Assembly (NCBI RefSeq): GCF_002752675.1
Contig: NZ_CP024608.1
Span: forward strand, 4,340,001-4,404,000
Origin: Massilia violaceinigra
GTDB lineage: Bacteria; Pseudomonadota; Gammaproteobacteria; Burkholderiales; Burkholderiaceae_D
DNA length: 64,000 nt
Direction of reading: 5' to 3'
Shown piece by piece: positions 1 through 64,000 of this stretch. The notes beneath the pieces are model-generated. The model did no database searches and had not been told where the DNA came from. It saw only the letters and a list, made by a program, of their open reading frames with translations. How positions within the stretch are numbered: position 1 is the stretch's first letter; every line of letters starts with the position of its first letter. The translations under genes were made by a program, and so were the position numbers.

Positions 1-270
1 GCGCTGACGGCCAGCGCCGACGCCATTTATCAGGATGGCAGCGCGTCGGCCTACCTGACCGATGCCAGCGGCAAGGTCAGCAGCGTGCGCCGCAGTGACG
101 ACGCGGCCCTGGTCAACGCCAATCTGGCCTACCGCTTCGGCAAGGCCACCGTCAGCGCTTATGTAAGGAATGTTTTCGACCGCCAGTACATTGCCAACAA
201 TCAGTCTGGCAGGGTCGTGGACGTAGCGGCGCCGCGCACCGTCGGCGTTGCTCTGCGTTACGACCTGTAA
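1..270 (+). CDS. TonB-dependent receptor, C-terminal end (partial)
   Basis: The reading frame is open from the first base and ends with TAA at 268-270; the start lies outside the window. The 89 visible residues have the alternating pattern of the last outer-membrane beta strands of a TonB-dependent receptor. They include the typical 'YVRNVFDRQY' turn and the closing 'PRTVGVALRYDL' strand. Such receptors import iron-siderophore complexes or other scarce ligands. The next gene, 40 bases on, makes diaminobutyrate, a siderophore building block, so a ferric-siderophore receptor is the likeliest role (inference). The ligand cannot be read from this fragment. Confidence 0.78.
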   Translation, partial: ALTASADAIYQDGSASAYLTDASGKVSSVRRSDDAALVNANLAYRFGKATVSAYVRNVFDRQYIANNQSGRVVDVAAPRTVGVALRYDL

Positions 271-310
271 GCGCTGCGTTTGCAGCGACCAACCGAGTGA
301 GAGGATCGAC

Positions 311-1711
311 ATGAATGCACCTGAAAGAGGGATGGACCTGGCTACCCGGCTGCGCCGGAGCCATACCGGCCTCGATGCCCTGTATTGCCTTGACAGCACG
401 CCTGTGCTGGACCGGCAGAGTCGCCAGGAATCGAATGCGCGCAGCTATCCGCGCCGGATTCCCCTGGTGCTGGAACGCGCGAGCGGGATTTACGTTCAGG
501 ACAGCCGCGGACAGGTCTTCATCGACTGCCTGGCCGGCGCCGGCACGCTGGCACTCGGCCACAACCACCCGGTGGTCATGGAAGCGATCCATGCCGCCAT
601 GTCATCGAACCTGCCGATGCACACGCTGGACCTGACCACCCCGGTCAAGGATGCCTTCGTGCAGGAGATTTTCGACAGCTTGCCGCCGGCGTTCGCCAGG
701 CAGGCGCGGATCCAGTTTTGCGGACCCACCGGCGCCGACGCTGTCGAAGCCTCGCTCAAGCTGGCGCGCACCACCAGCGGGCGCCAGAACGTGCTGGCGT
801 TCCAGGGCGCCTATCATGGAATGACGCTCGGCACGATGTCGATCAGCGGCAACCTCGGGCCCAAGAATGCCCTGGGCAGCTTGCTGTCCGGCGTACAGAT
901 GCTGCCGTATCCGCACAACTACCGTTGCCCTTTCGGTACCGGCGGCGAACAGGCGATCGATTTGAACCTGCGCTATATTGAGCAGCTTTTATCCGACCCC
1001 GAAAGCGGCATCACGGCGCCGAGCGCCATGATCCTGGAGCCGGTGCAGGGGGAGGGCGGCGTCATCGCGGCGCCCGACCGCTGGCTGCAGGGCTTGCGCC
1101 GCATCACGCAGGAGCGCGGCATTGCGCTGATCGTCGATGAGATTCAATGCGGCATCGCGCGCACCGGCAAGATGTTCGCTTTCGAGCATGCGGACATCAT
1201 TCCTGACATCATGCCACTGTCCAAAGCCATCGGCGGCGGTTTGCCGCTGGCGGTGGTGGTGTATCGCGAGGAGCTCGACGTCTGGCAGCCGGGCGCGCAT
1301 GCAGGCACCTTCCGCGGCAACCAGCTGGCGATGGCGGCCGGCACGGCAACGCTGCGCTATCTCAAGCAGCATGCGGTGGCGGACCATGCGCACCAGATGG
1401 GCGAACGTCTGCGCGCCCATCTGCTCAAGCTGCAGAGCGCATTCGGCTGGATCGGCGATGTGCGCGGCCGCGGCCTGATGCTGGGCATGGAAATTGTCGA
1501 CCGCGACGGCGAACCGGACGGGCAGGGGCATCCGCCAGTCCACACGGCCCGCGCCAAGCAATTCCAGCAGGCATGCCTGCAGCGCGGCCTGATCCTCGAA
1601 CTGGGAGGCAGGCACGGCGCCACGGTCCGGCTGCTGCCTCCATTGATCATTACCGACGCGGAAATAGATTTTGTGGCGACAATTCTGTTCGCCGCAGCGG
1701 CTGCCATTTAG
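311..1711 (+). CDS. dat: Diaminobutyrate-2-oxoglutarate aminotransferase (class III, PLP)
   Basis: Class III aminotransferase of 466 residues, the usual length for the diaminobutyrate-2-oxoglutarate transaminases (Dat/RhbA/EctB group). It transfers the amino group of glutamate to aspartate semialdehyde, giving L-2,4-diaminobutyrate. The fold-specific signature runs from 'LIVDEIQCGIARTGKMFAFE' to 'LSKAIGGGLPLA', where K305 is the expected PLP lysine. The start is the ATG at 311, behind GAGAGGATC; an upstream in-frame GTG at 248 overlaps the receptor gene and is unlikely. Following a TonB receptor by 40 bases, it probably belongs to a siderophore operon of the rhizobactin/acinetobactin type rather than to ectoine synthesis; no ectA or ectC is present. 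The exact substrate is inferred from family resemblance. Confidence 0.86.
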   Translation: MNAPERGMDLATRLRRSHTGLDALYCLDSTPVLDRQSRQESNARSYPRRIPLVLERASGIYVQDSRGQVFIDCLAGAGTLALGHNHPVVMEAIHAAMSSNLPMHTLDLTTPVKDAFVQEIFDSLPPAFARQARIQFCGPTGADAVEASLKLARTTSGRQNVLAFQGAYHGMTLGTMSISGNLGPKNALGSLLSGVQMLPYPHNYRCPFGTGGEQAIDLNLRYIEQLLSDPESGITAPSAMILEPVQGEGGVIAAPDRWLQGLRRITQERGIALIVDEIQCGIARTGKMFAFEHADIIPDIMPLSKAIGGGLPLAVVVYREELDVWQPGAHAGTFRGNQLAMAAGTATLRYLKQHAVADHAHQMGERLRAHLLKLQSAFGWIGDVRGRGLMLGMEIVDRDGEPDGQGHPPVHTARAKQFQQACLQRGLILELGGRHGATVRLLPPLIITDAEIDFVATILFAAAAAI

Positions 1712-1748
1712 CGGAGCGCGCGAAACCCCGTTGAGGCGCTGCGCGGCC

Positions 1749-2732
1749 TTACTGGGCCGCCTCCCCAAACAGGCGCGTCAGCAACTGGCCGAACTTCTCC
1801 CTCCGATCGGGCTCTGTCGGCTTGATCACCCCGTGTTCCTGCAATACGGTGATCAGCTTGACCGGCCCGGTGCGATTGTTGCCCACAATCTCGACATGGC
1901 CCGCCTTCACTTCCACGATGTTGACCAGCGGGTCACGGTCAACCGCCGGGTTGCGTTGCTCGGCCAGGGAAAAAATCGCATCCGATTCCACGCAGGCGCC
2001 GTTGCTCATGCGCCGGCAGCTGCCACCTTCATCGGTGACGATCTTGAGAAAATCCTTCACGCGCGGATCGAGTGCGCCGGGCTCGACGATGAACGGCGAC
2101 GTGTAGGTAATTTCCGACCATTTATCACCGGTGACAATCTGGCAGATCGGTGCAACCAGTCCAAGCGACAGCGTCCTCCACAGCGGGTTGCCGCAATGGC
2201 GCGCCGCTGCAATGCCACCGAACGGTCCGGATACGGTCACCAGGCGCATTGTTACATCCCCGCCTTCGATGGCGGCGGACTTGCTCACGGACATCGCCTT
2301 GCGGGCAATCAGGGCTCCCTGGCTGTGACCCATGACGGTAATGTGCTTGTTATCCAGTTTCTGGCTCAACTGATTGAGCGCCGTATCGAGCTGGCCGGCA
2401 CTGACCACCAGGCTGTCGCGGTCGTTGTAGCTGAAGCACACGGTCTGCTGGCCATGAAAGGCCAGCACCTGGGCCATGCCTCGGTAGCGCCCGGCCGAGC
2501 TGAAACAGCCATGCACCAGCACGGTGACCGGCTGCTGGGCATTCAGTTTCAGGGTGTGGTCGCCGCTGTCGGTGCACTGGCTCAGGCCGGGAATCGTCAG
2601 GCTGATGTTGGCCGGCGGTAAGCGCGAACTATCAATCGTCATCAGCGGCGGCTCGCCCGGCGGCGGCGTGGCGCAACCCGTCATGAATCCAAGGGCGGCA
2701 ATGGCCATGACGGCTGCGAAATTTCTTATCAT
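1749..2732 (-). CDS. Lipoprotein with alpha/beta-hydrolase fold
   Basis: A 327-residue protein starting at the ATG at 2732. The N-terminus is a lipoprotein signal: basic start, hydrophobic stretch and lipobox 'FMTGC', so the mature protein should begin at a lipidated cysteine in the envelope. The core has the alpha/beta-hydrolase order: an oxyanion-type 'VTVLVHGCFSSAGRY' segment, then the nucleophile elbow 'VMGHSQGALIA' with the catalytic serine, and a late 'VEVKAGHVEIVGNN' segment that could supply the histidine. It resembles triacylglycerol lipase/esterase or PGAP1-like proteins, but the substrate is unknown. It converges on the aminotransferase gene with 37 bases between them. Confidence 0.72.
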   Translation of the reverse strand: MIRNFAAVMAIAALGFMTGCATPPPGEPPLMTIDSSRLPPANISLTIPGLSQCTDSGDHTLKLNAQQPVTVLVHGCFSSAGRYRGMAQVLAFHGQQTVCFSYNDRDSLVVSAGQLDTALNQLSQKLDNKHITVMGHSQGALIARKAMSVSKSAAIEGGDVTMRLVTVSGPFGGIAAARHCGNPLWRTLSLGLVAPICQIVTGDKWSEITYTSPFIVEPGALDPRVKDFLKIVTDEGGSCRRMSNGACVESDAIFSLAEQRNPAVDRDPLVNIVEVKAGHVEIVGNNRTGPVKLITVLQEHGVIKPTEPDRREKFGQLLTRLFGEAAQ

Positions 2733-3102
2733 TGAGTATTCCAGTGTAGGGGCGCGTATGCTGCCGAGTTTAGCTGATCGCCCCATCAACCGGGCCAATG
2801 GTGCGCGAATTGTGTGGCGATTGAGCGGGCTCAAGCGTCGAAAAAAGGGGCGATCACCTAAGTCGTTGTTCCGGGACCACCAAGCGACGTACCCGAGTCC
2901 GGCGGGGCTGGGCGAGGCGAGATGGCACATATGAGCAGGAAACCAAGCCTATCTCATGATGATGATGGCTCTACAGCCAACGTTTTCTCAGTTCAAGGTG
3001 CGCACGAATGGCTGGATAATATCATTTCCCTGGGGGAAATATCGCTGTTTGGGTGTATGATTTCGTATCGACAGAACGTTGTCCTGATCAGTGATTCCAA
3101 CT
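2733..3102. promoter_or_regulatory. Divergent intergenic region with a palindrome at 3024-3040
   Basis: This 370-base stretch separates the lipoprotein hydrolase (leftward) from the solute-binding protein (rightward) and holds no convincing gene. Its clearest element is the perfect inverted repeat ATTTCCC-TGG-GGGAAAT at 3024-3040, about 63 bases before the rightward start, in an AT-richer stretch. It could be an operator or a hairpin; I do not recognise the regulator. Confidence 0.4.
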
Positions 3103-3903
3103 ATGCGACCGGGCGTCCATTTTCTTTCGGCGTGGGCTTGTGGCTTGGCCATGCTGTTCGGTTCCAGCGCGGCACTGGCTGGCTCCGCGAGCCCTGTGCC
3201 TGCTGATAGCTCCCGCATCATACGGCTATCCTCGCTCGAATGGCCTCCCTACACGGGCGCGTCGCTGCCGCGGCAGGGCGCCATGACGTCGGTGATCGCC
3301 GCCGCGCTGGCCAGCATGGGCTACCGCCTGGAAGTTCAATTCTTTCCATGGACCCGGGCCACGGCCCTCATCAAACACAATTCTCCCTTTGCCGGGTATT
3401 ACCCCGAATACCTCTCGCCCGGGCTGGCACGCGACTTTCTCATTTCCGACCCGATCGGCAGCGGTCCGCTCGGCTTTGCCTACCACGCCGCCGCACCGGT
3501 TCAATGGGACACGATGACCGACCTGTCGAAGTACCGTATCGGCGTCGTGGAAGGCTATGTTAATACCGATGAGTTCGACACACGGGTGCGCCAGGGTAAG
3601 CAAAGGGTCGATGCCGCGGTGAACGACAAGCAAAACCTGCGCAAGCTCGCCGCCAGGCGCGTGCCGCTGGTGCTGATCGACCGGCGCGTGTACGACCATC
3701 TGATTCGCAACGACGCCGATCTGCGCCCGCTGGCGCCGACGCTGCGTTTCCATCCGCGCCTGCTGGAAGACAAGCAGCTCTATATCTGCTTTCGTCCCAA
3801 CGCCGAGGGCGAGCGGGTGCGCGCGATTGTCAACCAGGGCTTGAAGCGGATCGATATCGAGGCTGTGCTCGCGGCAGCGTTGAGCGCTGGCGGCGCAAAC
3901 TAG
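3103..3903 (+). CDS. Periplasmic solute-binding protein, family 3 type
   Basis: A 266-residue protein with a clear signal peptide (basic start, 'FLSAWACGLAMLFGSSAALA'). The mature part begins 'RIIRLSSLEWPPYTG', the typical first strand of extracellular solute-binding proteins of family 3 (amino-acid ABC transporters and the many orphan relatives in betaproteobacteria). The rest matches a two-lobe binding protein: 'FFPWTRA', 'GYYPEYLS' and 'YRIGVVEGYVNTDEFD'. No permease or ATPase gene is adjacent, so it may be an orphan binding protein or sensor accessory. ATG 3103 is preferred because it directly begins the signal peptide; GTG 3091 in the same frame is possible and neither has a strong ribosome site. 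Confidence 0.75.
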   Translation: MRPGVHFLSAWACGLAMLFGSSAALAGSASPVPADSSRIIRLSSLEWPPYTGASLPRQGAMTSVIAAALASMGYRLEVQFFPWTRATALIKHNSPFAGYYPEYLSPGLARDFLISDPIGSGPLGFAYHAAAPVQWDTMTDLSKYRIGVVEGYVNTDEFDTRVRQGKQRVDAAVNDKQNLRKLAARRVPLVLIDRRVYDHLIRNDADLRPLAPTLRFHPRLLEDKQLYICFRPNAEGERVRAIVNQGLKRIDIEAVLAAALSAGGAN

Positions 3904-3952
3904 ACGCGCGGACGGATTGCCACGCAGGGCTTCGAGGCGGGCGTGCGGTGGC

Positions 3953-4650
3953 TCAAGATTGGACAGCCGCCCTCAGCGCTGGGCCTGGCGTTGCGCCGGC
4001 CTCGACCAGGGCCTTCGGCACCTGGTGGGCCAGGAACTCGATCAATGCCCTTGTTTTCGCCAGTACATGGCGTGTCGGCGTCAGAATGCTGACGTCGAGA
4101 GAGGGAGCTTGCCAGTTGCCGCAGACCGGCACGATCACCCCCTGCCGGAGCAGGTCCCTGCTCAGCAACTCGGGCAAGATACCGACTCCCACGCCCGCCA
4201 CCACGGCTTCCCTGACGAATCCGAGACTATTGACGCTGATGGGGCCGGCCACGGTGACAGTCTGGCGCCGATCGCCCCATAAGAACAGCCAGTCGGCCTG
4301 GTCGTCGATATGAGGAAAAAGAATGCACTGGTGGCGCACCAGGTCCTGCGGCTTGAGTGGCATGCCGTAGCGTTGAATATAGGCCGGGCTGGCAAAGGCA
4401 CGTCGTGATACCGAGCATATCCGGCGCGCGACAAGGTCTTGATTGTGCACTGTCCCGATTCTCAGCGACAGGTCCATCCTTTCCTTGACCATGTCCAGGT
4501 TCTCGCTGCCAAGATGCAAATGAATTTTGGCGGCTGGATTGTTGCCGAGGAATTGCTCGATGGCCGGTCCGAGCAGGTGAACCGCAAGCTCGACTGGAGC
4601 GGAACAGAGGGTGGGCAGCTGCAAAAACTGCTCCTGGAGGAAGTGCTCGC
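3953..4650 (-). pseudogene. LysR-family regulator lacking its DNA-binding domain
   Basis: The frame encodes a nearly complete LysR effector-binding domain: 'SAPVELAVHLLGPAIEQFL', 'MDLSLRIGTVHNQDLVAR', 'AFASPAYIQRYGMP', then 'VAGVGVGILPELL' near the end. The roughly 90 residues before it, which should form the winged helix-turn-helix, are missing. Upstream on this strand the frame runs into the start of the pirin gene, which is read the other way, and shows no LysR similarity. The frame stays open (to 4837), so an ORF caller would report a gene, but there is no fitting start codon. A deletion joining the middle of a LysR gene to its divergent pirin neighbour explains this best. Such a protein could not bind DNA in the usual way. 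Confidence 0.72.
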
Positions 4651-4671
4651 CGGTGTGATGGGTTGAGCGCG

Positions 4672-5526
4672 ATGGTACAGGGTGCCCATACCGATCCACG
4701 CCCGCTGCTGGGGATGCGCAGGCTTGAGCCGCAAGCGGCCGGCGAGGGATTATTTCTGGCAAAGCTACAGCCATCCTCGCTCGGCTGGGCGCTCGACCCT
4801 TTTCTGCAGGTCGACTGGTTTCGCATGCGTTTGCCATTTTTCCCTCCGCACCCGCATGCCGGCTTTTCCGCGGTGACCTTCATGCTTCCCCAGTCCCCCG
4901 GTGGCTTGATCAATCGGGATAGTCTTGGCAGCCGCAATCGCATCAACCCGGGCGACCTGCATTGGACCGAAGCGGCGCGCGGGATCGTGCATGAGGAAGT
5001 GCCGCAGGTTGATGGCGTCGATTGCCTGGGGTTGCAGATTTTCGTCAATCTCCCATCGCAACACAAGCTCGCCGCACCGGCGATCCATCATGTCGATCGC
5101 GCCGACGTACCGGTCGTCCAATTTCCGGGGGCAACGGTGCATTGTTACGTTGGCGATCTCGATGACGTCAAGGCTGCGCTCACCACACGGACCGCATCCG
5201 CACTCTGGAGCGTCGAGCTGAACGAGAATGCCGTCGTCAATCTTCCTCTTCCGCCAAGCTGGATGGTGCACATTCTGGTCACCGCCGGCGCCCTGCGGAT
5301 CGGCGATTCGCTGCTGGGGGAGGGCGGTGTCGCCGGATATGCGGCCGGGACGGCGCTGGAAATTCGGGCTGCCACGGACGGCGCGTCGCTGGTCGTATTG
5401 GCCGGTTTGCCGCTGGCCGAGCCGATTGCGGTATCCGGTCCTTTCGTCATGAATGACGCTGCGCAATTGGTCGACGCCAAACGGCGCTATGCCAGCGGGG
5501 AAATGGGGTTCCTGGAAGCTTCCTGA
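4672..5526 (+). CDS. Pirin-family protein (bicupin)
   Basis: A 284-residue pirin-family protein. The N-terminal cupin carries the family's metal-site pattern: 'FPPHPHAGFSAVTFML' with two histidines, then 'NPGDLHWTEAARGIVHEEVP' with the third histidine and the glutamate. The second cupin covers about residues 140-284. Bacterial pirins bind a single metal and some act as quercetin dioxygenases or redox sensors; the role here is unknown. ATG 4672 is taken as the start because it leads straight into the first pirin strand. Only 21 bases separate it from the remnant LysR frame on the other strand, so the normal divergent promoter region appears to be gone and expression may be disturbed. Confidence 0.8.
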   Translation: MVQGAHTDPRPLLGMRRLEPQAAGEGLFLAKLQPSSLGWALDPFLQVDWFRMRLPFFPPHPHAGFSAVTFMLPQSPGGLINRDSLGSRNRINPGDLHWTEAARGIVHEEVPQVDGVDCLGLQIFVNLPSQHKLAAPAIHHVDRADVPVVQFPGATVHCYVGDLDDVKAALTTRTASALWSVELNENAVVNLPLPPSWMVHILVTAGALRIGDSLLGEGGVAGYAAGTALEIRAATDGASLVVLAGLPLAEPIAVSGPFVMNDAAQLVDAKRRYASGEMGFLEAS

Positions 5527-5593
5527 CCCGGGCAGTCCGCCCCCGGATACAACAGCCGTATGCCACCGGCGCCGGCGCCATCGCCGCAGCCGG

Positions 5594-6481
5594 TCACGGC
5601 GCCGCGGTAACGCAATTGCGCCCCAGGAGTTTGGCCGCATACAGGGCGCCGTCGGCGCGGTGCAGCAGTGCGGTCATATCGGCCTTATCGGCAGTGTTCA
5701 CCGATGCGATGCCGATGCTGACCGTGACGGCAATGTCGCCGTAGGGGGTATGCACGGCGGTATCGGCCATGGCGCTGCGCATCCGTTCGGCGACGGCGAG
5801 GGCGCCTTCGGGATCGCAGTTGGGGAGCACGGCGAGCAGCTCCTCGCCGCCATAGCGCCCGAAGGAATCGTAATTTCTCAGCATCGAGTCCATGCGCCGC
5901 GTCGCTTCGCGCAACACCTCGTCGCCAGCCAGATGGCCGTAGGTATCGTTGATGCCCTTGAAGTGATCGAGATCGGCGAAGATCACGGACAGAAAATTCG
6001 GTGTCCTGGCATGCCGTGCGATCTCCTTTTGCAGCACGTCGAGGATCGCGCCGCGATTGAAGATGCCGGTCAGGGCGTCGCGCGTGGCCTGCCTGCGCAG
6101 TTCCTGTTCCAGGTCGACGATGCGGCGCCCGGCGCGCACGCGCACCCGCATCTCTTCGGCGATGAAGGGCTTGGCGATGTAGTCGTCGGCCCCGGCGTTC
6201 ATGGCCGCGACGATGAACTCGGTCTCCGTGCGCGAGGTCAGCATGATCATGTAGACATACCGCTCCATGCCGGCCTGGCGGATGTTGTGGCAGACGTCGA
6301 TGCCGTCCAGGCCCGGCATCATCCAGTCCAGCACCGCCAGCAAGGGGCCGTCTTCTTCGCGCAGGATCGCTTCGGCGGTCAGGCCATCGGCGGCGACAAC
6401 GACCTCGTAGCCCCATTCGGAGAGCACGTCCTGCAGGTATAAGACGGAAATCGGATCGTCATCGGCGACAAGTACTTTCAT
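5594..6481 (-). CDS. Response regulator with GGDEF output (diguanylate cyclase)
   Basis: A 295-residue two-domain protein. Residues 1-120 are a receiver domain: acidic pocket 'VADDDP', phospho-acceptor in 'VLDWMMPGLDG', and the conserved lysine in 'YIAKPF'. Residues ~135-293 are a GGDEF domain with the active loop 'RYGGEELLAV', a GGEEL variant normally compatible with catalysis. The preceding RNYD fits the RxxD inhibitory site, five residues before the loop. It should make c-di-GMP when phosphorylated and be inhibited by product. Its ATG overlaps the stop of the upstream hybrid kinase by four bases (6478-6481), so the kinase is very probably its phosphodonor and the two are translationally coupled. 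Confidence 0.92.
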   Translation of the reverse strand: MKVLVADDDPISVLYLQDVLSEWGYEVVVAADGLTAEAILREEDGPLLAVLDWMMPGLDGIDVCHNIRQAGMERYVYMIMLTSRTETEFIVAAMNAGADDYIAKPFIAEEMRVRVRAGRRIVDLEQELRRQATRDALTGIFNRGAILDVLQKEIARHARTPNFLSVIFADLDHFKGINDTYGHLAGDEVLREATRRMDSMLRNYDSFGRYGGEELLAVLPNCDPEGALAVAERMRSAMADTAVHTPYGDIAVTVSIGIASVNTADKADMTALLHRADGALYAAKLLGRNCVTAAP

Positions 6482-9400
6482 TGGTTCAATTCCAGCGTCG
6501 TGGCAAGCGTGGCGGCCAGTTCATCGATGCGCAGTGCGAGGTAGCGGGCTGCACTGTCCAGGTCGTCGTGGCTGGCGTCATTGCCGCGCCGCGCCATGGC
6601 TTCGAGCGCGCCCGCGGCCTGCGTGGTGGCGTCGCCGGCCAAGGTCGCCGCCGCCCCTTTGACGCGGTGCGCCGCGCGTTCGAGCAGCAGGGGATCGGGC
6701 GTCGCGCGCGCGCTGTGCAGCTGGCGCACCAGCTCGGGCGCGGTATCGATGAACGATTTTGCCATGAGAATCAATAGATTGCGCTTCCCGCGTGCCCGTT
6801 CGAGCGCCAGGTCGGGGTCGAAGATGAACGCGCGGGCAGGCGTGCCGGCGGCCGGCTCGGACTCCGGTTCCAGCCCCGGCTCCAGCTCCGGTTCCGGCCC
6901 CGGTTGCCCTGGCGCCGGCGGCGCGTGCGGGTCCGACCAGGGACGTTCGAGACAGGCATACAGATCGAGCGGTTCGATCGGTTTCGAGAGATAGTCATCC
7001 ATGCCCGCGTCAAGGCAGGTCTGGCGGTCGCCCGACATCGCATGGGCAGTCACCGCGACGATATGGATATGCGTGCCCGAGACAGCCTCGCGCCGGCGGA
7101 TTTCGGCGGTGGTCTGATAGCCGTCCATTTCGGGCATCTGGCCATCCATCAGGATCACGTCGAACGACGCCTGCTCCAGCATCCGCAGCACCTCGACGCC
7201 ATTGCCGACCATGGTGAAGGTGTGCCCGCGGCTGCGCAGGAGCTCGGCGATCAGCATCTGGTTGACCGGATGGTCGTCGGCGACCAGCACGCGCAGGCGT
7301 TTTTGCAGGGGCAGCGCGGGCGGCGGCGCGCTCGCTTCCACGCTCGCCCGTATCGGGCCATCGGCACGGCTCTCGACGATCCCCATCAGCACGTTGAACA
7401 GTTCGGAATGCCTGATGGGCTTCCTGATAAACGCCGTCAGCCCCGCCGCCAGGCCGGCTTGCAGCGCGGCGCCGTCGTCTTGCAGCGGCAGCATGACGAC
7501 GATCGATGTCGGCGGCAGCGCGGCAGCGCCGAGGGCGACCCCGAGCGCAGTGGCACCCTCGCTCAGGAAGGAGGCGCCGCAGATGGCCGCGCAAAACGGA
7601 GCCTCGGGCGCCGCGCCGGCCTGCAGCTGGCGGGCCAGGTCGGCGCCGTCCCGCACCAGCAGCGGGCGCATTTTCCAGCTGCTCAGCAGGTTGACGACAA
7701 TCTGGCCGGAGGTGGCATTGTCGTCGATCACCAGCACGGCCTTGTGCTGCAGTCCGGCCTCGCGCGGGCCCTTGCCCGGCGCCGCCGTGCGCTGCGCAAC
7801 CTGGACCGGGACAGCGAAATGGAACTGCGTGCCCACGCCAGGTTCGCTGTCGACCCACAGCTGCCCGTCCATCAGCGCGACCAGCTGGGAGACGATTGCC
7901 AGCCCCAGGCCGGTGCCGCCGTATTCGCGGGTGGTGGAGGCATCGGCCTGGACGAACGACTCGAAAATATGCTCTTGCTGCTGGCGTGAAATGCCGATAC
8001 CCGTGTCGCGCACGCTGAAGCGCAGCTCGGCGCTGTCAGCCTGGCGCGCTTGCTGGCTGACCGTCAGCACGACTTCGCCGCGCGCGGTGAACTTGATGGC
8101 GTTGCTGGCCAGGTTGATCAGTATCTGTGCCAGCCGCCCCTTGTCGGCGACGATGATGCGCGGGACTTCGGGCGCGACGTCGAACGCCAGCTCCAGGTGC
8201 TTTTCCGCCGCCCCCGCGGCCAGGGTCCGGAACACATTGGCGATTTCTTCGCGCAGATCGAACGCGGTCTTTTCCAGGACAAGTTTCTTGGCCTCCATCT
8301 TGGAAAAATCGAGGATATCGTTGAGCAGGCGCAGCAAAGAGTCGGCGGACGAGTCGATCAGTTCCATGTACTCATGCTGCTGAGGCGACAGTCCGGTTTT
8401 CAGCACCAGCCGGGTGAAGCCGATGATGCAATTCATCGGCGTGCGGATTTCATGGCTCATATTGGCCAAAAATTCGCTCTTGGCTTCGTTCGCCGATTCC
8501 GCTTTGTGCTTCGCTTCCTGCAACTGAATTTCAAACTTCTTAATCGCGGTGACGTCATGGTCGGTGCCGCGATAGCCGATAAAGGTGCCGTCGCGGTCGA
8601 ACACCGGCACCGCCGACGATTCCAGATAGCGGTCGCTGCCGTCGCGGTGGCGCCAGCGTATCAGCCAGCCGCTCCAGCCCTCGCCGCGCCGCTGCAGCTG
8701 GCTTAACTTGCCGGCCACGATGGCCTGTTCGTCCGGATGCACGTAGCGCAGCATCGTCTTGCCTGTCAATTCGTCGGGCTGGTGGCCGAGCATGTCCTGG
8801 ACCGCCGGGTTGGAATAGCGGATGCAACCCTGGCTGTCGAGCGACCATATCCAGTCCTTGGTGGTCTCGACGATCGAGCGGAATTTTTCCTCGCTCAAGC
8901 GGAGTTGATCTTCGGTCTGTTTGCGATGGGTGATGTCGTTGTACAAGCACAGCAGGTGGGGCACGCCGGACAGCTCCACCACATCGGCTGACAGCAGGAC
9001 GCTGATCACGTCGCCGCCGGCCGTTCGCATGGCCGCCTCGAAGTCGCTGATCGAGCCTTCCTCGCGCAGCCGCGCCATCATCGACAGATGGGCTTCCGGC
9101 GCGAGCCAGTAATCGAGCGGGGTGGCGGGCCGCGCCAGCAGCAGGCTGCGCTCCTGCCCGATCAGTGCGCAAAATGCATCGTTGACCTCCAGAAAATAGC
9201 CATCGGCCATGCCGCTGACGGTGATGGCAACCGGGCTCATGCTGAAAATCTTGGAGAAGCGCTCTTCCAGCTGGCGCATGCGTTCTTCGACATTTTTGCG
9301 CTCGGTAATGTTCATCATGGCACCGATCATGCGCACCGCCGCACCCTTGTCGTCGTGGATGATGTAGCCGCGATCATGCACGTATGCAAACGTGCCGTCC

Positions 9401-11955
9401 GCGCACTGGAAGCGGTATTCGCCGGTCCAGTACTGGCCGCCGGCGTGGATTTCATCGTCGACCTCGCGCAGGACCCAGTCGCGGTCGTCGGGATGGATCT
9501 GATCGACCCACCACTGGGCCGGGGCTTCGGTATTGGCCATGTCGTGGCCGAAGGTATGCGCAATGCCCGCGTTCCACCAGATCTGGTCGGTCGCGAATTC
9601 CCAGTCCCACACCGTGTCGTTGGTGGCGCGCGCGACCAGGTTGAAACGCTCCAGCGTCCTGCGCAAGTCATCCTCGGCGCGCTTGCGCTCGCTGACATCG
9701 ACCCCCACCATCGCATACGAACCGGGCTCGCCCTCGTGATGTTCGATACGGACCACCGAAAACAGGAAGGGGACCATGACGCCGGCGCGGGTGCACAAGG
9801 CGAATTCGCCGCGCCAGGCCGCCACCGACGCTTCCATGAAAATGCCCTGCAGGTAGCCGATGCCAGTCCCGGGGCAGGCAAACTCATTCATGGACAGGCC
9901 GGTGCAGTCTTCCTGCGCCGCAATGCCAAGCAAGCCGCGCCCGGCGCCGTTGAGATACAGGATGTGCTGCTCTTCCGAGACAAACGCCACCAGATTCGGG
10001 GTTGCGTCGAGAAAGGCGCTAAAGCGCGAACTGACTTCGGACGCCTTGCGCTCATTGCTGATATCGCGCAGGATCGCCACCGACAGGCGGCCACCTTCGT
10101 GGAGGGCCTCGCGCACCGCCAGATGCAGCGGGAACAGGCTGCCATCCTTGCGTTGTCCGTTCACTTGCACCCCGTGCGCCGGACCGGGCCGGGCGTGCTC
10201 GCCGGCCTGCGCCGGGCACGCCGGAATCAGCAGGGTCACGGACGTATCGAGGACCTCGGGCGCCGCATAGCCGAACATGGCGGCCGCGGCCGGATTGATC
10301 GATCTGATTTTACCGTTCTCGTCGATGGTGAGCAGTCCTTCGGCCATATTGTCGAGCACCGCCTGGATCTTGGCTTCGCCCGCGCGCGCCTTTTGCCTGG
10401 CTGCCAGCAGCGCGGCAATGAGTGGGGACACTTGCCAGTGCAGGAGCAGCATCCCGCAAACAAACAGCACAGCCAATACCGCCGCCATGGTCGATATTTG
10501 CGTGCGAATCGGCTCATACAGGTCGACCGCGTCTTCCTTGACCACCAGGCCCAGGCCGCTGGAGCCGACCGGTCCGTAGGCGGCGACGACCATCCGCCCG
10601 CGGTAATCCTTCGCCACGGCCAGTCCGGTCTTGCCATCGAGGGCACTGCTCATCGGCAGCCTCGCCCCGTCGCGCATGCGTGGCGCCCCGGTAAAACCAC
10701 GCGCGTTCAGGCGCGTCGGCAGGCAATCCATGCGATCGTTGCCGGTTGCCGCGCAAATCGCGATATCGCCGCTTTTTCCCAGTAGCGCGGCATCGGCCAG
10801 CAGGGTTTGCACGATGGGCAGCTGGCGCTCGGCCAGGACGGTGCCGATGGCGACGTCGCCGTTTCGCACCGGCACCGCGATTTTTAATATGGGTACAGTC
10901 GACCAGAGCAGTTCCTGCGCATCGTTCAAGCGCAGGGTGATCGGCGCGCTGGCGTTGGGCGCGCCGGCGCGCAGCAGCATGCTCCCATTCCGGCTGGCCG
11001 CGGCCACCGAGGCGTAACCGTCGCTGAGCAAATGCTGTTCCAGCTCGGTCGCCATCGCGACGCGATCGGCAGCCTGGGGCAAGCCGGCGTATTCCTTAAG
11101 CAGGGCAGGGTCGCTCGCGAGCGAACGCGCCTGCAAGATCGTGTTTTCCAACACAAAGTTCAACAGCTGGGCGCGATTCGAATGCGCCGCGCGCAGATTC
11201 AGGTGCAAGGCCGCTTCGGTGCGGTGGGCCGACATGACCGAGCTGGCCATCCCGGCCGTCAGCGCCATCGACAGCAGGATGATCGTCGCGATGGCGGTGA
11301 TGCGCTTGTCGCCGCGTTCGTGGCTGGCGCTGCTTGCTTTGACGGTCTGGTACCAGCGCAGCCATAATGCGCTGCCCAGCAACAGAAAGCCGAAGGCCGT
11401 GTGCGGCGCCATCCGAACAAACCGGTACCACTCATAGAGCAGTTCGAGCTTGAGCGAATGGCCGGTCATGCCGAGGATACCCAGCGATACCAGCGCCAGG
11501 CACAGCAGCTGGATCAGCCAGCTGGCGTTGCCGTCCGCGCTGTGCCGGTCTTGCAGCACGATGCAGGCGGCGGCCAGCCAGAAGCCGCCGCAGGTCAGTG
11601 GCGACATCCGTCCGGGATGGGGGTTGGGGTCGGCCAGCCATACATCGATGAACAGCTCGTCGACATGCAAATCGATGCCGAGAAGGTTTTGCAGCGCCAC
11701 CACGCCGGCCACGGCAAGCATGGCGAGGCAAGCCCATGTGCGCGCCATGCGCGCCAGCCGCGGCCGCCGTTCGGAGACGGTCAGGGCGGCGCCGGCAAAC
11801 ACGAAACACAGCGCGGTATTGAACACCATCGCGACCGCACCGGGCACAATCTGCACCAGCTGCTGCGAGCGCAGGACCCAGCCGGCGATCACGCTAGCGC
11901 CCAGAAGCAACAAGAGCGCCCCAAGCAATCGTTGAAGCTGTGTGAATGTCACCAC
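6478..11955 (-). CDS. Multi-PAS hybrid sensor histidine kinase with HPt
   Basis: An unusually long (1825-residue) membrane hybrid kinase. Approximate order: N-terminal multi-pass membrane region (1-240), periplasmic sensor to ~485, a membrane helix ~488-508, five PAS domains with PAC-like ends (~528-635, 642-755, 768-882, 898-1012, 1021-1138), HisKA with phospho-histidine in '[19 protein letters not shown]' (~1165), HATPase (~1240-1380), two receivers (~1405-1520 and ~1555-1670), a Pro/Glu linker, and an HPt domain with '[12 protein letters not shown]' (~1718-1820). The first receiver lacks the phospho-acceptor aspartate ('[12 protein letters not shown]' where 'LLDxxMP' is expected) and is probably a pseudo-receiver. 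The second keeps '[13 protein letters not shown]'. This is a BarA/ArcB-like phosphorelay, most likely ending on the overlapping response regulator/cyclase. Confidence 0.92.
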
Positions 11956-12556
11956 CGTTGCCTTTCGTGACGTTGAGCGCTGCGTTGGTCATGCCTTGGG
12001 CACGCCCAAGCATCCCCTTACAGCGCCAGGACGGCCGGCCGGGAGCGCTTTTTGGCGTCTCTGGCAATAAGGCAGCGCTCAAAAATGTGTGTTTTCCGAG
12101 ACATTTGAGCGACTATACAAGATCGTTCGCGGCTTTCGATACGTTTCGGATGGGTTCGGCAAAAAAACCACGCGCCCAAGGCCGGCGGTGCGGAGGCCCA
12201 CCTCGCCCGGCGGGACGGGGCCACTGACGCGCGCCAGCCACGCGACGTCCGCTTGCTTGTAAGTGCGGTGTTGCCTTGATGCGCCGCGCCGCGTCCGGGT
12301 CCGCGGCGCTCCCACATGCACGTGCGCGCTACACGGCGGCGATCGGGGCGGCGCCATGAACGCCAGCCATGGTTTTCCGGTAACGTTTTCTCAAGGGAAT
12401 TATCAAATGGAATAGGTCAATTCGCTTCTGGCGCGGGACATCATCTGAAGACAGGTCAGTGATGCCGGTCCCTTTACATGCTGAAGGTGGACTTTCCGGG
12501 CGGGGAGTCGTACGCTTCTCCTTGGCTGGTCATCGCGACGATGCACAGGTGAGAAA
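11956..12556. other. Intergenic region with an inverted repeat at 12076-12111
   Basis: About 600 bases between the divergent kinase and YiiX-like genes. Frames in it have no recognisable protein signature and look like GC-driven shadows. The clearest structure is the inverted repeat CGCTCAAAAATGT ... ACATTTGAGCG at 12076-12111, imperfect by two inserted A residues, which could be an operator or transcript hairpin. A cluster of ATG-rich but uncoded sequence follows. I could not place a convincing promoter for either flanking gene. Confidence 0.35.
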
Positions 12557-13681
12557 ATGACGAAAAGCACAACAACGCCTCTGGGCGGCCCGACGGAAGG
12601 CTCCGTGTTCCTGACACATTTGCTGCAGGAAGGCGACATCTTGCTGTGTACCGATCCGGATAGCCGGATCAGCAAGCTCATTCAGACAACGAGCGGCGGC
12701 GTCTTCAGTCACGCCGCGCTCTGTACCTATCCGCCCAATGTCATCGAAGCGACGTTTACCGGGGTTGCCGAGATATCCCTGGCCCGCTTCGGCTTGCACC
12801 GGCGCGCCTGCGGAAAGGTTCTGCGCTTGAAACCGGACGTTCCCAACCGTGACGCGATCCGTACCATCGCTGCGAAGCAAGCGTATCGGTACAGCACGCG
12901 CGAGTACGACAAGATCGCCGCGCTGGCGTCGCTGTTTCCGAATTGGGAACTCGACCCTGGCGCGCGCATGTTCTGCTCCTATCTGGTGGCCGCCGCCTAT
13001 GCGCTGGCCGGACTGAATATCACGGCGCCGCGCAAGCCACCGCGCAAGACGACCCCGGCGGACATCGATGCCTCGCCACTGTTCGACGATATTACCGACA
13101 GCGTGTTGGCGCATGCTCAATTTCTTCCCGGGACACCGCGCTATTTCGTGGATGAGGGCTATTCCGATTCCCCGCCGCAGGAATACAATACTGCGCTACG
13201 GATTACGACCGAGAGAGTCTCGGCCTACCTTGAAAAACACGGTGAGCCACCGTTGGACGACTATGCTTCCGCGCTGGCGATTTACTTGCACTACCGCTCA
13301 AAGCCGTGGTTCGGCGAGTTCGACATGCTCTTCGGCAGTTCAATCGACGAACTCGGCGAGCCTGCGCTGGCGCGCACGGAGAAACTTGTTGCTGAGGCGC
13401 GCGAGCACGATGCCGGCACCCTGGTCCTGCGCATTCGTTGTTGCAGTCCCGACACGTATCCCATCATGCTGGCGCTCGTTGCCAACCGTATCAAAACAAG
13501 CGGGGCGCTGATCGCGGAACGTCAACGCGACATCCTGGCATTTCAAGCCGGCGCTGCCGACGGGCTCCATACCGCCGCCGTCCTGCTCGCTCATTCCCGG
13601 CGCATTCATGCCGGCTTGTCGGCAAACCTGGAAATGTACCGGAACGAACAGGCGTTCTTCCTGGCGCATCCACCATTCTGA
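12557..13681 (+). CDS. YiiX/NlpC-P60-like cysteine hydrolase
   Basis: A 374-residue protein whose first ~180 residues match the circularly permuted NlpC/P60 (YiiX/YebB-like) group. It opens with 'LLQEGDILLCTDPDSRISKL'; the family histidine is in 'GGVFSHAALC', followed by 'VIEATFTGVAEISLARF', and the catalytic cysteine is in 'ARMFCSYLVAAAYALAG'. Relatives are amidases or thioesterases acting on peptides or lipids. There is no signal peptide, so a cytoplasmic site is expected. The C-terminal ~190 residues (from about 'ITTERVSAYLEKHG') are helical and not recognised. The ATG is preceded by AGGTGAGAAA. It ends at a strong bidirectional terminator shared with the DUF3857 gene. Confidence 0.72.
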   Translation: MTKSTTTPLGGPTEGSVFLTHLLQEGDILLCTDPDSRISKLIQTTSGGVFSHAALCTYPPNVIEATFTGVAEISLARFGLHRRACGKVLRLKPDVPNRDAIRTIAAKQAYRYSTREYDKIAALASLFPNWELDPGARMFCSYLVAAAYALAGLNITAPRKPPRKTTPADIDASPLFDDITDSVLAHAQFLPGTPRYFVDEGYSDSPPQEYNTALRITTERVSAYLEKHGEPPLDDYASALAIYLHYRSKPWFGEFDMLFGSSIDELGEPALARTEKLVAEAREHDAGTLVLRIRCCSPDTYPIMLALVANRIKTSGALIAERQRDILAFQAGAADGLHTAAVLLAHSRRIHAGLSANLEMYRNEQAFFLAHPPF

Positions 13682-13702
13682 TGCGGGCCAGGCACAGGCC
13701 CA

Positions 13703-13744
13703 AAAAAACCGCTCACCGCCATTGCTGGCGCTGAGCGGTTTTTT
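13703..13744. terminator. Bidirectional intrinsic terminator
   Basis: A 13-bp perfect stem, AAAAAACCGCTCA paired with TGAGCGGTTTTTT, with a further CGCC/GGCG inner pairing and a short loop. It has an A run on the left and a T run on the right, so it can end transcription in both directions. It sits between the converging genes ending at 13681 (+) and 13761 (-), exactly where one is needed. Confidence 0.92.
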
Positions 13745-13760
13745 GGAATGCAAAAGTCGC

Positions 13761-15644
13761 TTATTTATAGACGACTTGCGCTTTCAGGTTGGTCAGCACC
13801 TTTTTGGAAAACGCCTTGTACTCGGTCGCAATGGCAGGGGCGCAGACGTTGCCGCGGGTGCGGTCGTCGATCTCGCGCGTGACCGTCAGCTGGTTTCCCT
13901 TCAAGCGATAGCTCGCCTTGTAGCTGACGTTGGCCGACTTGACCGTCATGTTATCGGGCACGGCCAGCACTTTCATCTTCTTCGGGAAAGTGAACACATA
14001 TTCTTCCAGGCTCGCCCCGTTGGAGCAGGAAAATTCGGTCAGCGTTTCGTCGTCGTCCGATCCACCGAGCATGAAGCTCGCAACGGGCGAGCTGCTGGTG
14101 AACAGCGGATGAATCACAAAGGCGCCCGCGCCGGGAAACTGGGTGAAATTCTTGAACTCGAAACTGGCCTTGTAGTTCAAGGTATTGATCAAGGCGGTCG
14201 GGTCGTCGCTTTCAAACTTGCCCGTGCCGGTATAGCCCATGCTCTTGAGCACGTTCTTGACCATGTCATCCATGGTTTCCTTGCCGGCACTGCGCAGGCC
14301 GTTGCGCAGGCCGAGGGCATACTCACCCTTGGTCGCCACGTCCACGCTGCCGGTCACCGAACCGTCATCGTTGATCTTGATGCGCGTTTTCATGGTCTGG
14401 GCATTCGATCCTGGCTGCGCGGCCGGGGTCTTGAGTCCTTCCTTGAAACCGTCGACCAGCAACGCCGGTTTGTCCTGCGAACTGTAGGGCAGCATGCCGA
14501 ATGGCGTGGTGCTCGATGTCGAGTCGAGGAACAGGTCGAACGCCGGCAAGTAGTTGATCACGTGATTGACGCGCGATACCACCGGCACCTTGGCCAGCTT
14601 GAAACTGCTGCCCGCGTTGATCAGCGCCTGCGTGCTCTCGATCTTCCTGGCCGCCAGCAGCGCTTGCAGCAGCGTTGCGTGGTCCTTGCAATCGCCCATC
14701 TTGTTTTTCAGGATGAAGGAAATATCGTGGGGGACCACCGCGCCGGTACCGATGCAGTTGCCGGCGTAGGTGATGTTGGTGGCCACCCAGTCGTACAGGG
14801 CGCGCGCGGTGTCGCGCGGCGTCTTCTGGTCTTTGGCGATCTGGTCCGCCAGGGCCTGGACTTCCGCGGTCACGGCCGCTTTCGGCGTGGCGCGCGCGCC
14901 GTAGGCCTGGGCAATGTCCGCATATGATTTGAAGGTCGAAAACGCCAGTCCCGGCAGGGTGTCGACGTCATACACGGAATAATCGCGGCGCTTGTTCTTG
15001 AGCGGTACCTTGTTGGTGAAGCTCCACGACAGTTCCTTGCGGCCGTTCTTTTCGGTGCTGGCGACCGGGGTCAGTTCGCGCACGTCGAGCTGGGCCGCGA
15101 GCGCTGCCGGATAGTCGAGCGTGATCTTGACGTCGTCATAGGCGGTGCCGCGGTTGAAGTATTGGACGATCGAGTAATGTTTCGGGAACATCGGTTCGGT
15201 CTGCGTCAGCTTGTACGAAAAACCGACGGTATCGCCGACCGCCACTTCCGGGAACACCACCGTGAGCGTGGTCCGGTCGGAATACACCGGCGCATCCTTG
15301 TCGTTGCCGGTGTTGGTGACCACCTGGTAATTCGATTTGGGCGCCTCGATGCGGCGGCCGTCGGCCTTGATGGTGTAGGCGCTCAGCACTTCGGCTTTTT
15401 CAATGCTGGTGCTGTACGAGATCGAGGCTTCCTTGGCATTGGACAAGGCTTTTTCCTTGAGCACTTTCATCGCCCAGTCGTGCGTTTCGGCACTGGTGTA
15501 ATCGTCGTTGAGCGAATACTTGACGTGATAGCGCTCGAGGCGGGTGTACAGTTCCGCCGGCTCCTCCGCCGGGGCGGCGCTGGCCGCGCTCGCGGGCAAG
15601 GTCAACATGAACAATGCGGCAGTGTGCAGTAATCTGGCTTTCAA
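13761..15644 (-). CDS. Exported DUF3857/transglutaminase-like protein
   Basis: A 627-residue protein if begun at TTG 15644, which has GGAG seven bases upstream and leads directly into a signal peptide ('ARLLHTAALFMLTLPASAAS'). An in-frame ATG at 15683 would put extra hydrophilic residues before the signal and lies almost at the predicted transcript start. The N-terminal half is the DUF3857 beta domain ('IKADGRRIEAP', 'VVFPEVAVGDTVGFSYKL'). Residues around 300-400 are a transglutaminase-like domain with the catalytic cysteine in 'NKMGDCKDHATLLQALL', and histidine and aspartate candidates in 'RVNHVINYLPAFDLFLDS'. Such proteins are periplasmic or surface-associated; no function is established. 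A strong promoter lies at 15702-15729. Confidence 0.82.
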   Translation of the reverse strand: MKARLLHTAALFMLTLPASAASAAPAEEPAELYTRLERYHVKYSLNDDYTSAETHDWAMKVLKEKALSNAKEASISYSTSIEKAEVLSAYTIKADGRRIEAPKSNYQVVTNTGNDKDAPVYSDRTTLTVVFPEVAVGDTVGFSYKLTQTEPMFPKHYSIVQYFNRGTAYDDVKITLDYPAALAAQLDVRELTPVASTEKNGRKELSWSFTNKVPLKNKRRDYSVYDVDTLPGLAFSTFKSYADIAQAYGARATPKAAVTAEVQALADQIAKDQKTPRDTARALYDWVATNITYAGNCIGTGAVVPHDISFILKNKMGDCKDHATLLQALLAARKIESTQALINAGSSFKLAKVPVVSRVNHVINYLPAFDLFLDSTSSTTPFGMLPYSSQDKPALLVDGFKEGLKTPAAQPGSNAQTMKTRIKINDDGSVTGSVDVATKGEYALGLRNGLRSAGKETMDDMVKNVLKSMGYTGTGKFESDDPTALINTLNYKASFEFKNFTQFPGAGAFVIHPLFTSSSPVASFMLGGSDDDETLTEFSCSNGASLEEYVFTFPKKMKVLAVPDNMTVKSANVSYKASYRLKGNQLTVTREIDDRTRGNVCAPAIATEYKAFSKKVLTNLKAQVVYK

Positions 15645-15679
15645 GTGTTTCTCCACGTGGATTTGAACATTCTCACAAC

Positions 15680-16984
15680 TCATTGTTGTTTTCTGGAAAG
15701 CATTATAAACCGGCACGAGGGCGTTGCAAATTGACTAGTTGAGTATTTTTCTATTTGTCGGTTTTTACAACTTTTTTGACGTGAAACCGGCGCGGCCGCC
15801 AGTACCGTGTCAACCGGCGCCGACAGGCGCATCACGATGCGCGCCTGGTTACGCCCATTGGCTTTGCCGTGATAGAGCGCCCAGTCGGCCAGGCGGATGC
15901 CGCGTTCCCACTCGACGCCGCCGTCGGCGACGCCGGCGACGTGGGCCGGGTCGGCGCCGGGCGCGTAAATGAGGAATTCCTCGCCGCCCCAGCGGATCAC
16001 CATGTCGCTATCGCGCACCGCCGCGGTCAGCCGGCGCGCGACCTCCACCAGGACCGTGTCGCCCACGCAATGGCCCCAGCGGTCGTTGACGTGCTTGAAA
16101 TGGTCGATGTCCATCAGGACGATGCAGTCGACGCTTTGCAGGGCATCGTTGCGCCGCTCGCGCTCGTCGTGCGCGGGGCGCGCCGCCATTTTTTCCAGGA
16201 ACGAGCGCCGGTTTTACAGGCCGGTCAGGGCGTCGTGCTGCGAATGGTAGGTGAGCTGGGTATTGAGCTGGTTCAGGCGCACATTGCTGCCCGCCGAGCG
16301 CCGGTACAGCACATACACGAAGATGCCCGCCGCCACGGTCAGCAGGGCGGCGAAGGTGGTGAGCAGCTGCAGCATGCGGCGGCTGCGCAGGTCGGCGTCC
16401 TTGACCAGGTTTTCGCGGCGCAGCAGGTCGATCTGGCGCGTGCGCTGGCCGGCCTCGTATTCTTCCTGCAGGGCGGCCACGGCGCGGTCGCGCGCGGCGC
16501 GGGCATCGGCTTGCCGCGCCGCCTGCTGTTTGCGCACGGTCGCCAGCGCTTCCTTGTACAGGCCGGCCTGTTCCTGCATGCGGCCCTTTTCGTCGAGCAT
16601 GGCGTAGAGATCGGCCGTGGCGCCGGCCTTGTCCAGATCGGCAATCACCCCATCGATGTAGGGCAAGCCTTCGGTAAAACGCTTCTGCCCCATCAGGGCG
16701 AAGCCGAGGTTGGCCCTGGCCATGAGGATCATGTTGACGTCGGTCACCCGCTCGGACGCTTTCATGGCCAGCAGTGCCTCCTGTTCGGCGCACACATAAT
16801 CGTGCTGGCGCAGGAAATAATCGGCGATGTTGCCGCGCACCTCGGCTTCCAGGCCGGTCAGTTTGCCGCGTTTGGCGGTCTCGAGCGCGTTGTTGAACGC
16901 GGCGATGCCTTCCTTGTCCCGGTTTAGCTTGAGCATGGCGATGCCCTGCGTGAACTGCAGCCGCCCCACGGTGCGCATCGGCAC
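15680..16984 (-). pseudogene. Decayed membrane diguanylate cyclase with helical repeats
   Basis: The minus-strand frame encodes TPR-like helices, a coiled region rich in Ala/Arg/Gln, one membrane helix ('LLTTFAALLTVAAGIFVYVL') and a GGDEF domain start, 'YHSQHDALTGL'. It then meets a TAA (16214-16216) exactly where the family has tyrosine of 'LTGLYNRR'. The same frame resumes at once with 'NRRSFLEKM', continues through 'MDIDHFKHVNDRWGH' to the intact loop 'RWGGEEFLIYAPGADP', then jumps to 'RLADWALYHGKANGRNQ'. About 45-55 residues that normally lie between these two motifs are missing. The 5' part with signal peptide and first repeats also seems absent. One nonsense change plus an internal deletion (and probably a 5' loss) make an active cyclase impossible. 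Confidence 0.82.
15702..15729 (-). promoter_or_regulatory. Sigma70-type promoter of the DUF3857 gene
   Basis: On the minus strand: -35 TTGCAA (15729-15724), a 16-base spacer, and a perfect -10 TATAAT (15707-15702). Transcription should start near 15695, about 50 bases before the TTG start at 15644, which supports that start over ATG 15683. Confidence 0.7.
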
Positions 16985-17144
16985 GTCGCGCTCCAGCAGC
17001 GCCTGCCGGCGGCCGCAGGAAACGGATAGTCGATTATGGAGAAAATTGCCCGCACTGCTGCCACTCTTGTTGCAATCGCGGGCCTGGTTTGATGTGCATT
17101 CACAACATGAGTTGTATGTTCAATAATCAAGGCGTTGCCGTGGT

Positions 17145-17687
17145 TCAGGCCTGGATCACGCTCACGCGGGCAAAGCGCAAGTTTTCGAATACCTTGATGC
17201 GCCCCTTGAGCGGCCACCAGTCGTACAGGAAAATCTGGACCGGGCGCCACATCGCCACCCAGCCGATGATGGTCAGGCTTTCGCGGGCGATTTTCGCGGC
17301 GGGGCCGGGCATGAAGCTGGTGATCGCCTCGGCCAGCAGCAGGCAGGCGGCGACGAACACCAGGCCCACGCCGAGGCTGAGGCGGCCCAGCCGCAGCAGT
17401 TGCCTGAGCTCGCCGCGCACCAGTTCGATCTTGTATCCGTAATAATTGTGGATGGCCTCGCCCACCAGCGCGCCCGCTTCGCTCGCGGACGGCAGCTGTT
17501 CGACGTGGATGGTCAGGTGCAAGTGGCAATCGTGCGGCAGCGACAGCGCCCAGTTCTCGATGTACGCCTCGCACGCACGGTCGAGGTCCTTGTTCAGGAA
17601 GGGCGCCGGATCGAGCGAGTTGAACAGCTGGCGCAGCTCGCGTACGCGCAGGTCGAGGGTATGGGTGGGGTGCTGGCTGATGTGCAT
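17145..17687 (-). CDS. Hypothetical protein with two C-terminal membrane helices
   Basis: A 180-residue protein of no family I can name. The first ~105 residues are soluble and charged ('LDLRVRELRQLFNSLDP', a His-rich 'LPHDCHLHLTIHVEQLP'). They are followed by two hydrophobic segments, 'LGVGLVFVAACLLLAEAITSF' and 'LTIIGWVAMWRPVQIFLYDW', and a short basic tail. This suggests a cytoplasmic domain anchored in the inner membrane by a hairpin. Codon use and third-position GC match neighbouring real genes. It stands just upstream of the decayed cyclase on the same strand but nothing ties the two functionally. Confidence 0.62.
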   Translation of the reverse strand: MHISQHPTHTLDLRVRELRQLFNSLDPAPFLNKDLDRACEAYIENWALSLPHDCHLHLTIHVEQLPSASEAGALVGEAIHNYYGYKIELVRGELRQLLRLGRLSLGVGLVFVAACLLLAEAITSFMPGPAAKIARESLTIIGWVAMWRPVQIFLYDWWPLKGRIKVFENLRFARVSVIQA

Positions 17688-18155
17688 TGCGCGCGTTTCT
17701 CCTTGGCCGCCGCGGGCCGTCCGGCGCGCAGCGATCGCTGTATTCTACCCGTGCGCACGTCCTGTGCGTCAGTTGCGCGTGTCTTGCCGCCGTCCGCCCG
17801 GCGCATCGGGAGCGGTGCGGACGAGGCTTGAGAGGCGTCGACGAACAATGTGAAAATTGACATTGTTGTCAAAATGTTCGATCATTCCGGCGCCTCAACC
17901 ACGACCGGAGGCAACGGCACGCGCAGCGCTTGCCCGTTCCTGCCTCCTGCCCGACCCGCCTTGACGATGCCCCCGCCTGTCCAGGTCCTCCAAGCGACGG
18001 TCGTCGCCGCGATGCTCGCCTGCGGCCGGGCGCGCCTGGCCGGTCCTGGCTAACATTTCCAGATAACCAAAGTCGGTAATCTTCGTGTTCACGCACGGAT
18101 GGTGCCGATATACTTTTTTTACTTGCAGTATTCATAAACGGATTGGAACAGAGTG
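17688..18155 (+). promoter_or_regulatory. TonB-receptor upstream region with TTGACA promoter at 17857-17885
   Basis: No gene is visible in this 468-base stretch. It contains TTGACA (17857-17862), a 17-base spacer and GATCAT (17880-17885) on the plus strand. The spacer holds an inverted repeat, and AACAATGT/ACATTGTT arms flank the -35. Practically the same arrangement recurs at 31541-31575 before the S9 peptidase gene. The distance to the receptor start is about 270 bases, so a long leader or another promoter is possible. Confidence 0.45.
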
Positions 18156-20474
18156 ATGGGGAAGCAGTTGATTGCACATGGAGCGCTGGCGATGTTGTCG
18201 CTGGGCGTGATCGGCACGGCACAGGCGCAGCAGGCGGGCACGGACGCCGCCAGCCGCGCCGCCGCGCGCCAGGTCGCCGGGAACAGCGATTCCGACAAGA
18301 TCGACCGCGTCGAGATTACCGCCACGCGCGCCGTCAACGCGGTCGACGTGCAGCAGGTCGCGGCAGCCATCACGGTGCTGCAGCCGGAAAGCCTGGCCAA
18401 ATTCGGGCTGGGCAACCTGAGCGATATCTCCAGCCTGGTGCCTGCCATGAGCGTGCAGGAGCAGGGGCCAGGCGTGAACAACATCACCATGCGCGGCCTG
18501 GTGGTGCGCGGCATCGTGCCGTCCGAAATCCAGGATTCCTCGCTGGTGGCGGTATATGTGGATGACATGCCGGTGACGCTCAAATCGGGCAACCCCGATC
18601 TGCGGGTGCTGGACCTGGAACGCATCGAAGTGCTGCAAGGCCCGCAGGGCACCCTGTTCGGCGCCAGCGCCATGGCGGGCGCTGTGCGCCAGATCATCCG
18701 GAAGCCCGATACCAACGACCTGTTCGGTTCGGTGGAAGCGGTCGGTTCGCGTACCTCCGGCTTCGGCGGCACCAACCACAATCTGCGCGGCATGCTCAAC
18801 GTGCCGCTCAGGGACGAGGTGGCGGGCCTGCGCCTGACGGCCTACACCGGCGCCGATTCGGGCTACATCCGCAACGCATTCAACGGCGCCACCACCAACG
18901 CCGTCTCGACCAACCAGGGCCGCGCCGCCTTGCGCATCCGTGCGCAGCCCGGCCTGCTGATCGACGCCAGCGTCACCGCCTCCAATATCAAGGGCGGCAT
19001 CAATGATGCCTACGCCAGGCTGGCGCCGTTCACCACCTATGCGCTGCTGCCGCAGAAGAGCAACGATGCGCTGCAACTGTACAACCTGGCCGTGAACTAC
19101 GATCTGGGCAGCGCGCAGCTGGTGTCGTCGACCTCGTATCTGCACCGCGACACGCAGTACGCCACCTCGGCCCAGTATCCGGCCACCGCCTTCATCTTCA
19201 GCGGCAAGCCGCCCCTGATGGCGTCGGCGTACACGATTGACAATGCCGTCACCGGCCTGGCCCAGGAACTGCGCCTGAACTCGCGCCATGGCGGCCCCTT
19301 GAAGTGGACCGCGGGCGCGTTTTTTGAAACCGGCAAGCGCAAGCTGCGCCAGGAACAGCCGACCGCCGGCTTCGACGCGCGCTTCGGCGAGACCCGCAAC
19401 TTCCCCGGCTACAGCTCGCAGGCCAACGACCTGGCCAGCACGCCCGACAATTATTTCTCGGGCCGGCAAGATACCAGTTCGCATCAGGTCGCGCTGTTTG
19501 CCGAAGGCACCTACACCGTGTTCGACAAGCTGGACCTGACCGCCGGGCTGCGCCTGTTCAAAGGCAAGCAGGATTTCGACCTGCACTTCAGCGGCCTGTT
19601 CGGCAATCTGGTGGGCGCGACGCCCGGCGCGCCGGTCGGCAGCCCGGAAACGAGCAGCAGCAGCGCCACCGCCCAGGGCGCCAATCCGCGCTTCGCGGCC
19701 GCCTATCACATCGACCGGCAACACATGCTGTATGCGAATGTGGGCAAGGGTTTCCGCTACGGCGGCAACAACCAGCCGGTGCCGTTCAACTTTTGCGGCG
19801 TGAACGCGCCGGCCACCTTTGCGCCGGACAGCCTGTGGAGCTACGAAGCCGGCTCCAAAAATACGCTGTTCGGGCAGCGCATGACGCTCAATGTGAACGC
19901 CTACCTCACCAACTGGAACGATGTGCAGGTGTTTAACAAGTTGCCATGCACGTATTACTTCACCCAGAATGCCGGCAAGATCCGCAGCGAAGGCGTGGAA
20001 CTGGAGACGTCCGTCAAGCTGACGCGGCACGCCAGCATCGGCTTGAATGCCGCCTACAACCATGCCTTCGCCAGGGATGCCGTGATCACCGGCATTGCGG
20101 CGCAGAATATCCCGGCCGGCGCGCGCACGCCGTACGCCCCGCGCGTGGCGGCCAGCGTCAGCGCCAGCTACCGCATTCCGCTGGCCGGCAGCGACGCGAT
20201 CGGCCTGGCCGCCAGCTATGCCTACAAGGGCCGTGCCTACACCAACTTTGCCGCCGCCCAGGGAAGCTATGCGGAAATTCCATCATCGAACACGCTCAAC
20301 GCCACGCTGACCTACCTCACGCGCGGCATCGAAGTGGGGCTGTTCGGCACCAATCTCACGAACGGCAACAAGGTGAGCGACGTCACGACCAACAGCATCG
20401 CCATCCAGCCCGGCGATACCTTGTTCATGGCGCGTCCGCGCACGGTCGGCCTGCGCGTCAAATCGCGGTTCTGA
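18156..20474 (+). CDS. TonB-dependent outer-membrane receptor
   Basis: A 772-residue receptor with a signal peptide ending 'GVIGTAQAQQ'. A plug domain follows: the TonB-box region 'VEITATRAVNAVDVQ', then 'DLSSL'-like segments and 'LRVLDLERIEVLQGPQGTLF', the hallmark end of the plug of catecholate-type and orphan receptors. A 22-strand barrel occupies the rest. It ends in 'RPRTVGLRVKSRF' with the terminal phenylalanine needed for outer-membrane insertion. The ATG at 18156 is used (GTG 18153 is one codon earlier). It is followed 99 bases later by the desaturase gene, so it may import the substrate of the downstream enzymes; the ligand is unknown. Confidence 0.88.
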   Translation: MGKQLIAHGALAMLSLGVIGTAQAQQAGTDAASRAAARQVAGNSDSDKIDRVEITATRAVNAVDVQQVAAAITVLQPESLAKFGLGNLSDISSLVPAMSVQEQGPGVNNITMRGLVVRGIVPSEIQDSSLVAVYVDDMPVTLKSGNPDLRVLDLERIEVLQGPQGTLFGASAMAGAVRQIIRKPDTNDLFGSVEAVGSRTSGFGGTNHNLRGMLNVPLRDEVAGLRLTAYTGADSGYIRNAFNGATTNAVSTNQGRAALRIRAQPGLLIDASVTASNIKGGINDAYARLAPFTTYALLPQKSNDALQLYNLAVNYDLGSAQLVSSTSYLHRDTQYATSAQYPATAFIFSGKPPLMASAYTIDNAVTGLAQELRLNSRHGGPLKWTAGAFFETGKRKLRQEQPTAGFDARFGETRNFPGYSSQANDLASTPDNYFSGRQDTSSHQVALFAEGTYTVFDKLDLTAGLRLFKGKQDFDLHFSGLFGNLVGATPGAPVGSPETSSSSATAQGANPRFAAAYHIDRQHMLYANVGKGFRYGGNNQPVPFNFCGVNAPATFAPDSLWSYEAGSKNTLFGQRMTLNVNAYLTNWNDVQVFNKLPCTYYFTQNAGKIRSEGVELETSVKLTRHASIGLNAAYNHAFARDAVITGIAAQNIPAGARTPYAPRVAASVSASYRIPLAGSDAIGLAASYAYKGRAYTNFAAAQGSYAEIPSSNTLNATLTYLTRGIEVGLFGTNLTNGNKVSDVTTNSIAIQPGDTLFMARPRTVGLRVKSRF

Positions 20475-20573
20475 TCGGACGGCGCTGCCGCGCGCGGGTC
20501 GGTGATGCGGCAGGTCAACATCTGACCTGCCGCAGCCACCCACAATTCCAGTGTGAGCAACCAAGGATGACTT

Positions 20574-21584
20574 ATGCAATCACGACTGGCACGGCAGACG
20601 CCCTCGAACTACATGGATGCGGCGCAGCAGGGACAAATCCGCGGCGAACGCGCGCGCCGGCTGTGGTGGGCGGAGTGGCCCACCTGGCTGCTGATTGTCG
20701 TCATCCACGGCGGCTGGCTGGCCACGCTGGCGTTCTGGCGTGAGCTGGGTGCCCCCGCCGCCACCGGGCTGATGGTCTGGTGGTGCGCGTGGTACATGTC
20801 GCTTCAGCATGAATTGATCCATGGCCATCCCACCCGCTGGCCCGCGCTCAACCGCGTGTTAGGCACCTTGCCGCTGGCCGTGTGGTATCCGTACCGCCTG
20901 TATCGGGAGAGCCATCTGCGCCATCACGTCGATTTCCACCTGACCATGCCGGCGCTCGATACCGAAAGCTATTACGTGTCGCCGGCCACCTGGGCCGGCC
21001 TGGGCAAGCCGGTGCAGGCGCTGCTGTGGTTGAACAAGACGTTCTGGGGACGGATGCTGGTGGGGCCGGCCATCGCGATTGCCGGTGCGTGGGCGCAAGC
21101 GGTGCGCGAGCCGCTGCAGGGGAACTGGAGCAACGTGCCGATGTGGCTGCGCCATCTGGGCATGCTCGCGGCCATGCTGTGGTCGGTGGATGCGGTGTTC
21201 GGCGTGTCGGCACTTTATTATGTGCTGGCGATTTCCTATCCGGCCCAGTCGCTGGTGATGATCCGCTCGTTTTACGAGCATCGCCCGGCCGAAGAGCATA
21301 AGCAGCGCATCGTGCTCAATGAAGCGGGATTTGTCTTCCGCCTGTTATTCTTGAACAATAACTTTCATCTGGTGCACCACGATTTCCCGTCGCTGCCCTG
21401 GTATCTGCTGGGACGGGTGTATCACGCGCGGCGCGATGCCTATATCGCCCGCAGCGGCGGGTTTTACGTGCGCGGGTACGGCGAACTGATGCGCCGCTTC
21501 GGCGTGACGCCGGTCGACGCGCCAGTTCATCCTCATATGCCGGAGTCAGTCCATGACGTGGAGCGCCGCTTTCCCCATGTATAA
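20574..21584 (+). CDS. Membrane fatty acid desaturase
   Basis: A 336-residue integral membrane protein with the three histidine boxes of the desaturase/hydroxylase superfamily: HELIHGH (~residue 79), HLRHH (~116) and HLVHHD (~265), which bind the di-iron centre. Hydrophobic stretches such as 'WLLIVVIHGGWLATLAFW' and 'TGLMVWWCAWYMSL' place it in the inner membrane. The ATG has AAGGA upstream. It follows a TonB receptor and overlaps the PhnD-like gene by 32 bases. Whether it acts on acyl chains, a terpenoid or a small hydroxylated compound cannot be told; the boxes resemble the FA_desaturase Pfam family broadly. Confidence 0.85.
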   Translation: MQSRLARQTPSNYMDAAQQGQIRGERARRLWWAEWPTWLLIVVIHGGWLATLAFWRELGAPAATGLMVWWCAWYMSLQHELIHGHPTRWPALNRVLGTLPLAVWYPYRLYRESHLRHHVDFHLTMPALDTESYYVSPATWAGLGKPVQALLWLNKTFWGRMLVGPAIAIAGAWAQAVREPLQGNWSNVPMWLRHLGMLAAMLWSVDAVFGVSALYYVLAISYPAQSLVMIRSFYEHRPAEEHKQRIVLNEAGFVFRLLFLNNNFHLVHHDFPSLPWYLLGRVYHARRDAYIARSGGFYVRGYGELMRRFGVTPVDAPVHPHMPESVHDVERRFPHV

Positions 21585-22356
21585 CGTGTCGGCCGGCGTC
21601 AGGGCAGGGTATGAAGCCCTGTTCGCGGCGCTGGTCGACGTGCTGCGCGCGGATGGCTTCCGCGACGCCGTCGAACTCGAACGCGCGCCCGTATTGCCGC
21701 ACTTCTGGAAACGCCCCGACATGCTGCTCAGCCAGACTTGCGGCTATCCGTACGTCACCGGGCTGCGTGCTCATGTCGGGTTGGTCGCCACGCCCGTGTA
21801 TGCGTTTTCCGGTTGCGAGGGGAGCGATTATTCGAGCGCCATCGTGGTGCGCGCCAACGGCGCCATCGGCGCGCTGGCCGACGCGCGCGGCTGCGTCGCC
21901 GCGGCCAATGACATCGATTCCCACAGCGGCATGAACGCGCTGCGCCATGCGGTGGCGCCGCTGGCGCGCGGCGGGCGGTTTTTTAGCGCGCTCAAGTGGT
22001 CGGGCAGCCATCGCGCCAGCCTGTCGCTGGTGCAGGCCGGCGAGGCCGACCTGGCGGCCATCGATTGCGTGACGCTCGGCTATCTGCGCCGGGAAGCGCC
22101 GTCCAGCCTGGACGGGTTGACGATCCTGTGCCATTCGGCGCCAGCGCCCGCCTTGCCCTTCGTGACCGGGGCCGCCGTGCCGCACGCCGTACGCCAGTGC
22201 CTGCAAAGCGCTCTGCTGACGCCGTCGGCGGAACTCGCCAGCCTGATGGCGGCTCTGTCGATCCGCTCCTTCGCGCAGTGCGGCGACGACGACTACGCCC
22301 GCATCGGCGCGCTCGCTGACGAAGTGCGTGCGTGTGGCTATGCGCAGCTTGCCTGA
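21553..22356 (+). CDS. PhnD-like substrate-binding protein without signal peptide
   Basis: A 267-residue protein with the pattern of the phosphate/phosphonate-binding PhnD/SsuA group: 'AAFPMYNVSAGVRAGYEALF', 'LLSQTCGYPYVTGLR', 'GSDYSSAIVVRANG', 'AANDIDSHSGMNALRH' and 'SGSHRASLSLVQAGEADLAA'. The last segments shape the anion-binding site in the family. There is no signal peptide, so it should be cytoplasmic, unusual for an ABC transporter protein. It overlaps the end of the desaturase gene and no permease or ATPase follows. It may serve as a cytoplasmic binding or sensor protein of the cluster. Confidence 0.72.
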   Translation: MTWSAAFPMYNVSAGVRAGYEALFAALVDVLRADGFRDAVELERAPVLPHFWKRPDMLLSQTCGYPYVTGLRAHVGLVATPVYAFSGCEGSDYSSAIVVRANGAIGALADARGCVAAANDIDSHSGMNALRHAVAPLARGGRFFSALKWSGSHRASLSLVQAGEADLAAIDCVTLGYLRREAPSSLDGLTILCHSAPAPALPFVTGAAVPHAVRQCLQSALLTPSAELASLMAALSIRSFAQCGDDDYARIGALADEVRACGYAQLA

Positions 22357-22375
22357 CCGCGAAAAGACGCTGATT

Positions 22376-22389
22376 TTGACATAGATCAA
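22376..22389. promoter_or_regulatory. FNR/ANR-like box
   Basis: TTGAC-ATAG-ATCAA at 22376-22389 matches the FNR/ANR/DNR consensus TTGAT-N4-ATCAA at nine of ten defined positions. It lies about 140 bases before the 108-residue protein gene, with a candidate -10 (TATTTC or GATAGC) near 22431-22442, a spacing closer to a class I than a class II site. It suggests oxygen-responsive control of the next two genes; this is a motif match only. Confidence 0.5.
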
Positions 22390-22521
22390 CGCTTGTTCAT
22401 CGACATCAATCGCTTGCGATTGGGCTGCCTTATTTCCGATAGCATGTAAGCAGTGCATGCCTATTGCGCCGAATTAACACTTCACTTCCATCAGGTCGCC
22501 CTTTTGATATTGGAGAGCATC

Positions 22522-22848
22522 ATGGCCGTCGCTCTTGATGAAATTAAGAATGCCGCAAAAACGTCACTGCAGATTTCCGCCAACCGCTACGGGCGTTCCG
22601 CCGTCGAATATGGTCAAGCCCTGCTCGATTTCGGCAGCGGCAGCGTGGGCGCCGGCGATGTGGCAAAAACCGGCGTGGAGCTGGCGCTGCGCGGCGCGAT
22701 GGGCGCCGTGGACGACACCATCCGCTTCGGCACCGCGTATTTGAACTGGGCCTATGCGCTGGTTGGCGTCGGCCAGCCGCTGCCGGCGGCCGGGGTCGCG
22801 CCGGATGGTGATGTACCGGCAGCGGCTGCGACCGCCCGGAAAAAGTAA
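22522..22848 (+). CDS. Small helical protein, phasin-like in style
   Basis: A 108-residue protein starting at ATG 22522 behind TGGAGA. It is predicted to be mainly alpha-helical and amphipathic ('LDEIKNAAKTSLQISANRYG', 'GDVAKTGVELALRGAMGAVD') with an Ala/Pro-rich tail ending in Lys-Lys. Size and composition recall phasins and other surface-coating helical proteins, but I see no diagnostic motif, so this is only an impression. The next gene starts 7 bases after its stop, so the two are co-transcribed. An FNR-like box lies upstream. Confidence 0.6.
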   Translation: MAVALDEIKNAAKTSLQISANRYGRSAVEYGQALLDFGSGSVGAGDVAKTGVELALRGAMGAVDDTIRFGTAYLNWAYALVGVGQPLPAAGVAPDGDVPAAAATARKK

Positions 22849-22855
22849 CGCTCCG

Positions 22856-24994
22856 ATGGCAAACAATCGCGTCCCGGTCCCCGCTGTGCCGGCGCTCGCC
22901 GTTGCCGACGATGCCGCCGCCAGCCCGGTCGAGCTGCTGCGCCTGGCGCTGCGGCAGGCGGGCTGCCTGCCAGCCGGGCCGGACGCGAACAGGAACAGTG
23001 CCATCGTTCTGCTCGACCTGGCCGCGTTCGCGTCCGACAGTCCGGTAGTGGTGCGCCGCGAGCTGGTCGAAGCGCTGCTCGACCTGCTCGCCGCCGATGG
23101 CTGGAGCAGCCTCGCCATCGCCTCCAGCGCCGACAGCGCCAGCACCTGGCTCGGCAACCGCGACGTTGCCGTGCTTGCGGACTTGCTCGGCTACCAGTAC
23201 GTGACCGGCAGCGGCACGCCGTACGATGTCATCGACCTGTCCGAACAGCTGCCCGACTCTCCGCCAGGCGCCGGCTACGACCAGTGGGCCGGGCGCCTGT
23301 CGCGCGCCTGGACCGACGCCGGCATGCGCATCGTTTTCGCCAAGTGCCGGACCGACCAGCACGATAACGTGGCGCTGTGCATGAATACCTTGCTGTACGC
23401 GCTGCCGCTGGCCGACAAGGATGACCATTACCGGCTGCGCACCGATCCCTGGCTGGCCCTGCTGCCATTGCTGGAGACCAGCGCGCCGCACATCGCCATC
23501 GTCGACGCCTGCGGCGCGGCCCACGGCTCGGGCGGATTGCAGGCGCCGCGTGCGCTGGCGACCCACGCCATCATCGCCGGCAACGATGTACTGGCGGTCG
23601 ACTGCGCCACCGCCATCAAGATGGGCGCCGATCCCGCCAGTTCGCCGCTGATCGCCGCACTCATCGCGCGCCTGGGCCGTCCCTCCCTGTCGGGTCTGGT
23701 CGGCTCGCTGGCCCCGTTTCCCGGCTTTCTGTTGCCCGATCCCATGCTGGTCGATGCCACGCGCCAGCGCCAGCGCTCGCCCACCTTGCTGCGCCTGAGC
23801 GCGCCGTGGCTGCAGCAGGTCGATACCGCCTTGTTCCCCTTCAAGCATCCGCTCGACGTCAAATGCAACCAGGCCATCGCGCCGCGCCTGGGGCGCCTGG
23901 ACGACGATCCGTCCGCCAGGGCGCTGCTGGTCTACGCCAACTGGGCCCTGGGGGCGTGGGCGGCGGCGGTGGAAGCGGCGCGCATCGGCGGCGCCAAGGA
24001 CCAGCTCCTGCGCAAGGAGGCGCGCATCTCCGCCAACACGCTCGCTTGCAGCGATGCCGATTTCCTCGCCATGGAGCGCGAGCTCGACGAATTGCGCGGC
24101 TGGCTGGCCACGCCGCCTGACGTCGCCAAGCCGCTGCGCTGGCGCCGCATCGAGCAGGCGGTGCTGTTCGAATACCAGCGCGAGTTTCCGGTGCCGCTGG
24201 CCGAGTTTGCCAGCCGCGTCGACATCGCCCGTTCGATCGAGTACATGAACGATTACATCGGCGGCGAACTGCGCGCGCTCACGCGCGACGCGCAGGGCAG
24301 GCCGCTGCATCAGGCCGAACGCAACGCCTACCTGCCGCAGCCGAATTATGTCGCCTGGTGGGGCGGCAAGGAAATCGACGTTTCCAAGATCGAGAGCGTG
24401 CACTATGGCGATGACGAGCAGCGCATGTATTGGAAAACGGTGCATTCCGAGAACGCGTCGGCAGTGTTCGACGACGGCATCATCACTTTCTCGGCGACCG
24501 GCGGCGGCACCCGCGTGAGCATTTTCGGGCGCCAGCTGTTTGCCCTGCCGCCTTTGCTGGAAAGCTTGCAGCTCGAGCGCTATCAGGAGCTGAAGGACCG
24601 CCTGACCGAGCACGCTTACGCCACCTTTTTCGCCCGCACCTTTTCCAATTTCGAAGCCTTGCTGGAAGGGCGCGAGATTGCCATCGGCATGGCCCGGCAT
24701 GTCCCGTCCACGCCGCACGACAGCGCGCCGCGCCCGGTGGACGCGCTGGCCGAGCTGGCAACCAAACTGGGCGACCATGCCGCCGCCCTGTTCGAGGGCG
24801 TGCTGCAGCCCGGGGCGGCGCCAGGCAAGGCACGCATCGACAACGATGGCTTTGCCCATTTTGACGCGCCCGCCGCCGCATCGGCGCCGGAGAACGCGCT
24901 CACCGCATGGGTGGGCAGCTTCTGGCAGGGCTATGGCGAGGCTGTCGCCCGCGATCTCGGCAAGAGCGTGCAAGCGCTCTGGCCGCGCACCTGA
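22856..24994 (+). CDS. DUF362-like large protein
   Basis: A 712-residue cytoplasmic protein starting at ATG 22856. The first ~300 residues resemble DUF362 proteins: 'IVFAKCRTDQHDNVALCMNT', 'HIAIVDACGAAHGSGG' and 'ATHAIIAGNDVLAVDCATA', the last being the most typical segment. The cysteine cluster of ferredoxin-fused DUF362 proteins is absent. The remaining ~400 residues are not recognised; they contain 'NYVAWWGGKEIDVSKIESVH' and 'SATGGGTRVSIFGRQLF', the latter resembling a lipid-binding SRPBCC-type strand pair. It lies between the helical small protein and the SDR gene, 11 bases before the latter's start, and is probably part of one operon with them. Confidence 0.62.
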   Translation: MANNRVPVPAVPALAVADDAAASPVELLRLALRQAGCLPAGPDANRNSAIVLLDLAAFASDSPVVVRRELVEALLDLLAADGWSSLAIASSADSASTWLGNRDVAVLADLLGYQYVTGSGTPYDVIDLSEQLPDSPPGAGYDQWAGRLSRAWTDAGMRIVFAKCRTDQHDNVALCMNTLLYALPLADKDDHYRLRTDPWLALLPLLETSAPHIAIVDACGAAHGSGGLQAPRALATHAIIAGNDVLAVDCATAIKMGADPASSPLIAALIARLGRPSLSGLVGSLAPFPGFLLPDPMLVDATRQRQRSPTLLRLSAPWLQQVDTALFPFKHPLDVKCNQAIAPRLGRLDDDPSARALLVYANWALGAWAAAVEAARIGGAKDQLLRKEARISANTLACSDADFLAMERELDELRGWLATPPDVAKPLRWRRIEQAVLFEYQREFPVPLAEFASRVDIARSIEYMNDYIGGELRALTRDAQGRPLHQAERNAYLPQPNYVAWWGGKEIDVSKIESVHYGDDEQRMYWKTVHSENASAVFDDGIITFSATGGGTRVSIFGRQLFALPPLLESLQLERYQELKDRLTEHAYATFFARTFSNFEALLEGREIAIGMARHVPSTPHDSAPRPVDALAELATKLGDHAAALFEGVLQPGAAPGKARIDNDGFAHFDAPAAASAPENALTAWVGSFWQGYGEAVARDLGKSVQALWPRT

Positions 24995-25005
24995 GGGGAG
25001 GGCAT

Positions 25006-26076
25006 ATGCGCGCACTGGTGACGGGAGCGAACGGCCTGATCGGCGCTAATCTGTGCCGCGAACTGCTGCTGCGCGAGTGCGAGGTGCGCGCCATGACGCG
25101 CGCAGGCAGCGACAGGCGCGCCTTGCACGGCCTGGCGCTGGAGCATGTCGAGGGCGACATTTTCGATACCCCCGCCACTCTGGCCGCCTTGTGCGCCGGC
25201 TGCGACGTGGTGTTTCATGCGGCGGCGCGCTTCGCCTACAGCGGCATCAGCGCGGCAGAACTCGACCGTACAGCCCTGACCGGCACCAGCAACATGATCG
25301 AGGCGGCCGCGCTGGCCGGGGTGGGGCGCGTGGTGATCACCTCGTCGTCCGTCGTGTTCGGTTCGTCGACGGCCCCAGTGGTACGCGACGAGCACGGCGG
25401 CCCGGACGACGGCTTTGTCGAGCCGCCGTACATTCAGTCGAAAACCAAGCAGGACCGGCTGGCCATCGCCCTCGGCCGCGAACGCGGTGTCGAGATTCTG
25501 CTGGCCTGCCCGACCATGTCGGTCGGCCCGCACGCGACCGTGCTGGGACCGTCGAATGGCGTCATCGTGGCCTACCTCAACGATCCGCTGCGCCTGACCT
25601 ATCCGGGCGGCTGCAATATCGTGTCGGTGCGCGATGTAGCGCACGGCCACTGGCTGATCGCCACGCGCGGCACGCCGGGGGAGAGCTATATCCTCGGGTC
25701 CGGGAACCTGGAATGGAATGCGATCCATGCCGCCATTGCCGCCCTGTGCGGCGTCGACAGCCCGCGCCTGGAAGTCAATCACACGGCGGCCTATCTGGCC
25801 GCCTCATACGAGGAAGTGCGGGCCCGCTTGCAAGGGCGCGCCCCGCTGACCAGCCGCGAGCAGGCGCGCATGATCGGCCGCTATTACTGGTATTCGCACG
25901 CCAGGGTCGCGCAGCTCGGCTACGCGCCCATGCCGGCCCGCGCCGCGCTGGCCGAGGCTTGCGCCTGGCTGGCGTCGAGCCCGCACATCAGCCGCGAAGT
26001 GCGCACCTCGATGACCCTGGCCGACGACGCGCACCGTGCGCGCGCCGGCATGCCATCCACCGAGGAGCTGCAATGA
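25006..26076 (+). CDS. NAD(P)-dependent epimerase/dehydratase (extended SDR)
   Basis: A 356-residue extended short-chain dehydrogenase. It has the Rossmann motif 'VTGANGLIGANLCRELL' at the N-terminus, 'DVVFHAAARFAYSG' after strand 4, the catalytic serine region 'VVITSSSVVFGSS', and YIQSK with the active Tyr and Lys. It resembles dihydroflavonol-reductase-like and HpnA-like enzymes, which act on sugars, sterols or hydroxy-ketones. ATG 25006 follows a strong GAGGGGAGGG site; the longer frame from 24907 overlaps the previous gene and is not needed. It overlaps the SRPBCC gene by ATGA, indicating coupling. Confidence 0.86.
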   Translation: MRALVTGANGLIGANLCRELLLRECEVRAMTRAGSDRRALHGLALEHVEGDIFDTPATLAALCAGCDVVFHAAARFAYSGISAAELDRTALTGTSNMIEAAALAGVGRVVITSSSVVFGSSTAPVVRDEHGGPDDGFVEPPYIQSKTKQDRLAIALGRERGVEILLACPTMSVGPHATVLGPSNGVIVAYLNDPLRLTYPGGCNIVSVRDVAHGHWLIATRGTPGESYILGSGNLEWNAIHAAIAALCGVDSPRLEVNHTAAYLAASYEEVRARLQGRAPLTSREQARMIGRYYWYSHARVAQLGYAPMPARAALAEACAWLASSPHISREVRTSMTLADDAHRARAGMPSTEELQ

Positions 26077-26642
26077 CACCTTTTCATAGCTTTACCATGG
26101 TCAAGCGTCCGGTCGACCAGATCTGGCTGGTGATGCGCGATCACCTGGCCGAGCTGGCGGTACAGCTGGACGATCTCGATTCCATCGTGCAGCTCGAACG
26201 CAGCACCGGCAGCGATGGCCGCCTGCTGCTGGTGAACCGCTGGCAAGCCCGGCAAACCATTCCGGCGATGCTGCGCGGGGCGCTGGGGGGCGAGCTCATT
26301 TCCTGGGTCGACCGCGCGCAGTGGGACGACGCCGCGCACGTCTGCGAATGGGCCATCACCCCGTCGGTACTGCCCGAGCACATCGAATGCCGAGGCAGCA
26401 CGCGCTACGAGCCGGCCATGGCCGGACGCGGCACCCGCGTAACCTTCGACGGCAGCTTCACGCTCAAGCCGGGATTCCTGAACCGTCTGCCGGCCGCGTT
26501 CGAACCGGCGATTCTGAGCCTGGTCGAGAACATCGTCTCGACCCTGATCCCTCGCAATTTGTCCAAGGCCATCAATGCCGCCGCCGAGTTCAGCGGTGCG
26601 CCAGCGCCGGGCCAGACCCTGGCGCCGCCGGCGTCACCCTAG
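26073..26642 (+). CDS. SRPBCC-family protein
   Basis: A 189-residue protein whose ATGA start overlaps the SDR stop. Its layout fits the START/SRPBCC helix-grip fold: an opening strand with 'VKRPVDQIWLVMRDHLAELA', central strands 'SWVDRAQWDDAAHVCEWAI' and 'GRGTRVTFDGSFTLKPGF', and a long C-terminal helix 'AFEPAILSLVENIVSTLI'. Such folds bind hydrophobic ligands or act as cyclases/aromatases; a ligand carrier for the SDR or desaturase product is a reasonable guess. It ends 9 bases inside the converging propeller gene. Confidence 0.6.
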   Translation: MTPFHSFTMVKRPVDQIWLVMRDHLAELAVQLDDLDSIVQLERSTGSDGRLLLVNRWQARQTIPAMLRGALGGELISWVDRAQWDDAAHVCEWAITPSVLPEHIECRGSTRYEPAMAGRGTRVTFDGSFTLKPGFLNRLPAAFEPAILSLVENIVSTLIPRNLSKAINAAAEFSGAPAPGQTLAPPASP

Positions 26643-27920
26643 CAGCCAGGCGTGGTGGAAGCCCAGGCGCGGATCGGCCAGCGGCGACATCCACGAAAAA
26701 TACGTCTGCAGCGGCGGCATCTCAACGCGCAGGCGCAAGGTTCCGGTAGGGTAGTCGTAGATCGTGATGTGGTTCAGTCCACGGTTGGCCGTGAACAGCA
26801 GCGACTGGCCGGCCGACAGCTGGCAGCCATAAATGGAATCGAGCAAGGACTTGCGGGACACTTGCAGCGCGCCGAGGAAGTGCTGGCTGTTTGAAAAGAA
26901 ATTGCCACGCGTGAAAACGTCGGCGACCTGGGAGCCCACCTCGCGCGGCCGGTTCAGCTGCGCCGCGGCGTCAGGACGTTCGTCGACCAACTGGCGGTAG
27001 CTGGCGAAGGTGGCCAGGTCGATGGCGATCACGTTCTGGCTGCCGCCGTTGCAGAAAATCAGCTCGCTATCGGACAGGCAGACATCGGAATTGATGTGCG
27101 CCGGGATCTCGCGCCCGGCCGCCCAGTGGCGCAGCACCTGGCCGCTGGCCGCATCGATTTCAAAGGCATATTCTTTCAGAAAGGCCATGGCCCACTCGTG
27201 ATAATCGACATGATCCTGCGGCAGCACCCGGAACGAGACGCCGTAAAACCGGTCCTCGGCCGGATGCGCGGCCACGTGCCAGCAGGTGGCCGGCAAATCG
27301 ACCACGCGCACCGCCATCGATTCGAGGTCCAGGATGGCGACGTGGCAGGCTTCGCCACGGCGGCCGTCGTGCGGGCTGTCCATCGAGCCGTACACGATGT
27401 AGCGGCCCGAGGCGCTGCGCTTCATGCCGTGCGGCAGCTTGAGCCGGTGCGCGCACAGGCGTTCGCCGTGCTCCAGCGCATCGATGGAAAAGCGGTAGAA
27501 ATGGGCACCGATCACGGTGATGAATTCCTTGTCCGACATCCATACCAGATGGGTCGATCCCTGCAGCGAGGAGGGCGGGCATTCGTAGCGCAGGGTCGAG
27601 ACGCGCCCGACCTCGTCGAGCGTGCGGGCGTCGTAGAACAGCAGGTGCTGGCCGGCGTTGCCCAGGAAACCGATGGTGCCGGACGGGTTGACCGACACCG
27701 CATGGCCGGCGGCGATGCCGTCGTAGTAACGAATCTTGTACGCGTAGCGTTGCGACACCTGATCGAACAGAAACAGGCACACGCCGGCCATGCCTTCCAG
27801 GCCGTTGGCGCCATTGCCGTCGAGGGCGATGTGGAAGCGCTGGCTGTAGACCCGGCTGGCGGGGTCGGATGAGGCGTTCCCGGGGGCGTCTGGCAGTTCC
27901 ATTTCTTTGTGAGGATGCAT
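26634..27920 (-). CDS. Predicted beta-propeller protein of unknown function
   Basis: A 428-residue protein starting at ATG 27920, which has GGAAGAG upstream. The sequence is a series of strand-rich blades: 'GTIGFLGNAGQHLLFYDART', 'LVWMSDKEFITVIGAHFYRF', 'GRYIVYGSMDSP', 'VAILDLESMAVRVVDLPA' and 'LLFTANRGLNHITIYDYPTG'. This pattern is that of YVTN/amine-dehydrogenase-like seven-bladed propellers. There is no signal peptide and no cofactor ligand set that I can identify. It converges on the SRPBCC gene (9-base overlap) and is divergent from the PAP2 gene, with only four bases between the two start codons. Confidence 0.6.
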   Translation of the reverse strand: MHPHKEMELPDAPGNASSDPASRVYSQRFHIALDGNGANGLEGMAGVCLFLFDQVSQRYAYKIRYYDGIAAGHAVSVNPSGTIGFLGNAGQHLLFYDARTLDEVGRVSTLRYECPPSSLQGSTHLVWMSDKEFITVIGAHFYRFSIDALEHGERLCAHRLKLPHGMKRSASGRYIVYGSMDSPHDGRRGEACHVAILDLESMAVRVVDLPATCWHVAAHPAEDRFYGVSFRVLPQDHVDYHEWAMAFLKEYAFEIDAASGQVLRHWAAGREIPAHINSDVCLSDSELIFCNGGSQNVIAIDLATFASYRQLVDERPDAAAQLNRPREVGSQVADVFTRGNFFSNSQHFLGALQVSRKSLLDSIYGCQLSAGQSLLFTANRGLNHITIYDYPTGTLRLRVEMPPLQTYFSWMSPLADPRLGFHHAWLLG

Positions 27921-27924
27921 CAAA

Positions 27925-28530
27925 ATGTCTCTTCCTTTTCGTCGATCCAAGCAATCGCAAACTTCGGAAACAATCGTGCTGGAGCCTGCCGGCCGCTGGC
28001 GCTGCACCCTGGTGCGGGCAGGGCGGCTGGAGTTAATTATTGTACAACGCATCGCGCCGCTTGCGCGCTACCGCATCGTCCGCTTTACAACGAACATCAT
28101 CAATCTGCTAGGTAACGGGTGGGTGTATGCGCCGCTGGCCGCCGCCATCTTTTTCTCGCAGATCCGCAATCCGGTCGCCGTGCTGCAGGCGGCGCTGCTG
28201 TCGACCTTGATCGGGCACCTGTTTTACCGGACGCTCAAGCGGCGCGTGGCGCGCCTGCGTCCGTTCGACCGGGACCCGACGCTGCAGTCGCTCACCAAAG
28301 TGCTGGACAAGTATTCCTTCCCGAGCGGACACTGCATGACGCTGACCACCGCGCTGGTGCCGATTGCCCATGCGGCGCCTGCCGCCATCCCCATCGCCGT
28401 CGGCGCGCTGGCGCTGCTGGCGCTGTGCCGCCTGATCGCGGCGCATCACTATCCCAGCGATGTGCTGGCCGGTATCGGCCTGGGAGCGGCGATTGCGATT
28501 CCGGTGTCAGCCTGGCTGATGCCGGCTTGA
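27925..28530 (+). CDS. PAP2-family membrane phosphatase
   Basis: A 201-residue membrane protein with the three phosphatidate-phosphatase (PAP2) motifs: KRRVARLRP (motif 1, KxxxxxxRP), FPSGHCM (motif 2, PSGH) and CRLIAAHHYPSDV (motif 3, with the catalytic histidine and following aspartate, though Cys-Arg replaces the usual Ser-Arg). Hydrophobic helices lie between and after the motifs. It should dephosphorylate lipid phosphates such as phosphatidate, lysophosphatidate or undecaprenyl diphosphate. ATG 27925 has GTGAGG ten bases upstream. An unusual ~60-residue hydrophilic N-terminus precedes the membrane part, and a later GTG or TTG start cannot be excluded. Confidence 0.83.
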   Translation: MSLPFRRSKQSQTSETIVLEPAGRWRCTLVRAGRLELIIVQRIAPLARYRIVRFTTNIINLLGNGWVYAPLAAAIFFSQIRNPVAVLQAALLSTLIGHLFYRTLKRRVARLRPFDRDPTLQSLTKVLDKYSFPSGHCMTLTTALVPIAHAAPAAIPIAVGALALLALCRLIAAHHYPSDVLAGIGLGAAIAIPVSAWLMPA

Positions 28531-28548
28531 ATTGCGCCGGCGCGGATG

Positions 28549-30123
28549 TCAGAGCGGCGCCACGCCGGCCAGCAGGTGCTGCAATGTCGCGAACTCGACC
28601 GGCTTGGCCAGATGATGATCGAAACCGGCGGCCAGGGCGGCGTCGATATCGGCTGGCTGGCCCCAGCCGGTCAGGGCGATCAGGACCGGTTGCGTGGCCA
28701 GCGGCATCGCGCGAATCCGGCGCGCCAGCTCGTAACCGTCGATATCGGGAAGGCCGATATCCATGATGCATGCCTGTGCCTCATGCGCCTGCAGGCAGGC
28801 GGTGGCGTCCTCCCCGCAAAAAGCGACGGCGGTCGGATAGCCGCTCAGGTCGAGCATGGCCTGGAGCATCTGCGCGGCGTCGCGGTTGTCGTCCACCAGC
28901 AGCACCCGCAGCGGCGCGCCGGCGCGCGGCGCCGCTGGCGTACGCGGCGCGGCCATTGCCTGCTCCACGAGCGGCAGGCGGACCGTGAACGTGCTGCCTT
29001 GCCCCGGTCCCTCGCTGGCGGCGCCGATGGTGCCGCCATGCAGCTCGACCAAGCCCTTGACCAGCGCCAGGCCAATGCCCAGGCCGCCGTGCGCGCGCTG
29101 CAGTGCGGGTTCCAGTTGCGAGAACATCTCGAACACGCTTTCCAGCGCCTCGCGCGGGATGCCGATGCCGCTGTCGCTGATCGAAATGACGGCTGCGCCG
29201 TCTTCATCGCGCATCTCCAGTGCAATGCGCCCGCCGGCCGGCGTGTATTTGCAGGCGTTGGTCAACAGGTTGACCAGCATCTGCGTCAGCCTGGTCGGGT
29301 CGCCCTGCGCCGTCAGCGCTTGCGCCGGCAAAGTGACGCTCAGCGCATGGCGGGCGGCCGCGATCTGGGCATGCATGTCGCCCACGGCGCCCTGGATGAT
29401 GGCGGCCAGGCAAACCGGCTCGGTGCGCAAGACCAGCTTGCCCTGGCTGATGCGCGACACTTCCATCAGGTCGTCGACCAGATGGGACATCTGGCGCAGC
29501 TGGCGGTCGAACATGTCCACCATGCGGCGCTGCGGCGCGTTCTCCGGCAACTGCATCTTGAGCAAGTCGACGCCGCTGCGCATCGGGGCCAGCGGGTTCC
29601 TCAGCTCATGCGCCAGGGTCGCCAGGAATTCATCCTTGCGGCGGTCGGCCAGCGACAATTGTTCGTTGGCCTGGCGCAGCCGGGCTTCGGCCCCCATCTG
29701 CGCCGCCAGCGCGGTTTCGGCGGCGGTGCGCGCGCGCAGCAGTTCCCGCTCGTACGCGCGGCGGTCGTTGGCAATGAAGACCGCCACCTGATCGACCAGG
29801 CCGTCGCCCGCGCGGCGCCTGGCGATATTGAGCAGGGCGGGAACCCGGCTGCGGTCCTTGCGGACCAGATCGACCTGGACCTCGCTTACCGATCCCTGCA
29901 GTTGCAGCAGCGGCGCGCAGTGCGTCTGGTGAAACAGGCGGCCACCGACACTGAGCAAGTCCTGCAGGCGCATGCCGGCCGTCATTTCCGCATCGGTGAA
30001 CCCGAGCCAGGCCGCCAGCGTCTGGTTGGTGCGCAGGATGTTGCCGGCAACGTCAGTGAGCATCAGCCCGCACGCCGCTTGGGCAAAGGCTTCCTCCGGC
30101 GAGGGGAGGGTGCGCTCAAGCAT
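28549..30123 (-). CDS. PAS-containing hybrid histidine kinase, RsbQ-associated
   Basis: A 524-residue soluble hybrid kinase. Residues ~8-120 form a PAS domain ('ACGLMLTDVAGNILRTNQTL', ending 'QVDLVRKDRSRVPALLNI'). A short coiled coil leads to HisKA with the phospho-histidine in 'FLATLAHELRNPLAPM' (~173). The HATPase domain (~274-385) has 'LVNLLTNACKYTPAGG' and 'GLGIGLALVKGLVELHGG'. A C-terminal receiver (~403-520) has 'LLVDDNRDAA', 'CIMDIGLPDIDG' and a conserved lysine in 'HLAKP'. It starts 5 bases after the RsbQ-like gene, so the two are one operon. In the B. subtilis RsbQ-RsbP pair the hydrolase signals to a PAS domain; the same link is likely here, with a kinase output in place of the phosphatase. 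Confidence 0.9.
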   Translation of the reverse strand: MLERTLPSPEEAFAQAACGLMLTDVAGNILRTNQTLAAWLGFTDAEMTAGMRLQDLLSVGGRLFHQTHCAPLLQLQGSVSEVQVDLVRKDRSRVPALLNIARRRAGDGLVDQVAVFIANDRRAYERELLRARTAAETALAAQMGAEARLRQANEQLSLADRRKDEFLATLAHELRNPLAPMRSGVDLLKMQLPENAPQRRMVDMFDRQLRQMSHLVDDLMEVSRISQGKLVLRTEPVCLAAIIQGAVGDMHAQIAAARHALSVTLPAQALTAQGDPTRLTQMLVNLLTNACKYTPAGGRIALEMRDEDGAAVISISDSGIGIPREALESVFEMFSQLEPALQRAHGGLGIGLALVKGLVELHGGTIGAASEGPGQGSTFTVRLPLVEQAMAAPRTPAAPRAGAPLRVLLVDDNRDAAQMLQAMLDLSGYPTAVAFCGEDATACLQAHEAQACIMDIGLPDIDGYELARRIRAMPLATQPVLIALTGWGQPADIDAALAAGFDHHLAKPVEFATLQHLLAGVAPL

Positions 30124-30128
30124 CGGCG

Positions 30129-30932
30129 TCAGGCCAGCGCCTTGGCCAGGAACGCCGTGATCGCATCCGTGCTGGCGCTGGGCGCGCTCATGTGCGGGCA
30201 ATGCCCGATATTGTCGATCAGCGACAGCACGCTCGACGGCAGGGTGCGGTGCATGTATTCGCCCACGGCCACGGGCGCGATCATGTCGTCGGTACACTGG
30301 AGAATGAGCGCCGGGGTGGACGACTTCGGCAAATCCGCGCGGTGGTCGGACAGGAAGGTGACGCGCGCGAAATGGGCGGCGATGTCCGGGTCGTTGCGGC
30401 AGAAGCTGTTGGTCAGTTCCTCGCCCAGTTCGGGCTGGCCGGGCGCGCCCATGATGGCCGGGGCCATATTGCTCGACCAGCCGAGATAGTTGTCCTGCAA
30501 GGTCTGGAGCAGTTCATCGATATCCTCGCGCGAAAAGCCGCCGACGTAGTCGCCATCGTTGATGTACGAGGGCGATGGACTGACCATGACCTGGGCGGCG
30601 AACAGCTCGGGCGCCTTGATGGTTGCCAGCACGCCGACCATGGCCGCGACCGAATGACCGACGAAGACGACCGGACCGGAACCGAACTCGGTAACGACCT
30701 CGATCAGGTCGTCGGCGTAGCCGTGCAAGGTGTTGTACTTGCTGCGGTCGTAAGCGGCCGGGTCGGATGCGCCGCTGCCGACGGAGTCGAATGACACGAT
30801 GCGGTACCGCTCTACAAACGAGGGCACGAGGAAGCGCCACATGGATTGGTCGCAGCCGAAGCCGTGAGCGAACACCAGTGTCACCGGGCCGCGCCCGCAC
30901 ACCTTGACATTGTTGCGGCTTTGAATGCGCAT
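30129..30932 (-). CDS. rsbQ: RsbQ-like alpha/beta hydrolase (signalling)
   Basis: A 267-residue hydrolase that reads very like B. subtilis RsbQ (269 residues) along its whole length: 'FAHGFGCDQSMWR', 'FDSVGSGASDPAAYD', nucleophile 'VFVGHSVAAMVGVLA' (the serine in GHS), 'ALILQCTDDMIAPVAVGEYM' with the acid, and the histidine in 'GHCPHMS'. RsbQ and the plant receptors D14/KAI2 share this fold and use hydrolysis or binding of a small molecule to signal to a partner. The partner here is almost certainly the PAS kinase 5 bases downstream. ATG 30932 is chosen because GGAAGA lies seven bases upstream; ATG 30950 has no ribosome site. Confidence 0.92.
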   Translation of the reverse strand: MRIQSRNNVKVCGRGPVTLVFAHGFGCDQSMWRFLVPSFVERYRIVSFDSVGSGASDPAAYDRSKYNTLHGYADDLIEVVTEFGSGPVVFVGHSVAAMVGVLATIKAPELFAAQVMVSPSPSYINDGDYVGGFSREDIDELLQTLQDNYLGWSSNMAPAIMGAPGQPELGEELTNSFCRNDPDIAAHFARVTFLSDHRADLPKSSTPALILQCTDDMIAPVAVGEYMHRTLPSSVLSLIDNIGHCPHMSAPSASTDAITAFLAKALA

Positions 30933-30985
30933 GCGAGATCTTCCATTCATAAACGATGCGGCAGGGTTGGAAACCGCGGACGATT

Positions 30986-30994
30986 ATTATAGCA
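30986..30994 (-). promoter_or_regulatory. Extended -10 promoter of the rsbQ-like operon
   Basis: Minus-strand TGC-TATAAT: a perfect -10 at 30991-30986 preceded by the TG of an extended -10; no good -35 is present. Transcription would start near 30979, giving a leader of about 47 bases before ATG 30932. Confidence 0.55.
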
Positions 30995-31112
30995 ATGTAC
31001 CTCGCGCACGAGAGGACATTGCGTGAACGACGTGAGGCGTCAATCTGGTGGCCCGCAACTGGGTTTTGCGCCATGCTGCCGGTATGATATCGGTATTTTC
31101 AAGGATTGCTCC

Positions 31113-31385
31113 ATGACAGAAGAAGACCAGACTCCCCCTTCCCGGCGCCGCGTGCCCACCAGCGTGCTGCTCGCCGGCCTGACGATGCTGCCGGCCCTGC
31201 TGGTCGTGTTCGGCGGCGCGTTCAGCGCCGCCGGCGGCTATGTGTGCGGCGTGATGATTGCCGCGCTGTGGCGCAAGTACGGCGACCCGTTCGACTCCAG
31301 CCTGGCGCCGGAAATCGGAGCGGCCATCGGCGTGGTGTTCTTCGTGTGCGTCTTCATTTACCAGTACCTGACGAGAAAACGCTGA
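31113..31385 (+). CDS. Small membrane protein
   Basis: A 90-residue protein starting at ATG 31113 with AAGGA upstream. A short charged N-terminus (~13 residues) is followed by two hydrophobic segments, 'VLLAGLTMLPALLVVFGGAF' and 'IGAAIGVVFFVCVFIYQYL', and a basic end. This gives an inner-membrane hairpin with a loop containing 'LWRKYGDPFDSSLAP'. Function unknown. It is divergent from the rsbQ-like operon and may share its control region. A TATGAT at 31083-31088 could be its -10. Confidence 0.6.
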   Translation: MTEEDQTPPSRRRVPTSVLLAGLTMLPALLVVFGGAFSAAGGYVCGVMIAALWRKYGDPFDSSLAPEIGAAIGVVFFVCVFIYQYLTRKR

Positions 31386-31540
31386 CGCGGCCACGGCGGG
31401 CGTTGAACAGGCGCGCCGGTCGTCGTCCCCTCCAGATACTTTCGTGCGTCCGGTTGTATCGATGCCGTTTCGCCGCATGCGGGGCTGCGCCTGTCGCGGA
31501 TCGGCACGGGCGGCGCTAGCCATGCTTCACATGCAATATT

Positions 31541-31575
31541 TGAAAATTGACATTATTAACAATATGAACGATGAT
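31541..31575 (+). promoter_or_regulatory. Promoter of the S9 peptidase-hddA operon
   Basis: TTGACA (31547-31552), a 17-base spacer and GATGAT (31570-31575), preceded by TGAAAA. Start of transcription would be near 31582, about 70 bases before ATG 31653. The same string TGAAAATTGACATT followed by a similar spacer and -10 is found at 17851-17885, suggesting a shared regulator or sigma preference. The rest of 31386-31652 holds no gene. Confidence 0.55.
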
Positions 31576-31652
31576 TTCATTGGCGCTGATTGACGGCGCA
31601 GGCAAGCGCCTTATTGTCGGGCAGAGGCGACTATCATGAATGACGTTCGACA

Positions 31653-34073
31653 ATGAAATTGTTTCTTTACCTGTGCGTCGGTATCCTTCTCCTGCCCGTG
31701 CCTGACGATGCGAGCGCCGCCGGCGCCACGCTGACGGGCTACCAGCAACCCAGCGCACCCTTGCAAGCCATCGTCGACGCGCCGCGCCCTCCCGCGGCCA
31801 TCGGCGGTCCGCAGCGGCGCACGGTCGCGCTCCTCGAACGCCCCGCCCGTCCGGCTCTGCAGGATCTGCCCAAGGGCAGCATCAAGCTGTCCGGCCTGAC
31901 CATCGATACCTTGCATTGCGCCGGCGCCCAGCCCGCATTCGGCCATGAGCTGAACCTGCTCAACGTCGCCGATGGGCGGCAGCGCCCGGTCTTGGGGCTG
32001 CCTCCACGGGCGCGCATCGCGCATCTGGAGTTTTCGCCCGATGAGCGCTGGATCGCGCTATCGCTGTGGCACGAGGGCCGGGTCCAGTTGTGGCTGGTCG
32101 ATGTCGCGGCGGCGCGCGCCCGGCGCTTGCTGGAGCGGCCGCTGAACACTGTCCTGAGCAATGGTTTCAGCTGGATGGCCGGCTCGCGCACGCTGCTGGT
32201 CAGCCTGGCCCCCGAGGGTGCCAGGCCAGCGCCGGCCGCTGCGCCAGTTGCGGCCCCGGCGGTCCAGGAAAGCGTCGCCGGCAAGCCGGTACAGGTCAGC
32301 GCCATCGCCGATCCGCTGCCCCCGGGTCGCGCCGCCGAGATGCTCGGCTGGTACTTGCAGCGCCAGCTCGCCAGCGTCGATGTGTCGGGAAAACTGACCC
32401 TGATCGGCACCGCGGACCGGCTGCTGGCGGCAGCGCCTTCGCCCGACGGCAATTACATTCTGGCCAGCCGCTTGCAGGCACCGTTTGCGCCCGCCGTGTC
32501 CGTGTTGCGCTGGGCACGCAGGACCGAACTGTGGGACCGGCGCGGGAAATTGATCAAGGTACTGCACGACAATGCGCTGAACGATCGTCCGGCCCAGGAC
32601 CGTGATGCCGTCGAGCCGGGACCGCGCGAATTCGGCTGGCGCGCCGACGCCGCCGCGGCCTTGCACTGGCTCGAGGCTGGCGACGGCGGCGATCCGCGCA
32701 CGCAGGCCGAATGGCGCGACGTGCTGTACGAGCAACGCGCCCCATGGCGCCAGCCGGCGCTGGTGCTGGCGCGCGTGAAGGGCCGCATCAACGATGTGGC
32801 CTGGGGCAGCGGCGCGCTGGCGGTGCTGACCGAGACCTGGTTCCAGCAGGGCGAGCGGCGCACCTGGCGCATCCGCCCGCAGCAGCCCGATGCGGCGCCG
32901 GCGCTGATGTTTCGCAGGAAAATCGAAGACCGCTACGGCGATCCCGGGCGCCCGATGAAGCGCGCGCTCGACAATGGCGAGCGCGTCCTGCTTACCAGCA
33001 CCGATGGCGCATCGCTGTTCTATGCGAGCGCCGGCGCGAGCGAGGAGGGCGACCGTCCGCAGCTGAACCGCTACCGCCTGGACGATGGTGAAACGACCAC
33101 CTTGTGGCGTGCCCAGGCGCCGTATTACGAACGGGTCCTGGTCATGCTCGACCGCGATGGGCGGCGCTTCGTGACCCAGCGCGAGAGCCAGGACGAGCCG
33201 CCCAACCTGTTCGTACGCGAGGATGGCGCGCCGCCACACGCGCTGACCGCCGTGCCCAGTCCGTTCGCGTGGATGAAGTCGGTCGAGGTGCGGGTGCTGC
33301 GCTACCAGCGCGCCGACGGGGTGGCGCTGAGCGGCAAACTGTACCTGCCGCCGGGCTACCAGCCAGGGCGCGATGGCCCGGTCGGGGTGCTGATGTGGGT
33401 GTACCCGCGCGACTTCCAGTCGCGCTCGGCTGCGGCCGAGGTGCGCGATTCCTCCCATCGCTATGCCGACATCGATCCGCTCAGTCCGCTGGCGCTGGTG
33501 CGTCTCGGTTATGCCGTGCTGGACAACCCGAGCATGCCGATCGTGGCCGGGGAGGGTGGCGCGGCCAACGATGCTTACCTGGCCCAGCTCACCGCCTCGG
33601 CCGAGGCGGCGGTCGACGAGCTGGTGCGTCTCGGGGTGGCGGAGCGCAAGCGCATCGCCATCGGCGGCCACAGTTACGGCGCCTTCACGGTCGCCAACCT
33701 GCTTGCCCATACCAGGCTGTTCGCCGCCGGCATTGCCGAATCGGGCGCCTATAACCGCAGCCTGACGCCGTTCGGTTTCCAGTTCGAAAAGCGCACCCTG
33801 TGGCAGGCACCCCAGGTGTACCAGGCCATGTCGCCGTTTCACCATGCGGACAAGATCGCCGCCCCCCTGCTGATGATCCACGGCCAGGCCGACAGCAATC
33901 CCGGCACCATGCCGCAGCAAAGCGAACGCCTGTTCCAGGCCCTGAACAGCATGGGCGCCGTGGCGCGGCTGGTGACCCTGCCGGACGAAGAGCACGTGGT
34001 GCGCGCCGGCGAATCGGTCTCGCACGTGCTGTGGGAGCGTGAACGCTGGCTGCAACGCTTCCTGCGTCCATGA
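31653..34073 (+). CDS. Prolyl oligopeptidase-family (S9) secreted peptidase
   Basis: An 806-residue peptidase with a signal peptide ('FLYLCVGILLLPVPDDASA'). Residues ~30-520 are propeller-like ('HLEFSPDERWIALSLW'). From ~560 on comes an alpha/beta hydrolase domain with S674 in 'IGGHSYGAFTVAN', D747 in 'MIHGQADSN' and H781 in 'PDEEHVV' as the catalytic triad. This layout resembles S9C acylaminoacyl/glutamyl peptidases. It should cleave short peptides in the periplasm. Its stop overlaps the start of hddA by ATGA, tying it to the peptide cluster. It may trim leader fragments, mature the peptide, or break down an imported one (inference). Confidence 0.88.
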   Translation: MKLFLYLCVGILLLPVPDDASAAGATLTGYQQPSAPLQAIVDAPRPPAAIGGPQRRTVALLERPARPALQDLPKGSIKLSGLTIDTLHCAGAQPAFGHELNLLNVADGRQRPVLGLPPRARIAHLEFSPDERWIALSLWHEGRVQLWLVDVAAARARRLLERPLNTVLSNGFSWMAGSRTLLVSLAPEGARPAPAAAPVAAPAVQESVAGKPVQVSAIADPLPPGRAAEMLGWYLQRQLASVDVSGKLTLIGTADRLLAAAPSPDGNYILASRLQAPFAPAVSVLRWARRTELWDRRGKLIKVLHDNALNDRPAQDRDAVEPGPREFGWRADAAAALHWLEAGDGGDPRTQAEWRDVLYEQRAPWRQPALVLARVKGRINDVAWGSGALAVLTETWFQQGERRTWRIRPQQPDAAPALMFRRKIEDRYGDPGRPMKRALDNGERVLLTSTDGASLFYASAGASEEGDRPQLNRYRLDDGETTTLWRAQAPYYERVLVMLDRDGRRFVTQRESQDEPPNLFVREDGAPPHALTAVPSPFAWMKSVEVRVLRYQRADGVALSGKLYLPPGYQPGRDGPVGVLMWVYPRDFQSRSAAAEVRDSSHRYADIDPLSPLALVRLGYAVLDNPSMPIVAGEGGAANDAYLAQLTASAEAAVDELVRLGVAERKRIAIGGHSYGAFTVANLLAHTRLFAAGIAESGAYNRSLTPFGFQFEKRTLWQAPQVYQAMSPFHHADKIAAPLLMIHGQADSNPGTMPQQSERLFQALNSMGAVARLVTLPDEEHVVRAGESVSHVLWERERWLQRFLRP

Positions 34074-35149
34074 GCCGGCCCGCGACCGTGCGCGCGCGCG
34101 CGCCCCTGCGCCTGGGCCTGGCCGGTGGCGGCACCGACGTTTCCCCGTATTGCGACATCTACGGCGGACAGGTGGTCAATGCGACCATTGCCCGCTACGC
34201 GTATGCGGAACTGGCGCCGGGCGAGGACAATGTCTGCCTGCTGCGCTCGCTCGACCAGGGATGCAGCATGCGCCTGGCCGGGTCCGAGCCGGCCCAGGCC
34301 GTGCCGGCGCTGGTGCTGCACCAGGCCGTGTATCGCCATATGATCGAGCGCTATCACGGCGGCAAGCCGCTCGCGCTCACGTTCAGCACGCGCTCGGACG
34401 CGCCTGCCGGTTCCGGCCTCGGATCGTCCTCGACCATGGTGGTGGCGATGATCCATGCCTTCTCGGTCTACCTTTCGCTGAACCTGGGCGCGCACGAGAT
34501 CGCGGACCTGGCTTTTCATATCGAGCGTGTGGTGTGCGGCTTGCAGGGCGGGCGCCAGGACCAGTTCGCCGCCGCCTACGGCGGTTTCAATTTCATGACC
34601 TTCCCCTCCGGCGGCGCAGCCCAGATTGCGCCGCTGGACGTGCCGGCGGCGCTCACGCGCGAACTGGCATCGTCGCTGATCCTGTGCTACACCGGCATGT
34701 CGCGCGCCTCGGCGCAGATCATCAACGACCAGAGCGAGAACATTCGCCAGGGTGCCAGCGCCGCGCTGGAAGCGACCCACGCGCTCAAGCTGGAGGCGGC
34801 GTCGATGCGGCATTGCCTGCTGGCCGGCGACATGCAAGGCATCGTGGCCTCCATGCAAACCGGCTGGGAAAACAAGAAGAAACTGGCCCGTTCGGTGTCG
34901 AATACCCACATCGACGCCATGTATGCGGCCGCGCTGCAGGCCGGCGCACTCGCCGGCAAGGTGTCGGGCGCGGGCGGCGGCGGCTTCATGATGTTTCTCG
35001 CGCCGGCCGGGCGGCGCGCGATGGTGGGCCGGGCCTTGGCGGACATGGGCGGGCAGGTGAGCCGCTGCCGCTTCGACGAGGCGGGCAGCACGGCCTGGCA
35101 GGTCGGCGCCGACGTTGCCGATGGCACCCTGCAGGCGGCGCTTGCTTGA
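34070..35149 (+). CDS. hddA: GHMP kinase, D-glycero-alpha-D-manno-heptose-7-phosphate kinase type
   Basis: A 359-residue GHMP-family kinase. It opens with 'RARAPLRLGLAGGGTDVSPY', the signature start of HddA/FKP-type sugar kinases. The ATP-binding motif is 'APAGSGLGSSST', and the C-terminal motif is 'GKVSGAGGGGFMMFL'. HddA phosphorylates D-glycero-D-manno-heptose 7-phosphate at the 1-alpha position on the way to the GDP-heptose donor. The window also holds GmhB- and HddC-type enzymes, which supports the sugar assignment over other GHMP kinases. It overlaps the S9 peptidase gene and lies just before the precursor peptides. GmhA (isomerase) is not in the window and would come from core LPS synthesis. 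Confidence 0.85.
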   Translation: MSRPATVRARAPLRLGLAGGGTDVSPYCDIYGGQVVNATIARYAYAELAPGEDNVCLLRSLDQGCSMRLAGSEPAQAVPALVLHQAVYRHMIERYHGGKPLALTFSTRSDAPAGSGLGSSSTMVVAMIHAFSVYLSLNLGAHEIADLAFHIERVVCGLQGGRQDQFAAAYGGFNFMTFPSGGAAQIAPLDVPAALTRELASSLILCYTGMSRASAQIINDQSENIRQGASAALEATHALKLEAASMRHCLLAGDMQGIVASMQTGWENKKKLARSVSNTHIDAMYAAALQAGALAGKVSGAGGGGFMMFLAPAGRRAMVGRALADMGGQVSRCRFDEAGSTAWQVGADVADGTLQAALA

Positions 35150-35220
35150 AGCGCGCCGGCGGGGCGGGGACGGAACCCGCGCTCATGCAACAAGCCGCAT
35201 TTCTTGGCAAAGATTAAAAC

Positions 35221-35248
35221 TTGACGCGTGGTAAAAACTGCCTAGAAT
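35221..35248 (+). promoter_or_regulatory. Promoter of precursor peptide 1
   Basis: TTGACG (35221-35226), a 16-base spacer and TAGAAT (35243-35248), about 70 bases before the precursor ATG. The flanks AAAAC before the -35 and GCACTGGCATCCTC after the -10 recur almost unchanged before precursor 2, so the promoter was duplicated together with the gene. Confidence 0.72.
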
Positions 35249-35320
35249 GCACTGGCATCCTCAACGCGAGCGTGCGGTGCATGGCAACGGTCATGTTATC
35301 AATCTTTTAAAGGAATAAGC

Positions 35321-35494
35321 ATGAAAAAAATCATCGCTGAACTGAATCGCGACGAAGCCGCTGGTGTGGCCGGCGGCGCAACGCTGAACGAGAAACTGGT
35401 CAAGGTGCGCGACTGGGATGCCAGCGTCATCGAAGGCTGCTGCTCGCAGGACTGCTGCAACAACCCGGTGAGCGATACTGCTGGTTGGGAATAA
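35321..35494 (+). CDS. RiPP precursor peptide 1 (GG leader, CCxxCC core)
   Basis: A 57-residue peptide, shorter than usual gene-finder limits. ATG 35321 follows AAAGGAATAAGC. The leader, residues 1-19, is 'KKIIAELNRDEAAGVAGG' after Met: an amphipathic helix with acidic and hydrophobic positions ending in Gly-Gly, the cleavage site of C39 peptidase exporters. The predicted core (20-57) begins Ala-Thr-Leu, contains the invariant 'KVRDWDASVIEGCC' and the cysteine pairs C40-C41 and C45-C46 (CCSQDCC), and ends in an Asn/Ser/Asp-rich tail with Gly-Trp-Glu. Two homologues follow in tandem. A short hairpin, GGGAA/TTCCC (35487-35501), overlaps the stop. No known RiPP class is recognised. Confidence 0.85.
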   Translation: MKKIIAELNRDEAAGVAGGATLNEKLVKVRDWDASVIEGCCSQDCCNNPVSDTAGWE

Positions 35495-35841
35495 TGTTCC
35501 CGTCGGCGTAAGGTGATGCGGGCGCTGCCTGTCCGGGAATCCCGTTACGGCCACGCCGATGCGCCTTCAGTCAGGCGCGCAAGCGGCAATATCGCCCGGG
35601 TCGTGGCAGCGCTCGCATCCCGCTCGGATGACCGGTTTTTCCCCGGTTTATCTGGGCGCTTGGACTAAAAACATGCACTTCGGTAAAGGCCGCACGGGGT
35701 GGCCCTGATAACCGAATATTGCAGATCAGGAAAACTTGACTGAAAGTTAAAACTGTTTAGAATGCATTGGCATTCTCGTCCATAAAACCTGAATGCGATA
35801 CATGGTATGGACCATGTTATCAATCAAACCCGGAGTAAAAC
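35495..35841 (+). promoter_or_regulatory. Spacer with promoter of precursor peptide 2 (35736-35763)
   Basis: This 347-base spacer carries no gene. It contains a GC-rich stretch with possible hairpins, including ACCGG-T-rich loop-CCGGT near 35631-35647, which may act as a weak terminator. The promoter is TTGACT (35736-35741), 16 bases, TAGAAT (35758-35763). The promoter flanks and the downstream words GCATTGGCATTCTC and CATGTTATCAAT match the region before precursor 1, marking a duplicated unit. Confidence 0.68.
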
Positions 35842-36024
35842 ATGGAAAAAATTATCGCTGAATTGAACCGCGACGAAGTCGTTGGTGTCGCCGGCGGCGC
35901 AACCCTGACCGAAAAACTGGTCAATGTGCGCGACTGGGATGCCAGCGTCATCGAAGGCTGCTGCACGCAGAAGTGCTGCAAGAACGAAGAGCAGCCTGGC
36001 GAGGGCTCGAACCCTTGGCTGTAA
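35842..36024 (+). CDS. RiPP precursor peptide 2 (GG leader, CCxxCC core)
   Basis: A 60-residue paralogue of precursor 1, started at ATG 35842 behind CCGGAGTAAAAC. The leader is nearly identical, ending 'DEVVGVAGG', with cleavage expected after G19. The core keeps 'ATLTEKLVNVRDWDASVIEG', then CCTQKCC (C40, C41, C45, C46). The tail differs completely: Lys-Asn-Glu-Glu-Gln-Pro-Gly-Glu-Gly-Ser-Asn-Pro-Trp-Leu. Only the leader, the RDWD segment and the cysteine pairs are conserved among the three copies, so these are the parts likely recognised or modified, and the tail is free to vary apart from a tryptophan near the end. A hairpin, ATCAGG/CCTGAT, follows at 36024-36041. Confidence 0.85.
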   Translation: MEKIIAELNRDEVVGVAGGATLTEKLVNVRDWDASVIEGCCTQKCCKNEEQPGEGSNPWL

Positions 36025-36183
36025 TCAGGTAGTTTCCTGATGCGTGAGCGCGGCGCTGATTATCCGGGTGCTTCGCCATTCTGAAGGCGGGCGGTCGGGC
36101 AGATGAGGCAGTGTTATCCGGCACGACCGCCCGATGCACGGCGCGCCATGCGCCGCGCTTCGACCATGCGCTTCGCAACCGCG

Positions 36184-36211
36184 TTTAACCGAAAGCCTAT
36201 CTGCCTGGCGC
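36184..36211 (+). promoter_or_regulatory. Decayed promoter copy before precursor peptide 3
   Basis: Aligned to the other two promoters by the shared words TGCCT before the -10 and GCATTGGCAT after it, this copy has TTTAAC in place of TTGACx (36184-36189) and TGGCGC in place of TAGAAT (36206-36211). The -10 is effectively lost. Precursor 3 may depend on read-through from upstream or on another, unseen promoter. Confidence 0.5.
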
Positions 36212-36291
36212 GCATTGGCATGCTCATTTCCTCAGCGGGAAGGCAATGCGTGTGATTTTGTCAGGTCATCAATAATATAGTGGAGAAAAGC

Positions 36292-36471
36292 ATGAAGAAA
36301 ATTATTGCCGAATTGAGCCGTGAAGCCGTCGCCAATGTGGCGGGCGGCGCCACCTTGAGCGAAAAACTGGTCAAGGTACGCGACTGGGACGCCACCGTTA
36401 TCGAAGGCTGCTGCAGCCAGGGGTGCTGCCCGGAGCCGAAAGACGACGACAGCGACAACGGCTGGGAGTAA
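36292..36471 (+). CDS. RiPP precursor peptide 3 (GG leader, CCxxCC core)
   Basis: A 59-residue third paralogue. ATG 36292 has GGAG seven bases upstream; a GTG at 36280 in frame would add four residues that the other copies lack. The leader reads 'KKIIAELSREAVANVAGG', so it has drifted more than the others but keeps Gly-Gly. The core begins 'ATLSEKLVKVRDWDATVIEG', then CCSQGCC at C40-C41 and C45-C46, and ends in a very acidic tail (Asp-Asp-Asp-Ser-Asp-Asn-Gly-Trp-Glu). The gene for the unknown 561-residue protein follows 52 bases later, after a hairpin. Confidence 0.85.
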   Translation: MKKIIAELSREAVANVAGGATLSEKLVKVRDWDATVIEGCCSQGCCPEPKDDDSDNGWE

Positions 36472-36490
36472 TCGCCGCGCCTGCCGGCGC

Positions 36491-36514
36491 TGACGGCCTG
36501 GGTAAGTGCCGTCA
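36491..36514 (+). terminator. Hairpin between precursor 3 and downstream gene
   Basis: A perfect 7-bp stem, TGACGGC/GCCGTCA, with a 10-base loop and no T run. It lies 9 bases before the downstream ATG. Such hairpins after precursor genes often limit read-through, so that peptide is made in excess over enzymes, or protect the precursor transcript; which applies here is unknown. Confidence 0.5.
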
Positions 36515-36523
36515 GATATTGCC

Positions 36524-38209
36524 ATGTTTTATCCGAATACAAAGAAGTTACTTGAAAGATTACAGATGACCGAAACCCGTTATTGGTGGCCCCTCGAATT
36601 GAGCGATGAGCTGGAAGACTCTCTTGCCGCGCATAAGGACTGGTTACGGGGCGCCCCGGTGCAATTCGATGCCGGCCGGTCCAGGCAGGTCGAAGGCGCG
36701 CTGGTCGATTTCCTGGCCAAGCCGGTACAGGGAATCGTCGCGCGCGACAGCCTTCCGTATCTCGGCCACGTTTTCGTCGGCTGGGGCAATGCGACCGTGA
36801 ACGGCACGCCGCTGCTCGACCGGGTGGCTTCCTTCGTCCACCAGGACCCGTCCGGCAAGCCGTATATTTACCAGTGCCACCCGGAGGGCGACTTCCATCC
36901 GTGGCAAACCTTTGCCTACACCATGATGGCCGGGATCGACCCCGAGGCCAAGGTTGGCGCCTTGCCGTTCACCCTGCGCGAGATCGCGCAGCATTCGACC
37001 GTCATCCGCACCTCGGCCATGGACGATCTGGGGCACCTGATGTACGCGCACGCCGCGCTCGGCCTGCCCGACACGCTCACCTTCGAATTCAACGGCAAGC
37101 CGCTGACCTTGGGCGCCATGATGGACGAGGCGGTCAAGGCCCACCATTTCGGACCGTTCTATGTCTGCCGCAAGTTCCATCTGACCGAAGGCTTGTGCGC
37201 CATCGCCGCCACCTATCCGGCCTTCGCGCGCTACCGGCCGGTCGCACAGAAATTCCTCGACGGCCAGCTCGAAGTCATGCTGACCCTGTCGCTGCTGGTC
37301 GCCCAGCTCGAGGCGGTCGCCGCCGGTACCCTGACGATGGACGAGAGCAGCATTCCCGCCCTGCGCAAGGCCATGCTGATCGGCGCATTGCTGGAGAACC
37401 ACGTGTACTCGGCCGGCCATGTGATCGAGCTGGCGGCGCTTGCCATGCGCATGGGCTACCAGGTCAGCGACGTCCACCGCAGCGCCATCCACCATCTGCT
37501 CAATCACTTCAATGGTTGCGTGCAGCGTTCGATGACCCGGTTCGCCCCCACCGCCGCGTTCCTGCCGATGGGCCATTTCCGGCGCGCCATCTCGCTGTAC
37601 GCCAACCTGCATGAAGCCGAAACGGATCAGGACAGCGCCTCGCGCGCGGCGCTGACCGGGTATTGGGCTAACTTCGATACCAGTGACGGCACGCTCGCCG
37701 AACTGCCGGCGGCCCCGGTGGACGCGCTGTACAATCGCGCCCAGCATTCGGCCAAGGTGCGTCCCTTCTTCCAGTCGGTGCTTGATGAATTTGCCCAAGG
37801 TAATTCGACCGGGATGGACCTGTACGGCGGCTTCGACCATTTCCGGCGCCTCCATCCGGACGGCTGGCCGCGCCAGATGCATTTCGAGTTCCTCGACTAT
37901 GCGGACCGCGTGGGCGTCGAACTGCACTTCGAAAACCCGGACCTGGTGCCGCTGATGGATGCGGTGGCCGCGTCCATTCCGGCGCTCCAGGAAAAGTTTC
38001 CTGGCATTGAGGTGCACGGCTTGCGCCGCGCCGACCGCAGCGAGGCGAAAATCCGGCTGTATCACGACCCGGCGACCGGGCCGGTCGACATTTCCAAGTC
38101 GATGCAGGAATTTGTCGCCTTCATGAGTCCAATCGTCTCGGCCGAGTTGCACAATCCGGTGCACGGCATCCAGCGCAGCCGCCTGGACGCGAGCGCGGCG
38201 GCGCACTAA
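36524..38209 (+). CDS. Unrecognised 561-residue protein of the peptide cluster
   Basis: I do not recognise this family. The protein is soluble (no signal, no membrane helix), rich in His, Ala and Leu, probably mainly helical in the middle. Notable clusters are 'YQCHPEGDFHPWQTFAYTMM' (about 105-125), 'IAQHSTVIRTSAMDDLGHLM', 'AHHFGPFYVCRKFHLTEG', and 'DVHRSAIHHLLNHFNGC' (about 315-335). Several of these histidines could bind metal. The C-terminal ~100 residues look alpha/beta. It immediately follows the three precursors and precedes the glycosyltransferases, the usual place of the class-defining modifying enzyme. Starts are possible at ATG 36524 and ATG 36566; neither has a strong ribosome site, and the first is used here. 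Confidence 0.7.
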   Translation: MFYPNTKKLLERLQMTETRYWWPLELSDELEDSLAAHKDWLRGAPVQFDAGRSRQVEGALVDFLAKPVQGIVARDSLPYLGHVFVGWGNATVNGTPLLDRVASFVHQDPSGKPYIYQCHPEGDFHPWQTFAYTMMAGIDPEAKVGALPFTLREIAQHSTVIRTSAMDDLGHLMYAHAALGLPDTLTFEFNGKPLTLGAMMDEAVKAHHFGPFYVCRKFHLTEGLCAIAATYPAFARYRPVAQKFLDGQLEVMLTLSLLVAQLEAVAAGTLTMDESSIPALRKAMLIGALLENHVYSAGHVIELAALAMRMGYQVSDVHRSAIHHLLNHFNGCVQRSMTRFAPTAAFLPMGHFRRAISLYANLHEAETDQDSASRAALTGYWANFDTSDGTLAELPAAPVDALYNRAQHSAKVRPFFQSVLDEFAQGNSTGMDLYGGFDHFRRLHPDGWPRQMHFEFLDYADRVGVELHFENPDLVPLMDAVAASIPALQEKFPGIEVHGLRRADRSEAKIRLYHDPATGPVDISKSMQEFVAFMSPIVSAELHNPVHGIQRSRLDASAAAH

Positions 38210-38220
38210 GGTCCGTCGTA

Positions 38221-38272
38221 CGGCCCCGCCGTTCGGCCCCGCCGTACAGCCCCGCCGTACAGCCCCGCCGCA
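38221..38272 (+). repeat. Four copies of a 13-bp tandem repeat
   Basis: Units CGGCCCCGCCGTT, CGGCCCCGCCGTA, CAGCCCCGCCGTA and CAGCCCCGCCGCA follow each other exactly, in the gap between the unknown protein gene and the GT4 gene, with a degenerate fifth unit after them. The role is unclear; a slippage product or a structured spacer in the transcript are both possible. Confidence 0.8.
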
Positions 38273-38332
38273 CGCCGCGCCGTGCGGCGGCGGCCGGCTC
38301 CCCCTGCCATCGAATCCATTGAGGAATCAATT

Positions 38333-39814
38333 TTGCACCTGTTTCCCCCGCTTACGCTTGCCGCCGCCGGCCTGTCGGCCCACAAATGGCCCAGCGTCAC
38401 GCGTACCGCGCAGTTCTATCGCGACGCCCTGGCCGCGCTCACCCCGGAACTGCTGGAGGTCGACGAGGCCAGCGCCATGCCGAACGGCGTCAGTGTGCTC
38501 CTGAACTTTTCCGGTAATGCCGGCTGGGACCTGGCGCGCGGCGAGCGCGACTTTCCCTGCCTGTTCGGCATGCACGGAGGATGTGTGCTCAGCCGCAAGT
38601 TCCTGCTTGAGCGCTTGCCAACGCTCAACTCACAAGATGGCTTGATCGTCAATTGCAGTTCCGACGCCGAGGTCATCCGCAACATGCTGGGCGATGCCAC
38701 GCCGGCGCTGGAATTATTGCCCTTGCCGGCAGATACCGATCTGTTTACGCCGCAAGGACGTGACGCGGCGCGCGCGCAGCTCGGTTTGACCGAGCAGCAT
38801 TTCTGCATCGGCATCGTGGCCCGGCTGCTGCCGCAAAAAAATGTTCACGGCGCGCTCGACGTGGTGCGCGAGCTGGTGCAGCGCCATCCCGGGCGGGCCA
38901 TCCGGGTCGTGATCATCGGTAATTTCTGGATCGACTACCCGGTACTGCGCTTTAGCGAGACCGCTTATTCGGGCCAGCTCAGGACCCTCATCGGCGAGTA
39001 CGGCCTGGACGAGGTGGTGAGCTATCTGCCCGCCTCGCTGGCCGACGCCGAACTGGCCACCGCCTACCGCGCCTTCGACGTGCTGCTGCATCCGACCAAT
39101 TCGATCGATGAAAACTTCGGCTACGCCCCGGTCGAAGCCATGGCCAGCGGGGTTCCCGTGGTCGGCTGCGCCTACGGCGGCCTGAAAGATACCGTGATCG
39201 ACGGCGTCACCGGCTATCTCGCGCCCTCATGGCTGAGCCTGGGCGGCCTGCGCGAAGACCGCTCGGCGCTGCTGCATGGCCTGGAGGCGCTGCTGGGCGA
39301 CCAGGCCCATGCCAGAAGCATGGGCGCCAACGCGCGCCGCCACGCCGAGGAAAGCTATTCGCGCGCGCACTGCATGGCCGTGCTGCAAGACATCGTGCGG
39401 CGCACCGCCGCCAACTGGGACCGCTCCAGCCGCCGTGCGCTGCAACTGCGCGCGGTCCCCGACATGCGTGCCTACGACCGCCATCTGACGCCCGCCGGCG
39501 AGCCCTTGTCCGACTTCGCCGCCTCGATCCTGGACTACACCAGCCGCATCACGCCGACCGCCGGCCCCGGCTGCGTGCTGCAGGCGTATGCGCCGCACAC
39601 CGCGCGCGCCGACGGCGCCATCGTGCTGGACAATCCCGCCTGGCCGGCCGCTTACCACGCCACGCCGCTGCAGCGCGAGGTGCTCGCGCGCAGCGCAGCG
39701 CCGTTGCCGGCGGCGGCATTGCTGGATGCGACCGGGGCCACCTTGCACGATCTCGACCAGATGCTCGCGCTTGGCATGCTGATCACCCGCAACGGCGCCG
39801 CGGGGTGCGCATGA
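38333..39814 (+). CDS. GT4-family glycosyltransferase with C-terminal extension
   Basis: A 493-residue protein if started at TTG 38333, which has GAGGA eight bases upstream and begins 'HLFPPLTLAAAGLSAHKWP'. It has the GT-B layout of GT4 enzymes: an N-terminal lobe with 'CLFGMHGGCVLSR', then 'IGIVARLLPQKNVHGALDVV', and the retaining-enzyme signature 'DENFGYAPVEAMASGVPVVG' with the paired glutamates. The last ~110 residues, including 'PLQREVLARSAAPLPAAALL', lie beyond the usual GT4 end and look like a small helix-turn-helix or PqqD-like domain; this could recognise the leader peptide (speculative). It overlaps the GT2 gene by ATGA. Likely role: sugar transfer to the peptide or an intermediate. 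Confidence 0.85.
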   Translation: MHLFPPLTLAAAGLSAHKWPSVTRTAQFYRDALAALTPELLEVDEASAMPNGVSVLLNFSGNAGWDLARGERDFPCLFGMHGGCVLSRKFLLERLPTLNSQDGLIVNCSSDAEVIRNMLGDATPALELLPLPADTDLFTPQGRDAARAQLGLTEQHFCIGIVARLLPQKNVHGALDVVRELVQRHPGRAIRVVIIGNFWIDYPVLRFSETAYSGQLRTLIGEYGLDEVVSYLPASLADAELATAYRAFDVLLHPTNSIDENFGYAPVEAMASGVPVVGCAYGGLKDTVIDGVTGYLAPSWLSLGGLREDRSALLHGLEALLGDQAHARSMGANARRHAEESYSRAHCMAVLQDIVRRTAANWDRSSRRALQLRAVPDMRAYDRHLTPAGEPLSDFAASILDYTSRITPTAGPGCVLQAYAPHTARADGAIVLDNPAWPAAYHATPLQREVLARSAAPLPAAALLDATGATLHDLDQMLALGMLITRNGAAGCA

Positions 39815-40623
39815 CGCCGCGCGTTTCCATCGTCATCGCCTGGCGCAACCGCGCCGAGCTGGGCACCACCCTGGCCGCCAACCTGGACCTGGTCGCAGCC
39901 TGGGACGCCGAGATCGTCATCGTCAATTACGGTGGCGATCCGGCCGCGCTGGAGGCATTGCTCGCGCCGTTCGAGAACGCGCCGGTGCGCCTGCTGGAAG
40001 TGGCGGCGGACGGTTTCAACAAGTCGCGCGCCCTCAATCTCGGTGCGCACGTGGCGCGTGCCCCGTATCTGCTGCTGCTCGACGCCGATGTGATCCTCAC
40101 CGATTTCGACGTCGAGCGGGCCATCGCCGAGGCGCACGCCGGTGGCTGGCTGACCCTGGGCAAGGTCAGGGAGTCGGTGCCGCCGCCGGGCAAGCGCGGC
40201 CAGATTGCCGAGTATGCCAACAGCTTCGACATCGTCCTGGGCGACGGGCGCCGCGCCCGCGTCGAAACCAAGCGTCATTATTTCGACGACGGTGCGCGCT
40301 CGTGCCCCGGCATCATGTTCCTGCGCCGCGCCGACCTGCTCGCCATCGGCGGCTTCAATTCGCTGCTGGTGGGCTGGGGCTGGGAAGACGTCGACGTCCA
40401 TGTGCGGCTCGGCCTGGCGCTGGGACGCCCGGCGGCCGGGCTGGGCGAGGGCGTGCATCTGAGTCATGGCGATGAGCAGCGTTTTTTCATCGGCGACAGT
40501 CCGGGCGCCAACAACCAGCGCAATCAGCACATCTGCATGCGGCTGTACGACGCAGGCCAGTTCGAGGGCAGCTACGCGCAGGATGTGGCGGCCTTTAGCT
40601 ACCGCGCCGCACAGCCGGCGTGA
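39811..40623 (+). CDS. GT2-family glycosyltransferase
   Basis: A 270-residue GT-A enzyme, start ATG 39811 overlapping the GT4 stop. It has an opening strand 'RVSIVIAWRNRAELGTTLAA', the 'GFNKSRALNLG' segment, the metal-binding DAD in 'YLLLLDADVILTDF', and a C-terminal 'GGFNSLLVGWGWEDVDVHVR' of the galactosyltransferase-like (Glyco_transf_7C) type. This is the style of chondroitin/polypeptide GalNAc transferases and of several inverting peptide-modifying enzymes. No membrane helix is present, so it acts in the cytoplasm, as peptide glycosylation before export requires. Its acceptor could be Ser, Thr or Cys of the precursor core; this is not shown by the sequence. Confidence 0.86.
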   Translation: MTPRVSIVIAWRNRAELGTTLAANLDLVAAWDAEIVIVNYGGDPAALEALLAPFENAPVRLLEVAADGFNKSRALNLGAHVARAPYLLLLDADVILTDFDVERAIAEAHAGGWLTLGKVRESVPPPGKRGQIAEYANSFDIVLGDGRRARVETKRHYFDDGARSCPGIMFLRRADLLAIGGFNSLLVGWGWEDVDVHVRLGLALGRPAAGLGEGVHLSHGDEQRFFIGDSPGANNQRNQHICMRLYDAGQFEGSYAQDVAAFSYRAAQPA

Positions 40624-40648
40624 ACCCGGCCGTCATGGAGTCTTTCCG

Positions 40649-41707
40649 ATGAACGATATTGCAATCAACGATACCCAGTACGACGGTCCGGCCTTGTCGG
40701 TGCTGGACCTGGTTCCGATCACGGTCGGCCATTCGCTGGGCCAGGCGCTGCGCAACACGCGGCGCCTGGCGCAACGGGCCGAAGCCCTGGGATTCCGGCG
40801 CTACTGGCTGGCCGAACACCACAACGCCGCCTCGTTCGCCAGCGCCGCCACCAGTGTGCTGATGGGCTATGTGGCCGAGGGCACCAGCACCATCCGCGTC
40901 GGCGCGGGCGGAATCATGCTGCCCAACCACGCGCCGCTGATGGTCGCCGAACAGTTCGGCACGCTCGAATCGCTCTATCCGGGCCGTATCGACTTGGGCG
41001 TGGGGCGCAGCGCCGGCGCCGATCCGGTGGCCGCCACGCGCCTCAAGCGCGGCGGCGAGCCGCGCCCGTTCAGCGCCATGCTCGGCGAGCTGAGCGCATA
41101 TTTCGAGGAAGCCGATCCGGCTGCCGGCGTGCGCGCCGTGCCCGGCGCGGGCCTGGCGCTGCCGCTCTACATTCTCGGCGGCAGTCCGGCCGCGGCCGCG
41201 TTCGCCGGCGAGCGCGGCTTGCCGTTCGCGTATGCCGGCCACCTCAAGGATGACGCGGCGCCCTCGCTGGCCGCCTACCGCAGCGCCTTCCGGCCCTCGG
41301 CCGTCCACCCCGCGCCGTATGCGATGATGAGCATCAACTTGATCGGCGCCGACAGCGCCGCCGAAGCCGCCTGGCTGGCCACCTCGCGCCGGCGCCGGGT
41401 GCTGGGCGTGATGCGCGCGCGGCCGCTGCCGCTGCAGGCGCCCGCCGCATTCGACACCGATGGCCCGGACGCGGCCGAGCGGCAGGCGCTCGAGCTGGCC
41501 CTGGGCGCGAGCATCGAGGGCGACCATGCCGCGCTGCGCGCCGGCCTGGGCGCCATCATCGCGCGCTGCGCGCCCGACGAACTCCTGATCAATACCGAAG
41601 TCCACGATATCGGCGCGCGCCTGCGCTCCTACGAGATCGTGGCCGAGGCACTCATGCCGCAGCGCGCGCCGCCGGCACGCACCAATTCACCCACGGAACC
41701 ACGATGA
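40649..41707 (+). CDS. Luciferase-like flavin monooxygenase (LLM class)
   Basis: A 352-residue protein of the bacterial luciferase-like superfamily, MsnO8-like subgroup: 'PALSVLDLVPITVGHSLGQA' at the start, 'YWLAEHHNAASFASAATSVL', 'RVGAGGIMLPNHAPLMVAEQ', and 'GRIDLGVGRSAGADPVA'. These proteins use reduced FMN or F420 to oxidise substrates. In this operon, overlapping the epimerase gene by ATGA (41704-41707), it may oxidise the peptide or a sugar. Biosynthetic LLMs are known from several natural product pathways; a target here is inference. The start is ATG 40649. Confidence 0.86.
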   Translation: MNDIAINDTQYDGPALSVLDLVPITVGHSLGQALRNTRRLAQRAEALGFRRYWLAEHHNAASFASAATSVLMGYVAEGTSTIRVGAGGIMLPNHAPLMVAEQFGTLESLYPGRIDLGVGRSAGADPVAATRLKRGGEPRPFSAMLGELSAYFEEADPAAGVRAVPGAGLALPLYILGGSPAAAAFAGERGLPFAYAGHLKDDAAPSLAAYRSAFRPSAVHPAPYAMMSINLIGADSAAEAAWLATSRRRRVLGVMRARPLPLQAPAAFDTDGPDAAERQALELALGASIEGDHAALRAGLGAIIARCAPDELLINTEVHDIGARLRSYEIVAEALMPQRAPPARTNSPTEPR

Positions 41708-42993
41708 AGATTCACGATCCCTCCCGCCTGCAGCAGATCGTCGCGCAGGCGCGCGAGCTGGGCCAGCCGGTGTACCTGCTGGTGATCGCCACCAAACCCT
41801 GCTACATCAAGCTGGCCTCGCTGGTGAAGGAGTTGCGCGAGCGCGCGGTGCCGGCCCTGATGATCGACGCCGGTCAGCACTACGACGTGGTGCTGACCGG
41901 CGCGGCCCAGGAGTTCGGCTATCTGAGCGAGATCGACGTGTTCCTCGATATCCGCGGCACGATGCTGGGCCGCACCGCCGCCCTGGCCGCCCAGGTCGAG
42001 CGGCTGCACGGCTACCTGCAGGAGCAGTCGGAAACGACCCGCTTCATCCCCGTGGTGTCGGGCGATACCTCGACCTCGGGCACCTTTCCCGTGTTCTGGT
42101 ATCTGCAAACCGGCATCCGTTCGATCCACGTCGAAGCCGGCTTGCGCAGCCTGTCGCCGTTCGCGCCGGGCCAGCCGGTCTCGCACGAGGCCGTGCTCGC
42201 GCAGGCGGAACTGCCATGGCGCATGGAGCCGGACGAGCCATTTCCCGAAGCGCTCGATTCACGCCTGACCTCGGTCGCCTCCTCGCTGCTGCTCGCGCCG
42301 GTGGGCCGCAACCGCGACAGCCTGCTGCGCGAGGGTTACGCGCAGGCGGCCATCCGCATGAGCGGTTCGCTCAGCGCCGACGCGGTGCGCCTGGCAGGCG
42401 CGCAGGGCGGGAGCGATCAGCTCGAGCGCCTGTATCCGGGACTGGCCGGCAAGCGCTGGCTGCGGGTCGACCTGCACCGGCGCGAGAACATGTCGCCGGC
42501 GCGCCTGAACAGCGTGGTCGATGCGCTGTGCTGGCTGGCCGGGCAGGGCCTGCCGGTCATCTTCATCCTGACCAACCAGTTCAACTTTGCCCAGGAGCGC
42601 CATCCCGAGCAGCAGTTCCGCCAGCGGCTCGAACGCGGCGGCGTGCAGTGCCACCCTTTGTGGCCCTCGTACGTGGACGTGATCGCGTTCCTGCGTTCGC
42701 CGGCCTGCCTGGCCATCTACACCGACAGCGGCGGTTTGCAGGAAGAGGCCAATATCCTCGGCGTGCCCTGCATGACGTGCCGCTATTCGACCGACCGTCC
42801 GGAAACCATCCTCGACACCCGCAGCAATCTGCTGATTCCGCCCGACAGCGCCGAGCTGGTGTACCGCGCCGTGCTGCACTGCCTGGAACAGGGGCGCAGC
42901 GGCGCATGGCGCGACCTGGGGCGGAGCCTGTACGGCGAGCATGTCGCCCGCGCCATCGTCGACCACCTGCTCGAGACGGTGTCCATCCAATAG
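41704..42993 (+). CDS. UDP-N-acetylglucosamine 2-epimerase-like protein
   Basis: A 429-residue GT-B-fold enzyme of the non-hydrolysing UDP-GlcNAc 2-epimerase (WecB) group: 'LMIDAGQHYDVVLTG', 'VVSGDTSTSG' (GDT motif), 'SIHVEAGLRS', 'VDLHRRENM' and the nucleotide-binding 'IYTDSGGLQEEANILGVPC'. Family members interconvert UDP-GlcNAc and UDP-ManNAc. An extra ~30-residue insertion (about residues 150-200) separates it from housekeeping WecB. It may supply ManNAc or an amino-sugar donor to one of the two glycosyltransferases. Its ATGA start overlaps the monooxygenase stop. Confidence 0.85.
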   Translation: MKIHDPSRLQQIVAQARELGQPVYLLVIATKPCYIKLASLVKELRERAVPALMIDAGQHYDVVLTGAAQEFGYLSEIDVFLDIRGTMLGRTAALAAQVERLHGYLQEQSETTRFIPVVSGDTSTSGTFPVFWYLQTGIRSIHVEAGLRSLSPFAPGQPVSHEAVLAQAELPWRMEPDEPFPEALDSRLTSVASSLLLAPVGRNRDSLLREGYAQAAIRMSGSLSADAVRLAGAQGGSDQLERLYPGLAGKRWLRVDLHRRENMSPARLNSVVDALCWLAGQGLPVIFILTNQFNFAQERHPEQQFRQRLERGGVQCHPLWPSYVDVIAFLRSPACLAIYTDSGGLQEEANILGVPCMTCRYSTDRPETILDTRSNLLIPPDSAELVYRAVLHCLEQGRSGAWRDLGRSLYGEHVARAIVDHLLETVSIQ

Positions 42994-43051
42994 CAGGCGC
43001 GGACGGCGTGCGCGCCCGGTCCCGCCTTTTTACCCTCTTACCTGACTTGCC

Positions 43052-45319
43052 ATGACGATCATTAAGTTTTCTCAATTCCTCAGCGCACCCGTGCTGGCGG
43101 CCATGGTGCTGTGCAGCGAGGCACAGGCGCAAGACGCCCCGGCCGCGCCCGCCGCGCCGGCGCCGTCCGCCACCGTCGCGCCTGCCACTCCGGTCAGCGT
43201 CGAGCCTGCCGCTCCGGTCAGCGTCGCGCCTGCCGCTCCGGTCAGCGTCGCGCCCAACCCTGTGCCGCAGGTGGAAATTGCCGCCAGCCGCAACGATGAC
43301 CGCCGCCAGTCCAGTACGTTCCGCCAGGTCCTCGGCACGGCCGACCTGGTGCGCTATGGCGATGGCAGCGTGCTCGACGTGCTGCGGCGCCAGCCGGGGA
43401 TCGTCGTCAGCGGCGTTCCGGGACGCAAAGGTGGCGAACTGAGCATGCGCGGACTGGGCAGCGGCTATGTGCGCATCCTGCTCAACGGCGATCCGGCCCC
43501 GCCCAATTTTTTGCTCGACAATCTTTCTCCCGATGTGGTCGAACGCATCGAGATCATGACGGTGCCCACGGTCGAGATGGGAACCCAGGCCATCGCGGGA
43601 ACCATCAATATCATCCTCAAGCGCAGCAGCGGCAAGCGCCAGCTGCAGCTGCGCGCCGGCGTGTTTCACGACAACGACCGCACCAAGCCCCAGGTTTCCG
43701 CCACCTACGGTGACCAGGATGAGTCGCTGGCGTGGCTGGTGACGGCGTCGGCGCGCCGCATGAGCGCCGACGAGCCCTTCCTGACCCGCACCGACGGCAG
43801 CGGCGAGGACGGGCCCATCCTGCGTCACCTGGAGCAGTACAACGAGGACCGCGGCTGGAACTGGAACATCGCCCCGCGCATCACCAAAAAACTCGGTGGC
43901 GACAATTCCCTGACCTGGCAAAGCTACCTTGCCGGCATCGTCTACGACAGCGCAGGCTACGGACGCACCACGTTCGTGCAGGGGCCGCCGACGGCGCTGG
44001 CCAACGAAGACTACACCAGCGAAGGTTCCTCGCTGACGGTACGCAACAACCTGACCTGGCTGAGCACCTTGAGCAGCACCAGCAAGCTGGAGGCGAAGGC
44101 GGGCGCGACCCTGGTTCGCTCGGACAGCTCGAGCGGGGTCGATTATGTCGACGGCCACAAGCGCGTGCTGAACCGCCAGGATCTCGCGCGCGACAACCGC
44201 AACCGCAGCCTGATCGCGTCGGCCAAGCTGCGCAACGCCTACATGGACAAGCATGCCTTCGTCAGCGGCATCGAGGTCCAGCATGATCGCGACGAGCTCG
44301 ACCGTAGCGACGTGATCGATGCGGTGTCGCGGCTCGACCAGACCGGCAACAGTTTCCGGGTCGATAGCCGCCGCCATGCCCTGTATGCCCAGGATGAATG
44401 GGATATCGCGGCGCGCGTCGCGCTCTACCTCGGCTTGCGCTGGGAGCGCGTATCGCTGCACAGCGAGAACAATCTGGGCCGCCGGGTCGATTACGCCAAG
44501 GCGATGCTGAGCCCGGTATTGCAGACGGTCTGGCGCCTGCCCGGCACCAAGTCCGACCAGTTGCGCCTGGGCCTGGCGCGGACCTGGCGCATGCCGCAGG
44601 CCGACAGCCTGATTGCGGGGCGCACCCTGTCGGTGAACAATACGGTGACCCGGCCCGACAGCGGCGGCAACCCGAACCTGCGGCCCGAACGGGCGCTGGG
44701 ATTGGACCTGGCGTACGAACACTATCTGAGCCAGGATGGCCTGGTCAGCGTGGGCCTGTTTGCGCGCCGCATCGACGATGTGACCCTGACCCAGAGCGTG
44801 CGCGAAGACGGACGCTGGGTGGCCCGTCCCACCAACAGCGGGCGGGCACTGGCGCGCGGTATCACGCTCGAGACCAAGTTCAAGCTGCCGCAGCTGGTCG
44901 GCGGGGCGCCCGCGGTCGAGCTGCGCGGCTCGCTCTCGCGCACCTGGTCGTCGGTCGACGCGGTGCCGGGGCCGGACAACCGGATCGGCACCCAGGCGCC
45001 GCTGTCGATCAATGTGGGGGGCGACTACAGCTTCAAGTCGGCACCGATCTCGGCCGGCGCGACGGTCGGCTATATCCGCAACGGCAGCGTGCGCCTGTCG
45101 CGCTTCGAAACCTCCGCCGAGACCAATAAACGCGTGCTCGAAGGTTATCTGCTGTGGAAAATCCAGCCCAAAATGCAACTGCGCCTGAGCGGATCGAACC
45201 TCTTGCATGAAGACGATGTCAAGCGCTCGAGCTATGATGGCGATACCTTATGGCAAACCAAGACGGTGACGTCCCCCACCTACACGGTGCTGCGGGCGAT
45301 TCTTGAACTGAAATTCTGA
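43052..45319 (+). CDS. TonB-dependent receptor of the peptide cluster
   Basis: A 755-residue receptor with a signal peptide ending 'VLCSEAQAQD', followed by an unusual Pro/Ala/Val linker of about 50 residues encoded partly by a 24-bp repeat. The plug domain comes next ('VLDVLRRQPGIVVSGV', 'GSGYVRILLNGDPAPPNFLL', 'DVVERIEIMTVPTVEMG'). The barrel ends in 'YTVLRAILELKF' with a terminal phenylalanine. It lies between the epimerase gene and the exporter genes in the same direction, with a 58-base gap upstream and 36 bases downstream. It may take the finished peptide back up or pass it across the outer membrane; receptors of this type are also found with lasso peptide and microcin clusters. Confidence 0.88.
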   Translation: MTIIKFSQFLSAPVLAAMVLCSEAQAQDAPAAPAAPAPSATVAPATPVSVEPAAPVSVAPAAPVSVAPNPVPQVEIAASRNDDRRQSSTFRQVLGTADLVRYGDGSVLDVLRRQPGIVVSGVPGRKGGELSMRGLGSGYVRILLNGDPAPPNFLLDNLSPDVVERIEIMTVPTVEMGTQAIAGTINIILKRSSGKRQLQLRAGVFHDNDRTKPQVSATYGDQDESLAWLVTASARRMSADEPFLTRTDGSGEDGPILRHLEQYNEDRGWNWNIAPRITKKLGGDNSLTWQSYLAGIVYDSAGYGRTTFVQGPPTALANEDYTSEGSSLTVRNNLTWLSTLSSTSKLEAKAGATLVRSDSSSGVDYVDGHKRVLNRQDLARDNRNRSLIASAKLRNAYMDKHAFVSGIEVQHDRDELDRSDVIDAVSRLDQTGNSFRVDSRRHALYAQDEWDIAARVALYLGLRWERVSLHSENNLGRRVDYAKAMLSPVLQTVWRLPGTKSDQLRLGLARTWRMPQADSLIAGRTLSVNNTVTRPDSGGNPNLRPERALGLDLAYEHYLSQDGLVSVGLFARRIDDVTLTQSVREDGRWVARPTNSGRALARGITLETKFKLPQLVGGAPAVELRGSLSRTWSSVDAVPGPDNRIGTQAPLSINVGGDYSFKSAPISAGATVGYIRNGSVRLSRFETSAETNKRVLEGYLLWKIQPKMQLRLSGSNLLHEDDVKRSSYDGDTLWQTKTVTSPTYTVLRAILELKF
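43181..43252 (+). repeat. Three copies of a 24-bp in-frame repeat
   Basis: Three near-perfect 24-bp units (43181-43204, 43205-43228, 43229-43252) inside the TonB receptor gene encode Pro-Ala-(Thr/Ala)-Pro-Val-Ser-Val-(Glu/Ala), lengthening the periplasmic linker before the TonB box region. Copy number can change by slippage without shifting the frame. Confidence 0.85.
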
Positions 45320-45355
45320 GCCACGCCGCCCAGCGGCCGATTCGCAGGAGTAATG

Positions 45356-45853
45356 ATGTTGGATATGTACCGCCAGGAAGCCACGGCGGCCAGGCAGGAA
45401 AGCGCGTACGGCGCCATGCTCGAGCTGCGGCCGTTCCTGTTCAAAGGCGCGTCGCTGCTGGTGGTGGCGCTGGCGGTGTTGCTGATGGCCTCGCTGATGC
45501 TGGGGCGCGCCGCCAGGATCGTGCAGGTGCCGGCCGTGGCGCTGGCCGGGGACCCGGTGGCGCCGCACGCGGTCCGGCTGGCGCTGGCCGGCCCGGCGCC
45601 GGTGCTCAGGCCAGGCCAGCAGGCGCTGCTGCGCCGTGCTGGCGCGCCGGCGCTGGCCTTGCCGGGCAGCGTCGCCCGCTTCGAGGCCGGCACGCCGGTG
45701 CGCGTGCTCTTTAGCACCGACGCGGCCCATGCGGCGCAGCTGGCGGACATGCTGCGGGGCGGGGCCGAGCTGCGCCTCGAACTGCGGCTGCCGGCGCAAA
45801 CCTTCGGCCAGTGGCTGTCCGGCGTGGCGCTGCAGCGCGGCGGCAAGCAGTGA
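45356..45853 (+). CDS. Shortened HlyD-like exporter subunit
   Basis: A 165-residue protein (ATG 45356, AGGAG five bases upstream; ATG 45353 also possible). The N-terminus, 'MYRQEATAARQESAYGAMLE' then 'LRPFLFKGASLLVVALAVLL', is the typical start of HlyD/CvaA-type adaptors of C39 exporters, with one membrane helix. The C-terminus, 'LRLELRLPAQTFGQWLSGVA', resembles the end of the same adaptors. The ~200-250 residues normally between, with the lipoyl and coiled-coil hairpin domains, are absent; adaptors are usually near 400 residues. The frame is clean and overlaps the ABC transporter by GTGA, so it looks like a working reduced form, not debris. Confidence 0.7.
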   Translation: MLDMYRQEATAARQESAYGAMLELRPFLFKGASLLVVALAVLLMASLMLGRAARIVQVPAVALAGDPVAPHAVRLALAGPAPVLRPGQQALLRRAGAPALALPGSVARFEAGTPVRVLFSTDAAHAAQLADMLRGGAELRLELRLPAQTFGQWLSGVALQRGGKQ

Positions 45854-47994
45854 GCCGCTGGCGCACGCTGTTCGGGCGCCTGCGCGCGCCTGCGCCGGTC
45901 CTTGTCTTGCAGTCCGAGGCGGCCGAATGCGGCATCGCCTGCCTGGCGATGGTGGCCAGCTTCCATGGCTACCAGATCGACCTGGGCACCCTGCGGCGGC
46001 GCTATTCGCCGTCGCCCAAGGGCATGCGGCTGGTCGAGCTGATGGACATCGCGGAACAGCTGGCGCTGTCGGCGCGCGCCGTCAAACTCAATCTTGCCGC
46101 GCTCGACCTGCTGCAGCTGCCCGCCATCCTGCACTGGGACTTCAACCATTTCGTGGTGCTCACCAAGGTCGGCAAGGACAGCGCCGAGATTTACGATCCG
46201 GCGCGCGGGCGCCGCACGCTGGCGCTGTCGGAACTGTCGCTGCACTTTACCGGCGTGGCCATGGAAACGCGGCCCATGCCGCACTTCCAGGCGCGGCGCG
46301 AGCGGCGCACGATCGGATTCCGGCAACTGCTGGGGCGGGTGACCGGCTTGCGCCGCCAGGCGCTGCGCATCGTGGCGCTCTCGCTCGTGCTCGAACTGTT
46401 CAGCGTGCTGGCGCCGCTGTTCATGCAGCTGGTCATCGATCATGCGGTGCTGGCGCGCGACACCACGCTGGTGCTGCAGCTGGCCCAGGCCTTCTTCCTG
46501 CTGCTGCTGGCGCAGGTGGCCATTTCCGCGTCGCGCAGCTGGCTGATGACCTACCTGGGGACCCACCTCAATCTGCGCCTGATCGGCAACCTGTTCCATC
46601 ACCTGCTGCGCCTGCCCATCGAATTTTTCGAGCGCCGCCACCTGGGCGACATCGCGTCGCGCTTCGACTCGCTCAATACGATCCAGCGCACGCTCACCAA
46701 CGGCTTCCTGGCCGCCATCCTCGACGGCGCGATGGCGCTGGTGACGCTGGCGATGATGTTCTTTTACAGCGCCACGCTGTCGTGCGTGGTGCTGGCCGCG
46801 GCGGCCATCTATGTCGTGCTGCGCATCAAGCTGTACCGCGCATACCGCATGTCGACCCAGGAACAGATCGTGTGCGCCGCCCGGCAGCAGAGCCAGTTCC
46901 TGGAATCGGTGCGCGGCATCCAGAGCATCAAGCTGTTCGGGCGCGAGCAGGCGCGCGGCAGCACCTGGCTCAACTCGGTCGTGGCGACCTTCAACGCCAG
47001 CTTGCGCACCCAGCGCGTGAGCGTCAGCTTTCAGCTGCTCAACACCCTGTTGTTCGGGATCGAAAACATTGTCGTCATCAGCGCCGGCGCCACCGCGGTC
47101 ATCAATGGCGCCATGTCGGTGGGGATGCTGTTTGCCTTCCTCTCGTACAAGCTGCAGTTTGTCAGCCGGCTCGGCAGCCTGGTCGACAAGGTGACCGATT
47201 ATTCGATGCTGGGGCTGCACCGCGAGCGGGTGGCGGACATTGCCCTGACCGATGCCGAAAAGACCGATGGCGACCCGGCGCGGGAAGGCGCGTTTGAGGC
47301 GGGCATCGAACTGGTCGATGTCGGCTTTCGCTACTCGCCGGCGGAGGAGCCGGTGCTGCGCCACGTGAACCTGCGCATCGCGCCGGGCGAGTGCGTGGCC
47401 ATCACCGGGCCGTCCGGCTGCGGCAAGACCACCCTGATGAAGATCATGCTGGGCTTGCTGCAGCCGACCGAAGGCCAGGTGCTGGTCGGCGGCGTGCCCT
47501 TGCAGCGCATCGGCCTGAAGACCTGGCGCCGCTCGATCGGTTCGGTGATGCAGGACGATACCCTGTTCGCCGGTTCGATTGCCGAGAACATCAGCTTTTT
47601 CGACAGCGACGTGAATCCAGGCGCCATTGCCGAGGCCGCCATGATGGCCGACATCGACGGCGACATTGCGAAAATGCCGATGGGCTACGATACCTTGATC
47701 GGCGACATGGGCAGCCTGCTCTCGGGCGGGCAGCGGCAGCGCCTGCTGATGGCGCGCGCCCTGTACCGCAAGCCCAGGCTGCTGTTTCTCGACGAAGCGA
47801 CCAGCCATCTGGACGCCGGGCGCGAGCAGACGGTCAACCGGGCGATCCGGGCCCTGCCGCTGACCCGCGTCATTATTGCGCACCGGGCCGAGACGATCCG
47901 GATGGCCGACCGCGTGATCAACTTCCCCCTGGCGGCGGACGATGCCGGGCAGGCCGGCGCGGCCATGGCGCCGGCGGCGGGCGGCGCCGCATGA
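45850..47994 (+). CDS. C39-peptidase ABC exporter
   Basis: A 714-residue exporter that both cleaves and transports double-glycine peptides. The N-terminal C39 peptidase has C27 in 'QSEAAECGIACLAM', a histidine in 'WDFNHFVVL' and an aspartate in 'IYDPARG'. The membrane domain spans ~160-440. The ATPase has Walker A 'GPSGCGKTT' (~520), signature 'LLSGGQRQRLLMARAL', and Walker B 'LLFLDEAT'. GTG 45850 is the start; it overlaps the HlyD-like stop as GTGA. The substrate is surely the three precursors with GG leaders 10 kb upstream. Its stop overlaps the start of the HddC-like gene, so export and heptose activation are translationally linked. Confidence 0.93.
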   Translation: MSRWRTLFGRLRAPAPVLVLQSEAAECGIACLAMVASFHGYQIDLGTLRRRYSPSPKGMRLVELMDIAEQLALSARAVKLNLAALDLLQLPAILHWDFNHFVVLTKVGKDSAEIYDPARGRRTLALSELSLHFTGVAMETRPMPHFQARRERRTIGFRQLLGRVTGLRRQALRIVALSLVLELFSVLAPLFMQLVIDHAVLARDTTLVLQLAQAFFLLLLAQVAISASRSWLMTYLGTHLNLRLIGNLFHHLLRLPIEFFERRHLGDIASRFDSLNTIQRTLTNGFLAAILDGAMALVTLAMMFFYSATLSCVVLAAAAIYVVLRIKLYRAYRMSTQEQIVCAARQQSQFLESVRGIQSIKLFGREQARGSTWLNSVVATFNASLRTQRVSVSFQLLNTLLFGIENIVVISAGATAVINGAMSVGMLFAFLSYKLQFVSRLGSLVDKVTDYSMLGLHRERVADIALTDAEKTDGDPAREGAFEAGIELVDVGFRYSPAEEPVLRHVNLRIAPGECVAITGPSGCGKTTLMKIMLGLLQPTEGQVLVGGVPLQRIGLKTWRRSIGSVMQDDTLFAGSIAENISFFDSDVNPGAIAEAAMMADIDGDIAKMPMGYDTLIGDMGSLLSGGQRQRLLMARALYRKPRLLFLDEATSHLDAGREQTVNRAIRALPLTRVIIAHRAETIRMADRVINFPLAADDAGQAGAAMAPAAGGAA

Positions 47995-48707
47995 TGGCGC
48001 TGCCGCGGGTGCTGATCCTGGCGGGCGGCAAGGGCACGCGGCTCGGCCCGCTGCTGGGAGGCTTGCCCAAGCCGATGGCGATGGTCGGCGGGCGGCCATT
48101 TCTCGCGCACCTGATCGAGCGGCTCGGCGCGGCCGGATTGACCGACGTGACCTTGTCGCTGGGATACCAGGCCGACTGCATCATCGGCCACTTCGGCGAG
48201 CGCCATGGCGGCGTGGCGCTGCGCCATGTGATCGAGCCGAGCGCGCTGGGCACGGGCGGGGCGATCGCCCTGGCCCTGGCGGGGCAGGGCGACGCGCCAT
48301 GGCTGGTGATGAACGGCGATACCTGCTTCGACATCGATTACCATGCCTTTATCGCTTGCTGGCGCGCGCGGCCGGCGCACCTGGCCATGGCGCTGACCGA
48401 ACTGCCCGATTGCTCGCGCTACGGCAGGGTCGTGGTGCGCGCCGGACAAGTGATCGACTTCGCCGAAAAGCAGCCCGGCGCGGCAGGGCTGATCAATGCC
48501 GGCCTGTATCTGCTGACCGAGAATATGCTGCGCCCGTTCGGGCTGCCGCCGCACTATTCCTTCGAGACGGAACTGCTGCAGGCGCACTGCGCGGCGCTGC
48601 AGCCGAGCGCCTTTATCGCGGACGGCTATTTTATCGACATCGGCGTACCGGACGATCTCGAACGGGCGCGCCGCCATATGCCGCTGCGCGCGCCCGGTGC
48701 GGGCTGA
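47991..48707 (+). CDS. hddC: Sugar-1-phosphate nucleotidyltransferase, HddC type
   Basis: A 238-residue nucleotidyltransferase: 'VLILAGGKGTRLGPLLGGLP' with the nucleotide loop, a conserved lysine in 'LPKPMAMVGGRPFLAHLI', 'IEPSALGTGGAIALAL', and 'WLVMNGDTCFDIDY' with the metal-binding aspartate. This pattern and length fit D-glycero-alpha-D-manno-heptose 1-phosphate guanylyltransferase (HddC), which makes the GDP-heptose donor. Together with HddA- and GmhB-type genes it completes the GDP route. Glucose- or mannose-1-phosphate transferase is the alternative, less likely given the neighbours. ATG 47991 overlaps the exporter stop (ATGA). Confidence 0.82.
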   Translation: MMALPRVLILAGGKGTRLGPLLGGLPKPMAMVGGRPFLAHLIERLGAAGLTDVTLSLGYQADCIIGHFGERHGGVALRHVIEPSALGTGGAIALALAGQGDAPWLVMNGDTCFDIDYHAFIACWRARPAHLAMALTELPDCSRYGRVVVRAGQVIDFAEKQPGAAGLINAGLYLLTENMLRPFGLPPHYSFETELLQAHCAALQPSAFIADGYFIDIGVPDDLERARRHMPLRAPGAG

Positions 48708-48736
48708 GGCGGGGCAGGAGCGCCATGCCGGCGCCG

Positions 48737-49336
48737 TCAGCGCGCGTGCGCAAGCATGTGGCGCGCGGCCTGGCCGAGGTCCGGGTACAGGGGGTGGGCA
48801 TGCTTGCCCGCGCCATCCGGTCCGATCATGAGGCTGCGCACGCCGGCACCCTGGCCGGCCAGCATGTCGCTTTCCTGGTCGCCGAGCATGAAGCAGCGCG
48901 CCGGGTCCAGCTCCCATTTTTCGATGGCGTGCAGCAGCATGCCGGGCTGTGGCTTGCGGCAGGCGCACGCGATGGCGTAGGGCGCCAGCGTACCGTCGCG
49001 GTGGTGAGGGCAGCAATACAGGGCGTCGAGGTGCACGTCCTGGCGGGCGAATCGCGCGAGCAGGGCGTCGTGAATCTGCGCCAGGCGCGCGACGGTAAAC
49101 AGGCCGCGCGCCACGCCGCTCTGGTTGGTCACCATGATCAGGCGAAAGTGCGGCGCCAGTGCGCGCAATGCCTCGATGACGCCTGGAAGGATCTCGATGC
49201 CCGCCACTTCCGACAAATAGTGCTTGTCCCTGATCAGGACCCCATCGCGATCGAGGAAGACCGCCTGCCTGAGACCGCTGCGCTGCGGCTGGGTGCCGAA
49301 GGTGGTCACGTGGTGGATCGCCGGCGTGATTGTCAC
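48737..49336 (-). CDS. gmhB: D-glycero-D-manno-heptose 1,7-bisphosphate 7-phosphatase, GmhB type
   Basis: A 199-residue HAD phosphatase. It has DRDG in 'AVFLDRDGVLIRDKHY' (D29 nucleophile, D31 acid), 'MVTNQSGVARG' (motif II), zinc-binding Cys/His in 'YCCPHHRDGTLAPY' and 'ACACRKPQPGM', and 'CFMLGDQESDMLAGQGAG' (motif IV). This is the full GmhB signature. It removes the 7-phosphate from heptose 1,7-bisphosphate, the step between HddA and HddC. The start is GTG 49336, overlapping the radical SAM stop by GTGA. An in-frame ATG at 49519 would overlap that gene by ~190 bases and is rejected. It converges on hddC. Confidence 0.9.
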   Translation of the reverse strand: MTITPAIHHVTTFGTQPQRSGLRQAVFLDRDGVLIRDKHYLSEVAGIEILPGVIEALRALAPHFRLIMVTNQSGVARGLFTVARLAQIHDALLARFARQDVHLDALYCCPHHRDGTLAPYAIACACRKPQPGMLLHAIEKWELDPARCFMLGDQESDMLAGQGAGVRSLMIGPDGAGKHAHPLYPDLGQAARHMLAHAR

Positions 49337-50259
49337 GGCGCTGCGGCCTCTGCCTTGCCGTCCTCGGGCGCCAGTAGGCCGGCGAGTTCGGCGCGGGCGC
49401 GCGGACTCAGCAGCGTGGGGGCGAAATGCACGATCCGGGACGCCTCCTCGATGGCGGCTTTTTTGCTTTGCAGCAGATGGGGGAAGCTGGCGCCGTCCGA
49501 ACCGAGGCACCATTTGCATGCTTCAAGGGGATCATCGCGTTGCAGGTAGCGCAGCAAGTCGCCGAACAGATCGGGATTGTCGCGCATCATGACGCCGTCG
49601 GCCGGGCGGTTGTCCACCAGTTGGCCGCAGCTGCCCAGGCGTTCGCCCAGGATCGGGCTGCGCGGGCACATGTAGTAGCGGCCCTCGGCGAAGGTGTGGC
49701 AGCTCCACTCGGCGCGCGGCTTGCAGCGCTTGTAAATTTGCTGCACCAGGGCCGGATCGTCCAGCGGCACGCTCAAGTGGGTTTCCTGGAACGTGGCATA
49801 CGCACTGATCGCGAAGGTGAAGCCGAATTGCTGCGCCTTGCGCTCGAGGTCTTCGCGGGTGTAGCGCAGGCGCACGCGCGGATAATGGCTGACCTCGATG
49901 GAATCGACATTGCTGAAGAAGTCGTCGGACATGTTTTCCAGGCCGACGCCATTGGTGGTAACACACACGTACTTGGCCACGCCGCTGGCCTTGGCCAGTT
50001 TCAGCAGTTCCACAAGGTCCGGATGCAGCAAGGGTTCACCGCCCACCAGGAGCAGTTTGTGCACGCGCGCGGCGCTGCCGAGCGCCGCCAGATCGCGCGC
50101 GAACTCCTCGGGGGAGAGCATCTTGACAGGGCGGGCCGGAGAGCCGTGCACGCACCCTTTGCAAGTGAGGTTGCAATTGAAGGCGACCTGGACTTCCACC
50201 TTGCGCAAATAGATCAGCTGATCCTTGATCACATAGTTCAGCGCCGCAGTGTCGTTCAT
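49333..50259 (-). CDS. Radical SAM protein with C-terminal cysteine cluster
   Basis: A 308-residue radical SAM enzyme. The [4Fe-4S]-SAM motif CxxxCxxC is C29, C33, C36 in 'FNCNLTCKGCVHGSP', followed by 'LLLVGGEPLLHPDLVELL' (GGE motif). The C-terminal half has several further cysteines ('CKPRAEWSCHTFAEGRYYMC', 'GSCGQ', 'ACKWCLGS') that could hold auxiliary clusters as in SPASM/Twitch enzymes. Such proteins form thioether, C-C or epimerised residues in peptides, or modify sugars. It is transcribed with gmhB away from the precursors, from its own upstream region. ATG 50259 has AAGGA nine bases upstream. The target (peptide or heptose) is open. Confidence 0.88.
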   Translation of the reverse strand: MNDTAALNYVIKDQLIYLRKVEVQVAFNCNLTCKGCVHGSPARPVKMLSPEEFARDLAALGSAARVHKLLLVGGEPLLHPDLVELLKLAKASGVAKYVCVTTNGVGLENMSDDFFSNVDSIEVSHYPRVRLRYTREDLERKAQQFGFTFAISAYATFQETHLSVPLDDPALVQQIYKRCKPRAEWSCHTFAEGRYYMCPRSPILGERLGSCGQLVDNRPADGVMMRDNPDLFGDLLRYLQRDDPLEACKWCLGSDGASFPHLLQSKKAAIEEASRIVHFAPTLLSPRARAELAGLLAPEDGKAEAAAP

Positions 50260-50678
50260 CGTTTTCGTTTCCTTGAGCAGGCCTGGGACGCGCGGGCGCG
50301 GCGCATATTCCGGCAACCGTCTACTCTAGCATGTGGGGTAACTTTAAAAAAGAGAAAACATTGGCGAATATACATTTCTGGCGTACCGGAAAGGTCATCG
50401 GCGTTGGGTGCGGATCCGGGATCTGGCGCCCGCCGGCGCCACTATCCGAGGGCTGCCCAGTCACCTCGTCATTGGCCGTCCCGGCACGGTGAGGTTTTTT
50501 TGTGCGTCCCGCATGGGAGTGCGGCACTGGCCCGGGACACGCCCTGCCTTACGCCTGGAAGGACGGCGGCTGTGCCGGGGAAGGGGCTCGGCAGAGGTCG
50601 CCGTAGCCGCTGGCAGAGCAGCAACGGCCACGCGCCATGCGGCCGGCCACGGGCAGCCACGGCATGCGCCGCAGCCTT
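50260..50678 (+). ncRNA. Intergenic region with a candidate structured RNA (about 50400-50501)
   Basis: No protein gene fits this 419-base stretch between the radical SAM start and the end of the next TonB receptor. On the plus strand two hairpins stand close together. One is TGGCGC-CCGCCG-GCGCCA (50424-50441). The other is ACCTC...GAGGT with an inner pairing (50463-50495), followed by seven T, as in an intrinsic terminator. No plus-strand gene ends nearby, so this could be a short independent RNA, or a stray terminator stopping antisense transcription. I found no convincing promoter for it. Confidence 0.3.
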
Positions 50679-53432
50679 CTAGCGGAACGCGTAATTCACG
50701 CTCGCATACAAGCGCCGTCCGCGCGGGTCGGTGTAGGTCGGATCGTAGCCGGAAATGAAGAAGTTGGCCTGGTTCGAGTAAGGCGGCGCCGTGTCGAACA
50801 TGTTCTGCACGCCGGCGCGCAGTTTCAGGTTCTTGCTCCATCCGTAGGACAGCGACATGTCCCACAGCGAGTACGCTTTCACGCGGTTGGGCGCGACCAC
50901 GCTGCCGTCGTCGATGTTGATGGCCGAGTTCTGGTCGTCGTAAGACGCCGAAAACGTATTCGACAGGGTCGCCGACAGCGGCCCCTGTTCCCAGTCCATG
51001 CTGACCGTGTGGCGCCAGCGCTGCACCACGCCGTCGGTAACGAACTTGCCCAGGTTGCTGATGTAGGCGTCGCCCGGACTGGTCTGGATGCTCGACTTGA
51101 GCACGTAGGTGCCGTTCAGGCGCGCGCCGAAGCGGCCCATGCCGGTGTTGACGCTGCGCAGGTTGACCACCAGGTCCAGGCCGCTGGCAAGCTGGGCGCC
51201 GCGGTTTTCCTTGTGCAGCTCGATGTAGTCGATGTCGCCGTCTTCATCGCGGTGCACCAGGTTGCCGTATTTGCCCAGGTTGCCGAGGATGATGTCGTCG
51301 CCGATCTCGCTGATCAGGTCGGTGCGCTTGATCTTCCAGTAGTCCAGGCTGGCATTCCAGTGCTTGCTCGGCTCGACCACCAGGCCGGCCGAGAACTGGC
51401 GGCTGCTTTCCGGTTTCAGGTTCACATTGCTGTAGCGCCGCGTATCCCAGGCGTCGGCGCAGTCGGCGTAATTGTTGTCGACGGTGGCGCAGTAGACCGG
51501 GTCGGGCAGGATGGCGGTATAGCCGTAGACGGTCGGGCGGTACAGGTCGGACATCGATGGGGCGCGGAAGCCCTTGCCGGCCGAAGCGCGCACCGTGAGC
51601 GCCTTGTTCGGGGTGTAGGCCATGCCGATTTTCGGGCTCAGGGCGCCGCCGACCTGCTGGTAGCGGTCGTAGCGGGCCGAGAGCTGGCCCTGCCACTCCT
51701 TGGTGAATGGCGCCAGCAGTTCGCCGAATACGGCGTATACCTTGCGCTGGTCGCTGGTGGCCTTGCCGCCCTCGGGGGCGGCATCGTTGTTGATGTTGTC
51801 GCTCATCAGCAATGCCGATGGACGGAAATCGGTGCGCTCGCGGCGCGCTTCGGCGCCCACCGCCACGCCCAGGTCGCCGCCGGCCAGGGTCATGAGTGAG
51901 CGCGAGGCCTTGAAGTCGAGCGAATCCATGGTGCCGCGCGCGCGCCGCACCACATCGTTGACCTGGATGCTGTTAAGTAGCGCCACGCCTTCGGCGCTGG
52001 ACGGACCGAACGGATTGATCCTGCCGTCGGCGATGCCGGCCATCAGCTGGTCGCTCAGCACGTAGCCGTGCGTGTCCTTGTCCTTGACCGTGTTCACGCT
52101 GTGGTTGTAGCCAGCGTCGTAATCCCAGCCGGCCGCGATGCCCGAAACGCCGACCACGTAGCGCTGGCTTTCGCTGGTCAGTTCGCTGGTGCGCATGCCG
52201 GCTTCGTTCAGGCGCATGCGCAGCTGGATTTCGCCGGGGATGTCGTCGTCGAGCTGGTCCAGGCCGGTATTGGCCAGGGCCGGAATCTTGCGGTAATCGA
52301 TGTAGCCGATCACGCGCGCCGACGAGCCGACATAGTTGGTGCGCGAGCGGCTCAGCGCCACTTCGGCATACGCCTGGGTGTCGGCGCCGAGCTTGATCAC
52401 ACCGCGGCTGAGCAGGTTCTGCTTGGTCGACTTGGGATACAGCTCGGTGTCGCCCATGTAGTCGTAGGTGCAGGCATCGACGCCGCCTGTGCCATCGGGC
52501 AGGTACAGATTGGCCGGCGGCGCGCAGGCCGGGATCGACAGGTTGATCTGGCGGTTGGTGATCGGCCGGCCGTTGAGCAGGAAGCCGGTTTCCTGCAGGT
52601 GGTCGCGCTGGGCCGGGGTCAGGCGGATATTTGCCGGGCTGGTAAAGCTCGACAGCAGATGGCCGAGGCGCTGCGGGATCTTCAGCTCGCTCACGAACTT
52701 GCGCTGCGACGTGTTGAGGCGCTCGGTGCCCTGCACGTCGAGCACGGCGAAGACGTTGTAGCCATCCTTTTCCAGCTCGCCCGTGCCCAGGCTGAGGGTG
52801 GCGGCGCGCTTGCCGGCGCCGCCTTCCCTGGTGCCGAGCGCGTAGGCGTTCACTTCCACCCCGCGAAAATCCTTGCGCGTGATGAAGTTGATTACGCCGC
52901 CGACCGCGTCGGTGCCGTACAGGGCCGAGGCGCCGTCGAGCAGCACTTCGACGCGCTGGATGGCGGCCGCCGGGATGTTGTTCAGGTCGACGCCGGTATC
53001 GTCGCCGGGCGAGGCAAAGTTGGCCATGCGGCGGCCGTTGAGCAGCACCAGGGTGGACGAGGTGCCGATGCCGCGCAGGTTGGCGCTGTTGAAGCCGCGC
53101 TGGTCGCCGTCCACCTTGATGCTGGCGCCGTCGGTCAGGCCGCCCACGTTGGACGAAATGCGCGTCATCAGTTCGGCGGCGGTGGTCACGCCGGCTTTTT
53201 CAATCTCTTCGCGCGTGACGATCTGCACCGGCAGCGGGGTGTCGGTCTCGATGCGCTTGATGGCCGAACCGGTGATCTCCACCTTCGGCATCGGCGCGTC
53301 GGGGGCCTGGGCCGAGGCGGCGCCATGGGCCAGCAGGCCGGCGGCGGCGCCCGCGTGGAGCGCCAGCCGGACGGCGCGCGTCAGGCGCGAAACGGGGAGG
53401 GGATGACAATACTGGCGATAGGGCTTGCGCAT
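50679..53432 (-). CDS. Large TonB-dependent receptor
   Basis: A 917-residue receptor starting at ATG 53432 (GGAG nine bases upstream). A long signal region ends 'LLAHGAASAQAPDAP'. The plug holds 'VEITGSAIKRIETDTPLPVQ', 'EIEKAGVTTAAELMTRISSN', 'TLVLLNGRRMANFASPGDD' and 'VEVLLDGASALYGTDAVGGV', the signature of the large receptors common in Xanthomonads, Sphingomonads and Oxalobacteraceae for peptides and glycans. The barrel ends 'RRLYASVNYAFR', an unusual final arginine after phenylalanine. It lies beside the radical SAM/gmhB operon in the same direction and may serve the peptide cluster, but could also be an independent nutrient receptor. Confidence 0.88.
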   Translation of the reverse strand: MRKPYRQYCHPLPVSRLTRAVRLALHAGAAAGLLAHGAASAQAPDAPMPKVEITGSAIKRIETDTPLPVQIVTREEIEKAGVTTAAELMTRISSNVGGLTDGASIKVDGDQRGFNSANLRGIGTSSTLVLLNGRRMANFASPGDDTGVDLNNIPAAAIQRVEVLLDGASALYGTDAVGGVINFITRKDFRGVEVNAYALGTREGGAGKRAATLSLGTGELEKDGYNVFAVLDVQGTERLNTSQRKFVSELKIPQRLGHLLSSFTSPANIRLTPAQRDHLQETGFLLNGRPITNRQINLSIPACAPPANLYLPDGTGGVDACTYDYMGDTELYPKSTKQNLLSRGVIKLGADTQAYAEVALSRSRTNYVGSSARVIGYIDYRKIPALANTGLDQLDDDIPGEIQLRMRLNEAGMRTSELTSESQRYVVGVSGIAAGWDYDAGYNHSVNTVKDKDTHGYVLSDQLMAGIADGRINPFGPSSAEGVALLNSIQVNDVVRRARGTMDSLDFKASRSLMTLAGGDLGVAVGAEARRERTDFRPSALLMSDNINNDAAPEGGKATSDQRKVYAVFGELLAPFTKEWQGQLSARYDRYQQVGGALSPKIGMAYTPNKALTVRASAGKGFRAPSMSDLYRPTVYGYTAILPDPVYCATVDNNYADCADAWDTRRYSNVNLKPESSRQFSAGLVVEPSKHWNASLDYWKIKRTDLISEIGDDIILGNLGKYGNLVHRDEDGDIDYIELHKENRGAQLASGLDLVVNLRSVNTGMGRFGARLNGTYVLKSSIQTSPGDAYISNLGKFVTDGVVQRWRHTVSMDWEQGPLSATLSNTFSASYDDQNSAINIDDGSVVAPNRVKAYSLWDMSLSYGWSKNLKLRAGVQNMFDTAPPYSNQANFFISGYDPTYTDPRGRRLYASVNYAFR

Positions 53433-53978
53433 GCTGGAGGCTCCGTGGGGATAAGGGGATTGCGGTGCAGGCGGGTGGACAGGCGCGGCCGGCAGGATCG
53501 GGCAGGCACGGCCGCCTTGCGCACGGCGGCGCGGGTGGCGCGCGGCCCCGGCGTCATCGGTGCGGCGGCGGTATCGGCACGGCGCGCGGGGCTGGCAGGT
53601 GGTCCGGGTAAATAATTTATGCTGTTTTCCCTGTCTGACACGCATGTAAGTATTTAACAAGTTTTCCACTTTACGCACAACGTGGCGAAAGCTCAATAGT
53701 TTCCTGTGCCAGGCGGCGCCACCGTGGCCCGGGCGCGCGGCAGTGGGGTGGCGCTGGCGCGGCGGGCAGAAGGCGCAAGCCCAGCAACGGCGGCGCATGT
53801 GGTTGGCATAAGCTGATGCGCCGCGGATGCGGAAACGCGGTCGTTAGCTTATCGATACTGTTGTGTTTTTGCCCGGGGCGCTGCGGGCGAGGGCAGGCTG
53901 GGGACGCGGAAAAGCTTTGGGATTGGCAAGTTTGTAACTATAATTGATCTCCATCCAAAGTAGCAAGAAAGTTAATTT
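53433..53978. promoter_or_regulatory. Divergent region, promoter of the ybjQ-M48 operon at 53917-53944
   Basis: No gene is supported in these 546 bases; long GC-rich open frames at the left end are upstream extensions of the receptor frame. On the plus strand TTGGGA (53917-53922), a 16-base spacer and a perfect TATAAT (53939-53944) give a start near 53951, about 28 bases before ATG 53979. An AT-rich stretch at 53609-53665 probably holds the leftward receptor promoter but I cannot fix its boxes. Confidence 0.5.
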
Positions 53979-54293
53979 ATGTTAATGACGAACATCGAAA
54001 CCATTCCGGGCAAGTCCATCATCACTTGTCATGGCGTTGTGTCGGGCAGCACGGTGCGGGCCAAGCACGTGGGGCGCGACATCATGGCCGGCCTGAAAAA
54101 TATCGTCGGCGGCGAGCTCAAGGGTTACACCGAGCTGCTCAATGAATCGCGCGACAGCGCGATCGAACGCATGCAGGCGCAGGCGACCCAGATGGGCGCG
54201 AATGCCATCGTCAACGTGCGCTTTTCGACTTCGTCCGTTGCTGCCGGCGCCGCGGAAATCTATGTGTACGGCACCGCCGTCACCGTAGGCTGA
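53979..54293 (+). CDS. YbjQ-family (UPF0145) protein
   Basis: A 104-residue protein of the YbjQ/UPF0145 family: 'GKSIITCHGVVSGSTVRAKH', 'VGRDIMAGLKNIVGGELKGY' and 'MGANAIVNVRF' are its hallmark segments. Members form pentamers of unknown function, sometimes called heavy-metal-binding. It is the first gene of a three-gene operon with a membrane-anchored paralogue (4 bases on) and an M48 peptidase. ATG 53979 follows a weak purine stretch; ATG 53985 is also possible. Confidence 0.88.
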   Translation: MLMTNIETIPGKSIITCHGVVSGSTVRAKHVGRDIMAGLKNIVGGELKGYTELLNESRDSAIERMQAQATQMGANAIVNVRFSTSSVAAGAAEIYVYGTAVTVG

Positions 54294-54297
54294 GACG

Positions 54298-54753
54298 ATG
54301 CAAGAATTTGCCATGATGGGAATATGGCTGGGCCTGATCGTGCTCGGTTACTTCTGTGGCCGTGCCGCCGAAGCCAAGCACTACCGCTCCATCCACGCCC
54401 GCGAAAAAACCTGGCTGCATCTGCCGTCGACCTCGCTCAAGACCCTGCTCGATCCGGCCCGTCCGGTCGAACGCAGTGAGCTGGTGTATGGCAACGTGGT
54501 CGTCTCGATCGATTACTTCAAGCAGGCTGTGGCCGGCTTGCGCTCGTTCATCGGCGGCGCCGTCAAGTCGCACGAAACGCTGATCGACCGTGCCCGCCGT
54601 GAAGCGGTGCTGCGGCTGAAGGAAAGCTGCCCCGGCGCGCACGAAATCGTCAACCTGCGCCTGGAAGCGATGTCGATTTCCGGCAAGATGCCGGGCAGCG
54701 TGACCTCGGTGGAAGTGCTGGCCTACGGCACCGCGATCTATTTCGCCAAGTAA
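54298..54753 (+). CDS. Membrane-anchored YbjQ-like protein
   Basis: A 151-residue protein that starts with a membrane helix ('MGIWLGLIVLGYFCGRAAEA') and continues with a YbjQ-like domain: 'LVYGNVVVSIDYFKQAVAGL', 'LRSFIGGAVKSHETLIDRAR', 'GAHEIVNLRLEAMSI' and 'VEVLAYGTAIYF'. It is related to the preceding gene, so the pair probably arose by duplication and may form a mixed ring with one member tethered to the membrane. The M48 peptidase gene begins 9 bases later. Confidence 0.8.
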   Translation: MQEFAMMGIWLGLIVLGYFCGRAAEAKHYRSIHAREKTWLHLPSTSLKTLLDPARPVERSELVYGNVVVSIDYFKQAVAGLRSFIGGAVKSHETLIDRARREAVLRLKESCPGAHEIVNLRLEAMSISGKMPGSVTSVEVLAYGTAIYFAK

Positions 54754-54762
54754 GAAAGCGCC

Positions 54763-55578
54763 ATGAAATACCAGCCGTCGCAGCCCGCCCATAACGACAA
54801 TGTGTCGTACGAGCACCCATTGAAGGACTTCATCGTCATCGCGGGCTGGCTGTTGGCGGGCACGGTCCTGATTTTCTGGCTGCTCGGGCTGGCCGTCGAT
54901 GCCATGGTCGACCGGCTCAGCCACGAAAGCGAAGCGCGCCTGTACGCGCTGCTGCCGGCGAAGTCGATGGAAACGGCGCCCGCCGAGCGCGCGCAGCAGG
55001 TGCAGCTGCAGGCGCTGGTCGACAGCATGCGCAGCTGCGCCGGCTTGCGCTTGCCGGCCACCATCACGTTGACCAAGTCGGACACGCCCAACGCGGCAGT
55101 CGTCCCGGGCGGCAATATCATCGTCTTCAGCGGCTTGCTGGGGCAGGTACGTTCGGAGAATGGCCTCGCTTTCGTGCTTGCGCACGAGCTGGCGCACATC
55201 ACCCAGCGCGACCATTTGCGGGCCATGGGACGCGGCATCGTGCTGTTCGGCTTATCGACGCTGCTGACGGGGAGCGATTCGGGTCTGAGCGACTTGCTGG
55301 CGCCCGTGAATCATCTGGGGCAGGCCAAGTATTCACGCACGCGCGAAGCGGCCGCCGATGGCGCGGCCCTGCGCATCCTGAACTGCCGCTACGGCCATGC
55401 CGGCGGCGCCACCGAGCTGTTTGCCGCCCTGAAGGAGGAGGACGAGGCCTTCGCCGGCTTGTCCCATTACGCTGCCTCGCATCCGGCCATGCAGGACCGC
55501 ATCGATACGCTCAACGCCGCCATCAAGGCGAACGGGATGAAGCTTGGTCCGGTGCTGCCCTTGCAGCTGGCACGCTAA
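54763..55578 (+). CDS. M48-family zinc metallopeptidase
   Basis: A 271-residue peptidase with one N-terminal membrane helix ('FIVIAGWLLAGTVLIFWLLG') and an M48 catalytic domain. The zinc motif HELAH is H141-H145 in 'AFVLAHELAHITQRDH', with the third ligand glutamate in 'KYSRTREAAADGAALRIL'. 'NAAVVPGGNIIVFSGLL' before the site is typical of the HtpX/BepA/Oma1 group. It should face the periplasm and take part in envelope protein quality control. It is the last gene of the operon with two YbjQ-like proteins, an association seen in other proteobacteria, which suggests that the YbjQ rings and the peptidase act together. Confidence 0.88.
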   Translation: MKYQPSQPAHNDNVSYEHPLKDFIVIAGWLLAGTVLIFWLLGLAVDAMVDRLSHESEARLYALLPAKSMETAPAERAQQVQLQALVDSMRSCAGLRLPATITLTKSDTPNAAVVPGGNIIVFSGLLGQVRSENGLAFVLAHELAHITQRDHLRAMGRGIVLFGLSTLLTGSDSGLSDLLAPVNHLGQAKYSRTREAAADGAALRILNCRYGHAGGATELFAALKEEDEAFAGLSHYAASHPAMQDRIDTLNAAIKANGMKLGPVLPLQLAR

Positions 55579-55582
55579 TTTG

Positions 55583-55970
55583 CTGCCCGAAAAGCGCGCA
55601 GCGGCAGATTTGTGTTTGAAAGCAAGGACTTAGCGGGCGGGCGGCGGGCTTGTTAGCAAACTTATCCACAGTTTCTGTTTGCAAGTTGCACACCGAACAT
55701 CGTCTGTCCGCACTGCCTGAAAAGCGCGCAGCCGTGTTCTTTCCTTCATAAACAAGGACTTAGGAATGGAAGGGGCGGCTTGTTAACAAACTTATCCACA
55801 GATTCTGTTTGCAACTTGCATCGACGCGGCAACTGTCCACACTGCCCGAAAAGTGCGCAGTGGCATTTTCCTCTTTAAAAGCAATGACTTGGCGCTGTCG
55901 CACTATGCTTGTTAACACACTTATCCACAGAATTTGTTTACAACTGTGGACATCGCAAGCACGTTCTGCA
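55583..55970 (+). repeat. Three ~130-bp direct repeats, each with a perfect DnaA box
   Basis: Three imperfect tandem units start at 55583, 55713 and 55842. Each begins CTGCCYGAAAAGYGCGCAG, has ACTTAG/ACTTGG about 40 bases in, and a block GCTTGTTARCAMACTTATCCACAG near the end. The DnaA boxes TTATCCACA lie at 55662-55670, 55792-55800 and 55921-55929, all in the same orientation, 130 and 129 bases apart, i.e. about 12.3 helical turns. GTTAAC or its variant precedes each box. The stretch is AT-richer than its surroundings. It may bind DnaA as a titration or reactivation locus (like datA or DARS of E. coli); there is no dnaA, dnaN or rpmH here, so a chromosomal origin is not supported. Confidence 0.82.
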
Positions 55971-55977
55971 AAAGGTC

Positions 55978-56028
55978 TTTACAAATCCCACCAATTCGCT
56001 AGACTTCGAGCTCTATGTTAGCGCTAAC
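55978..56028 (+). promoter_or_regulatory. Promoter and GntR/LacI-type operator of gluconokinase
   Basis: TTTACA (55978-55983), a 16-base spacer and TAGACT (56000-56005) form a plausible promoter with its start near 56012. Directly on the start lies the perfect palindrome GTTAGCGCTAAC (56017-56028), which fits LacI-family operators such as that of GntR. A repressor there would block the promoter until gluconate is present. The repressor gene is not in the window. Confidence 0.62.
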
Positions 56029-56046
56029 TTTCGCCTGGACAGCAGA

Positions 56047-56583
56047 ATGATCAATTCAGACAGCAAGCACGGCAACGAGAGTCGCTGGGTGGTGATGGGG
56101 GTAAGCGGCTGCGGCAAGAGCACGGTCGGGCAAGCCCTGGCCCATGAACTCGGTGTACCTTTTGTGGAGGGTGATCAGTTTCATCCGGCCGCCAACGTCG
56201 CCAAGATGTCCGCCGGCATTGCGCTCGACGATCATGACCGCGCCGGCTGGCTGGGTGCGCTGCAAGAACAGATTCGCAATGCCCGGGAAACCGGCGCCGG
56301 CCTGGTCGTGTCCTGCTCGGCCCTCAAGCGGCGCTACCGCGACCTGCTGCGCCAGGGCGATCCGGCGCTGCGCTTCGCCCACCTGGACGGTTCGCGCGAT
56401 CTGATCGCAGGGCGCATGCGCGCGCGCGCCGATCACTACATGCCACCCTCGCTGCTCGAGAGCCAGTTGCGCGACCTCGAACCGCTGCAGGCCGACGAAG
56501 CGGGCGTGGTCATCGACATCGGCATCGCGCCCGCCCAGCAGGTCGCGTTCATTCTCGGCCAAGGCGCCATCAGCGGCGCATGA
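56047..56583 (+). CDS. gntK: Gluconokinase
   Basis: A 178-residue kinase, close to the 175 residues of E. coli GntK. Walker A is 'VVMGVSGCGKSTVGQALA'; the substrate region is 'FVEGDQFHPAANVAKMSAGI'; 'DDHDRAGWLGALQEQI', 'VVSCSALKRRYRDLLR' and 'RADHYMPPSLLESQL' are all diagnostic. It phosphorylates D-gluconate to 6-phosphogluconate, feeding the Entner-Doudoroff or pentose phosphate pathway. ATG 56047 lies 18 bases after a GntR-like operator; longer frames upstream cross the promoter. The partner permease gene (gntT) is not adjacent. Confidence 0.93.
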   Translation: MINSDSKHGNESRWVVMGVSGCGKSTVGQALAHELGVPFVEGDQFHPAANVAKMSAGIALDDHDRAGWLGALQEQIRNARETGAGLVVSCSALKRRYRDLLRQGDPALRFAHLDGSRDLIAGRMRARADHYMPPSLLESQLRDLEPLQADEAGVVIDIGIAPAQQVAFILGQGAISGA

Positions 56584-56593
56584 CGGCGCGCTA

Positions 56594-57061
56594 TCAGTCG
56601 TCGCTGGCGCCGCGGATGCAGGTGATGTAGACCGTCTCCTTGTCTTCGCTGCCCACTTCGATCATGCCGCCGCCTTTGACGTTGCGTTTATAGTCAGGCC
56701 CCTTGACCCTGGCTGCTTTGGCGACTTCTTTCAGCGACACGTTGCTGAACTTGGCGACATAGCCACCGCCCCCGTTGCCGTCATCTTCGGTCACGCCGAT
56801 CACCACGGTCCTGAGTCCGAAAATGCTCACGGGCGCCGGCAGGATAATGTTCTCGAAGCTGTTCGGATCCTTCACAAACGCCTTGACCGCATCCGTATAA
56901 ACCAGTTTCCGTTTGCATTCGATGGCGGCAACCAGATTCGGCGCGGCGCTCTCGAGGTCGGCGAGTTCCTGCGGCGTAGCCTCGGGCACTTGCGCTTGCG
57001 CACTCGCGAAAACCGTGGTCAGGGCGACGGCGAGCAGGCTGCGGATCAGGGCGTGGTTCAT
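56594..57061 (-). CDS. Secreted hypothetical protein
   Basis: A 155-residue protein with a clean signal peptide ('LIRSLLAVALTTVFASAQAQ'). The mature part has a Glu/Ala-rich first helix, two cysteines ('AIECKRKLVY' and 'YITCIRGASDD') that could form a disulphide, and strand-like 'LRTVVIGVTEDDGNGGGGYV'. I do not recognise the family. It converges on gntK with 10 bases between stops and is divergent from the lipoprotein gene at 57240. Confidence 0.65.
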   Translation of the reverse strand: MNHALIRSLLAVALTTVFASAQAQVPEATPQELADLESAAPNLVAAIECKRKLVYTDAVKAFVKDPNSFENIILPAPVSIFGLRTVVIGVTEDDGNGGGGYVAKFSNVSLKEVAKAARVKGPDYKRNVKGGGMIEVGSEDKETVYITCIRGASDD

Positions 57062-57239
57062 ACAGAATGGACTTTCAAGGTTGTTGAATTGAAATGGGTT
57101 ACCTAAATTGCAATTCTACGTGCTTTTTCGTCACATGTGGTGATTGTCTTTACGTATCGGGGGAATCCGGAAACGCAGGCCTGGGACTTGCTGGCGGCTT
57201 GCCGGGTCATGTATCATTTTTCGACTTGATGAGGACACG

Positions 57240-57554
57240 ATGAAAAAACTGACACTGCTACCGATGATGTTTGCCCTTGCGGCCTGCGGAAAGCCTGCCG
57301 CGCCGGAAAATCCGCTCGACGCCGCCGCCCGCCGCACCTGCATGAACACGATCGAGTCGCGCGCCATCAAGTCGGTTTCCTATATCGGCGATACACCGAG
57401 CCCCGTCACGCGCGGCGCCAACGGGCAGCTGGAGGTGTCGCTCAAATTCTCCGCCAAGAACGAAATGAATATCGCCTCGACCATGATCGCCCGTTGCGTG
57501 GTCAGTGCCGACGGCAAGACGCTGGTCGAGATCGCGGTCAAGGACAGCCGCTAG
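57240..57554 (+). CDS. Small lipoprotein
   Basis: A 104-residue protein with a lipoprotein signal: 'MKKLTLLPMMFALAACGKPA', lipobox LAAC, so a mature protein of about 87 residues tethered by its cysteine. It has two further cysteines ('RRTCMNTIESRA' and 'IARCVVSADGK') that may be disulphide-linked. ATG 57240 follows GAGGA six bases upstream; the longer frame from 57144 lacks the signal at its start. TTGCTG and TATCAT at 57188-57217 may be its promoter. Function unknown. Confidence 0.7.
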   Translation: MKKLTLLPMMFALAACGKPAAPENPLDAAARRTCMNTIESRAIKSVSYIGDTPSPVTRGANGQLEVSLKFSAKNEMNIASTMIARCVVSADGKTLVEIAVKDSR

Positions 57555-57571
57555 CACTTCCGGAGCACGCG

Positions 57572-58486
57572 CTAGGGCCGCGCCGGGCAGGCCTGTTTTC
57601 CCAGCTGCTCCCCGAGGGCAAGCGCGCCGGCGAAATCGTCGGCCGACAATTCCTCGCCAAAACGGTCACGCAATTGTTCCTGCGTTACTGGCTTCTTGCG
57701 CGGTATGGCGGCGGCGATGCTGTAGGCCATCGAGGTACGCAAGTCGCGCTCCGTGATCTGGCCGGCGTCGTACACGGTCGAGAGCAGGGCCAGCGCAAAA
57801 TGGTCGCACTGGTCGCCGGCCTGTTTCAGGTAGGCCAGCGCATCGTCTTTCCATTGCTTGACGATCGGGTCGTCGGGATTTTGCGTCAGGTCCACGCTGC
57901 GCCCGTACGGCCCTTCCATGTACACATCGATCTGCGCCGCCTTGTTGCCGGAGCGCGCCGCCAGGTTCAGAAAGCCCAGCCGTTCCTGCACCTGGGCCGG
58001 CGAAATGCCCGCGCACAATGCGCTCAGTTCCTTGCGTTCGGCCTGGAAGGCTGCCAGTTCGGCCGGATCGTTGTAGTCGGCCACCGGATCCTCGTTGGCG
58101 GCGCACACCGATTCGGCCTGATACACCTCGTAGGCGGCCCTGGCGTCGCCGCTGCGCGCGGCCGCGATGCGCGTGCCGATGTACTGCGCGATGCTCAAGC
58201 CGCCAAGCTCGATGACGCGGCCGTTGCGGCCATAGACCGGGGCCTTTTTCGCCGACAGCATGCCTGGCCCCGGACGCGCTGCGCCCGCCTCGGGCATGGA
58301 TGAGAACCAGCGCGGCTCTGCGAGCGTGGCGGCGGCGGCAGGCCGGGGGGCCACGACGGGCGCTGGCGCTTCGCCGGCCAGCAGGCCGGTCGCGAGCCAG
58401 ATACCAAGGCCGGCGGCGCCAAGGCCGAGACAAATCAACAGGGGAAGGCGTGCATTCATCAGCTTACTCGACGATGGCAGCGCCAT
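57572..58486 (-). CDS. Membrane-anchored protein, Sel1-like helices possible
   Basis: A 304-residue protein. An N-terminal membrane segment ('LPLLICLGLGAAGLGIWLAT') is followed by an Ala/Pro-rich linker and a helical domain with alternating Ala and Gly such as 'AAARSGDARAAYEVYQAES' and 'LAARSGNKAAQIDVYMEGPY', which recall Sel1/TPR-like repeats but are too few for a firm call. Four cysteines are spread over the domain. ATG 58486 has GGAG eight bases upstream; ATG 58459, just before the membrane segment, has none. Function unknown. Confidence 0.62.
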   Translation of the reverse strand: MALPSSSKLMNARLPLLICLGLGAAGLGIWLATGLLAGEAPAPVVAPRPAAAATLAEPRWFSSMPEAGAARPGPGMLSAKKAPVYGRNGRVIELGGLSIAQYIGTRIAAARSGDARAAYEVYQAESVCAANEDPVADYNDPAELAAFQAERKELSALCAGISPAQVQERLGFLNLAARSGNKAAQIDVYMEGPYGRSVDLTQNPDDPIVKQWKDDALAYLKQAGDQCDHFALALLSTVYDAGQITERDLRTSMAYSIAAAIPRKKPVTQEQLRDRFGEELSADDFAGALALGEQLGKQACPARP

Positions 58487-58525
58487 GCGGAATGCTCCGC
58501 ACGGCGCCAGTGCAGGGTTGGTCGT

Positions 58526-59008
58526 TCAATCCCAAAGGTAGCAATAGTTCTGGCTGCGCGTCTTGCTGGCGCTGACCGAACCGGAAGTTGCAATCACCTT
58601 GACCCAGCCGTTCGGCTCCGAAGTGGTCGGCACGGGGCCGCAATTGTTGTGCACCCAGTGAATGCCGGTGCCGCTGGTGTATTTTTTACCGCACAGGCCG
58701 AGCCGCTGGTTGACCTTGATGGCAGCGAGCGACAGCGGCATGGTGGACGCGTTCTTGACATGGTCGACGGCGTACACGTTACCGATAGCCACGTCGTACG
58801 TCTTGCCATCCTGGTCGGCGCGCACGTTCAGGCGCGTGTGGGTCAGCTTCACGCCCTCGATGGTGGTCGATGCGGACGCAAACTTGGGCGCGCTGACGAC
58901 GGTGCCCGTAATGTAGGCCCCCTTGTTCGCCGTGCAGGTGGATTGCTCGGAAGCGAATGCGCACAGCGACTGGGACAACAAAAGCAGAGCAAAGATTGAT
59001 TTGGTCAA
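58526..59008 (-). CDS. Secreted cysteine-containing hypothetical protein
   Basis: A 160-residue protein with a signal peptide ('SIFALLLLSQSLCAFASEQS'). The mature part is beta-rich ('GAYITGTVVSAPKFASASTT', 'LTHTRLNVRADQDGKTYDVA') with cysteines in 'STCTANKG', 'LGLCGKKY', 'VHNNCGPV' and 'QNYCYLWD', an even number that suggests two disulphides. The family is not recognised. The 277 bases between it and the next gene (59009-59285) contain no feature I can support. Confidence 0.63.
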   Translation of the reverse strand: MTKSIFALLLLSQSLCAFASEQSTCTANKGAYITGTVVSAPKFASASTTIEGVKLTHTRLNVRADQDGKTYDVAIGNVYAVDHVKNASTMPLSLAAIKVNQRLGLCGKKYTSGTGIHWVHNNCGPVPTTSEPNGWVKVIATSGSVSASKTRSQNYCYLWD

Positions 59009-59285
59009 TTTACTTCTCCTGTTTCATACCTCAAGGGAAGGTGCCGGATGAGTCGGTACCCATAGGTGCACTGGTCAATCAGAGAGCCTTTGTTGCCGGG
59101 GAAATCGGTTCTGATCTATACCGCAGAGCAGGAAATAGTATGCATGACAATAGTTTCTACTTTGTGACAAAAGTTGATGGTAAGGCCAAATTTGCAACAT
59201 GCGGCCGCAGGGGTTTCTGACGTGGTATCGTCTCTGGTTGACCTTTTTTGGGCATGCCGACCGGCAGCCGCCATCGGCAGCCGGG

Positions 59286-59708
59286 TCAATCCGCCTTGGC
59301 GACGCAGGCGTTGGCCGTGCCGGGGTCCAGTTTCAACCCTGCCAGCAGTGTCTTGCGCGCGCACAGGCCGAACGCCGGAATGACATTTTCGGGCAGGATG
59401 CGCACCCTGTTTTCCGGCGCGATCTGCGGATAGCAGGCGACGAGCGAGGCATCGACCGCCGCCAGGAACTGCGCGCGCGATACGCCGTAACACTGCAGCT
59501 TCTTTTCGCTCAGCGCCTCGCCCTTGGTCGCGCTGCGTGCCCGCATGAAGGCGAACATGGCGTCGGTATCGACCTTGCCATGCGCATCGCGCTCAAGATT
59601 GGCTTGGTCGTTGGCGGCGGGTGGTGTCGCTGCGGCGAGCGCGGAGGCGCCGCCGGTCAGGGCTGCGGCGATGAACAGGGAACAGGTGAGGGTGAGGGCA
59701 GCGCGCAT
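59286..59708 (-). CDS. Secreted hypothetical protein
   Basis: A 140-residue protein with a signal peptide ('LTLTCSLFIAAALTGGASAL') and a helical mature domain: 'VDTDAMFAFMRARSATKGEA', 'LQCYGVSRAQFLAAVDASLV', 'ACYPQIAPENRVRIL', 'GLCARKTLLAGL' and 'ANACVAKAD'. Four cysteines may pair. It lies downstream of the WG-repeat gene's end in the opposite gene order but on the same strand, 74 bases apart. The family is not recognised. Confidence 0.62.
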   Translation of the reverse strand: MRAALTLTCSLFIAAALTGGASALAAATPPAANDQANLERDAHGKVDTDAMFAFMRARSATKGEALSEKKLQCYGVSRAQFLAAVDASLVACYPQIAPENRVRILPENVIPAFGLCARKTLLAGLKLDPGTANACVAKAD

Positions 59709-59782
59709 GGCATGCTTTCGTTAAAGGTGGATTGGGACGCGCCGGTGCGCCGGTGCTGGCGCGCCGGCGAGCTTGGCCGAGG

Positions 59783-62152
59783 CTATGGTAAGTCTTGCGG
59801 TGTCGAGGGCGCCAGACTGCGTGCCAGCGCTTCAAGTTCCGGCGTGCGCAGCCACAGCGGAATGTCGGACAATGGCGCACCGGCGCGCAGGGCGCGCGCG
59901 CTGGTGCCGGCGTCGAGCAGGGCGCCCCAATACTCTGCCACGCAATTCTCATCCCACCCCGTGGGCGCCGTGGAGCGTCGGGCGTCATGCGCTTTCCAAC
60001 GCTTGTCGCCGCCGTACAGCGAGCGGGCCAGCGCCAGGCCGTCCGCGCTCATGCACACGCTGGGAATTTCGTGGGCGGAGTGGACGTTCTTGCGAATCAG
60101 CGCGTCGAGCCGTGCGGACGTCTGGAAATGCGCGGGCAGGTAGGCCAGTGCGCCGGCATTGGCGTTGGTCGCGGCATCGGCCAGTTCGGCGGTGATCTGT
60201 TCTTCTGCGAGCGCCAGGATGCCATCGGGGGAGTCGGTGACCAGGGCCGACAGGTCGAGACCGTCGTCCTCGTCTGGCGCGGCCAGACTGGCGCAGGCGT
60301 CGATCGCCAGTTCCAGCGTGTCGACGCTTGGTGCGCAGGTCAGCCACAGGTTGCCCCATTCGTCGCCGTCGCCAGTGTCGCCGGTCCAGCTCAGGCCGAG
60401 CCACAGGCGGTTCGTCTCGAGCGTGCCGGCGTCGCCGCCGGGCAGCGGTTCGTTCAGGCTGAAAGGCCAGGCGTCCGTCCATTCGTCGGCCGGCCTGCCT
60501 GCGAAGTCAGGCTCGTCGTCGCTCGGGCCGAATTGCACGGTCAGCCGCGCCGCCAGGTCCACATGGATGCGGCCGAGAAGGGCACGGCGCATCTCGTTGA
60601 GGAACGGGTAGTAGCCGTTTAATCCTTCGTCGAGGTAGAAGCGGGCGATGCGGCGCCGAGTGCAGACATAATTCGCGATCTGGGCGTCAAGATCGTCATC
60701 GTCATCTTCGTCATCTTCGTCATCTTCGTCATCTTCGTCATCGTCGTCGCCCTCGCCGGTATCGATATCGAGTTCGGGATCGCGCGCGAGCCGCTGCAGC
60801 TTTTGCTCGGTCTCCAGCAGCATCGCTTTGGCGAAGTCGATCAGTTGGTCGGCCGACTTGAGTTCCTCGAACAGGGTCGCGGCCGGAGCGGCGAAGAAGG
60901 GAACGGGTACGTCAATCGCCTTGCTGACGGCGCCGGTCCAGAGCAGGCGCGCCTGGTCGTCGTACAGCGCCGCGAACTGGCCATCCGGGCCTTGCTCGCG
61001 CCGCAGGCGGTACGCCACGCGGGCATCGCGGTCGAGCATCAGCAGGTCGTCGTCGTTGCCGATGAAGACGGCCAGCGGCGTGTTCGATTCGGTCTCCATG
61101 AACATGCCGTCGCTCGACGTCATCGGTTCGATGGCGTTGGCCGGCGCCGGCGAGAATTGGCCGTCGGTGCGCACGATGCCCCACGCCGGCAGCAGGTCGG
61201 GCTGGCCGTGTTCGCGTTCCCAGGCGTTCGACGCGCGTCCGATGGCAAAACGGTGTTCGTTGAAGTCGGCGCCCCAGTCCATGTTGTTGGAAACGTGGAA
61301 GTAGCCGTCACGCGAAATGTACATGCGTTCGTCCTGCCGCACCACGCCGTCGACCATGTGCCCGGATAGATGCCGGGCGTCCTTGAAAACGTTCTTGCCG
61401 CTCGCATCCAGATAGCCGTAGTCCATCGACCAGCCCTTGCCGCGTTCAATGCAAAACGCCAGGCCATCGGCATTGAATTCCTCCATCCAGTAGTAGCGCG
61501 GCCGCGCCACCCACTTGCCCGTGGCGTCGATCAAGCCATGCGCATCGCTTTTCGTCGACGCAGGCGCCACGCCCTCATCGGAAAACTGAAGCGCGCGCTC
61601 GAATTGCGGTGCGATGGCCCATGCGCCCTGGCGGTCCAGGTAGCCGAACTTGTCGCGCGGGCCTGTGCTGGCTGCCGCCAGGCCGTTGGCCGTGAACGGC
61701 TTGGCATCGAAGAATTCGCCATCGAAGGCGAACTCCCCCCCGGCGTCGATATAACGCCAGGTATCTTGCGCCACCATGACCGCGGCCAGTCCGTGGCGGA
61801 AGGGGGCCACATTGGCCCAGCGCGGGGCGATTGCCGGCTTGCCGCTCAGGTGCATGTAACCCCACTGGCCGTTCTCGCAATAGCGCGCCAGCGTGCCGTC
61901 GCCGAAGGCACGGGTGTCGTCCAGTTCGGGCGCGACCAGCCAGTCGCCAAGTGCGTTGATGTAGCCGCAGCGGCCGTTCGCGGCCCTGGCGGCGGCGATC
62001 AGGCCACCCTGGCCGTCGTCGGAAAAGGCGCCGATGACATTGACCAGCGCGGGCGACAGGGTGATCACCCGTCCCTCATGGATCATCAGCAGTTCGTAGG
62101 GCGCGTCCGCTGCGCGCAGATGGTTGCGGATCAGGATGGGTTGCGTCGGCAT
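59783..62152 (-). CDS. WG-repeat protein with acidic tract
   Basis: A 789-residue cytoplasmic protein. The N-terminal ~270 residues contain four or more WG-type repeats ('RCGYINALGDWLVAPEL', 'QWGYMHLSGKPAIAPRW', 'KFGYLDRQGAWAIAPQF', 'AHGLIDATGKWVARPRY'), a beta motif thought to serve in binding. Around residues 465-485 is an almost purely Asp/Glu tract encoded by a 9-bp repeat. The C-terminal half is unrecognised; it carries tryptophans in 'GRPADEWTDAWPFSLNEPL' and 'LWLGLSWTGDTGDGDEWGNL'. The protein has no signal or membrane helix. Function unknown; related proteins occur near toxin-immunity loci, but nothing like that is visible here. Confidence 0.78.
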   Translation of the reverse strand: MPTQPILIRNHLRAADAPYELLMIHEGRVITLSPALVNVIGAFSDDGQGGLIAAARAANGRCGYINALGDWLVAPELDDTRAFGDGTLARYCENGQWGYMHLSGKPAIAPRWANVAPFRHGLAAVMVAQDTWRYIDAGGEFAFDGEFFDAKPFTANGLAAASTGPRDKFGYLDRQGAWAIAPQFERALQFSDEGVAPASTKSDAHGLIDATGKWVARPRYYWMEEFNADGLAFCIERGKGWSMDYGYLDASGKNVFKDARHLSGHMVDGVVRQDERMYISRDGYFHVSNNMDWGADFNEHRFAIGRASNAWEREHGQPDLLPAWGIVRTDGQFSPAPANAIEPMTSSDGMFMETESNTPLAVFIGNDDDLLMLDRDARVAYRLRREQGPDGQFAALYDDQARLLWTGAVSKAIDVPVPFFAAPAATLFEELKSADQLIDFAKAMLLETEQKLQRLARDPELDIDTGEGDDDDEDDEDDEDDEDDDDDLDAQIANYVCTRRRIARFYLDEGLNGYYPFLNEMRRALLGRIHVDLAARLTVQFGPSDDEPDFAGRPADEWTDAWPFSLNEPLPGGDAGTLETNRLWLGLSWTGDTGDGDEWGNLWLTCAPSVDTLELAIDACASLAAPDEDDGLDLSALVTDSPDGILALAEEQITAELADAATNANAGALAYLPAHFQTSARLDALIRKNVHSAHEIPSVCMSADGLALARSLYGGDKRWKAHDARRSTAPTGWDENCVAEYWGALLDAGTSARALRAGAPLSDIPLWLRTPELEALARSLAPSTPQDLP
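60701..60745 (-). repeat. 9-bp repeat encoding the acidic tract
   Basis: Four perfect copies of GTCATCTTC and a fifth GTCATCGTC (plus-strand reading) follow each other, encoding Glu-Asp-Asp units on the minus strand in the WG-repeat protein. Copy-number change would keep the frame and only alter tract length. Confidence 0.9.
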
Positions 62153-62307
62153 GGTGTCTGGGTCGTGTATGAAGAGTGCAAGCGCGCACCGGCGCGCTTG
62201 TCATTCATGCATTTTACCCGCGCGGCTTGATTCATCATCGAGATATCCGGCAGGGCAACGCCGGCGTCTTCTTTTCGCGGCAGAACGCGCCCCGACGCAG
62301 AATGGCC

Positions 62308-63201
62308 TCAGGGCAGTTGCGCGCGCAGCCGTTCGATGGCGAAGTCGGCGAACTGGCGCACGCGCGGCGACAGGTGCAGCGCGTGCGGGTACACCACCTG
62401 CAGCGGCTCGCTGGGCGCGCTGTACTGCTTGAGCACGCGCACCAGGGAGCCATCGTCCAGATCCGCGCTCACATCCCACAAGGCTTTGTAGAAGATGCCG
62501 CCGCCTTCGCGCGCGATGGCCTGGGCGGCGTCGCCGTCGTTGCAGAAGAAGGTCGGCGTGATGGCGGCCGTCACCGGTTTGCCGTCGCGCTCGAACACCC
62601 AGTGCCGGGTCGAGTCGGCGCGGTACACGATGCAGGCGTGCCGCACCAGGTCCTCGGGCGTGAGCGGCTCGCCGTGCCGTTCGATGTAGCCGGGCGAAGC
62701 GCACATGATGCGGTAACCGGTGGCGACCGGCCGCGCGATCATGCTCGAATCGTTCAGGTTGCCGAAGCGCAGGGCCACGTCGATGGCCGAGTCGACCAGG
62801 TCGACGAAGGCGTCCTCGAGACTCAGTTCGATGCACAGGGCCGGATGCTGGCGCTGGAAGGCGGCCACGATGCCGCTCAGGTAACGGCGCCCGAAGCCGC
62901 GCGGCGCCGCCACCCGCAGCATGCCGGCGATGCTGGTGCGGCTGTCGGTCATGTCGGCCTCGGCATCCTGCACCTCGGCCAGGATGCGGATGCAGCGCTG
63001 GTGGAAGCGCGCGCCTTCCTGCGTGAGCGATTGCTTGCGGGTAGTGCGGTTGAGCAGGCGCACGCCGAGCCGGTCTTCCAGCGCCGCCATGCGCTTGCTG
63101 ACCACGGCCAGCGACAAGTCGAGTTCCCCTGCGGCATCGGTCATGCTGCCGGTATGCACCACCCGGGCGAAAATGTTGAGATCGAGAATGTTGTCGATCA
63201 T
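62308..63201 (-). CDS. LysR-family transcriptional regulator
   Basis: A full-length 297-residue LysR regulator. The N-terminal winged helix-turn-helix is 'FARVVHTGSMTDAAGELDLS' followed by 'AVVSKRMAALEDRLGVRLLN'. The effector domain runs from 'AGMLRVAAPRGFGRRYLSGI' to the end, with the 'LTPEDLVRHACIVYRAD' segment of the CrgA/DmlR-like subgroup. It is divergent from the metallo-beta-lactamase-fold gene, 103 bases between starts, the usual layout for a LysR protein that controls its neighbour and itself. Confidence 0.92.
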   Translation of the reverse strand: MIDNILDLNIFARVVHTGSMTDAAGELDLSLAVVSKRMAALEDRLGVRLLNRTTRKQSLTQEGARFHQRCIRILAEVQDAEADMTDSRTSIAGMLRVAAPRGFGRRYLSGIVAAFQRQHPALCIELSLEDAFVDLVDSAIDVALRFGNLNDSSMIARPVATGYRIMCASPGYIERHGEPLTPEDLVRHACIVYRADSTRHWVFERDGKPVTAAITPTFFCNDGDAAQAIAREGGGIFYKALWDVSADLDDGSLVRVLKQYSAPSEPLQVVYPHALHLSPRVRQFADFAIERLRAQLP

Positions 63202-63253
63202 CCGATTATCAACGCTATGAAGATAGACATTGTCTTTTTAGCCCATGTATCAA

Positions 63254-63294
63254 TGAAAGTGAAATAAATATAATCGATCTCTTTAACACTTTCA
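63254..63294. promoter_or_regulatory. Inverted repeat and promoter between lysR and MBL-fold gene
   Basis: TGAAAGTG (63254-63261) and CACTTTCA (63287-63294) are perfect inverted arms 25 bases apart. TATAAT (63269-63274) sits between them as a -10 for the rightward gene. The right arm abuts the ribosome site AAGGA of ATG 63305. This is a likely binding site for the adjacent LysR regulator or a transcript hairpin. Confidence 0.5.
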
Positions 63295-63304
63295 AGGATG
63301 CACC

Positions 63305-64000
63305 ATGAACAACACCGCCATGACCGGCTATCTCGCCGCCGCTTTCCTTGCGTTCGGCACGCTGGCGCCGCACGCGCTGGCCCAGATCGCACCAGTGAGC
63401 ACAATGACGAAAGTCCAGGCTGGCTATTATCATTTCAAGGTGGGCAATGTGAACGTGACGGCCTTGTCCGACGGCACCCTGGCGATTCCGCCGGGCGACC
63501 TGCTGACCAACGTGGCGCCCGGGCAAGTGGCCGCGCGCCTGGCGGCGACGTTCCAAGGCACCCATGTCCATGCCTCCGTGAACGCCTACCTGATCGAGAG
63601 CGGCAGCCGGCTGGTGCTGGTCGATACGGGTAGCGGCGAGCTGTACGGGCCGACGCTCAACAAACTGGTGGCGTCCCTGCAGGCGGTCGGCTACCAGCCG
63701 GGGCAGATCACCGACATCCTGATCACGCATATCCACACCGACCACACTGGTGGGCTGATGAATGGCAAGCGCATGGTGTTTCCCAACGCTACCTTGCACG
63801 TCGATGCGCGCGAGCTGGACTACTGGATGAGCGCCACCAATCGCGCCAAGGCACCCGACAACAAACGCCAGCACTTCGACGAGGCGTTGATGAAGGTAAA
63901 ACCGTATGTCGATGCCGGCAAGGTCAAGCCCTTCAACGGCGCCACGCAGCTTGTTCCCGGCCTGCGCTCGGCGCCGAGCTACGGCCACACGCCGGGGCAC
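63305..64000 (+). CDS. Metallo-beta-lactamase-fold hydrolase (partial)
   Basis: An open frame from ATG 63305 to the window end, 232 residues visible and incomplete. A signal peptide ('LAAAFLAFGTLAPHALAQ') directs it to the periplasm. The metallo-beta-lactamase fold is shown by 'YLIESGSRLVLVDTGSGELY' and the metal motif HIHTDH in 'ILITHIHTDHTGGL'; the next metal histidine region is in 'SAPSYGHTPGH' at the very end. This layout resembles the AHL-lactonase/AttM-like and related secreted hydrolases. AAGGA lies upstream of the ATG. It is divergent from the LysR gene that probably controls it. Confidence 0.88.
   Translation, partial: MNNTAMTGYLAAAFLAFGTLAPHALAQIAPVSTMTKVQAGYYHFKVGNVNVTALSDGTLAIPPGDLLTNVAPGQVAARLAATFQGTHVHASVNAYLIESGSRLVLVDTGSGELYGPTLNKLVASLQAVGYQPGQITDILITHIHTDHTGGLMNGKRMVFPNATLHVDARELDYWMSATNRAKAPDNKRQHFDEALMKVKPYVDAGKVKPFNGATQLVPGLRSAPSYGHTPGH

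What the first reader, a model, noticed from the sequence alone, without database searches (positions are those of the whole stretch)
31653..53432. Candidate new RiPP system: cysteine-pair peptides with sugar and redox tailoring
Seen: three GG-leader precursors, a C39 exporter, two glycosyltransferases, a flavin monooxygenase, a radical SAM protein, an epimerase, heptose-nucleotide genes and TonB receptors, many with ATGA/GTGA overlaps. Known: GG leaders plus C39 exporters define secreted peptides, and glycocins combine GT2 enzymes with Cys-rich peptides. Inference: this is a glycosylated cysteine-rich peptide that fits none of the classes I know; no LanM, LanB, YcaO or SunS-like enzyme is present.
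Basis: partly seen in the sequence, partly recalled or inferred. Interest (0 to 1): 0.93.

Follow-up and report, generated by a model that had tools for sequence, protein, structure and literature searches.

The report
New glycosylated cysteine-peptide gene cassette
A bacterial gene cluster appears to make small, sugar-decorated peptides built around an almost unchanging cysteine-glutamine-cysteine motif, using an enzyme family that the databases searched do not describe, and the same cassette occurs in distant bacterial phyla.

Summary
The window holds three short leader peptides ending in IEGCC[ST]QxCC, then an orphan protein here called U561 (547-561 aa), a GT4, a GT2, heptose-nucleotide genes, an epimerase and a C39 exporter. 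U561 matches no Pfam, NCBIfam or PADLOC family and is in 1 of 148 relative genomes, the window's own. A profile scan of public genomes gave 17 related loci. Of these, 15 carry small ORFs with G-C-x-x-Q-x-C near U561, and 15 carry the GT4+GT2 pair. Leaders differ freely; G, C, Q and C are invariant in 25 precursors. The GCCxQxCC DNA pattern occurs three times in the whole own genome, at the three precursors. U561 is predicted with high confidence as a helical toroid plus a chaperone-like domain, with an invariant His/Glu/Cys set. Best reading: an undescribed RiPP class in which U561 matures the core, GT4/GT2 glycosylate it, and an ABC exporter secretes it. Chemistry and biological role are inferred, not shown.

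The parts
35321..35494 (+). Precursor 1 (57 aa), leader to GG, core ...VIEGCCSQDCC...
   Evidence: ORF and promoter-like TTGACG-16-TAGAAT at 35221-35248; invariant G-C-Q-C in A2; one of 3 GCCxQxCC sites in the own genome
35842..36024 (+). Precursor 2 (60 aa), core ...VIEGCCTQKCC...
   Evidence: promoter-like site at 35736-35763
36292..36471 (+). Precursor 3 (59 aa), core ...VIEGCCSQGCC...
   Evidence: no promoter-like site found before it
36566..38209 (+). U561: orphan protein (547 aa; 561 aa from 36524), proposed core maturase; helical toroid plus T3S-chaperone/YbjN-like C-terminal domain
   Evidence: 97 homologue clusters; no Pfam/NCBIfam/PADLOC family (36 homologues); AF2 pLDDT 89.7; 25 residues invariant in 94 of 94 sequences
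38333..39814 (+). GT4 glycosyltransferase
   Evidence: Glycos_transf_1 E 6.2e-25; GT4 and GT2 homologues in the locus in 15 of 17
39811..40623 (+). GT2 glycosyltransferase (galactosyltransferase-type C-terminal part)
   Evidence: Glycos_transf_2 and Glyco_transf_7C; beta-1,4-galactosyltransferase is the best PDB sequence match, over residues 167-223 only, E 2e-4
34070..35149 (+). GHMP sugar kinase, best match HddA (heptose 7-phosphate kinase), below cut-off
   Evidence: 288.6 of 600 bits; relatives in 9 of 17 loci
47991..48707 (+). Nucleotidyltransferase, best match HddC (heptose 1-phosphate guanylyltransferase), below cut-off
   Evidence: 162 of 300 bits; relatives in 9 of 17 loci, in three of them within one ORF with a phosphatase
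48737..49336 (-). GmhB-like heptose bisphosphate phosphatase (HAD)
   Evidence: 149.1 of 178 bits; relatives in L011, L012, L016
41704..42993 (+). Epimerase_2 (WecB-like) sugar epimerase
   Evidence: relatives in 10 of 17 loci; distances track U561 r=0.99, n=11
40649..41707 (+). MsnO8-family luciferase-like flavin oxidoreductase; accessory, relative only in Duganella
   Evidence: TIGR03558 351.8 bits, cut-off 166.95
45353..45853 (+). Short HlyD-like membrane protein, possible truncated adaptor (label recalled)
   Evidence: no Pfam or NCBIfam match; 33% relative in L002
45850..47994 (+). C39 peptidase/ABC exporter, expected to cleave after GG and export
   Evidence: Peptidase_C39 + ABC_membrane + ABC_tran; best NCBIfam match NHLM_micro_ABC1, 487 of 853 bits
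31653..34073 (+). S9-family peptidase, overlaps the kinase gene
   Evidence: Peptidase_S9 E 3e-23; relative in L002; L004 has an S9 peptidase by Pfam that tblastn did not link to this one
43052..45319 (+). TonB-dependent receptor 1
   Evidence: receptors also in L002 and in L006, L007, L012 (cluster c24; L006 and L012 checked by Pfam)
49333..50259 (-). Radical SAM protein; probably peripheral
   Evidence: Radical_SAM E 3.7e-12; no homologue by tblastn; blastp 27% match only in L004
50679..53432 (-). TonB-dependent receptor 2; membership uncertain
   Evidence: no relative by tblastn in the loci

Best explanation
This is the biosynthetic locus of an undescribed RiPP class. SHOWN: small precursors with freely varying leaders and a near-invariant core [LVI][IL]xGC[C][T]Q[G]C[C] travel with one orphan protein family (U561) and a GT4+GT2 pair in loci from at least four bacterial phyla (phyla recalled from the organism names). 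INFERRED: the T3S-chaperone-like C-terminal domain of U561 binds the leader. The helical toroid and the C-terminal strands form one His/Glu/Cys-rich, probably metal-dependent active site that modifies the core. The universal target must be C2, Q5, C7 or the backbone, because position 4 may be T, S, N, G or V. GT4 and GT2 add two sugars; in about half of the loci one is a heptose from the GDP-heptose pathway, and an epimerised, deacetylated hexosamine is likely in others. In Massilia/Duganella-type loci the C39 exporter cuts at GG and secretes the product, and a TonB receptor and an S9 peptidase may take it up and process it. A core this conserved across phyla fits a small molecule with a general job (metal or thiol chemistry, cofactor-like) better than a strain-specific bacteriocin.
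For: U561 loci were fetched without any precursor information, yet 15 of 17 contain the precursor motif near U561. Only G, C, Q and C are invariant in 25 precursors. The strict GCCTQGCC DNA pattern is in 1 of 395 genomes of the phylum of Chitinophaga, the one with U561, and 0 of 188 of the phylum of Byssovorax. 14 of 76 precursor protein clusters (13 contigs) share an exact longest-contig length with a U561 cluster, against a mean of 0.125 at shifted lengths. GT4+GT2 in 15 of 17 loci. U561, GT4 and GT2 distance matrices correlate at 0.97-0.98 (thinned 0.89-0.91). 25 residues are invariant in 94 of 94 U561 sequences, among them H82 H125 H171 C215 K217 H219 E222 H299 E302 H351 H453 E455 E466 H468 E470. 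Sugar kinase and nucleotidyltransferase in 9 of 17, SIS isomerase in 3, deacetylase in 10, epimerase in 10 (clusters, representatives checked by Pfam). A GmhA-like gene lies elsewhere in the own genome (206.4 bits, cut-off 209.45).
Against: No product, mass or activity is known. Export is not uniform: L006/L007, L004 and L005 precursors lack a GG; the ABC proteins tested in L004, L006, L008 and L011 lack C39, although L008 and L011 precursors do have a GG, which speaks against a simple GG-C39 rule; relatives of the exporter are in 8 of 17 loci only (cluster c6). The kinase and nucleotidyltransferase are missing in 8 of 17 loci, so heptose is not universal. L003 lacks a GT2 relative and L018 (archaeal, half-length) lacks everything else. 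Radical-SAM-type genes lie near in 3 of 17 loci. The distance correlation may partly reflect host descent. 76 of 76 motif conservation is partly circular, as candidates must share short words. The strict pattern misses variants such as L011's own GCGTQGCP, and its reversed control matched once. Of the 14 shared contig lengths at least two are loci already fetched (L009, L011), so they are not independent.
Confidence: 0.78

Rival explanations
1. The product is a glycocin-like antimicrobial: an S- or O-glycosylated, disulfide-bonded bacteriocin exported by the C39 transporter, with U561 acting as an immunity or folding factor.
For: GG leader plus C39 exporter, Cys-rich core and GT2; pallidocin is a glycocin with S-glucose on Cys (start of the abstract of PMC6405829 in the listing).
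Against: The core is nearly identical across phyla, which is unusual for strain-specific bacteriocins (general knowledge); two GTs plus an orphan protein with 25 invariant residues; some precursors keep only two core Cys (L011 GCGTQGCP).
Confidence: 0.15
2. U561 acts on the sugar, not on the peptide (toroid folds are common in carbohydrate enzymes), and the peptide is only a glycosylated carrier or primer.
For: Structural neighbours of the toroid include GH88, GH105, GH9 enzymes and sugar isomerases; deacetylase, epimerase and GTs in many loci.
Confidence: 0.2
3. A divergent member of a known RiPP class (lanthipeptide, sactipeptide/ranthipeptide, MNIO peptide, thioamitide).
For: The first precursor has a weak hit to lant_leader_L1a (14 bits, cut-off 22); radical SAM genes lie near in the window and in 3 of 17 loci.
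Against: No LanB/LanC/LanM, YcaO or MNIO profile in the genes scanned; the Thr/Ser needed for lanthionine at position 4 is N, G or V in 8 of 76 precursor proteins at the first motif; the window's radical SAM protein has no tblastn relative in other loci, only a 27% blastp match in L004.
Confidence: 0.07
4. An ordinary surface-polysaccharide locus; the small ORFs are incidental.
For: GTs, heptose-nucleotide genes, epimerase.
Against: Motif ORFs beside U561 in 15 of 17 loci; GCCxQxCC in the own genome only here; no polymerase or flippase family among the genes scanned.
Confidence: 0.03

Closest known systems
Glycocins (sublancin, pallidocin, enterocin F4-9)
   Same: GG leader, C39 exporter, GT2 enzyme, Cys-containing core (glycocin features partly recalled; abstracts)
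   Different: Extra orphan protein, GT4+GT2 pair, heptose genes, near-invariant core across phyla; no SunS-type GT among the matches
Mycofactocin and PQQ (RiPP-derived cofactors; recalled)
   Same: Short core conserved across phyla, glycosyltransferase in the cluster (mycofactocin)
   Different: Core is Cys-Gln-Cys, U561 matches no family of these pathways, some loci have an exporter or TonB receptor
Methanobactin/bufferin-type MNIO peptides (recalled)
   Same: Cys-containing core, multi-His/Glu enzyme, TonB receptor in some loci
   Different: U561 matches no MNIO family in Pfam and is predicted as helical toroid plus alpha/beta domain, not the TIM barrel of MNIO enzymes (recalled)
Internal Cys-Gln thioester proteins (complement C3/C4, TED adhesins; passages of PMC4450167)
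   Same: Cys and Gln both invariant, at i and i+3 after Gly (the complement motif is recalled)
   Different: Here in a short peptide with a dedicated protein family; no thioester demonstrated

Membership tests
RiPP (ribosomal leader-core peptide with maturase) | Genetically linked short precursor with leader and conserved core | tested here: met
   15 of 17 U561 loci plus the window
RiPP (ribosomal leader-core peptide with maturase) | Post-translational modification of the core | not testable with these tools
   needs mass spectrometry
C39/PCAT-exported GG peptides | GG-type leader plus C39-ABC exporter | tested here: met
   Window: Peptidase_C39 E 3.1e-32 and GG leaders. Not general in the family: ABC proteins tested in L004, L006, L008 and L011 lack C39, though L008 and L011 precursors have GG
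Glycocins | SunS-type S/O-glycosyltransferase | tested here: inconclusive
   GT2 here matched generic GT2 and galactosyltransferase-type models only; that the library holds a SunS model is recalled
Glycocins | Glycosylated peptide product | not testable with these tools
   no product known
Lanthipeptides | LanB/LanC, LanM or LanKC-type synthetase | tested here: not met
   no such profile in the cluster proteins scanned or in 36 U561 members; at fold level inconclusive
Sactipeptides/ranthipeptides | Radical SAM maturase conserved with the precursor | tested here: not met
   CxxxCxxC proteins among 234 called genes of 200 aa or more: only in the window, L004 and L012, plus one in the Duganella extension; the other 14 of 17 loci show none in the stretch held
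MNIO (DUF692) peptides | MNIO-family enzyme | tested here: not met
   of 36 U561 members one gave a stray weak hit to another family and none to MNIO in Pfam
GDP-D-alpha-D-heptose pathway (HddA/HddC/GmhB) | Equivalog-level matches | tested here: inconclusive
   best matches are these three but below cut-offs

The most novel reading that the evidence does not exclude
A previously unseen metalloenzyme family builds a crosslink or heterocycle from the invariant Cys-x-x-Gln-x-Cys of a ribosomal peptide (in the boldest form a Cys-Gln side-chain thioester as in complement's G-C-x-x-Q), giving a sugar-decorated small molecule with a general, cofactor- or metallophore-like role in several bacterial phyla.
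Probability: 0.3. Interest if true: 0.95.

Novelty: new variant of a known kind. Interest (0 to 1): 0.86.

Why it matters
It defines a rare but widespread RiPP class by a simple rule (U561 plus GCxxQxC) that genome-mining tools keyed on known maturases would be expected to miss. It also offers a family without a Pfam model and with an invariant His/Glu/Cys set as a new enzyme to characterise. The extreme conservation of the core poses a testable question: is this a secreted cofactor, a metallophore or an antibiotic?

Full report
WHAT IS THERE. Five + strand junctions overlap by four bases; the phosphatase/radical SAM pair and the second TonB receptor run on the - strand. Precursors 1 and 2 each have a sigma-70-like site 72 and 78 bases before the start (5 such sites in 5.3 kb, 0.9 expected from shuffles), and the three upstream regions share a partly conserved stretch.

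THE PRECURSORS. The leaders read MKKIIAELNRDEAAGVAGG or close; the conserved tail is VIEGCCSQDCC, VIEGCCTQKCC and VIEGCCSQGCC. In the whole own genome the DNA pattern for GCCxQxCC occurs three times, exactly there. A looser pattern gives 10 matches in the own genome against 13 for its reversed control, so it is not specific.

THE ORPHAN PROTEIN. U561 (likely 547 aa from 36566) matches no Pfam, NCBIfam or PADLOC family; of 36 diverse homologues scanned against Pfam, one gave a stray weak hit and the rest nothing. A search of 5.8 billion proteins (7998 candidates scored) gave 97 homologue clusters at E <= 0.001, all at 196 bits or more and none with a precomputed Pfam domain; a profile search added no bridge to a named family. 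In 148 relative genomes only the own one has it, so the gene is patchy. Across 94 sequences (the window and the 93 of 97 homologues with at least 480 aa), 25 residues never change: H82 G88 Q117 G122 H125 Q128 Y132 G170 H171 C215 K217 H219 L220 E222 G223 G298 H299 E302 H351 R354 H453 E455 E466 H468 E470. That is the pattern of an active site rather than of a scaffold (inference).

RELATED LOCI. One profile scan of genome contigs (84,980 species; two short peptide patterns, so not exhaustive) gave 17 loci: Duganella, four Pseudoalteromonas, a gammaproteobacterial MAG, two Chitinophaga, two Fulvivirga, Kordia, two acidobacterial MAGs, a deltaproteobacterial MAG, a Byssovorax MAG, Enhygromyxa and a half-length archaeal relative. 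The scan used U561 only. Scanning all six frames of these 17 stretches and the window (409,351 bases) for GC..Q.C gave 28 matches, all on the U561 strand and near U561 (about 5 kb away in L004), in 16 of 18 stretches; five shuffles gave 2, 0, 1, 1 and 2. The two without are L016, where U561 starts 24 bases from the contig end, and the archaeal L018. An alignment of 25 of the 28 has only four invariant columns, G39, C40, Q43 and C45; the three left out are close copies in L013 and L015, and the start of the L003 precursor is not defined. A profile search with these found 76 protein clusters at E <= 10, all 76 with GC..Q.C; this is partly circular because candidates must share short words. Eight are double precursors with two leader-core units. 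Of the 76, 14 (on 13 contigs) share the exact length of their longest contig with a U561 cluster, against a mean of 0.125 at shifted lengths; at least two of these are loci already fetched (L009, L011). The strict GCCTQGCC pattern is found in 1 of 395 genomes of the phylum of Chitinophaga (that genome itself) and in 0 of 188 of the phylum of Byssovorax, whose own variant the strict pattern misses; the reversed control matched once in the latter.

THE CASSETTE. GT4 and GT2 homologues lie in 15 of 17 loci (L003 has a weak GT4 relative and another GT4-type protein, but no GT2; L018 none). By clustering with Pfam checks of representatives: Epimerase_2 in 10 of 17; sugar kinase and nucleotidyltransferase each in 9 of 17, the latter in one ORF with a GmhB-like phosphatase in three; SIS_2 isomerase in 3; polysaccharide deacetylase in 10; TonB receptors in 4; S9 peptidase in 2; relatives of the ABC exporter in 8. 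A GmhA-like gene lies elsewhere in the own genome (206.4 bits, cut-off 209.45). Radical-SAM-type genes lie near in the window, in Duganella, L004 and L012. Pairwise distances of U561, GT4 and GT2 correlate at 0.97-0.98 over the window and 15 loci and at 0.89-0.91 after thinning to 11 (L003 and L018 left out), as expected of a unit inherited together, though common descent of hosts contributes.

MECHANISM. Shown: linkage, conservation, family isolation. Inferred: U561 binds the leader through its chaperone-like domain and modifies the core. Because position 3 may be C, T or G, position 4 T, S, N, G or V, and position 8 C, A, P or G, a universal modification must use C2, Q5, C7 or the backbone. 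The sugars attach either at Cys or Gln or, where present, at Thr/Ser; this cannot be decided here. Where a C39 exporter is present (window; homologues spanning the peptidase part in L002 and L014), the GG leader is presumably cleaved on export. L004 and L006 precursors lack GG and the ABC proteins tested there lack C39, which fits; L008 and L011 precursors have GG although their tested ABC proteins lack C39, which does not. TonB receptors in the window and in Duganella, Kordia and Chitinophaga loci hint at re-uptake.

COMPARISON AND NOVELTY. It works like a RiPP pathway, but no defining enzyme of the known classes tested is present throughout (see membership table). Ten literature searches gave no description. 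The nearest analogies are glycocins (glycosylated, GG/C39) and, for the conserved core, RiPP-derived cofactors (recalled). G-C-x-x-Q resembles the complement thioester motif; that internal thioesters join Cys and Gln side chains is stated in PMC4450167 (passages), while the complement motif itself is recalled. I rate the thioester reading as possible but unlikely (under one in ten).

Noticed in passing
window 28549-30950 (-): PAS histidine kinase with receiver domain next to an alpha/beta hydrolase; the pairing recalls RsbP/RsbQ-like sensing (recalled).
   Followed up: no
window 53985-54753 (+): Two adjacent genes in one blast cluster, the first a YbjQ_1 putative heavy-metal-binding protein.
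   Followed up: partly
window 45353-45853 (+): Unusually short HlyD-like membrane protein (label recalled) directly before the C39 exporter, with a 33% relative in Duganella; possibly a truncated adaptor.
   Followed up: partly
L012 2491-3509: Three further small ORFs with a GG-type leader and a different core in the Kordia locus, beside the SIS isomerase; perhaps a second RiPP.
   Followed up: no
L018 9797-10852: Half-length U561 relative in a Micrarchaeota MAG without GT relatives or the precursor motif; a second matched segment is read through two TGA codons.
   Followed up: no
P0113, P0119, P0120, P0121, P0123, P0125, P0131, P0138: Tandem precursors with two leader-core units in one protein.
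   Followed up: no
P0063: A U561 homologue is filed under the coral Stylophora pistillata, probably from an associated bacterium.
   Followed up: no
L008 4315-7350 and L017 5639-8656: Related ABC proteins near U561 in the two Fulvivirga loci; the L008 one carries an N-terminal beta-lactamase-type serine hydrolase domain.
   Followed up: no
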